Assembly: GCA_021740995.1 (NCBI GenBank)
Contig: JAIOYR010000042.1
Span: 1 to 33,459 of the forward strand
Reading direction: 5' to 3'
From: Taibaiella sp.
Lineage (GTDB): Bacteria > Bacteroidota > Bacteroidia > Chitinophagales > Chitinophagaceae
Length of the DNA: 33,459 bases
The position numbers and the translations under genes are program-made. Positions 1 to 33,459 of the stretch are shown here, in pieces. Within the stretch, counting starts at the first letter, position 1. Each line of letters begins with the position of its first letter. Below the pieces are notes generated by a model. It was not told where the DNA came from. It saw only the letters and a list, made by a program, of their open reading frames with translations, and ran no database searches.

Positions 1-370
1 TGTAAGAGTATATAGAACCGGTTATACCCGTTGTTACATTGTTTTTGTACCAGGTATATACAGGAGCCGAACCACCGAAGGTTGATAACGCTCCGTATAC
101 TGCTGTAGAACCCTGACACAGTGTATCGTTTGGTCCTACCGCTATGCTTACTGTTGGTGTTTCGTTAGACACTACAACCATTGTTTGCGATGCGCTCACA
201 CTTGATGGCAGCGGGCATACTTCGTTGCTTGTCATGGTTACTTCCACCAAATCTCCATTTGCAGGCACGTAAGTGTGTGCAATCGATACCAAATAACTTT
301 CAATATTGTATAGGTAATGAATAGACAATATTTTAATATTTAAGACTGAAATTTTATTAAAAGAAATCAT
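1..370 (-). pseudogene. Truncated remnant of a giant Ig-repeat surface protein (runs off left edge)
   Basis: An open frame on the minus strand starts at an ATG at 370-368 and runs off the window at position 1. Its first 30 or so codons resemble nothing recognisable. From about position 285 leftward it matches the post-array Ig/PKD-like modules of the 3031-residue protein at 13860-22955, roughly residues 2719-2810: 'HTYVPANGD' matches 'YSFVPANGD', and 'PNDTLCQGS' and 'APVYTWYKN' match 'PNDTICQFN' and 'PSYTWLVNG'. The match begins in the middle of a module, and there is no signal peptide, repeat array or head. I therefore read it as a 5'-truncated gene fragment rather than an intact gene. It lies 82 bases downstream of the glycosyltransferase gene on the same strand. 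It could instead be the tail of a rearranged but still expressed gene. The part to the left of the window is unseen. Confidence 0.6.
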
Positions 371-452
371 GTGGGTAAGTGTCAGCGGGTTTGTAAAACG
401 TATGTGAAATGTAAATAAAAAAAGAGTCGCTTGTTTGTCAGGATAAGACAGT

Positions 453-1595
453 TTATTTCACCTTTCTACCTTTCCACTCGTAAGTACCGACTAACCCCAA
501 AAATCCAGCCAGAACAATATAAACTATGTGCAGAGGCTGTAGAAAAGGAAAATACCACAATACCCATTCAGCATGAAAGAAACGAGCAACTGGCTTTAGA
601 AAATAATATTCTATAAGTACCTTAATGAAAAAAAGAGCTACAGCCAGGAACTGATATGCATGATCAAAAAAACTGGCAATTGCCAATGTGAAAAGTAGCA
701 AATTGAACAGATAAACCAAAACAAGTATCAGCGTAAGTCGTGTATCATTATACTTGCCCGACTTAGATGCCCAACGTATTCGCTGTTGTAAGAACCCTCG
801 CCAATCTGGCTGGGCAAGGGTAGACACTGCAGCATTTACAGACTTGAGGTAAGAAATACTGCTGGAAGAAAGTTTATTCATCTTCATCATGAGGAGAAAA
901 TCATCGCCGGACGCCAAATGCTGTATGCCCTCATATCCACCTACGCGGTCGAATGTAGCCTTTCGGAAAGCAAGATTGGCGCCATTACTCATATTTCCCA
1001 GCTTTAACGTGTGAGCAGCAGCAGTAATGCCCTGCATGCTCATAAAGTCAATCAATTGAAAAATCTGTAGAATATTTCTTTTGACTTTGTATATAACGGG
1101 CGCTACTATCATTACTGGGTTTTGCTGTTCATATATGGTTGCTATATGACGTAGCCATGTATTAGGAGCAGTGCAGTCAGCATCTGTTGTTACTATAAGA
1201 GCACCATTACTGTGGGCAATTCCAGTGGCAATTGCTACTTTTTTGAATGCATTAACTGAATTACCCATTGGAATAAAATCACTCAACCTTATGCAACGAA
1301 CATTTCGACTTGCATATTCTTCTACAATAGCTGCAGTATCGTCTTCAGAATGATCATCAATAACTATAATTTCGAAAAGATATTCGGGATATATCTGAGC
1401 AAGAATTGACTCTATACATGCACCTATATTTGCAGCCTCATTGCGTGCCGGAATGATGACAGATATACGGGTAGATGGCTCGTAAAGGGCTGGTACTGAA
1501 AATTCCGGCTGCATATTCCAGCCACGTCTGTACACGAGCATCAGAGCTACATAGCCTGCCGTAAACAATAGGGAAAGAATAAATACCAAAAGCAT
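453..1595 (-). CDS. Membrane-anchored family 2 glycosyltransferase
   Basis: This 380-residue protein begins with a hydrophobic segment (residues 1-20), followed by a GT-A fold of glycosyltransferase family 2. The visible signatures are 'SVIIPARNE' (about 45-53), the Asp-Asp pair in 'VIDDHSEDD' (80-81), the DxD-type 'TDADC' (138-140), 'SGDDF' (231-232) and 'QQRIRW' (270-275). This D, DxD, D, QxxRW set is the pattern of GT2 enzymes of the cellulose/hyaluronan synthase type. The C-terminal 95 residues form three or so membrane helices. The likely role is transfer of a sugar from a nucleotide donor to a lipid or growing glycan at the inner face of the cytoplasmic membrane; donor and acceptor cannot be told. 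Its start lies two bases after the stop of the upstream hydrolase, so the two are almost certainly co-transcribed. No terminator is evident after the stop codon. Confidence 0.85.
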   Translation of the reverse strand: MLLVFILSLLFTAGYVALMLVYRRGWNMQPEFSVPALYEPSTRISVIIPARNEAANIGACIESILAQIYPEYLFEIIVIDDHSEDDTAAIVEEYASRNVRCIRLSDFIPMGNSVNAFKKVAIATGIAHSNGALIVTTDADCTAPNTWLRHIATIYEQQNPVMIVAPVIYKVKRNILQIFQLIDFMSMQGITAAAHTLKLGNMSNGANLAFRKATFDRVGGYEGIQHLASGDDFLLMMKMNKLSSSSISYLKSVNAAVSTLAQPDWRGFLQQRIRWASKSGKYNDTRLTLILVLVYLFNLLLFTLAIASFFDHAYQFLAVALFFIKVLIEYYFLKPVARFFHAEWVLWYFPFLQPLHIVYIVLAGFLGLVGTYEWKGRKVK

Positions 1596-1597
1596 GG

Positions 1598-2395
1598 TTA
1601 CAATAACTTCTGCGCTATTTCACGCGCGTTTTCTGCATCAAAGATACGGTGTCCTTTCTGGGGAATGAACACCCTGACTGTAGGTAACCCTTCTGCAAAC
1701 CGCTCGGCAAGCATAGGTGGCAACAACTTATCGTAGGCGCCCATAAAAATAACAATCTGCAAGCAATGTTTCTTAACAATGGCCTTGAGCATTGCAGTTC
1801 TATAAACCAATTTACTAAGGCACGGCCAAACTCTTGCAAGTAAACTACGTTTAACGTCGGATTGAATTGAGTGAACTACCAGCCTGAACTGTGTGGCTGA
1901 AATGAGTCGTAATCTCCGCAACCATCCTGCTACAGTTAAGCATATTCCCGGATTGTTAAGCATATAAATAAAAAGCCGTGTGCCCAGAAAAGTACGGGTG
2001 AAAAAATAATAAAAACTATTAATCTTCAGTCCATCTGTGCCCATAAGCAATATTTTCTCTATGGACTCAGGGAATGCGGCAACTATTGCCAGACATACCC
2101 TGCCACCAATGCTGTAGCCCATTAGTGAAACCTTTTCTACAACAAAAGTTGATTTTACGGTATTAATCAATTCAGTCAGCCCCTCTGCGGTTAGCGTTTT
2201 TTTATCGTTCCATTTACTTTCTCCATGATGAGGCAAGTCGAAAGAAAGTAGTGTGTATTCATGCCCTAGATATTGCTCGAACAATCTAAATCTTTCCGCA
2301 TCTTCTCCATAACCATGAAAAGCCAATAGCAAGCATGGGCCGCTGCCCATTTGCACATAATGTAGCTTTTCTGATTGTATGGAAATATATGCCAT
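1598..2395 (-). CDS. Alpha/beta hydrolase
   Basis: This is a 265-residue single-domain alpha/beta hydrolase with no signal peptide. The oxyanion-side motif 'FHGYGED' is at residues 26-32. The nucleophile elbow 'GYSIGG' puts the catalytic serine at 95, the acid is probably Asp222 in 'GAYDKLLPP', and the histidine is His249 in 'KGHRIF'. All three triad members are present in the expected order and spacing, so it should be active. The family includes esterases, lipases, haloperoxidases and C-C hydrolases, and the substrate cannot be predicted. It is the first intact gene of a two-gene minus-strand unit with the glycosyltransferase two bases downstream. The methyltransferase remnant ends 33 bases upstream and may once have belonged to the same unit. 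Confidence 0.85.
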   Translation of the reverse strand: MAYISIQSEKLHYVQMGSGPCLLLAFHGYGEDAERFRLFEQYLGHEYTLLSFDLPHHGESKWNDKKTLTAEGLTELINTVKSTFVVEKVSLMGYSIGGRVCLAIVAAFPESIEKILLMGTDGLKINSFYYFFTRTFLGTRLFIYMLNNPGICLTVAGWLRRLRLISATQFRLVVHSIQSDVKRSLLARVWPCLSKLVYRTAMLKAIVKKHCLQIVIFMGAYDKLLPPMLAERFAEGLPTVRVFIPQKGHRIFDAENAREIAQKLL

Positions 2396-2428
2396 GTATA
2401 TTAAAATATAAACTATACTTTTATGTAA

Positions 2429-2773
2429 TCAAAATCCAGATTTCGTTGCTATTTCTATGAGATTTTCCATTTTCAATATCTGTCCGTTCAGTTCAAAATC
2501 AGGCTCATTAGGTTCCAATACTCCTTTTATTTCGAAACCATAATTTATGAGCATTGCGGTTTAATCATCTTTTGAAAACATCTTAAAACCATACTTAGTA
2601 AAAGGATAGTAAACCATCTGATGTTTTGGTCGAATGGCAATAACCAACGTTCCTTCAAGCTTCAGCACTCTTGCCAATCTATCAATAACTTCATTCTCGT
2701 TATCCCAAAAATAAGCGGCAATTTGAATAAGCGTTGACTCGTCTATCTTTTTTGTTACTGTTAGCTGACACAA
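2429..2773 (-). pseudogene. Decayed SAM-dependent methyltransferase
   Basis: The minus-strand frame reads through residues typical of the second half of a class I methyltransferase: 'AAYFWDNENEVIDRLARVL' followed by 'KLEGTLVIAIRP', matching the usual 'YFW...E..RVLKPGG.LVI' block. An in-frame TAA at 2563-2561 interrupts it directly after 'MFSKDD'. The same frame then continues for 43 sense codons to a TGA at 2431-2429, reading 'TAMLINYGFEIKGVLEP' and onward, which is what follows 'F(S)xxDL..ML...GFE' in this family. A single TTA-to-TAA change would explain the stop. The N-terminal SAM-binding loop is also missing: the frame upstream of the TTG at 2773-2771 stays open but contains only low-complexity residues. 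It is therefore doubly disabled, truncated in front and interrupted inside. Confidence 0.65.
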
Positions 2774-2925
2774 AATAAGAATAATAAAACAACAACACCT
2801 ATAGCCTACCCTTATTATAAACTTTTAGTGATTACACATAAAACAGATAATGTTTTGTAAGAATTACTATCCCACAATAGCAATTTACTTTTGTCGTTAG
2901 TTTAGGAAAATAGCGTTCTACTTTC

Positions 2926-2933
2926 TACTTTTG
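2926..2933 (+). promoter_or_regulatory. Bacteroidota -7 box for the YfhO gene
   Basis: TACTTTTG fits the Bacteroidota sigma-A -7 consensus TAnnTTTG and sits 16 bases before the ATG at 2950, implying a very short leader. A weak -33-like TTTAG lies about 21 bases upstream (2901-2905). A second copy of TACTTTTG is at 2886-2893, so two tandem promoters are possible. Confidence 0.45.
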
Positions 2934-2949
2934 ACTTAACACTACTATT

Positions 2950-5370
2950 ATGCAATTTGACATTAAAAAATACAAGACCGATTTCCTGATAGTAATCGGT
3001 TTGGCGGTATTATCGTTAGTTTATTGTCTGCCACAATTACAAGGCAAAATACTGAACCAGCATGATAATATTTCCTGGAAAGGCATGGCAAGAGAAGGTA
3101 TGCTTTATCATGAAACTACCGGCAAAGATGTACTATGGTCAAACAGTATGTTTGGCGGCATGCCAACTTACACAACCTATGTAGGCACTAGCAATACTAA
3201 CTATCCTGGATACTTACAAACAATATTGCAAGCTATTGGCAAGCCTGCTTATTTCTTCTTTATTGCCATGTTGTGCTTTTACCTGCTCATGCGGGTATTG
3301 AATATCAACCGATGGCTGGGCATGGTTGGTGCTGTAGCTTATGCCTTTTCTACCTATAATGCAATTATTATTAGTGTGGGGCATGAAACAAAAATGCTGA
3401 CAATGGGTTTTCTACCTGCTGCCGTAGCGGGTCTGTACCTGATATACAAGGAGAAATGGCTTACCGGCGCTGCAATACTGGGTATATCTTTCTCTCTGAT
3501 TTTTACCAACAATCACTTTCAGGTCATTTATTACTCATTCATTATGTTCGGGTGTTTTGGTTTGGCGATGTTGTTTATTGCTATAAAAGAAGGTAAGATG
3601 AAACAGTTTTTCATCTCCTCAGCTATAGCTGCCGGAACTATGGCATTAGGTATTGGTCCAAGCATGCCTTCTCTGCTCACCACGGCAGAATATGCCAAGG
3701 TAACAATGCGTGGCGGAGGTAGCGAACTTAGCGGACACGACAAGAAAACAAATGGTGGTCTGGATAAAGAATACGCTTTCAGATGGAGCAATGGAATTGG
3801 TGAAACCTTTTGCCTAATGATACCCTATCTGTATGGCGGCTCCAGCGGGGAAAAGGCAGACAAAGCACCTAAAACACTGGAAGCTATAGGTGGAAATGCC
3901 GAACAGCTACCACTATATTGGGGACCTCAGCCATTCCTCAGTGGTCCGGTATACTTTGGCGCTGTGGTGTGTTTTCTGTTCGTTCTTGGGTTGTTTTCGG
4001 TAAAGTCGCCTCACAAATGGTGGATTCTCGCCACGACTCTGATATGTATTGTACTCTCTTGGGGCAAAAACTTTGAAGCAATTAACTACTTCCTTTTCGA
4101 CAATATACCTTATCTCAACAAATTCAGAACTCCATCTATGGCTTTGGTGATACCACAATTCCTATTCCCATTATTGGGTATATGGGGACTACAGTATATA
4201 CTTGACAACAAAAATGATCCGAAAGCAATAACCAACCTTAAAATATCAGCCGGAATAACAGCCGGAATTTGCCTGCTACTTGGCGTAGGTGGCAGTATGT
4301 TCTTTGACTTTTCAGGAAGCGCTGATGACCGCCTGCAACCCGAGATGGTAAAACTACTTCGCGAAGATCGGGCATCGCTTGCTGCATCCAGCGGATTAAA
4401 GAGCGCGGCTTTCATTTTAATAGCTGCCGGGTTGTTGTGGGCGTTCCTGAAAGATAAAATAAAACCGGTTATGCTGATAGCTGGATTAGGAGCTTTAGTA
4501 GCGCTAGATCTGATCCCGATGTCACTCAACTATCTGGATGAAAGTAACTATGTAGAGGCCTCAGAGTATGAAAGTATCTTCGAGCCACGCGAAGTAGATA
4601 AAGCGATACTTAGAGACCCTGACCCTTATTACCGTGTACTGGACCTTACCAGAGATACTTATAATGATGCGGTACAAGCTTATTTTCATAAATGCGTAGG
4701 CGGATACCACCCTGCGAAAATGGAAACATATCAGGACCTTATAGACAGGCATATGAGCCGTGGATTTAATGGCGAAGTATTGAACATGCTCAATACGAAG
4801 TACATAATAGCTGGCAGAAAAGAAACAGGACCTCAGGTTATACCCAATCAGAAAGCATGTGGTAATGCATGGTTTGTAGAAGAAATAAAATGGGCTGCAA
4901 CTGCCGAAGAGGAAATGAGTGCACTAAATGCACCCGAGATTGGCGACACGGCTATTGTCCCCAATTCGTTTTCTTCTCTTAAAACAGCAGTACTGCGTGA
5001 CACATACAAGAATGATGTTGGTAACTATTCATTTGGGAAGGACAGTGCCGCCACCGTTAAGCTGGCCCAATATGGCTTGGATGACATCTCATTTACCAGC
5101 ACAAATAGTAAAGACGGCATTGCCGTATTTTCAGATATCTATTATGCCAAAGGATGGAAAGCCTATGTAGATGATAAAGAAACACAAATAATGCGTGCCA
5201 ACTATGTGCTACGTGCGATAAAAATACCCGCCGGATCCCACAAAATTGAATTCAGGTTCAGACCTGAAACATTTTATACAGGAAAAAAAATAGCGTTGTT
5301 AAGCAGCGTGTTATTAATAGCTTTATGTCTTGGGGCTCTTTATCCTCTTTTCAAAAAAGAAAAAGTATAA
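2950..5370 (+). CDS. YfhO-family polytopic membrane protein
   Basis: This 806-residue protein is of the usual length for YfhO-family (PF09586) proteins of Bacteroidota. It starts with a transmembrane helix (about residues 12-30). A conserved periplasmic loop follows, containing 'NQHDNISWKGMAREG' and 'LWSNSMFGGMPTY', characteristic of the family. About ten more membrane helices run to roughly residue 530, then come a soluble periplasmic domain (about 535-770), a final helix and a Lys-rich tail. YfhO proteins resemble GT-C glycosyltransferases; in Bacillus the family member is needed for lipoteichoic acid glycosylation together with a GT2 enzyme. By analogy this one may transfer a lipid-linked sugar on the outer side of the membrane, but that is inference. 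It is divergent from the hydrolase/GT2 unit and 70 bases ahead of the acyltransferase gene, possibly in one transcript with it. Confidence 0.88.
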   Translation: MQFDIKKYKTDFLIVIGLAVLSLVYCLPQLQGKILNQHDNISWKGMAREGMLYHETTGKDVLWSNSMFGGMPTYTTYVGTSNTNYPGYLQTILQAIGKPAYFFFIAMLCFYLLMRVLNINRWLGMVGAVAYAFSTYNAIIISVGHETKMLTMGFLPAAVAGLYLIYKEKWLTGAAILGISFSLIFTNNHFQVIYYSFIMFGCFGLAMLFIAIKEGKMKQFFISSAIAAGTMALGIGPSMPSLLTTAEYAKVTMRGGGSELSGHDKKTNGGLDKEYAFRWSNGIGETFCLMIPYLYGGSSGEKADKAPKTLEAIGGNAEQLPLYWGPQPFLSGPVYFGAVVCFLFVLGLFSVKSPHKWWILATTLICIVLSWGKNFEAINYFLFDNIPYLNKFRTPSMALVIPQFLFPLLGIWGLQYILDNKNDPKAITNLKISAGITAGICLLLGVGGSMFFDFSGSADDRLQPEMVKLLREDRASLAASSGLKSAAFILIAAGLLWAFLKDKIKPVMLIAGLGALVALDLIPMSLNYLDESNYVEASEYESIFEPREVDKAILRDPDPYYRVLDLTRDTYNDAVQAYFHKCVGGYHPAKMETYQDLIDRHMSRGFNGEVLNMLNTKYIIAGRKETGPQVIPNQKACGNAWFVEEIKWAATAEEEMSALNAPEIGDTAIVPNSFSSLKTAVLRDTYKNDVGNYSFGKDSAATVKLAQYGLDDISFTSTNSKDGIAVFSDIYYAKGWKAYVDDKETQIMRANYVLRAIKIPAGSHKIEFRFRPETFYTGKKIALLSSVLLIALCLGALYPLFKKEKV

Positions 5371-5440
5371 CAATATCGACAGCAATAAAAATAATAATAC
5401 ATTTCTCCTGTACTCAAATTGTACTATGAGTAGTTAATAT

Positions 5441-5974
5441 ATGGACAAAGCATCCTCATACAACCTAAAAAGCCTCTTCCGTATGAGAAGAGAAATGAGT
5501 GCAGGCTTCTATATAACTGATTTTCTATTTCGTAAAATTTTCAGACAAAATGCTGATACAGACTGGGCTATACACCATTCAAGTACTATTCATTGCCCTC
5601 AAAGAATAAAAAAGGGTAAAAATGTTTTTCCTGGCGACTCGCCTGGTATATATATCAATGCTACAAATGGGGTAGAAATAGGTGATTATAGCAATATTGG
5701 GCCTAACGTAGGGATACTTTCAACAAACCACGACCTTATAAACAATGAACAACACACTTCGGAACCACCAATATTAATTGGTAAATTTTGTTGGCTAGGA
5801 ATGGGAGCGGTGATTTTGCCTGGTGTTAATCTAGGCGACTTTACGATAGTAGGAGCGGGTGCCATAGTGACCAAAGATTTTAAAGAAGGATATTGTGTAA
5901 TTGCGGGTAATCCTGCCCGTGTCATAAAACAACTAAACAAGGAGGAATGTAATGCCTTTGCCAAAAGCAAGTAA
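5441..5974 (+). CDS. Left-handed beta-helix acyltransferase (WcaF/Maa-like)
   Basis: This 177-residue protein is built of hexapeptide repeats that form a left-handed beta-helix. The repeat region covers about residues 45-165 and includes 'GVEIGDYSNIGPNVGI', 'STNHD', 'IGKFCWLGMGAVILPGV' and 'IVGAGAIVTKDF', ending with the typical 'VIAGNPARVIK'. The histidine in 'STNHD' is at the position of the catalytic His of this acetyltransferase group. The likely reaction is O-acetylation of a sugar in a surface polysaccharide, using acetyl-CoA in the cytoplasm. The gene overlaps the downstream flippase gene by 23 bases, which supports a shared role in exopolysaccharide or O-antigen formation. The acceptor sugar is unknown. 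Confidence 0.85.
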   Translation: MDKASSYNLKSLFRMRREMSAGFYITDFLFRKIFRQNADTDWAIHHSSTIHCPQRIKKGKNVFPGDSPGIYINATNGVEIGDYSNIGPNVGILSTNHDLINNEQHTSEPPILIGKFCWLGMGAVILPGVNLGDFTIVGAGAIVTKDFKEGYCVIAGNPARVIKQLNKEECNAFAKSK

Positions 5975-7409
5975 TATATTTGTAAGTAACTCATTCTTTA
6001 TTTTCATCACACGGTTTTTCCCATCTTTGGCAAATCTGTTGGTGATGATCTGGTATTCCAGGCATTTGCCACAGGAATTGTATGGTTCCTATCAGTTATT
6101 CTGGATTCAATTATATGTAATATATCCTATTATTTGTTTTGGAATCCATACATTCATCATCACCTACTCCAGAAACCTACTTGCAAACATTCTCAGCCGC
6201 ATAAAAAAGAAACACTATATCATATTTTGCAGCTGGATATTCGGAATTAGTTCCGCATTCGCTTTACTTCAGCAAGATGCAGGGGCTGTATCATTTATTA
6301 CGTCATTTTTATTCATTCTTACCTTTTCTGTAAGTATGATTACTGAGGCTTTGCTAATAGTTTTCAGAAAGTACATTCTGATTTCAGTTACCGGTATGCT
6401 CTATGCAATAGCATTTTGCATTGTTCATTGGTATGGGCTTACAGATACATTCTCTCTCCAACATATATTTACTTGTTTACTGATTATCAATCTGTTAAGA
6501 GTATTCACTTACAGCTGCGCAATACTTACTGAAATAAAAAAAGATACTGAAGGATATGAACATGAAGAAATAGATATCCCTACAATACGCTCTCTTTGGA
6601 TACATCTTGGTATATATGACATTGTACAAATGCTTTCGAGCTGGATTGATAAGTTTGTAATATCTCTGCTACTTACTGCTGAGCTTTCAGCCATTTATTA
6701 CAATGGAGCACAAAACATCCCATTCCTTCCTTTGTTGCTTAGTGCTGCAGGCAGTGCTGTGCTGCTACAACTGGCCTCAGATAAATTCAAGAACGAAACA
6801 GAAAACACAATTTCGTTAGTTAATCAGTCAGGGCGCGTTCTTTCCTGTATTGTTTTTCCGATTTTTTTCTTCCTTCTATTTTTCAGAAACGAACTTATAG
6901 TCACCCTGCTTTCAGAAAAATACATTCCAGCGATTCCCATATTTGCTGTCTACATACTGATTCTGCCCGTTAGGGCTTATAGTTTCACGACAGTCTTGCA
7001 ACGCAGACACAAAGGAAATATAATAAATGCCGGTGCTATAGCTGAGTTGCTGCTGGCATGTGCAATAATGTATCCGCTCTACCTATTATTAGGTTTACCA
7101 GGAGTTGCATTAAGTTTTGTGATAAGTACGTACCTTCAAGCCGCATTTTATCTTATGTACACAGGCAAACTGCTGGGAGTAAACCCATCTACTTTAATTC
7201 CCGTTGTAAACTGGTTGGTAAAGCTTGTGATTTTTGCAGCTATATTAATAAGTATTCATTATATAGGCATAATCTACTACACAGGGAAGTTTACCTTATT
7301 TTTGGGTGCGATGGGTATGGGATTGCTTGTGGCAATATCTTTATTGATTGAATTAAACAGCAATAAAAAACATGGCAATGTCGCAACGGCATCGTTCGAA
7401 GAACATTGA
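5952..7409 (+). CDS. Polysaccharide/oligosaccharide flippase (Wzx-like, MOP superfamily)
   Basis: This 485-residue, strongly hydrophobic protein has about 12-14 membrane helices spread over its entire length, opening with 'SFFIFITRFFPSLANLLVM', and few long loops. The organisation and length are those of lipid-linked oligosaccharide flippases of the MOP/PST superfamily. It would move undecaprenyl-linked repeat units across the cytoplasmic membrane. The ATG at 5952 lies inside the acyltransferase gene (23-base overlap). The 3' end overlaps the potassium-channel gene by 38 bases. No polymerase or initiating transferase gene is nearby, so the remainder of the pathway must be encoded elsewhere. 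Confidence 0.8.
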   Translation: MPLPKASNIFVSNSFFIFITRFFPSLANLLVMIWYSRHLPQELYGSYQLFWIQLYVIYPIICFGIHTFIITYSRNLLANILSRIKKKHYIIFCSWIFGISSAFALLQQDAGAVSFITSFLFILTFSVSMITEALLIVFRKYILISVTGMLYAIAFCIVHWYGLTDTFSLQHIFTCLLIINLLRVFTYSCAILTEIKKDTEGYEHEEIDIPTIRSLWIHLGIYDIVQMLSSWIDKFVISLLLTAELSAIYYNGAQNIPFLPLLLSAAGSAVLLQLASDKFKNETENTISLVNQSGRVLSCIVFPIFFFLLFFRNELIVTLLSEKYIPAIPIFAVYILILPVRAYSFTTVLQRRHKGNIINAGAIAELLLACAIMYPLYLLLGLPGVALSFVISTYLQAAFYLMYTGKLLGVNPSTLIPVVNWLVKLVIFAAILISIHYIGIIYYTGKFTLFLGAMGMGLLVAISLLIELNSNKKHGNVATASFEEH

Positions 7410-8349
7410 TAATACGGGATTTGGCCCAAACAGCAATGTGGAAGGTGGTAGACTTGTAAACCCGGATGGCTCGAACAACCTCAGAAAAAGAGGAATACCA
7501 ATCTGGGATCGCATATCTATTTACCATACGCTGTTGCGCATGAAGCGCAGCCATTTCATGATGGCTATCCTGCTGTTTTATACGGCAACCAATGTTATAT
7601 TTGCGGGCATCTATTTTGCGATTGGCGTAGAGCATCTCTCTGGTATAGACCAGTCAAAATCTGTTGTCGATGAAGTTTTGGCGGCTTTCTTTTTCAGCTC
7701 TCAGACACTAACCACAGTTGGTTATGGGCATGTTGCACCTACCGGTTTGCTTACAAACATCGTAGCATCTACTGAGTCACTTACTGGTATTTTGGCATTT
7801 GCGGTAGTTACAGGTCTCATATATGGACGTTTTTCAAGACCGCGTGCATTCCTTAGGTTCAGCAGCAATATGGTTATAGCACCTTACAAAGATGGCAAAG
7901 GACTAATGATCAGATTGGCCAGTTACAAAAACAATCATCTAACTGAAGTGGAAGCACAACTAACTATAGCAATGCATGTAAATGAGCAAGGTAAAATGGC
8001 AACAAGATTTTACCCTTTGCCACTGGAAATTGCTAAAATAAACTCGCTAGCACTCAGCTGGACATTGGTCCACCATATAAACGAAGAAAGCCCGCTATAT
8101 CAATTCAATAAAGAAGAATTAATTAATAATAGAATGGAAGTGTTGGTATATATCAAAGCATTTGATGATCATTTTTCTAATACTGTGCAGCAAAGAACAT
8201 CCTTTACACATCGGGATTTGATTTATGGCGCAAAATTTTTACCAATGTTTGAACGCTCTGTTGATGGGACATCTACTGTACTGGAACTGGACAAAATAAA
8301 CGCATACGAACTGGTATCAATAAAAGAGATTTCACCAGCATCAATCTAG
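7372..8349 (+). CDS. Inward-rectifier (KirBac-type) potassium channel
   Basis: This 325-residue protein has the full Kir layout. A cytoplasmic N-terminus contains 'NTGFG' and 'GGRLVNPDGS' (residues 14-34). A slide helix is followed by M1 (about 61-84), a pore helix, the selectivity filter 'TTVGYGH' (114-120) and M2 (about 126-152). A C-terminal immunoglobulin-like cytoplasmic domain runs to about residue 318. Filter and domains are intact, so a functional tetrameric K+ channel in the inner membrane is expected. The start is ATG at 7372 or the ATG two codons later (M-A-M). Family-typical residues begin by residue 14, so a much later start is unlikely and the 38-base overlap with the flippase gene is probably real. 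A 141-base gap with its own -7 box separates it from pckA. Confidence 0.92.
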   Translation: MAMSQRHRSKNIDNTGFGPNSNVEGGRLVNPDGSNNLRKRGIPIWDRISIYHTLLRMKRSHFMMAILLFYTATNVIFAGIYFAIGVEHLSGIDQSKSVVDEVLAAFFFSSQTLTTVGYGHVAPTGLLTNIVASTESLTGILAFAVVTGLIYGRFSRPRAFLRFSSNMVIAPYKDGKGLMIRLASYKNNHLTEVEAQLTIAMHVNEQGKMATRFYPLPLEIAKINSLALSWTLVHHINEESPLYQFNKEELINNRMEVLVYIKAFDDHFSNTVQQRTSFTHRDLIYGAKFLPMFERSVDGTSTVLELDKINAYELVSIKEISPASI

Positions 8350-8449
8350 AAGACAAATAACACTTTCATATAAACAATAAATAATTTTTCAAGTATAGAT
8401 AATACTTTGCGGACAAAAATTTAATACACACTATTACCGCTTTATGTAT

Positions 8450-8457
8450 TACTTTTG
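8450..8457 (+). promoter_or_regulatory. Bacteroidota -7 box for pckA
   Basis: TACTTTTG (TAnnTTTG consensus) lies 33 bases before the ATG of the PEP carboxykinase gene, in an AT-rich 141-base spacer. No convincing -33 TTTG is found at 19-21 bases upstream. Confidence 0.45.
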
Positions 8458-8490
8458 TTGCCGAAAAAATTCTTAATAAAAAAATAATCT

Positions 8491-10104
8491 ATGCAGGAAT
8501 TTGGCAGAAAAAATCCGTTAGTAAATTTAAGCGATTTGGGCTTGAATGTTGGTATTGCACATTGGAATTTATCACCTGATGAATTGGCAAAAACAACAAT
8601 TGCCTTAGGTCAAGGGGTACTCAATGATACGGGTGCATTGTGTGTAAGTACTGGTAAATTCACAGGTAGATCACCTAAAGATAAATTTACAGTAAAAGAT
8701 GCAATTACAGAACACAGTGTAGATTGGGGTGATGTGAACATACCTTTGTCACCAGAAGCATTCGATAAACTTTACGACAAAGTATGCGCATACATGACCG
8801 GAAAAGAAGTATGGGTGCGTGATGCGTATGCTTGTGCAGACCCTACCTACAGACTGAACATAAGGGTAATAAACGAAACACCCTGGGCCAATCTGTTTTG
8901 CAACGATTTGTTCCTTAGACCTACAGAAACAGAAATTGAATCCCAAAATCATGATTGGCTGATTCTTCAGGCTCCGGGTTTTATGGCCGACCCTGCTACC
9001 GATGGTACTCGTCAGGGCAACTTTACTATTGTCAACTTTACGCGCCGTATAATTCTTATCGGTGGTTCAGGCTACACCGGAGAAATGAAGAAAGGAATTT
9101 TCGGTGTTCTAAACTTTATACTTCCTCACAATCATAAAGTACTAAGCATGCACTGCTCCGCCAATGAAGGCAAAGATGGTGATGTAGCATTGTTCTTTGG
9201 ATTGAGTGGCACCGGAAAAACTACACTTAGCGCTGACCCGGATCGTGCACTTATAGGCGACGATGAGCATGGCTGGTCTGACACTACAGTTTTCAATTTC
9301 GAAGGTGGTTGCTACGCAAAATGCATAGACCTTAGCGAAGAGAAAGAACCACAGATTTTCAGAGCTATTAAGCCAGGCGCATTACTTGAAAACATCAAGT
9401 TCCTGCCAAATACAAATACAGTTGACTACGCAGATGCCAGCATAACAGAAAATACCCGTGCAGCATACCCGATAGATTTCATCAGCAATTCTAAAGAGCC
9501 TTCTTACGGTGGTCAGCCTAAAAATATATTTTTCCTTACCTGCGATGCGTTTGGAATTCTACCACCTATTTCCAAGCTAACAAAAGCTCAGGCAATGTAC
9601 CACTTCATCAGCGGTTATACTGCCAAAGTTGCCGGTACTGAAGTAGGTGTTACAGAACCACAGACTACTTTCTCTGCTTGTTTTGGTCGTGTGTTTCTCC
9701 CACTGCATCCGGCAAAATATGCTGAACTGCTGGGCAAAAAACTGGAAGAGCATAGCGATGTAAATGTTTGGCTGATAAATACAGGCTGGAGTGGTGGCGC
9801 TTATGGCACTGGTAGCCGCATGAAACTGCGCTACACCAGATCTATGATTACAGCTGCTATGAAGGGAGAACTGGATAATGTAGCGTACGAATCACATCCG
9901 GTTTTCGGAGTATTGATGCCGGCATCAGTTCCGGATGTACCGTCTGAAATACTTACACCACGAAATACATGGGCAAATAAAGAAGCTTATGATAAAAAAG
10001 CCAATGAACTGGCAAAGCTGTTTGTAAACAACTTTGCAAAATATGCTGAGCAGTCAAGCGATGAAATACGCTCAGCTGCACCAAAAGTTTTGGAAAACGC
10101 ATAA
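8491..10104 (+). CDS. pckA: Phosphoenolpyruvate carboxykinase (ATP)
   Basis: This 537-residue protein has all signatures of ATP-dependent PEP carboxykinase and nearly the same length as the 540-residue E. coli enzyme. They are the substrate-side 'GRSPKDKF' (59-66), 'GGSGYTGEMKKG' (191-202), the kinase-1a loop 'GLSGTGKTT' (237-245), the metal-binding kinase-2 segment 'DDEHGW' (257-262) and 'ENTRAAYP'. It converts oxaloacetate and ATP to PEP, CO2 and ADP in the cytoplasm, the first committed step of gluconeogenesis; the reverse reaction is used for anaplerosis in some Bacteroidota. It appears monocistronic, with its own -7 box upstream and a strong hairpin terminator 26 bases after the stop. 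The gene is intact, with no unusual features. Confidence 0.97.
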   Translation: MQEFGRKNPLVNLSDLGLNVGIAHWNLSPDELAKTTIALGQGVLNDTGALCVSTGKFTGRSPKDKFTVKDAITEHSVDWGDVNIPLSPEAFDKLYDKVCAYMTGKEVWVRDAYACADPTYRLNIRVINETPWANLFCNDLFLRPTETEIESQNHDWLILQAPGFMADPATDGTRQGNFTIVNFTRRIILIGGSGYTGEMKKGIFGVLNFILPHNHKVLSMHCSANEGKDGDVALFFGLSGTGKTTLSADPDRALIGDDEHGWSDTTVFNFEGGCYAKCIDLSEEKEPQIFRAIKPGALLENIKFLPNTNTVDYADASITENTRAAYPIDFISNSKEPSYGGQPKNIFFLTCDAFGILPPISKLTKAQAMYHFISGYTAKVAGTEVGVTEPQTTFSACFGRVFLPLHPAKYAELLGKKLEEHSDVNVWLINTGWSGGAYGTGSRMKLRYTRSMITAAMKGELDNVAYESHPVFGVLMPASVPDVPSEILTPRNTWANKEAYDKKANELAKLFVNNFAKYAEQSSDEIRSAAPKVLENA

Positions 10105-10126
10105 CAATCTAATAGATAAAAATTAT

Positions 10127-10160
10127 AAAAGCGGATGCAACCAAAATTGCATCCGCTTTT
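10127..10160. terminator. Bidirectional intrinsic terminator between pckA and the porin gene
   Basis: A perfect 10-bp GC-containing stem (10131-10140 with 10147-10156) encloses a 6-base loop. It is flanked by AAAA on the left and TTTT on the right, so it reads as a hairpin plus U-tract from both strands. It lies between two convergent genes and can serve both. Confidence 0.85.
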
Positions 10161-10185
10161 TAGATTTATGATTTGGTCTTCTATC

Positions 10186-11388
10186 CTAAAAATTCAACTG
10201 AGCCTGTATTCTCAAAAGGCTTCCATTTTGGAGGTTGTTTTGATTTTTAAAGTCCTCGAAACGTCTTTCACTGATTGTGTACATAACTACGAGCTCAAAA
10301 TTCTTGATAGGTAGCCACTCTATACCTGATTCAAATTCTGTCACTTCATGGCTTCTTGCATCCAATTCGTGCTTCTTGCCGCCATTGTATACATGTGCCC
10401 GGAAAAATGGCATAATCACTTGCTTCTTGTACTTCAGTAAATAACTCATAGTAATATATCCGCCACTCAAATCCTGCACCTCTATTGAGTCTGTAAGTTT
10501 ATTAAACTCTGGCCCCTTACCCACATTATATTCTGCCTGAATACCAAATGGTTGCGGATATAACACAAAAGTAGCAGCAGCACGCTGATCAAGATAGTTG
10601 CGATCCTTCAGATATTTAACGCCGGCAGACAACTGATCTGTAGGCAAAACAAACTTGCCCGTATAGGCCTGTACACCCGGCTCAATAATCTGATTGCCAA
10701 TCCTGAAAGGATAGGTAACACGACTTACCACATGCAACTCATTGTTCAGTTCGGGCTTATTAGCCGTCTGACCATTATATACACCAAAACCAAACACACC
10801 ATAGTCACCCGATCCTTTCAGACCGTCATTTACCAATCGACTATATAGCTTCCTAACATTAGAAGGAGCCCAATAAAAGAAAGCTGCCATGTCACGCTCG
10901 TTGCTCACAGCGCTATTAAGTGCGTCATTTCGGTCAAGCGGTATCCTGTTTTGGCTCGATTGCATATTTTCAAAGCCAAAAGGGACCTTACTCTGCCCCA
11001 ATCTAAGGCGAAATTCATTATTCTTATCCAGGCCAATATCCATATAGGCATCCCTAAGCTGTGCAAAATGCAAAATATTAGAAGAAGGTGAGCTAGCGAT
11101 ATCCGGCTGTATATAAATATAAACCCGCTCATGTACTTGTCCGTACAATATCAAACGCATGCGCCTTATAAACAATCCACCATTTTCTCCCCAGGATTTG
11201 TCGCCTTGCTCGTTCTTTAGCAAAGGGTTTGTTTCCAGCAAACGATTGTACCTTACCTGCATATAACCCCTGATGGCAATCTTGTCATACCAGTGAGCTT
11301 TTTTCTCCTGTTCCGGTTTTGTTGAATCAGACTGGCCAAAAGAGGCAAAAGGCATTATTAAAAATGCAAATGATAATAATTTATTCAT
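10186..11388 (-). CDS. Outer-membrane porin, OprO/OprP (Porin_O_P) family
   Basis: This 400-residue protein has a clear signal peptide, cleaved near 'ASFG|QSDS' (18/19), so it is exported. The mature part is rich in alternating beta-strand patterns such as 'IRGYMQVRYNR', 'LFIRRMRLILYGQV' and 'VYIYIQPDIAS', and ends in a strand with a C-terminal Phe ('RIQAQLNF'), as in outer-membrane barrels. The motif order 'GYMQ.RY', 'IRR.R..L.G', 'LRLGQ.KVPFG' is that of the phosphate/polyphosphate-selective porin family. Anion selectivity is inferred. The supporting context is that the gene is divergent from a DUF47/PiT phosphate transport pair. It shares a 291-base control region with them and a terminator with pckA. 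Confidence 0.82.
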   Translation of the reverse strand: MNKLLSFAFLIMPFASFGQSDSTKPEQEKKAHWYDKIAIRGYMQVRYNRLLETNPLLKNEQGDKSWGENGGLFIRRMRLILYGQVHERVYIYIQPDIASSPSSNILHFAQLRDAYMDIGLDKNNEFRLRLGQSKVPFGFENMQSSQNRIPLDRNDALNSAVSNERDMAAFFYWAPSNVRKLYSRLVNDGLKGSGDYGVFGFGVYNGQTANKPELNNELHVVSRVTYPFRIGNQIIEPGVQAYTGKFVLPTDQLSAGVKYLKDRNYLDQRAAATFVLYPQPFGIQAEYNVGKGPEFNKLTDSIEVQDLSGGYITMSYLLKYKKQVIMPFFRAHVYNGGKKHELDARSHEVTEFESGIEWLPIKNFELVVMYTISERRFEDFKNQNNLQNGSLLRIQAQLNF

Positions 11389-11406
11389 ATTTTCTTAACT
11401 TTCAGG

Positions 11407-11414
11407 CAAAAGTA
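11407..11414 (-). promoter_or_regulatory. Bacteroidota -7 box for the porin gene
   Basis: On the minus strand this reads TACTTTTG, the TAnnTTTG consensus, 18 bases ahead of the porin start at 11388. A weak ATTG lies about 18 bases further upstream (11436-11433). Confidence 0.45.
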
Positions 11415-11628
11415 GTTTTGTATTTACACACTCAATGTAAACTGAACGTTATGCAATTATTACTTCTGTATTACCTTTATGTTAAGTGATGAAAAAGTGG
11501 TTTTTTATTTAGAAAAAAGTAGTAGGGAATAATTAATTAGGAATTAACTGCATATACTTTCCAGACAAACTCAATGTTAAGGAATTATTAAGTCTTGGAA
11601 GTGAATATTAATATCGGTAAAATGCGGA

Positions 11629-11636
11629 TAGCTTTG
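11629..11636 (+). promoter_or_regulatory. Bacteroidota -7 box for the DUF47-PiT operon
   Basis: TAGCTTTG fits TAnnTTTG and lies 43 bases before the ATG at 11680. The 291-base divergent spacer (11389-11679) otherwise contains only AT-rich DNA; I could not recognise a Pho-box-like direct repeat in it. Confidence 0.4.
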
Positions 11637-11679
11637 CGGCATTATTGATTTAAAAAAGGAAACAAAAAACATACCACAC

Positions 11680-12327
11680 ATGTCATTTGATTCAATACTT
11701 AAAATTTTTTTACCAAAAGATAGGGTGTTTTATAGTTTGTTTGAAGAAGTAGCGAGTACACTTGTATTGATGGGTGATACTTTTAAAAATGCATTAGCAG
11801 AGACAGATCTAAGCAAAAGAGATGCAATGCTGAAAACACTGGAAGAGCTGGAGCATAAAAATGATGAAACAACACATCGGTTATTTATAGAGTTAGGTAG
11901 TAACTTCATAACACCACTAGATAGAGAAGACATACACTATCTGGCAACATCGCTGGATGATATTGCAGATTACATTTGGGGTGCAGCAAAAAGAATTGTA
12001 AACTACCAAATAGACGATAAATTTAATACCCTACCGGCATTTGCAGAAATAATTTCCAAATCAATTGCCGCAATAAACACAGCTATTTATGGTCTTCGCG
12101 GGCTCAAAGACCTACGCGCCATAACTGACTCCTGTGTGATAGTAAACAGCCTTGAAAATAATGCTGATGACTTGCTCGACGCGACTATGATGAAATTATT
12201 TTCATCAAATATGAGTGCGATAGAATTGATAAAACAAAAAGATATTTTTCAGATGCTCGAAGTGGTGACTGATAAATGTGAAGATGCAGCAAATGTTGTA
12301 GAATCTATCATCATTAAATACGCTTAA
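11680..12327 (+). CDS. DUF47-family (PhoU-like) phosphate transport accessory protein
   Basis: This 215-residue, all-helical cytoplasmic protein has the features of the DUF47/YkaA family (PF01865), a relative of PhoU. It shows 'LKTLEELEHKNDETTHRL' near residue 50, 'TPLDREDIHYLATSLDDIADYIW' near residue 80, and the repeated acidic motif 'EVVTDKCEDAANVVE' near the end, probably part of a metal-binding helix bundle. DUF47 genes are typically next to PiT transporters and are thought to modulate them. Here the PiT gene starts 13 bases after the stop, so the two form an operon. Confidence 0.9.
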   Translation: MSFDSILKIFLPKDRVFYSLFEEVASTLVLMGDTFKNALAETDLSKRDAMLKTLEELEHKNDETTHRLFIELGSNFITPLDREDIHYLATSLDDIADYIWGAAKRIVNYQIDDKFNTLPAFAEIISKSIAAINTAIYGLRGLKDLRAITDSCVIVNSLENNADDLLDATMMKLFSSNMSAIELIKQKDIFQMLEVVTDKCEDAANVVESIIIKYA

Positions 12328-12340
12328 TTAAAGCTCCATT

Positions 12341-13537
12341 ATGTCGGTTCTGCTCATCGTTGTTTTAGTATTGGCATTGTTATTTGACTACATCAACGGA
12401 TTTCATGATGCTGCAAATTCAATCGCAACAGTTGTTTCTACTAAAGTGCTAACACCCTATCAGGCAGTAGCCTGGGCGGCTTTGTTCAATTTCGTAGCCT
12501 TTTTTATATTTAAAGATCATGGTGTAGCAAAAACGGTAGCAAAAACCGTACATGAAGAATTCATTACTCTTCCGGTAATACTTTCCGGACTTATAGCAGC
12601 AATATCCTGGAATCTACTTACATGGTGGTTTGGCATTCCCTCAAGTTCATCTCATACACTTATTGGTGGTTTTGCAGGTGCAGCTATTGCACACGGTGGT
12701 TGGGGTGCAATAAGTTCTGAACCGATTCTGAAAACTGTAAGTTTCATAGTACTGGCACCACTAATAGGCATGATAATGGCATTTATCATATCTCTATGGT
12801 TTATATATTCTTTTCGAAAAGGATGGATATCAAAAATAATACCTACGATTGTTATTGCAATTGTAGTTATTTTATTGTATCATTATATTGAGACTGATCC
12901 GGCAAAACTTAAGAACTACCATGACTCGTATATGGCAAATTTGCTATTGGAAAGCAAAAATCTAAAGTGGTTTTTGCTGGGTCTGATTTTAGTATCAATG
13001 AGTATTTTCACGATGATATTAGGATCGCTGAATACAGCCAGAGCCACTTTATATCTTAAAAGATTCCAACTTGTATCATCTGCCATATTTAGTATCGGGC
13101 ATGGAGGAAATGATGCGCAAAAAGTAATGGGCATCATATCTGCTGCGCTTATATGTGAAAATCAGATAGCATCGCATGACCAAATGCCATATTGGGTTCC
13201 TCTGGCATGTTACTCAGCAATAGCTTTGGGTACCATGAGTGGTGGATGGAAAATTATCAAAACAATGGGTACCCGAATTACAAAGGTAACCCCGTTTGAA
13301 GGAGTAGCCGCAGAAACTGCAGGCGCAATAACATTATTTCTTACCGAAAATCTAAAAATACCTGTTAGTACTACTCACACAATTACGGGTTCAATTATAG
13401 GAGTAGGTGCCACAAAACGTCTATCTGCTGTCCGCTGGGGCGTCACCATCAATCTACTTTGGGCATGGATAATGACTATCCCTGTTAGTGGACTCCTTGC
13501 TGCTTTATGTTATGCAGTTGTAAGATTATTTCTCTAA
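12341..13537 (+). CDS. pit: Inorganic phosphate transporter, PiT family
   Basis: This 398-residue polytopic protein carries the two inverted PiT/PHO4 signatures: 'GFHDAANSIATVVST' (20-34) and 'SIGHGGNDAQKVMG' (about 251-263). Each is followed by its serine/threonine-rich partner loop, 'GIPSSSSHTLIGG' and 'PVSTTHTITGSIIGVG'. About ten membrane helices are visible. The PiT family performs low-affinity symport of phosphate (as metal-phosphate) with H+ or Na+ across the inner membrane. With the DUF47 gene 13 bases upstream and the divergent anion-type porin, it makes a full outer- to inner-membrane phosphate route. All signature residues are present. Confidence 0.95.
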   Translation: MSVLLIVVLVLALLFDYINGFHDAANSIATVVSTKVLTPYQAVAWAALFNFVAFFIFKDHGVAKTVAKTVHEEFITLPVILSGLIAAISWNLLTWWFGIPSSSSHTLIGGFAGAAIAHGGWGAISSEPILKTVSFIVLAPLIGMIMAFIISLWFIYSFRKGWISKIIPTIVIAIVVILLYHYIETDPAKLKNYHDSYMANLLLESKNLKWFLLGLILVSMSIFTMILGSLNTARATLYLKRFQLVSSAIFSIGHGGNDAQKVMGIISAALICENQIASHDQMPYWVPLACYSAIALGTMSGGWKIIKTMGTRITKVTPFEGVAAETAGAITLFLTENLKIPVSTTHTITGSIIGVGATKRLSAVRWGVTINLLWAWIMTIPVSGLLAALCYAVVRLFL

Positions 13538-13570
13538 TATCTTTCATTACTTTACATTTTTCCATTCTCA

Positions 13571-13609
13571 TTATTAATGCATTGCCGGCTATTGGCATTG
13601 CATTAATAA
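13571..13609 (+). terminator. Hairpin after the pit operon
   Basis: TTATTAATGCA (13571-13581) pairs perfectly with TGCATTAATAA (13599-13609). After one T-T mismatch four more pairs close a short loop at about 13587-13593. It begins 33 bases after the pit stop codon. There is no T-run directly behind it, so it may be a weak terminator or an mRNA 3'-end stabiliser. Confidence 0.5.
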
Positions 13610-13830
13610 ATATACTTATTGGGCACTAACATTTTAATAAAAACAGGCGCCTTATAAAATTATGTGTACTCATAAATGCATGGTTTCCAGATCGATGTAG
13701 TTATTTTTATCATAAATAAATAGCAGCATATTTTTACCTTTAATTGAAAGTTAAAACGATAAAAAATAGTCTTGAAAATCTATTCAATTGTAATGTTTTT
13801 TTGAAAAAATAATTATATTTTTACCATCAA

Positions 13831-13838
13831 TAGTTTTG
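13831..13838 (+). promoter_or_regulatory. Bacteroidota -7 box for the first giant surface protein gene
   Basis: TAGTTTTG fits TAnnTTTG and lies 21 bases before the ATG at 13860, so transcription would start close to the gene. A TTTG is at 13800-13803, but 27 bases away, which is longer than the usual -33 to -7 spacing. Confidence 0.4.
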
Positions 13839-13859
13839 TAAAAAATAAAGAACCGGAAA

Positions 13860-16800
13860 ATGAGAAAAACGACTACTTACTTTTGCACCCTACTAGCAAT
13901 TATTTCTTTCATAATAAGCACTCCATCGTTTGCTCAAATGGTAGGCGACCAGATTTTCCTGAAAGGAAAATGGGTACAAGTAGGAGTTGCACCAAACGGA
14001 TCGCTAGGCTCTACAAGACTTCCGCCGACCGGGGTATACAATTGCAATTCTCCCACATTTAATTTTTATGATCCGGGTATTGCCGCATTCACCGGCGCAT
14101 CTAACCAACGGTTAATGATGGTATATGATGCTGGTCTAGACGGATTTACTACCGGCACGCCCGCCTTTTTTGGTGATTACTCTATGCCTGGCACGCCATA
14201 TGAAGGTTGGGGCGTTCAGGTAAATGGCAACCATAGCGAAGCTCAGGCTCAATATTATTTGGCTACAACAACAGGTTTTGCTGGTGCAGCTGGGTTAACA
14301 GGTACTAATACTGCTTACCTAAATCCTACCGGGCAGACCATTGGAGTCTGGCAAGGTACTGCTGCCGGAGGTCAATTACAGATAACTCAGCGTACAACAG
14401 TGGACACAAATGCATCCTGGGTAAAAATGAGAGTTGTTCTAAGAAATACAGGCACTACTACGTTGACTGGTGTTCATTATTTGCGCGAAACCGATCCAGA
14501 CAATGATCAGCTAGCTCCGGGAGGGTCTTTCACTACTGTGAATGTAATTAACCATCAAAATGATTACTACCATAGAGTAATGGTAACAGCAACGGCAACA
14601 ATGTACACTACCCAAACTCTGTCTCTATCTACAAAAGATTGCAGAGCTAAATGTTTTATTCATAGCGGATGGCCAATGTCAACTAGTGTAAATCTTGCTA
14701 CTTTGTGGTCTACCGGTTGGAGTGGTTTTAACTTTACCGGTCCGGTAACTTCAGACGTAGCAATAGGACTGGTTTACAATCTTGGAAACATAGCCGCCGG
14801 CGACAGTACTGAATTGTCTTATGCCTACGTATTTAACGGTTTGTTAGGTATAGATAGTGCCATCGCCAATCCACAGCTCGTGGTAAATGGTATACCAAGA
14901 GATTCTACAGACACAGTAACTTCATGCTCGTTTACTGGAAGTACGTTGGCTTGTAGTATTACTAATGGCTCTACTGCTGACTGGTTCGGTAGTACTTGGA
15001 CCTGGGCGCCATCCACTTATCTTGCTACTACTACAGGCATTACAAATACAATCAGTGTAAGCTCAATAACAACACCAATTACTTATACGATCACCGGTAC
15101 GACAGGTGTATCAGGATGTGCCGGCAGAACGTTTTTCCTTACGGTAATGCCGCCAGGCACAACACCACCTCCTACTACTACCACACCGTTATCATACTGT
15201 CTTGGAGCTGCCACTGTGCCGTTAACTGCGTCGGGCGTAGGCACTATATATTGGTGGACTACTCCTACCGGGGGCACAGGCACTACGGTTGCACCTACCC
15301 CTTCTTCGGCAGCGGTAGGCACTACAACATGGTATGTCTCGCAGGTTGTAGCGGGATGTCCTAGTCCCCGTATTCCTGTAGACGTTACCATATTCGCTCT
15401 GTCTACTCCTATCACGGGTAGCTTATTTTTATGTACCGGATACACTACAACCTTAGCTAATGGTACGTCCGGAGGTGTATGGTCAAGCGGAACACCAGCG
15501 GTAGCAACTGTAGGATCAAGTACAGGAGTAGTAACCGGCGTATCGCCCGGCACTGCGATGATTTCCTATTCGGTATTAGGCTGTGTCGCCACAGCCGTAG
15601 TAACAGTAACTACAACTCCTGCGGCTATAACCGGCATTATGATAGCCTGTTTGGGAAGTACTACCACTCTGGCCAACTCTGTGCCAGGCGGAAGCTGGAG
15701 CAGCAGTAACATTGCTGTTGCTACAGTTGGATCTTCAACGGGAATTGTGACAGGCGTAAGTCTAGGCACAGCAACTATTACCTACAATATGGGAGGCGGG
15801 TGTTTCGTAACCACTATAGTTACTGTTAACCCGTTGCCATCTGCTATTACAGGTTCCTCCAGTTTATGCGTAGGAACTACTACACCTCTTGCCAGCGCCA
15901 CCCCCGGTGGCTTATGGACAAGCAGTACACCTAGTATAGCAAGTGTGGGAGTAGCTACCGGAATCGTTTCGGGAATCACCGCAGGTACTGCTACTATTAG
16001 TTACAGGGTAGCTGGTTGTGCAGTAACAATGGTAGTAACTGTAGTAACCGCGGCCACTGCTATTATAGGACCAACATCTGTATGCGTTGGATCTACCATT
16101 ACATTATCAAATGCAACCACTGGTGGAACCTGGACCAGCGGTGCAACAGGTATTGCCACAATTGGCAGTTCCTCAGGAATTGTAACAGGCGTTGCTTCAG
16201 GTACCGCTACAATAACTTATTTCCTGAGTGCAGGTTGTACTACTACAAGAGTAGTAACTGTTGTACCTACCCCAGCGCCAATATCAGGTACATTGAGTAT
16301 ATGTATTGGCGCTACAACTACTCTAAGCCACGGCACAGCTGGCGGTACTTGGAGTTCTGCTTGTCCAACAATTATTACAACGACACTTGGAACAGGTGTA
16401 GTTACAGGTCTTTCAGCAGGAACATGTAATGTTACTTATACACTACCAAGTGGTTGTATATCAGTAGCTACGGTTACTGTAAATGCAGCACCGGCAAGCA
16501 TAACAGGTACATTAGCAGTTTGTCAGGGAGCCACAACTACATTAAGCAGCGCAACACCCGGCGGCACATGGAATTCATCAACGCCAGCTATCGCTACTGT
16601 AGTAGTTGGGACCGGCTTTGTGACAGGCATAGCAAGCGGCACTACTACTATTACATACCGGGCAGCAACAGGATGTATCACTACTGCAGTGTTTACTGTT
16701 AATGCTGCACCTTCAGCGATTACCGGTACTACATCTGTATGTGTAGGTAATACTACATTGCTGAGCAGTACTACACCCGGCGGTGTTTGGAGTTCCTCTG

Positions 16801-19800
16801 CTCCTGCTATTGCTACAGTATCAGGTGGCGGTTTGGTAACTGGCTTGTCTTCAGGCACGACAACTATGGGCACAGCTACAATTACGTATACTTCATCAGG
16901 TGGTTGCCATACAACAACTGTTGTAACTGTAAATGCGGGCCCTGCAGCAATTACAGGTAGTCTTGCAATTTGCTCAGGATTTACAACTACCCTCACAAGT
17001 GCTACCACAGGCGGTGTATGGACAAGTAGTGCTCCGGCAATTGCAACAGTGCTTAGCCCTGGCTTTATCGGTGGTAGTTCGTTTGGTACTGCCACTATTA
17101 GTTACACAATAGGCAGTTGCTCAGCTACCGCTGTTGTTACTGTAAATACATTACCGGGAGCTATTGGAGGCTCATTATCAGTATGCGCAGGACAATGTAA
17201 TACGTTGACCAATGCTACAGGCGGAGGCACATGGGCTAGCAGTAATCCTGCTGTTGCTACAATAGATGTGGCAACCGGCTTGTTCTGCGGTGTAACTGCC
17301 GGCACCGCAACCATCACTTATTCTTTAGGTTCCGGTTGTATTACTACTTCCGTTGTTACAGTTAACATCGTTCCAGCAACAATAAGTGGTTCTCTGAATA
17401 TATGTGCTGGTGTAACTACTACTCTTACAAATGCCACACCGGGTGGCACATGGTTAAGCGACAATGTATTAGCAGCAACAATAGGGGTAGGAACTGGTGT
17501 AGCAACCGGCATCGCGCCCGGCGGTACAGCTACAATATCTTATACATTGCCCACAGGCTGCAGAAGCACAGTTGTGATGACAGTAAATCCCGTTCCGGGA
17601 GTGATATCAGGTACTACTAACGTATGCTCTGGAAGCTGTACTACTCTGACCAATCCAACAGCAGGTGGAACTTGGAGCAGTACCAACTTATCTATAGGCA
17701 CAATAAATGCTGCAACCGGATTGTTCTGTGGTAACCTTGCAGGTACTACTACTGTTTCATACACTATGCCTTCCGGCTGTGCACGTTCTATTGTTATTTT
17801 AGTAAATCCATTACCTACCGGCATCAGCGGAACGCTGCAGGTATGTGCGGGTTCTACAACAACACTAACAGGTACTCCAACAATGGGTACATGGGCAAGC
17901 AGCACAACCACAGTAGGTACTATTGACATTGGCTCAGGCGTACTTACAGGAGTATCGGCAGGTACTACTACTATCACTTATACATTAGCTACCGGATGTA
18001 GCCGTACAGCAGTAGCATCCGTAAATCCTATACCAGCAGTGATAACAGGAACAAACACAGTATGTGTTGGTCAGACTACTGCCCTCACCAGCGCTACTGC
18101 AGGTGGAACATGGGCTAGCAGTGCAACTGCTATTGCTACGGTAAATGCTTCAGGAGTAGTAAGTGGTGTGAGTGGTGGTGCAGGGTCAGCAACTACTACA
18201 ATCACTTATACTCTACCTACCGGTTGCCGCACTACGACAACCGTAACAGTGTTCGCACTTCCGGGTCTCATAACCGGTGCTGCAGGAAATCTTTGCCCGG
18301 GCACATCAGTAACACTGAGCTGCCTACCTGTAGGTGGCACATGGACAAGTGGCGCTACCGGTATAGCAACTATCGGCGTAACAACCGGCATTGCCACAGG
18401 CATAGCATCAGGCACAGCAAACATCACCTACACGCTAGGCACAGGATGTACCGCAATTCGTGCAGTAACTGTGAACAACATTCCAGACCCAATTACAGGT
18501 TCTTTAACAACATGTGTGGGACAAACTACTACACTCAGCACTACAAGTATAGGTGGTACATGGAGTTCAGGTAGCCCTGCTATTGCCACTATCAACTCTT
18601 CAGGAGTAGTGACTGGAGTTAGTGGAGGTGCAGGATCTGCAACTGTAGTTATCAGCTATACAATGCCAACTACTTGTGTTGTTACAAACATTGTAACCGT
18701 ATATGCGCTACCAGGCAACATAACAGGCACATTGCAGGTATGTGAAGGTCTTACATCTACACTTACTACCTCAACTCCGGGTGGCACCTGGACAAGTAGC
18801 AATACTGCTGTAGCAACTGTAGATGTAACAACTGGTGTAGTAACAGGCGTTTCAGCCACTCCGGCACCAGCTACTGCAACTATTACCTATTCTTTAGGTA
18901 CAGGTTGTTATAAGACTGCAACAGTTTCAGTAAGTCCGCTTCCAGCTATTGTAACCGGCGTAATGCAGGTATGTATCGGAGGTACTACAACTTTGAGCAA
19001 TGCTACATCAGGTGGCACATGGAGCAGTAGTGCTACAGGTGTTGCCACGGTAGTAGCAGGCAGTGGTGTTGTAACAGGTACGGGCGCAGGCACTGCAGCA
19101 ATCAGCTATACTTTGTCTACAGGCTGCAGCAGGAGCGGAATAGTAACAGTACATCCTCTACCTTCTGTGATTACCGGACCGTCTGAAGTATGTGTGAATT
19201 CGACAATCACTTTAGGCAGTACACCTCCCGGAGGTATATGGAGCAGCCCGGATGCTACAGTAAGCATCAACCCATCAACAGGTGATTTGTTTGGTAATAG
19301 CGCAGGTACTGCTACCGTTAGCTACACGATAGGCATTGGCTGTACACGCACCAAGAGCATAACAGTGAACCCGCAACCAGCGACTATCACAGGTGATCTG
19401 GGTGTATGTATCGGATTCAATACATTGCTTGCTACAACCAGCACTGGTGGCACATGGAACAGTAGTATACCTGCCGTGGCAACAATAGATGCGTCTGGTC
19501 TGGTAACGAGTGTTACAACAGGCACTACAACGGTAATGTACACATTACCAGTAACAGGTTGTACACGCGCAGTAATAGTAAGAGTAGACTCCCTCCCGGC
19601 ACCTAGTACAGGTAGCGATGGTTTCTGTAACCTGAGTTCTACCACCTATTCTACACTTACACCTGGTGTAAGATGGAGTACTTCTGACACTTCAATAATT
19701 GTTATTGACTCTGTAACTGGTGTGGCAACAGGTGTTTCGGTAGATACTGCTGATATAATAGTAAGAATAGCTGCAACTGGTTGTTCTACTACTAAATCAG

Positions 19801-22800
19801 TATTCCTGATACTTGCGCCTTACCCGATTTCTGGGCCACATGATATCTGTTTTGGACAAACCGTTACACTCACAAACCCAATTGGTGGTGGTGTGTGGAG
19901 CAGCAGTAATCCTATACCAATCCCGATAAACTCCTCAACAGGCTTTATAACTGGAGCTGGTATAGCAAACGGTGTTATCACTTACCTATTATCAACAGGT
20001 TGTTCATCAACGCATACGATGACTGTAAACCCTATACCGGTTGGCATCATTGGATCACTACAAGTGTGCGAGGGATTAACAACTACACTTACAAATCTCA
20101 CACCTGGTGGAACATGGGGCAGCAGCAACATTACAGTGGCTACTATAGACCCAATGACAGGGATTGCTACCGGAATTTCAGCTGGAACGGCGACTATAAC
20201 CTATGCGCTTGGCACGGGTTGTAATGCAACAGTGATTCTTACTGTAAATCCATTGCCAAATGTAATTTCCGGAAGCCCACAGGTATGTGAAGGCTCTACA
20301 AGTGCACTAGGTAACACAAGTACAGGAGGCACCTGGAGTAGTGCAAATCCTTCGGTCGCATCAATCGACATTATTACGGGTGTAATGACAGGTATGTCTG
20401 CAATGACACCTGGAGTTCTTGGAGTGGGTATGACAATAATCACATACACACTACCCACATCATGTATCCGTACACAAGACGTTACAGTTAATCCACTCCC
20501 AACACCAATTGTTGGCATATCTAACATCTGTATAGGTGATATTACAGGCATGACCAATACTACACCTGGCGGTGGTTGGATAAGCAGTAATCCGACAATA
20601 GCATCAATAGATTTATCTGGAATTGTAACCGGTAATGCAGCTGGATCTGTAGTGATATCATATATGCTGCCAACGGGATGTATTGCTACAAAACCATTTA
20701 CAGTATCTGCTAACCCAACACCAATAACTGGTTCATTGGGCGTGTGTGCCGGGTTCACTACAAACCTATCCAGCGGCCCATCTGGCGGGGTATGGAGTCA
20801 AGATCCTACTTCTATGATCTATGGAACTATTCACCCTATGACGGGTGTGGTTAGTGGTATTATGGCAGGTGTCATACCTATTACTTACACTTTAGGCTCA
20901 GGTTGTAATACAATTGAAAATGTTACAGTTATTACTTTACCGGCAGCAATTAGTGGTACGCCACGGGTTTGTGTTGGTGACTCTACAGTGATGACCAACT
21001 CGGTGGCAGGTGGTATATGGAGCAGCAGTATTGCCACACGTGCTTCTATAGACCCCGTAACGGGTATGGTGCACGGGTTGAATGCAGGTACTGCAGTTAT
21101 AACTTATTCTGTTGGTACCGGTTGTTTCAATGTTCATACTATAACAGTTAACCCGCTACCAGCTACCATAACAGGACCATTACAGGTTTGCGAAGGGTCT
21201 ACAATATTGTTAACCACGGCAACCACAGGTGGAAACTGGATTAGTGATACCACCGCACATGCCACTGTTGGTTACACATCAGGTATTGTAACAGGTATCG
21301 CAGCAGGAGTTTCAAACATAAGTTACGTGATTGGTGCAACCGGATGTTTGCGCGCGGTTCAGGTAACCGTAAATCAAACACCACCTGCAATACTGGGCAA
21401 CCCTCATGTATGTATCGGCGCATCAAATACATTTACAAATGCAATGCCTGGCGGTCTATGGAGCAGCAGCAATCCTGCTATAGCTACCATAGGTGCTACA
21501 ACAGGAGTTGTTACCTCTGTTACAACCGGAATTGTTACTATTACTTATCAGCTTACGGCTACAGGTTGCAGAGCAACAAGGATAATAACAGTTCAACCAT
21601 TGCCTACAGCGTATAATGTAACTGGAGGTGGTAACTACTGTACAGGAAGCAGCGGTGTTCATATTTACCTGAGTGGCTCTCAGCCTGGTGTTAGTTATGT
21701 ATTGTACAACGGTGCTTCCGCAACCGGGTATATGTCCGGCACAGGTTTTGCTCTTGACTTTGGTTTGCTAACAACTAGCGGTGTTTACACAGTTCAGGCA
21801 ACCAATGTTACCAGCGGTTGTATACGTAACATGAGTGGTAGTGCTACTGTAATAGCTACACCATTGGTGACACCAATTGTGGCAATAACAACCAGCCCTT
21901 ACGATAGTGTATGCCCTGGTCAGTCAGTGAACCTAATTGCAGACACAGCTAATGCAGGCAATGCCCCTACTTATCTATGGAAAGTAAATGGTGTAAGCGT
22001 AAGTACTGCGATGAGTTACAGCTTTGTACCTGCAAATGGTGATGTAGCTACCGTCTCGATGAACAGTAATGCAAATTGTTTGTCAACACCAACAGTTTCT
22101 GCTTCAAGAGTGCTGACAGTACTGCCAAATGCATTGCCGGTAGCAGGAGTAACAACAACACCCAATGATACAATCTGCCAGTTCAACCCCGTAACATTTA
22201 CTGCAGCACCAACTTATGGCGGAAATAGTCCTTCCTACACCTGGCTGGTAAACGGAGTTGTGGCTGGAACCGGAGCTACTTACAGTTATATACCTGTAAA
22301 TGGAGATGTAGTAAAGCTGAGTATGACAAGTGATTACCGTTGTCGCCTTGCTACTACAGTTAGCAGCAGTGATGTGCCAATGACAGTTGATTCATTGCTA
22401 CTACCAATTGTAGATGTCTATCCTGATCCTGGTTTTGAAATAGAATATGGCAAGCCTGTAACCTTGCATGCATCAGTAACCAATGGTGGATCTGCTCCTA
22501 AATACCAGTGGAAAGTGAATAAAACGCCTATACCAGGAGCTACCCTATCCAGCTACACAGGTATCTTCAACGACTATGACTCAGTTACCTGTACGGTGAC
22601 TAGTAGTGGTGTATGTGCTAATATTGGCACTCACGATTGGGTATTTATATCAATTGTAACATTAGGTGCTAATGGCACGCAAATCAGTGCAATAAATGAC
22701 CTGAGACTAGTACCTAATCCTAATAAAGGTATATTTACAATAAGGGGCACACTTGGAAATACCAATGCTACTGCTGTAAATGCAGAGGTAACCAATATGT

Positions 22801-22955
22801 TGGGACAGGTAGTGTACAGTGGTGTACTGAAAGCCGGACAAGGCAAAATAGATGCACAGATACTGCTGAATAGTGACCTTGCAAATGGTATGTATATCCT
22901 TACTTTGCGTACAGAAGATCAACAGAAAGTTTTCCACTTTGTATTAGAACAATAG
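13860..22955 (+). CDS. Giant T9SS-secreted surface protein with 28 Ig-like repeats
   Basis: This complete 3031-residue protein has a signal peptide cleaved near 'SFA|Q' (25/26). A unique head covers about residues 26-345 and includes 'WVKMRVVLRNTGTTTLTGV' and 'LRETDPDNDQ'; I do not recognise its family. Two Ig/PKD-like domains follow (about 346-516, the second resembling Ig_7). Next come 28 tandem BIG2-type repeats (517-2583) and a domain opening 'YNVTGGGNYC' (2584-2670). Three Ig-like modules begin at residues 2671, 2760 and 2849. The end is a T9SS type A sorting domain (2948-3031, 'LVPNPNKGIFTI' and 'GMYILTLRTED'). The protein should cross the outer membrane by T9SS and be attached to or shed from the surface. 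The array is Thr/Ser/Gly/Val-rich with two conserved Cys per repeat and very few charged residues. An adhesin or stalk role is inference. A strong terminator follows. Confidence 0.93.
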   Translation: MRKTTTYFCTLLAIISFIISTPSFAQMVGDQIFLKGKWVQVGVAPNGSLGSTRLPPTGVYNCNSPTFNFYDPGIAAFTGASNQRLMMVYDAGLDGFTTGTPAFFGDYSMPGTPYEGWGVQVNGNHSEAQAQYYLATTTGFAGAAGLTGTNTAYLNPTGQTIGVWQGTAAGGQLQITQRTTVDTNASWVKMRVVLRNTGTTTLTGVHYLRETDPDNDQLAPGGSFTTVNVINHQNDYYHRVMVTATATMYTTQTLSLSTKDCRAKCFIHSGWPMSTSVNLATLWSTGWSGFNFTGPVTSDVAIGLVYNLGNIAAGDSTELSYAYVFNGLLGIDSAIANPQLVVNGIPRDSTDTVTSCSFTGSTLACSITNGSTADWFGSTWTWAPSTYLATTTGITNTISVSSITTPITYTITGTTGVSGCAGRTFFLTVMPPGTTPPPTTTTPLSYCLGAATVPLTASGVGTIYWWTTPTGGTGTTVAPTPSSAAVGTTTWYVSQVVAGCPSPRIPVDVTIFALSTPITGSLFLCTGYTTTLANGTSGGVWSSGTPAVATVGSSTGVVTGVSPGTAMISYSVLGCVATAVVTVTTTPAAITGIMIACLGSTTTLANSVPGGSWSSSNIAVATVGSSTGIVTGVSLGTATITYNMGGGCFVTTIVTVNPLPSAITGSSSLCVGTTTPLASATPGGLWTSSTPSIASVGVATGIVSGITAGTATISYRVAGCAVTMVVTVVTAATAIIGPTSVCVGSTITLSNATTGGTWTSGATGIATIGSSSGIVTGVASGTATITYFLSAGCTTTRVVTVVPTPAPISGTLSICIGATTTLSHGTAGGTWSSACPTIITTTLGTGVVTGLSAGTCNVTYTLPSGCISVATVTVNAAPASITGTLAVCQGATTTLSSATPGGTWNSSTPAIATVVVGTGFVTGIASGTTTITYRAATGCITTAVFTVNAAPSAITGTTSVCVGNTTLLSSTTPGGVWSSSAPAIATVSGGGLVTGLSSGTTTMGTATITYTSSGGCHTTTVVTVNAGPAAITGSLAICSGFTTTLTSATTGGVWTSSAPAIATVLSPGFIGGSSFGTATISYTIGSCSATAVVTVNTLPGAIGGSLSVCAGQCNTLTNATGGGTWASSNPAVATIDVATGLFCGVTAGTATITYSLGSGCITTSVVTVNIVPATISGSLNICAGVTTTLTNATPGGTWLSDNVLAATIGVGTGVATGIAPGGTATISYTLPTGCRSTVVMTVNPVPGVISGTTNVCSGSCTTLTNPTAGGTWSSTNLSIGTINAATGLFCGNLAGTTTVSYTMPSGCARSIVILVNPLPTGISGTLQVCAGSTTTLTGTPTMGTWASSTTTVGTIDIGSGVLTGVSAGTTTITYTLATGCSRTAVASVNPIPAVITGTNTVCVGQTTALTSATAGGTWASSATAIATVNASGVVSGVSGGAGSATTTITYTLPTGCRTTTTVTVFALPGLITGAAGNLCPGTSVTLSCLPVGGTWTSGATGIATIGVTTGIATGIASGTANITYTLGTGCTAIRAVTVNNIPDPITGSLTTCVGQTTTLSTTSIGGTWSSGSPAIATINSSGVVTGVSGGAGSATVVISYTMPTTCVVTNIVTVYALPGNITGTLQVCEGLTSTLTTSTPGGTWTSSNTAVATVDVTTGVVTGVSATPAPATATITYSLGTGCYKTATVSVSPLPAIVTGVMQVCIGGTTTLSNATSGGTWSSSATGVATVVAGSGVVTGTGAGTAAISYTLSTGCSRSGIVTVHPLPSVITGPSEVCVNSTITLGSTPPGGIWSSPDATVSINPSTGDLFGNSAGTATVSYTIGIGCTRTKSITVNPQPATITGDLGVCIGFNTLLATTSTGGTWNSSIPAVATIDASGLVTSVTTGTTTVMYTLPVTGCTRAVIVRVDSLPAPSTGSDGFCNLSSTTYSTLTPGVRWSTSDTSIIVIDSVTGVATGVSVDTADIIVRIAATGCSTTKSVFLILAPYPISGPHDICFGQTVTLTNPIGGGVWSSSNPIPIPINSSTGFITGAGIANGVITYLLSTGCSSTHTMTVNPIPVGIIGSLQVCEGLTTTLTNLTPGGTWGSSNITVATIDPMTGIATGISAGTATITYALGTGCNATVILTVNPLPNVISGSPQVCEGSTSALGNTSTGGTWSSANPSVASIDIITGVMTGMSAMTPGVLGVGMTIITYTLPTSCIRTQDVTVNPLPTPIVGISNICIGDITGMTNTTPGGGWISSNPTIASIDLSGIVTGNAAGSVVISYMLPTGCIATKPFTVSANPTPITGSLGVCAGFTTNLSSGPSGGVWSQDPTSMIYGTIHPMTGVVSGIMAGVIPITYTLGSGCNTIENVTVITLPAAISGTPRVCVGDSTVMTNSVAGGIWSSSIATRASIDPVTGMVHGLNAGTAVITYSVGTGCFNVHTITVNPLPATITGPLQVCEGSTILLTTATTGGNWISDTTAHATVGYTSGIVTGIAAGVSNISYVIGATGCLRAVQVTVNQTPPAILGNPHVCIGASNTFTNAMPGGLWSSSNPAIATIGATTGVVTSVTTGIVTITYQLTATGCRATRIITVQPLPTAYNVTGGGNYCTGSSGVHIYLSGSQPGVSYVLYNGASATGYMSGTGFALDFGLLTTSGVYTVQATNVTSGCIRNMSGSATVIATPLVTPIVAITTSPYDSVCPGQSVNLIADTANAGNAPTYLWKVNGVSVSTAMSYSFVPANGDVATVSMNSNANCLSTPTVSASRVLTVLPNALPVAGVTTTPNDTICQFNPVTFTAAPTYGGNSPSYTWLVNGVVAGTGATYSYIPVNGDVVKLSMTSDYRCRLATTVSSSDVPMTVDSLLLPIVDVYPDPGFEIEYGKPVTLHASVTNGGSAPKYQWKVNKTPIPGATLSSYTGIFNDYDSVTCTVTSSGVCANIGTHDWVFISIVTLGANGTQISAINDLRLVPNPNKGIFTIRGTLGNTNATAVNAEVTNMLGQVVYSGVLKAGQGKIDAQILLNSDLANGMYILTLRTEDQQKVFHFVLEQ
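15408..21608 (+). repeat. Array A: 28 tandem BIG2/Ig-like repeats, about 73-74 codons each
   Basis: Every unit follows one plan: 'ITG...(V/I)C.G.TTTL', then 'GG.W.SS', 'AT(I/V)', 'TG.VTG', 'GT.TITY', 'GC' and 'VTVNPLP'. The unit is 71-81 codons, mean 73.8. Two cysteines, near unit positions 9 and 58, occur in nearly every unit and probably form an intra-repeat disulphide. Units are well diverged from one another, so this is an old array, not a recent tandem expansion. Examples: unit 5 at 16278-16496, unit 9 at 17160-17378, unit 11 at 17601-17819, unit 13 at 18039-18266, unit 15 at 18489-18716, unit 20 at 19602-19823. Confidence 0.95.
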
Positions 22956-22974
22956 TAGATTTCTTTTAAATCTG

Positions 22975-23006
22975 AAAAGGGTTGCCCGAAAATGGCAACC
23001 CTTTTT
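22975..23006 (+). terminator. Intrinsic terminator of the first giant gene
   Basis: A perfect 12-bp stem (22975-22986 with 22994-23005, core GGGTTGCC/GGCAACCC) has a 7-base loop and ends in TTTTT, 20 bases after the stop codon. Confidence 0.92.
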
Positions 23007-23191
23007 CGTTTACAATCGAGAAAGAAATACGTTGTGGTAATATAAATATTAATCCACACCCAACTTTTGATTATGAGAATCCGCCTATATTACTGTACAC
23101 CAGTTGACATTATATCAATATGATAATATATTTATACAGATAAAGTGTAAAATTATGGCGATAAATAATAGATGAATGGCTTTTAATATCT

Positions 23192-23199
23192 TATATTTG
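23192..23199 (+). promoter_or_regulatory. Bacteroidota -7 box for the second giant gene
   Basis: TATATTTG fits TAnnTTTG. If used, it gives a leader of roughly 125-130 bases before the ATG at 23333, much longer than the leader of the first giant gene. No clear -33 element is seen. Confidence 0.3.
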
Positions 23200-23249
23200 G
23201 TTTGCTGATTTATAAAGATCGTTGAAATAATTACAGGACTTCAAATCGT

Positions 23250-23281
23250 GTTGCAGTATTCATACATCATAATACTGCGGC
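23250..23281 (+). promoter_or_regulatory. Stem-loop in the leader of the second giant gene
   Basis: GCAGTATT (23253-23260) pairs perfectly with AATACTGC (23271-23278) around a 10-base loop. In RNA, two G-U pairs and one G-C pair could extend it to 11 pairs. It lies about 52 bases before the start codon and is not followed by a T-run, so it is not a standard terminator. Confidence 0.4.
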
Positions 23282-23332
23282 CTGTTTAATTAAATAGAAA
23301 TATACTCATACTTATTTTCTAAAATTGCTGCT

Positions 23333-26300
23333 ATGAAAAAACTCGATGCTACCCATATATTATCAAACCGGATATTATTGCTGACTACTGTTTTCATTTT
23401 TCTGTTTAGTAATAATCCGGTTATAGCTCAATCTGCTAAACAGGCAGCAATTCCCACAAACAACCTCTGGGAAAAGGTTGGTTCTGTAGACATACCTGAA
23501 GCAACTCAAAAAAATGACAAAGGAATTCCTATAACAAACGCAGGAGGAAAGACTAAAAAAAACTTTACTGATTTTTCGAAGACAACCAGATATGAAGGAA
23601 AGGAAGTAATAAATTATAATAGTGGTTTTGAGCAGCATCCGGAACTGGGTGTCTTGTATGCTGATGTACCATGTAATGATTGTTATGAACTGATTGGTAA
23701 ACGAACAGCTACTCAAAAATACTTTGTAAAGGAAGGCACACAGACAAGTTCCTTTGTACTGCAATCGCACCAATATCCTGTGCATTATAAAGATGCTTCC
23801 GGCAACTGGCTAACCATAACCGGGAATCTGGAAAAAGACGAAAAAAAGACCGGTGTGTATTTTACAAAAGGCAGACCGGTAAATGCTGAAATAAACACTA
23901 AGAATCGCTATAGCAAACTGGCAGGAAACGGAATAAGCATCACCTACAACAACAAAACAGAACTGGTATATGTAAAATCAGATGGCACAGAAACGTCACT
24001 GGGACAGGCAGACTGGAGCAACTACACAGCTGGCGATGATGGCATTCGGATTACAGATGCATGGCCAGGTATTGACATTGAAATTACAGTACTTGCCAAT
24101 AGTCTAAAAACGAATTTTGTTGTAAAAAACGCCCTACCTGCATACGCCTCAGGCAAACTGATACTTCGGGACAATATCATTACCAGTGAGGGATTGTCTA
24201 TGGATATCCACGAGGCACAAATCAGGAATGGATCGATTGACATAGTAAATAGCAGTGGTGATAAAGCGTTCACAATAAATAACGCATTTGCTTACGAATT
24301 AAATGGCAATGAAAATTCCATAACAGAGTTGACTTACAAAAAAACTGAAGACAATACGCTGGATATTGAAATACCAGGAAGTCTGCTCAACAAAACTGCA
24401 ACGTCTTATCCACTGATTATTGATCCGTTGGTAGCCAGTACATTATCATCAGGATTCACTTATACGTCAGGAACTTTTCCTCCAGCATTTACCAGCACCT
24501 CTGAATATTGTACTAATACCAACAATATATCCATTCCTGCCGCAGCAACGCTCACAAATATTGAGATAACATACAACTATTACGGCCCACCTTCCATTTC
24601 CTGGGCACAATCAAGACTTGCATTCCAGATAAATGGCGCCTGTACTTATGGATGGTTATCCTGTGCTGCTACGGCTTTAAGTAGCGGTATTCCGGGTAAT
24701 ACATGCGGATTGATGAACAGCAGTTTTTGGTCCACTGGTCCAGCCTGGGGTACTACTTCAGGGTGTTTACCTGCCTTTAACTGTAACGCATACTCACTTC
24801 CGTTTCAGTTATTACTCACTCAGGCACAGACATCCACTGCGGCTTGTGCTCAAACCGTATACGCTACCGCAAGTGGGTTTACGGTAACATTGTCAGGGAC
24901 TACTGCAATGTTACCAACCATTACGCCATCAACTGCCGCTACTGTATGTATGCCAACGACGCTTGCACTCACAGGTTCACCAGCGGGCACATGGTCTTCA
25001 TCAGTACCTGCTGTAGGTACAGTATCTACTACAGGTATTGTAACCGGAATTACAAATGGCACCACAAACATAACATATACTGCAAGCGGATGTACCTCAT
25101 TCATAAATGTAACTGTCGGCACTACTCCAACTGTTACAGGTACTCCTTCTATTTGTTTTCCGGGCAGTACTACGCTTACAGGCACTCCCGGGGGTGGTAC
25201 CTGGACATCTTCGCTCACAGGTGTGGCAACAGTGGCTGCCGGAGTCGTGACCGGAGTATCTGTAGGTACTACAATCATAAACTACAACACAGGCACTTGT
25301 TCATTTAATCAACCTGTAGATGTAAACAATCCGGCAGCAGTAACACCAACTACACAACCAACCAGTATTACATTCTCATCGCCTACTCCTACAGGGGCTA
25401 CTATAAACTTTACCCCAAATGGCTCTACTGGCTATCTGGTAGTAGCAAGCACCAACTCAGTATTGTATGCATCTCCAACCACCTATACGACCTATGCAAC
25501 AGGGGCATCATTTGGTGGCGGTATTGTAATACAAGGATCAACATCCGGCAGTTCGCCGTCATATACTACTACCCTGCTCAATTCTAATACCTACTATTAT
25601 GTTTTCGTATTTGCTTTCAACAATAATTGTACAGGACCACAATACAATTCTGTATCACCGCTTACCGGTGGATTCAGTACATGTGTAGCACCTACAAGCA
25701 CACCAACAATTGGCACAACAGGTGTTAACTTTATCAGCCTTAGCTGGACAGCATCTCCCGCTGGCGGCAGCTACATTAACCCCATAAACTATACAGTATA
25801 TGCCTATACTGATGCTGCGCTTACTACACTAGCCACTGGTTTTCCTGCTGCTGCCGGTGTCGGCACTACCTACACTGCCACCGGACTCACGCCTGCTACA
25901 CAATACTGGTTCAGAGTATCGCCGTCTGATGCCTGTGCTATTGTAAGTGGTGTAGCTACAGGAATGACCGTATGCACTTCGGCGGGGTCTATACCGTATC
26001 TGCAAACGTTTGAAGTAAGCACAACGCTGGGTGACCGAAACCCAAACTGCATGACATCAAATGTTCAGAATTGTGTTTTCTCCGGGGTACAGACCAGTGT
26101 TACTTTTACCGGAGTCATCAATACGAATCATACTCCGGGCGGCACAAAATTCTACAACTTTTACAGGGGTGGTGCATGTTCCAGTGGGTGGGCAAATCAA
26201 TGGCTGCTCCTTCCGGGACTTGCAATGACAGCAGGCACTACCTACACGCTTAGCTTCTGGTACCGAACCGATGGTACTGCCTGGCCGTCAATCACAGCAC

Positions 26301-29300
26301 ATTATAGCACTACAAGCACTGTACCTGCCGTAACCGCTACTGTAATGGGCGGGTCGCCGGGCACTATAGGGACAGGTGTAACAGGTACCGCCACCACCAC
26401 TTATCTCCAATATATTCAGAACTTCACTGTACCAACGTCCGGCACTTACTATATTGGCCTTAACGCTTCGAGCGCGGTCGGTGCCGGCACTAGTGGTGGA
26501 TTGCTTGCTATTGATGATATTGAAGTATGTGCAGTACCTACTGTTACTGCTACCAACAGCACAGCACCATACTGTGCTCCGGACACAGTATACCTGACAT
26601 CAACCGGCACAACGAGCGCTGTTACCTACGCATGGGCAGGTCCAGCCGGCTACACATCAACCTCTGCTAATCCTCCGGGGCTTACCGGACTGGGTGCAGG
26701 CAGCTACACCTACACACTTACTGCCGTAAATGATCCTATTTCAGCCGGTTACGGTGGTTATTGTACAGCCAGTGTGACTACAACCTTTACGATGAACAAT
26801 CCTCCGGCTGCTATTACCGGTGCAACATCATTATGTACCGGGCAGACGACAACTTTAGCTAATTCGGTCAGTGGTGGTACATGGTCGAGCAGTAATCCTG
26901 CGGTGGGCACTATAAGCACTTCGGGGGTTTTAGGTGGCATTACTGGAGGCACTACAACTATAACCTACAGTATAGGCGGATGCTTTGCCACAATGGTCGT
27001 TACCGTCACACCTATGCCAGGGGCAATAGGAGGAATAACCATTGCTTGCCTCGGCGGAACGACAGTTTTATCAAATTCGGTCAGTGGTGGCACTTGGTTT
27101 TGTTCTTCAACTTGTACCAATCTTACTGTAGGGGCAACTACCGGTATTGTTACCGGCGTTGCACTGGGAACATGTATTGTAACCTACTCAACCGGCGGGT
27201 CCTGTTTTGTAACAACTACAGTCACCGTAAACCCACTTCCGGCTCCTATAACCGGTTCTGCTAGTGTTTGCATAGGTACCACTACTCCATATACAAGTGC
27301 TACCCCCGGCGGAGTATGGACCAGTAGCACACCGTCTGTTGCCAGCGTGCACCCTATAACAGGAATAGTGACAGGTGTTTCAGTAGGTACTGCTACCATC
27401 AGTTACCGTGTAGCCGGATGTTCGGTTACACAAGTGATAACTGTTATAGCAGCGCCTACACCCATAGTAGGTCCATCAACCGTATGTGTCACCTTTCCCA
27501 CAATTACTCTTACCAACATTTCTGCGGGCGGCACTTGGAGCAGCAGCAATACCAATGTAACCATCGGTTCGGCTACAGGCGTCGTAACAGGTAATGTAGC
27601 AGGAGGAACAAGTACTATAACTTACTCACTAAGTGCAGGATGCTATGCAACCACTGTAGTAACGGTGCTGCCAACCCCGGCAGCAATAACCGGCACATTA
27701 GCTATTTGCGAAAGCGGAGGCACTACCACACTCAGTCACCCGATATCGGGTGGAACATGGGCAAGCGGCAGCAGCAATGTTACCGTGGCTTTGGGAACCG
27801 GACTGGTTACAGGTGTTACAGCGGGCACAGCAAATGTTACTTATACTTTACCTACGGGCTGTGTGGCAATAGCAGTTGTTACTGTAAATGCGCTACCTGC
27901 CCCAATTACTGGTATACTGAGTATCTGTGTAGGAGGCGCGTCCACTTTGAGCTCAGCCACACCGGGTGTTACCTGGAGCAGCAGTAGCCCATCTATAGCA
28001 ACTATTGGCATTGCAACAGGAATTGTTACTGGCATAAGCCCCGGAACAGTAACCATGATTTGCCCCACGACCGCTGGCTGCCAGAGAAGTGTTATCGTTA
28101 CAGTAAACCCAGCACCTTCTTCAATAACCGGCATTTTAACGGTATGTACCGGACAAACAACTACTCTAAGCAGCGCTACATCGGGTGGTGCGTGGAGTAG
28201 TTCTACTCCAGCAGTAGGTACAGTATCCGGCACGGGAGTGGTAACCGGACTAACCGCCGGAACAACCATAATCACTTACGGTCTTGGCTCTGGTTGTTTT
28301 ACTACTGCAACAGTTACGGTCAATTCGTCCCCTGCACCTATAACAGGTACTCTGGTTATATGTACAGGTTTTACCACAACTCTTTCATCTGCTACTACAG
28401 GAGGTGTGTGGTCGAGTAGTACACCATCGGTTGCTCCAATACTAAGTCCGGGCATTGTTGCGGGAGCTGGCTTCGGTACATCAACAATTGTCTATACACT
28501 TGGAAGTTGTTCTGCTACTGCTGTTGTAACTGTTATAGCTTTACCCACAATTGGTGGAGGTACTAGTGTTTGTGTTGGACAGTGTAGTTTGCTTACCAGC
28601 CCAACAACGGGTGGCACTTGGTCTAGTAGTTCTGCGGCAATTGGCACAGTTGATCCTTCAACTGGTTTGTTCTGTGGCATATCACCAGGTACAGCAACCA
28701 TCTCCTATTCAACAGGCTGTGTTAGTACTACTACAGTCACCGTAAACGCAAACCCCTCTGCAATAGGAGGAACGCTTAGTATATGTGCAGGTATTTCTAC
28801 CACGCTAAGCAGTGCACCGGGAGGTGGTACATGGGTGAGCAGCGACGGCACTGTAGCTACTATCGGGGTCGGTACAGGAACCGCTATAGGCATTGCACCC
28901 GGCGGCACAGCTACCATATCATATACTCTTGCTACAGGTTGCAGAAGCACAGCAATACTTACCGTAAACACATCTCCGGCAGTTATTACCGGAGTTACCA
29001 ATGTATGTATTGGTGCTACCACTACCCTTAGCAGTGCTACAATGGGTGGCATCTGGAGCAGCAGCAACGGCAACTCAACCGTCAACCCAGTAACAGGAGT
29101 TGTAACCGGTGTATTTGCCGGCACTTCAACCATTTCCTATACATTGCCTACCGGTTGTTCCCGCACGGCAGTTGTATTGATAAACCCCCTACCTACCGGT
29201 ATTAGCGGATCGCTGCAGGTATGCGAAGGTTCTGCAACAACACTCTCCGGAACTCCGGCAGGTGGCACATGGGTAAGCAGCACCCCTGCCATAGGCACTA

Positions 29301-32300
29301 TAGGCATAGGAACGGGTACACTCGGCGGTATTCTTGCCGGCACTACTACTATTACTTATACGTTGCCCACAACCTGCCAGTTGACCGCAATAGCTTCCGT
29401 TAATCCACTACCTGCTGCAATAACCGGCACACCAACCACATGCATAGGGCAAACAACAAGCTTGAGCAGTACGTCTGCAGGTGGCACATGGGCTAGTGGT
29501 TCTCCCTTGATAGGTACTATAGATGCAGCAGGAACCATAACAGGACTGGCAGCAGGCACATCTGTTATTTCCTATACACTTCCCACCGGTTGTCGTCGTA
29601 CAATAATAGCTACTGTATATGCACTGCCCACGCTTATAACCGGTGCAGCAAATGTGTGTGTGGGTCTTACAACTACACTCAATAGTACTCCGGCAGGCGG
29701 CACGTGGACAAGTAGTGCACCGCTGATCGCACCGGTTGCCCTTACTACAGGCGTAGTGACAGGGAATGCTACAGGCACAGCTACTATTACCTATACTGTG
29801 GGAACAGGTTGTTTCCGTACTACCACAGTAACAGTAAATGCTTTACCAAACCCCATAACCGGCTCGCTTACTACCTGCGTATCCGGCACTACTACACTGA
29901 GCAGCACTACACCCGGCGGCATCTGGTCTTCCGGTGCAACAGGTGTAGCTACAATAGGAGCCACAACCGGTATTGTAAATGGGCTTTCAGGAACTTCTAC
30001 TGCAACAATTAGTTACACATTACCTACTACTTGCCGTGTTACAGATGTGGTTACAGTATATGCACTTCCTGCAAACATCACAGGTTCATTACAGGTTTGT
30101 GTAGGTTCCACTGCTTCTCTCAGCACTGCAACACCGGGTGGCACTTGGGCCAGCAGCACACCCGCTGTAGGTTCTATTGATGCTACCTCAGGTGTTGCCA
30201 CCGGCATTGCCGCAGGCACTACTACCATTACTTATACGCTGGGTACAGGATGTATTAAAACAGCAGTGTTGACCGTCAATTCACTACCAGCATCTATCGG
30301 TGGCGTATTGCAAGTATGCCAGGGTGCTACTACAACACTTACTAATGCAACAGGTGGCGGCACATGGAGTAGCAGCACACCTGCTAATGCAAGTATCTCA
30401 GCAGGTGGTATTGTGACAGGCGTTTTGCCCGGCACATCTACTATCAGCTATACACTCGCTACTGGTTGTCGCAGCACTGCTATCGTTACGGTAAACGGAC
30501 TGCCGGGTGTTATCAGTGGCCCGTCTGAAGTCTGCGTAAATTCTACCATAAATCTTGGAGGATCTCCCGGAGGAGGCATCTGGAGCAGCCCACACGCTAC
30601 AGTCGCTGTAAATCCTGCTACCGGAGATGTAACCGGTGTTACAGCAGGTACAGCAACAATAAGCTATACTATAGGTACAGGTTGTGTCCGCACAACTATT
30701 GTTTCTGTAAATCCTTTGCCAAGCCCTATTACTGGTAATCCGGGAGTATGTATCGGTTCTACAACTACACTGGCTACGCTTAGTACAGGTGGCACATGGA
30801 TCAGTATATCTACCGGCATTGCGACAATAGATGCATCAGGTGTAGTAACAAGTGTAGCCGTAGGCACTACCACTATCTCATACGTTCTGCCAGTGACCGG
30901 CTGTGCAAGTACTGTTATAGTTACTGTTAACAGCTTACCGGCAACTATCACCGGCAGTGATGGATTCTGTAATCTAAGCAGTACAACATATAGTACCCTT
31001 ACACCTGGAGTGCGCTGGAGCACATCAGATCCATCGGTTATTGTGATAGACTCTGTAACAGGAGTTGCCACAGGGGTATCCGTAGATACTGCAGATATAA
31101 TAGTACGGGTAGTAGCTACAGGTTGCACAGTTTCAAAAAGTGTGTTCCTGATATTGGCTCCCTACCCTATCACTGGTCCTAATGATGTATGCCTCACACA
31201 GTGTATTACTTTAGGAAACCTCATAGGCGGTGGTACATGGTCTAGTAGCAATTCAACAGTTGCTCCCATATCCTCCACGGGGACAGTTTGTGGTGCTGGT
31301 TTAGGTGTAGCAACGATCACTTATGTACTTTCTACCGGTTGCTCCTCTGTTCATAGCATGACCGTAAACCCAATACCGGTAGGCATCTTAGGATCACTCC
31401 AGGTATGTGAAGGACTGACAACGGCATTAACGAACATCACACCCGGAGGAAACTGGACAAGTAGTGATATTTCAATAGCCACTATTGGCTCATCATCAGG
31501 AATTGTTACCGGCATATCAGGTGGCACTGCTATTATCACTTATGCACTTGGCACAGGTTGTAACTCTACCGTTATTGTTACAGTAAATCCATTACCCGGT
31601 GCTATAACAGGCACACCCCAGGTTTGCGAGGGACTGTCAACTACACTGGCAACTACCAGCACAGGTGGCTTGTGGAGCAGTGCAGATCCCGGAATAGCAG
31701 ATATAAATGCTGTAACTGGTCATATGACCGGTATGTCTGCTATGACTACTGGCGCTTATGGCACAGGTATCACCACGATAACCTATACACTACCAACAGG
31801 TTGTATACGTACATTGCAGGTATCAGTCAATCCGCTGCCAGCCGCCATATCTGGTGCTATGAACATTTGTGTGGGGGATGCAACTGCATTCACCAATACC
31901 ACTCCCGGTGGCGGATGGATGAGTAGCAATCCTGCTGTGGGTACCATAGACGGTGTTACCGGAGTGTTCAGCGGAATATCTGCGGGTGTTTCTATCATCT
32001 CCTATGTGTTGCCCACCAGCTGTATCGCTACAAAATCGATAACAGTTAATGCCAATCCGGCAGCAATTGGCGGCTCACTGAGTGTATGTGCAGGTTTCTC
32101 TACTAATCTTACCAGCGGTCCTGCCGGTGGAGCTTGGAGTCAGGATCCAATGTCTATGACTTTTGGCACTATACACACAATGACCGGCGTGGTAAGTGGT
32201 ATCACCGCAGGTACTATACCTGTAACCTATACTCTAGGAAGTGGCTGCCGTGTTACAGAGACAGTAACAGTAATAACATTGCCATCGGCCATCAGTGGTA

Positions 32301-33459
32301 CACCAAGAGTATGTGTTGGTGATTCTACTATAATGACCAATCCCGTTGCCGGTGGCACCTGGAGCAGCAGCAATACTGCCCGAGCCACTATGGATGCAAT
32401 AACGGGTATGGTACATGGTATATCTGCCGGCACTGCTGTTATAACTTATGCAGTAGGTACAGGTTGCTTCAATGTACATACCATAACGGTAAATGCACTT
32501 CCTGCCACTATTGTAGGTCCGCTGCAGGTATGCGAGGGGTCTACAATACTATTATCAAATGCAACACCGGGCGGCTTGTGGATAAGTGATACAACAGCGC
32601 ATGCGACAATTGGTTTTGTTAGTGGTATAGTGACTGGCATCAGCGCCGGATTGTCTAATATCTCCTACTCTATAGCGACTACTGGTTGCCTGAGAAGAGT
32701 GCAGGTAACGGTAAACCAAACACCACCGGCAATTACCGGCAACCCGCACATTTGTATTGGCGCTGCCAACACATTTAGTAACACTATGCCCGGTGGCTCC
32801 TGGTATAGCAGCAATCCTGCTATTGCCACTATAGGATTAACAACGGGTATCGCTACATCAGTAACAACTGGCATCATTACTATAAGCTATGTAATGCCGG
32901 CAACCGGCTGCATGGCTACAAGAATTGTAACCGTTCAACCATTGCCTACGGTATATAATGTAACAGGAGGTGGTAACTACTGCGCAGGCGGATTTGGTAA
33001 TCACATTTACCTCAGTGGCTCACAGCCGGGTGTAAGTTATGCATTGTATCGCGGAGCTACCGCTACCGGCTATCTGCCGGGCACAGGTTTTGCACTGGAC
33101 TTTGGATTGCTCACTGGTGCAGGTGTGTACACTGTTCAGGCTACAAATGTAACCAGCGGCTGTATGCGCAATATGGCAGGTAGCGCTACCATAACCATAA
33201 CACCACTGGTAACACCAACAGTAGCAATCATTGCTACACCGGATGATAGCGTATGTGCCGGGCAGTCAGTAACACTCACTGCAGATACCGCACATGCGGG
33301 CAATGCACCAACCTACCTATGGAAGGTAAATGGTGTAAGTGTGGGCGCAGCAATAAATTATGCTTTTGTACCGGCCAATGGCGATGTGGCTACAGTGGCT
33401 ATGACGAGCAATGCAAATTGTCTGGCTGCCTCAACTGCTTCTGCATCCAAGACGCTAAC
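23333..33459 (+). CDS. Second giant Ig-repeat surface protein, 3' end outside the window
   Basis: The frame opens at ATG 23333 and stays in phase to the right edge (at least 3375 codons, no stop). The signal peptide is cleaved near 'VIA|Q' (32/33). The head has several parts. Residues about 130-367 resemble the N-terminal region of WapA/Rhs-type proteins ('YPVHYKDASGNWLTI', 'SYPLIIDPLV'). A Cys-rich stretch follows (about 368-520). Then come two BIG2-like repeats (about 523-670), two FN3-like domains (about 671-881) and a MAM/choice-of-anchor-J-like domain (about 883-1069, 'LTFxVST' type start, 'LAIDDIEVC' end). A PKD-like domain (about 1070-1159) closes the head. After this come 28 repeats (1160-3206), the 'YNVTGGGNYC' domain, and the start of Ig-like modules as in the upstream neighbour. 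A T9SS sorting domain is expected beyond the window. No toxin domain is seen in the visible part. Confidence 0.93.
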   Translation, partial: MKKLDATHILSNRILLLTTVFIFLFSNNPVIAQSAKQAAIPTNNLWEKVGSVDIPEATQKNDKGIPITNAGGKTKKNFTDFSKTTRYEGKEVINYNSGFEQHPELGVLYADVPCNDCYELIGKRTATQKYFVKEGTQTSSFVLQSHQYPVHYKDASGNWLTITGNLEKDEKKTGVYFTKGRPVNAEINTKNRYSKLAGNGISITYNNKTELVYVKSDGTETSLGQADWSNYTAGDDGIRITDAWPGIDIEITVLANSLKTNFVVKNALPAYASGKLILRDNIITSEGLSMDIHEAQIRNGSIDIVNSSGDKAFTINNAFAYELNGNENSITELTYKKTEDNTLDIEIPGSLLNKTATSYPLIIDPLVASTLSSGFTYTSGTFPPAFTSTSEYCTNTNNISIPAAATLTNIEITYNYYGPPSISWAQSRLAFQINGACTYGWLSCAATALSSGIPGNTCGLMNSSFWSTGPAWGTTSGCLPAFNCNAYSLPFQLLLTQAQTSTAACAQTVYATASGFTVTLSGTTAMLPTITPSTAATVCMPTTLALTGSPAGTWSSSVPAVGTVSTTGIVTGITNGTTNITYTASGCTSFINVTVGTTPTVTGTPSICFPGSTTLTGTPGGGTWTSSLTGVATVAAGVVTGVSVGTTIINYNTGTCSFNQPVDVNNPAAVTPTTQPTSITFSSPTPTGATINFTPNGSTGYLVVASTNSVLYASPTTYTTYATGASFGGGIVIQGSTSGSSPSYTTTLLNSNTYYYVFVFAFNNNCTGPQYNSVSPLTGGFSTCVAPTSTPTIGTTGVNFISLSWTASPAGGSYINPINYTVYAYTDAALTTLATGFPAAAGVGTTYTATGLTPATQYWFRVSPSDACAIVSGVATGMTVCTSAGSIPYLQTFEVSTTLGDRNPNCMTSNVQNCVFSGVQTSVTFTGVINTNHTPGGTKFYNFYRGGACSSGWANQWLLLPGLAMTAGTTYTLSFWYRTDGTAWPSITAHYSTTSTVPAVTATVMGGSPGTIGTGVTGTATTTYLQYIQNFTVPTSGTYYIGLNASSAVGAGTSGGLLAIDDIEVCAVPTVTATNSTAPYCAPDTVYLTSTGTTSAVTYAWAGPAGYTSTSANPPGLTGLGAGSYTYTLTAVNDPISAGYGGYCTASVTTTFTMNNPPAAITGATSLCTGQTTTLANSVSGGTWSSSNPAVGTISTSGVLGGITGGTTTITYSIGGCFATMVVTVTPMPGAIGGITIACLGGTTVLSNSVSGGTWFCSSTCTNLTVGATTGIVTGVALGTCIVTYSTGGSCFVTTTVTVNPLPAPITGSASVCIGTTTPYTSATPGGVWTSSTPSVASVHPITGIVTGVSVGTATISYRVAGCSVTQVITVIAAPTPIVGPSTVCVTFPTITLTNISAGGTWSSSNTNVTIGSATGVVTGNVAGGTSTITYSLSAGCYATTVVTVLPTPAAITGTLAICESGGTTTLSHPISGGTWASGSSNVTVALGTGLVTGVTAGTANVTYTLPTGCVAIAVVTVNALPAPITGILSICVGGASTLSSATPGVTWSSSSPSIATIGIATGIVTGISPGTVTMICPTTAGCQRSVIVTVNPAPSSITGILTVCTGQTTTLSSATSGGAWSSSTPAVGTVSGTGVVTGLTAGTTIITYGLGSGCFTTATVTVNSSPAPITGTLVICTGFTTTLSSATTGGVWSSSTPSVAPILSPGIVAGAGFGTSTIVYTLGSCSATAVVTVIALPTIGGGTSVCVGQCSLLTSPTTGGTWSSSSAAIGTVDPSTGLFCGISPGTATISYSTGCVSTTTVTVNANPSAIGGTLSICAGISTTLSSAPGGGTWVSSDGTVATIGVGTGTAIGIAPGGTATISYTLATGCRSTAILTVNTSPAVITGVTNVCIGATTTLSSATMGGIWSSSNGNSTVNPVTGVVTGVFAGTSTISYTLPTGCSRTAVVLINPLPTGISGSLQVCEGSATTLSGTPAGGTWVSSTPAIGTIGIGTGTLGGILAGTTTITYTLPTTCQLTAIASVNPLPAAITGTPTTCIGQTTSLSSTSAGGTWASGSPLIGTIDAAGTITGLAAGTSVISYTLPTGCRRTIIATVYALPTLITGAANVCVGLTTTLNSTPAGGTWTSSAPLIAPVALTTGVVTGNATGTATITYTVGTGCFRTTTVTVNALPNPITGSLTTCVSGTTTLSSTTPGGIWSSGATGVATIGATTGIVNGLSGTSTATISYTLPTTCRVTDVVTVYALPANITGSLQVCVGSTASLSTATPGGTWASSTPAVGSIDATSGVATGIAAGTTTITYTLGTGCIKTAVLTVNSLPASIGGVLQVCQGATTTLTNATGGGTWSSSTPANASISAGGIVTGVLPGTSTISYTLATGCRSTAIVTVNGLPGVISGPSEVCVNSTINLGGSPGGGIWSSPHATVAVNPATGDVTGVTAGTATISYTIGTGCVRTTIVSVNPLPSPITGNPGVCIGSTTTLATLSTGGTWISISTGIATIDASGVVTSVAVGTTTISYVLPVTGCASTVIVTVNSLPATITGSDGFCNLSSTTYSTLTPGVRWSTSDPSVIVIDSVTGVATGVSVDTADIIVRVVATGCTVSKSVFLILAPYPITGPNDVCLTQCITLGNLIGGGTWSSSNSTVAPISSTGTVCGAGLGVATITYVLSTGCSSVHSMTVNPIPVGILGSLQVCEGLTTALTNITPGGNWTSSDISIATIGSSSGIVTGISGGTAIITYALGTGCNSTVIVTVNPLPGAITGTPQVCEGLSTTLATTSTGGLWSSADPGIADINAVTGHMTGMSAMTTGAYGTGITTITYTLPTGCIRTLQVSVNPLPAAISGAMNICVGDATAFTNTTPGGGWMSSNPAVGTIDGVTGVFSGISAGVSIISYVLPTSCIATKSITVNANPAAIGGSLSVCAGFSTNLTSGPAGGAWSQDPMSMTFGTIHTMTGVVSGITAGTIPVTYTLGSGCRVTETVTVITLPSAISGTPRVCVGDSTIMTNPVAGGTWSSSNTARATMDAITGMVHGISAGTAVITYAVGTGCFNVHTITVNALPATIVGPLQVCEGSTILLSNATPGGLWISDTTAHATIGFVSGIVTGISAGLSNISYSIATTGCLRRVQVTVNQTPPAITGNPHICIGAANTFSNTMPGGSWYSSNPAIATIGLTTGIATSVTTGIITISYVMPATGCMATRIVTVQPLPTVYNVTGGGNYCAGGFGNHIYLSGSQPGVSYALYRGATATGYLPGTGFALDFGLLTGAGVYTVQATNVTSGCMRNMAGSATITITPLVTPTVAIIATPDDSVCAGQSVTLTADTAHAGNAPTYLWKVNGVSVGAAINYAFVPANGDVATVAMTSNANCLAASTASASKTL
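24899..25345 (+). repeat. Two isolated BIG2-like repeats in the head of the second giant protein
   Basis: Two units with 'VCMPTTLALTGSPAGTW', 'TGIVTGITNGT' and 'SGC', then 'ICFPGSTTLTGTPGGGTW', 'GVVTGVSVGT' and 'GTC', match the repeat plan of the main array. They are separated from it by about 1.45 kb of FN3-like, anchor-J-like and PKD-like domains. They have no counterpart in the first giant protein. Confidence 0.8.
26810..32950 (+). repeat. Array B: 28 tandem BIG2/Ig-like repeats, colinear with array A
   Basis: There are 28 units of mean 73.1 codons with the same plan as array A. Unit by unit they carry the private signatures of the same-numbered unit of array A. Shared signatures include unit 1 'LC.G.TTTLAN', unit 2 'IACLG.TT.L.NSV', unit 3 'TTTP' and 'TISYRVAGC', unit 8 'LSPG' and 'GSCSATAVV', and unit 10 'GIAPGGTATISYTL'. 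Others are unit 18 'GPSEVCVNSTI', unit 20 'GSDGFCNLSS', unit 23 'GMSAMT', unit 25 'WSQDP', unit 26 'GTPRVCVGDST' and unit 27 'ISDTTAHAT'. Examples: unit 2 at 27023-27244, unit 9 at 28547-28759, unit 20 at 30944-31165, unit 21 at 31166-31381. Confidence 0.95.

What the first reader, a model, noticed from the sequence alone, without database searches (positions are those of the whole stretch)
15408..32950. Two giant proteins share a 28-repeat array, matched one-to-one and in the same order
Each of the 28 units in array A (15408-21608) has its private sequence signature in the same-numbered unit of array B (26810-32950), with no unit gained or lost. Examples are units 2, 3, 8, 10, 18, 20, 23, 25, 26 and 27. 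Homology continues past the array into the 'YNVTGGGNYC' domain and the next Ig-like module. By eye, matched units agree from about 55% (unit 6, 40 of 73) to 81% (unit 27, 60 of 74) and 88% (unit 20, 65 of 74). The array was thus copied as a single block and has kept length and order while its residues diverged. Tandem repeats normally expand, contract and homogenise, so a fixed count of 28 suggests selection on array length or on position-specific units, as for a ruler-like stalk.
Basis: partly seen in the sequence, partly recalled or inferred. Interest (0 to 1): 0.82.

Follow-up and report, generated by a model that had tools for sequence, protein, structure and literature searches.

The report
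Shared 28-domain stalk on different heads
A Bacteroidota bacterium's giant surface-type proteins carry different heads on one shared stalk of exactly 28 domains; the outer domains descend with the head while the rest look repeatedly copied between genes of the same genome, so the stalk keeps its length and order as its sequence changes.

Summary
Arrays A (15417-21605) and B (26819-32947) have 28 Big_2 Ig-like units each, in the same order: in-register identity 66.7%, off-register 46.4%. A third copy in the genome also has 28. So do all 14 complete arrays found in six same-genus genomes, without a unit gap.

This is not one block duplication followed by divergence. Heads are orthologous between species, and the head-I gene lies beside the same phosphate transporter in four genomes, yet most of the stalk and the tail group by genome. 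A label-only test on 11 arrays of three genomes switches sharply: units 1-4 follow the head, 5-6 are undecided, units 7-28 and the tail follow the genome. Silent-site breakpoints show recent in-register copy tracts in two relatives. In the window's own A-B pair silent sites are saturated, so exchange there is inferred from trees.

Fixed count alone does not show selection on length: array DNA holds no repeat beyond codon-shuffle range, and most other giant arrays sampled keep their counts too.

Likely function, inferred: T9SS-exported fibrillar adhesins. Novelty lies in the evolutionary pattern, not the parts.

The parts
13860..22955 (+). Gene A (head type I), 3031 aa: signal-peptide-like start, head, 28-unit stalk, tail, T9SS type A sorting domain
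   Evidence: signal peptide read by eye
13860..15416 (+). Head I of A, no Pfam match; relatives at 75-83% identity in 6 other same-genus genomes; next to a PHO4 transporter in 4 genomes
15417..16724 (+). A units 1-6: history follows the head type (1-4 clearly, 5-6 leaning)
16725..21605 (+). A units 7-28: history follows the genome (concerted with B and C)
21606..22955 (+). Tail of A: YNVTGGG domain, PKD/Ig-like domains, Por_Secre_tail sorting domain at its end
22713..22943 (+). T9SS type A sorting domain of A (TIGR04183, residues 2952-3028)
23333..33459 (+). Gene B (head type II), cut by the contig end after 3375 aa
23333..26818 (+). Head II of B: fn3 above its cut-off, DUF7948-like and Big_2-like stretches below theirs; its C-terminal 401 aa have relatives at 65-73% identity in 7 other same-genus genomes
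26819..28129 (+). B units 1-6: history follows the head type (1-4 clearly, 5-6 leaning)
28130..32947 (+). B units 7-28: history follows the genome
32948..33457 (+). Start of B's tail, 77% aa identical to A's; the rest lies beyond the contig

Best explanation
A and B belong to a family of giant proteins with one plan: signal peptide, a head of one of at least four types (I-IV), a stalk of 28 Big_2 Ig-like domains, and a common tail with a T9SS sorting domain. A genome can carry several differently headed copies, in part at separate loci. Heads and the first units (about six) are inherited with their locus (locus shown for head I). Units 7-28 and the tail are overwritten from time to time by the matching stretch of another copy in the same genome (gene conversion). 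Exchange is in register, presumably because same-numbered units are the ones most alike in DNA (64 against 52% in A-B), so unit number and order pass unchanged through each event. Units of one array are too different in DNA to recombine readily with each other, so the array does not expand, contract or homogenise internally. Shown: family plan, 28 units, two histories of the stalk, recent tracts in two relatives. Inferred: conversion as the mechanism in the window's own genome, and function as fibrillar adhesins that hold different heads, one of them lectin-like, at the same distance from the cell (roughly 100 nm if each domain spans 3.5-4 nm, a recalled value).
Against: In the window's own genome no recent tract is visible: A-B and A-C show no breakpoint at 4-fold sites (497 and 906 of 1000 permutations reach the observed value; B-C is marginal, 4 of 1000), and A-B 4-fold identity is at background (0.355 against 0.349 off-register). 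Eight further pairs of the 15 tested show no clear break either (47 to 979 of 1000). In G009 and G018 type III does not group with its own genome's other types (51.7-53.4%) but with the other species' type III (59.1%), and G009 II is nearest G018 II (61.2%), so concert is not universal. The G044 III tail stays apart (61-62% to its siblings). Arrays of G007, G014 and G042 are all cut by contig ends, and so are some of G002, G009, G010 and G018. The split between units 6 and 7 was first seen in the same data, though one search uses labels only; the label IV for copy C rests on units 1-6 and 71 aa of head (58%).
Confidence: 0.82

Rival explanations
1. Plain old duplication: one 28-unit gene was copied once and the copies diverged, keeping count by selection on stalk length.
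For: In-register pairs, equal counts, saturated silent sites between A and B.
Against: Heads I and II occur in other species, so the two genes predate the split and the A array should be nearest its orthologue; from unit 7 on it is nearest B and C. Most other giant arrays sampled are also count-stable, so the count is not a special mark.
Confidence: 0.06
2. Neutral freezing: unit number is stable only because the units have diverged too far in DNA for slippage or homologous recombination; no selection on length is needed. This is compatible with conversion between paralogues and concerns only the fixed count.
For: Longest exact repeat within A is 15 bp and within B 18 bp, codon-shuffle mean 17; TRF finds nothing; of 10 cross-genome control pairs from 6 other array families, 8 have no unit-sized internal gap. 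The periscope-protein paper links extreme number variation to the highest repeat identity (PMC8201768, passages), and an Acinetobacter BAP paper says that module diversification should lower size variation by slippage (PMC4647330, passages).
Against: Unit loss or gain does occur: L127 lacks two units against L026 and L141. B has more repeated 12- and 15-mers than codon shuffles (96 versus 38, 17 versus 4). Freezing does not explain why a replaced stalk was never shorter or longer.
Confidence: 0.6
3. Head shuffling: heads with units 1-6 move between species or loci and land on resident stalks.
For: Would also give head-wise units 1-6 and genome-wise units 7-28; related heads sit on arrays that do not align with these 28 units in other species of the genus.
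Against: Head I sits beside the same PHO4 and PEPCK genes in four genomes, so that locus is inherited in place; the loci of heads II-IV were not tested in this way. Recent breakpoints lie inside the stalk near units 24-26, not at unit 6.
Confidence: 0.08
4. Assembly artefact: similar arrays were mixed by the assembler.
For: Many arrays break at contig ends.
Against: A and B are about 64% identical in nucleotides in register and share at most an 18-base word, too far for short-read collapse. Grouping by genome appears in the trees of three separate assemblies (G000, G002 with about 10 contigs, G044) and in the identities of G010 and G042.
Confidence: 0.02

Closest known systems
LigA/LigB of Leptospira (Big_2 arrays; PMC7821625, passages read)
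   Same: Genes, tandem in some strains, with 12-13 moderately similar Big_2 domains; one block of domains is kept alike, which the authors put down to gene conversion, while the rest is private.
   Different: There the shared block is N-terminal and nearly identical; here the shared part is C-terminal, 22 units plus tail, mostly old, in register, and spread over several loci and head types.
babA/babB and homA/homB of Helicobacter pylori (PMC2795765, passages read)
   Same: Segment 1 diverges by gene, segment 3 evolves in concert within a strain, ascribed to gene conversion.
   Different: Outer-membrane adhesins without a tandem-domain stalk (recalled); compared within one species, not between species.
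Periscope proteins (PMC8201768, passages read)
   Same: Head held out on a stalk of folded tandem domains.
   Different: Their repeats are highly identical in DNA and vary in number between strains; here the repeats are diverged and the number is constant between the species seen.
Fibrillar-adhesin-like proteins (PMC8286594, passages read)
   Same: Stalk of tandem domains such as Big_2, with at least one adhesive domain.
   Different: No binding shown here; of the heads scanned only III matches a lectin family.
RgpA, Kgp and HagA of Porphyromonas gingivalis (PMC5266723, passages read)
   Same: Surface proteins with a conserved C-terminal domain that share adhesin modules among paralogues with different N-terminal parts.
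   Different: Module order and number vary between genes and strains.
GhpA grappling-hook protein of Aureispira (PDB 9flp and others)
   Same: Giant bacterial surface protein with Ig-like domains, among the better Foldseek hits (20-24% identity); the hook protein is described as T9SS-secreted (PMC11205867, passages).
   Different: Foldseek TM only 0.35-0.40 over a rod; not among the 9 hits of the profile search of solved structures; no evidence of a hook here.

Membership tests
Big_2 Ig-like domain (PF02368) | Profile match above the curated cut-off | tested here: met
   A 173 bits and B 134 bits, cut-off 22.8; Ig_NUP210_16th scores higher still
Big_2 Ig-like domain (PF02368) | Ig-like beta-sandwich of the Big_2 type | tested here: met
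T9SS cargo | C-terminal sorting domain | tested here: met
   A: TIGR04183 36.2 bits, cut-off 23; B is cut before it; its counterparts G002 II and G044 II have tails of full length
T9SS cargo | Secretion machinery in the genome | tested here: met
   SprA_N 501 bits in G000; other components not tested
Fibrillar adhesin | Tandem stalk domains | tested here: met
   28 Big_2 units
Fibrillar adhesin | Adhesive domain | tested here: inconclusive
   Head III (G002) matches Lectin_leg-like 40.5 bits (cut-off 24) and Lectin_legB 29.5 (26.3), but Lectin_L-type_dom 61.8 is under its cut-off of 78.3; head I has no match, head II passes only for fn3; the head I model failed, pLDDT 45.8
Fibrillar adhesin | Binding to a surface or ligand | not testable with these tools
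   needs an experiment
Periscope protein | Highly identical repeats | tested here: not met
   Units of one array 46% aa and 52-53% nt identical; longest exact repeat 15-18 bp
Periscope protein | Variable number of repeats | tested here: not met
   28 in 14 of 14 complete arrays; strains within one species not examined
Concerted evolution by gene conversion | One segment groups by genome, another by orthologue | tested here: met
Concerted evolution by gene conversion | Tracts with raised silent-site identity and sharp ends | tested here: met
   G002 II/III and three G044 pairs, 4 of 15 pairs tested; not seen for A-B in the window's own genome

The most novel reading that the evidence does not exclude
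The stalks are kept alike within each genome because differently headed chains lie side by side in one mixed fibre or bundle, so that unit n must match unit n: the cell runs a set of interchangeable heads on one standardised 28-domain rod, and conversion is the means by which selection keeps the rods matched. This would explain same-genome indels (unit 27 in G002), the shared tail, the head-bound first six units as an adaptor, and the unchanged length.
Probability: 0.12. Interest if true: 0.85.

Novelty: new variant of a known kind. Interest (0 to 1): 0.62.

Why it matters
Stalk repeats are usually discussed either as nearly identical and variable in number, or as inert spacers. Here one array carries two sharply separated histories: outer units tied to the head, inner units shared by the genome's set. 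The natural replicates (at least four head types, several species) make it possible to ask whether stalk length is selected or merely frozen, and whether differently headed giant adhesins work together.

Tried and rejected
Head I fold: the AlphaFold model from nine sequences reached only pLDDT 45.8, so it was not searched; a profile search of solved structures found nothing for it up to E 1. Rates: dN/dS between A and B is uninformative because silent sites are saturated. Mosaic of A/B/C: per-unit identities look mosaic (unit 20 A-B 89 versus 63-64; units 10-11 B-C 84 and 79), but silent sites do not confirm recent tracts in that genome.

Unit counts. Proteins with 29-31 matches are the 28 plus one to three Ig-like head domains. 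In G009 III, G018 III and G010 III the third of these lies directly before unit 1 (77-78 aa); I count it as head because it falls within the stretch that aligns with the whole head of G002 III, where no unit is called. In G009 III and G018 III the unit-level path against A covers units 1-27, and unit 28 was assigned by position (46-49% to A). A unit-level alignment suggested one-unit gaps in control pairs L115/L036 and L115/L132, and one in L120/L147; full-length alignment did not confirm them. Of 91 possible pairs in the 28-family set, one search found 51 significant under a strict threshold (its shuffle null reached 1073); one had a gap, in the head part of L094 versus L093; the other 40 were not judged there. 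In one search the one long gap among ten 28-family pairs (63 aa, A versus C) lies in the head, where C is cut. Among four within-genome control pairs, L119/L117 and L125/L126 have no long gap, L137/L139 has one of 46 aa in the head, and L151/L150 has nine (the two proteins are not alike throughout).

Rows dropped: G2y, 98% identical to G2x, from pair and tree counts; last units cut by contig ends; arrays sharing under 5 units. Control set: 85 arrays of 6 or more units from the regions fetched in G000, G002 and G044, a sample of what those genomes hold; a few regions overlap, so some units or genes are counted twice there and in the cysteine count. Papers: searches (Flavipsychrobacter; giant Ig-like T9SS proteins) listed nothing on these proteins; 50, 58, 70, 72, 79 and 87 covered concerted evolution, periscopes, hooks and adhesins. 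Only listings and passages were seen, no whole paper.

Full report
What was checked. Proteins A (13860-22955) and B (23333 to the contig end) were split into units and compared all against all. Each has 28 units; same-numbered units are 66.7% identical on average, other pairs 46.4%. Best matches are in register for 24 of 28 (A to B) and 23 of 28 (B to A), and 21 of 28 pairs are sisters in a tree. Silent sites are saturated: 4-fold sites agree in 35.5% of cases in register and 34.9% off register, while non-synonymous divergence is half as large in register (0.27 versus 0.53). So the pairing lives in the protein sequence and is old.

A family, not a pair. The genome holds a third in-register array, copy C (L022, 5' end cut by its contig), with 28 units and 66-68% identity to A and B. 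Searches of 35 genomes of the genus, the window's own included, with head I, the C-terminal 401 aa of head II, and head III gave close relatives (76, 65 and 54% or more) in 7, 8 and 7 genomes, nine genomes in all (the lists are cut after the best matches). Complete arrays: G000 three (A, B, C), G002 three, G044 five, and one each in G009, G018 and G010: 14, all with 28 units and no unit gap (how the head domains before unit 1 were set apart is told under Tried and rejected). Eleven truncated arrays (L072, L076, L077, L095, L096, two in L097, L098-L101) fit the same register as far as they go, apart from one weak gap of L099 against one of eight references. Between genomes in-register identity averages 55.4% over 75 pairs, against 44-45% at offsets of 1 to 3, and the best match is in register for 1285 of 2100 units compared; the fraction runs from 0.13 (unit 17) to 1.0 (unit 25). 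A scan with head I found 8 named records, two of them named Flavipsychrobacter, the rest Taibaiella sp. or less exactly classified Bacteroidota; so the genus is probably Flavipsychrobacter. In nine more distant loci, all cut by contig ends, related heads (45-59%) sit on arrays whose visible part does not align with these 28 units over more than a few units, so head and stalk seem separable on a longer time scale.

Two histories in one stalk. Head A matches its G002 counterpart at 73.7% and head B at 71.6%, but the arrays and tails are closer within the genome. Over 170 array pairs, same-genome pairs average 62.0% in register, same-head pairs 55.5%, others 53.9%, with off-register identity constant near 44%. 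Along the array the advantage of same genome over same head (seven pairs each) goes from -11 points at unit 1 to +26 at unit 27 (Spearman 0.76; units are not independent, so its p value is only indicative). A tree of units 1-6 shows head II and head IV as well-supported clades, the latter joining copy C with two G044 genes, head III weakly (80/81) and head I unresolved; a tree of units 7-28 groups G0, G2 and G44 each by genome. With constraints set by labels alone (11 arrays of three genomes), genome grouping is rejected in units 1-2 and 3-4, units 5-6 are undecided, head grouping is rejected in each of the 11 windows from unit 7 to 28, and in the tail. AU tests on the two blocks agree. An insertion of 6 residues in unit 27 is present in G002 genes with heads I, II and III (a fourth copy has a similar one of 5) and in none of the 11 genes of other genomes compared.

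Mechanism. Recent copying is visible in relatives. G002 II and III are 44-86% identical in units 1-24 and 81-100% in units 25-28, with 96% in the tail; 4-fold identity changes from 0.30 to 0.65 at unit 25 (0 of 1000 permutations). Three G044 pairs show breaks near units 24-26, and G044 I and IVa jump from 74 to 99% between units 10 and 11. Of 15 pairs tested for breaks, these 4 are clear, B-C is marginal (4 of 1000) and 10 are not. The five G044 copies lie on five contigs; in G002 two are neighbours and the others apart, so much of this is ectopic exchange. Head I stays in place: PEPCK, PHO4 and head I keep their order in G000, G042, G002 and G044, and in G010 PHO4 is followed by head II. In the window's own genome no recent tract is seen, and in G009 and G018 the type III stalks follow each other rather than their own genomes. 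Gene conversion with breakpoints inside the stalk, toward the 3' end, is therefore the best account, shown in two genomes and inferred in the window's.

Why 28 stays 28. Exchange in register passes the number on, but that does not explain equality between species. The array DNA has no exact repeat longer than codon shuffles give, though B has more 12- and 15-base repeats than its shuffles, so unequal recombination has little to work on. Most other giant arrays sampled behave the same: in 10 cross-genome pairs of 6 other families, 8 have no unit-sized internal gap at 53-62% identity, and both exceptions involve one gene, L127, that lacks two units. Stability is thus common among diverged arrays of this genus. 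Selection on length is neither shown nor excluded.

Relation to known systems. Segment-wise concerted evolution is known in H. pylori homA/homB and babA/babB (PMC2795765), and gene conversion is inferred for ligA/ligB, also Big_2 arrays (PMC7821625). What is new here, as far as the listings show, is the scale (22 domains plus tail, several heads, several species), strict register at 55-68% identity, and the sharp change of history inside one stalk.

Noticed in passing
G000, 202 matches of the unit query; L023-L041: In the 20 regions fetched, the window's own genome holds 22 other open frames with arrays of the same domain, 7 to 35 units each, some cut by contig ends.
   Followed up: partly
window 17169-17387 and 28556-28768 (unit 9); 1842 units of three genomes: A second pair of cysteines appears or is missing together within a unit, as if an optional second disulfide.
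   Followed up: partly
L125 and L126 (G044:C43:122000-152000): Tandem genes with 27-unit arrays in register with each other; by coordinates the cut 26-unit frame at the end of L125 and the cut first frame of L126 look like one gene, so three genes; another shared-stalk set.
   Followed up: partly
window 7372-8349, + strand: An inward-rectifier-type potassium channel gene (IRK_C 72.5 bits) next to a polysaccharide-synthesis-type gene.
   Followed up: no
P0001 and P0002 units: The Pfam model of an Ig domain of nucleoporin NUP210 scores higher than Big_2 on these proteins, and NUP210 is the top sequence hit among solved structures.
   Followed up: no
L107-L110 (G013, G004, G020, G001): Head II relatives at 45-46% sit on arrays whose later units are about 80-82 aa long, a different stalk type.
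   Followed up: no
units 25 and 26 of the 14 complete arrays: These two units are the most conserved between genomes (70 and 67% against 49-59% for the others), and unit 25 is 75 aa in all 14.
   Followed up: no
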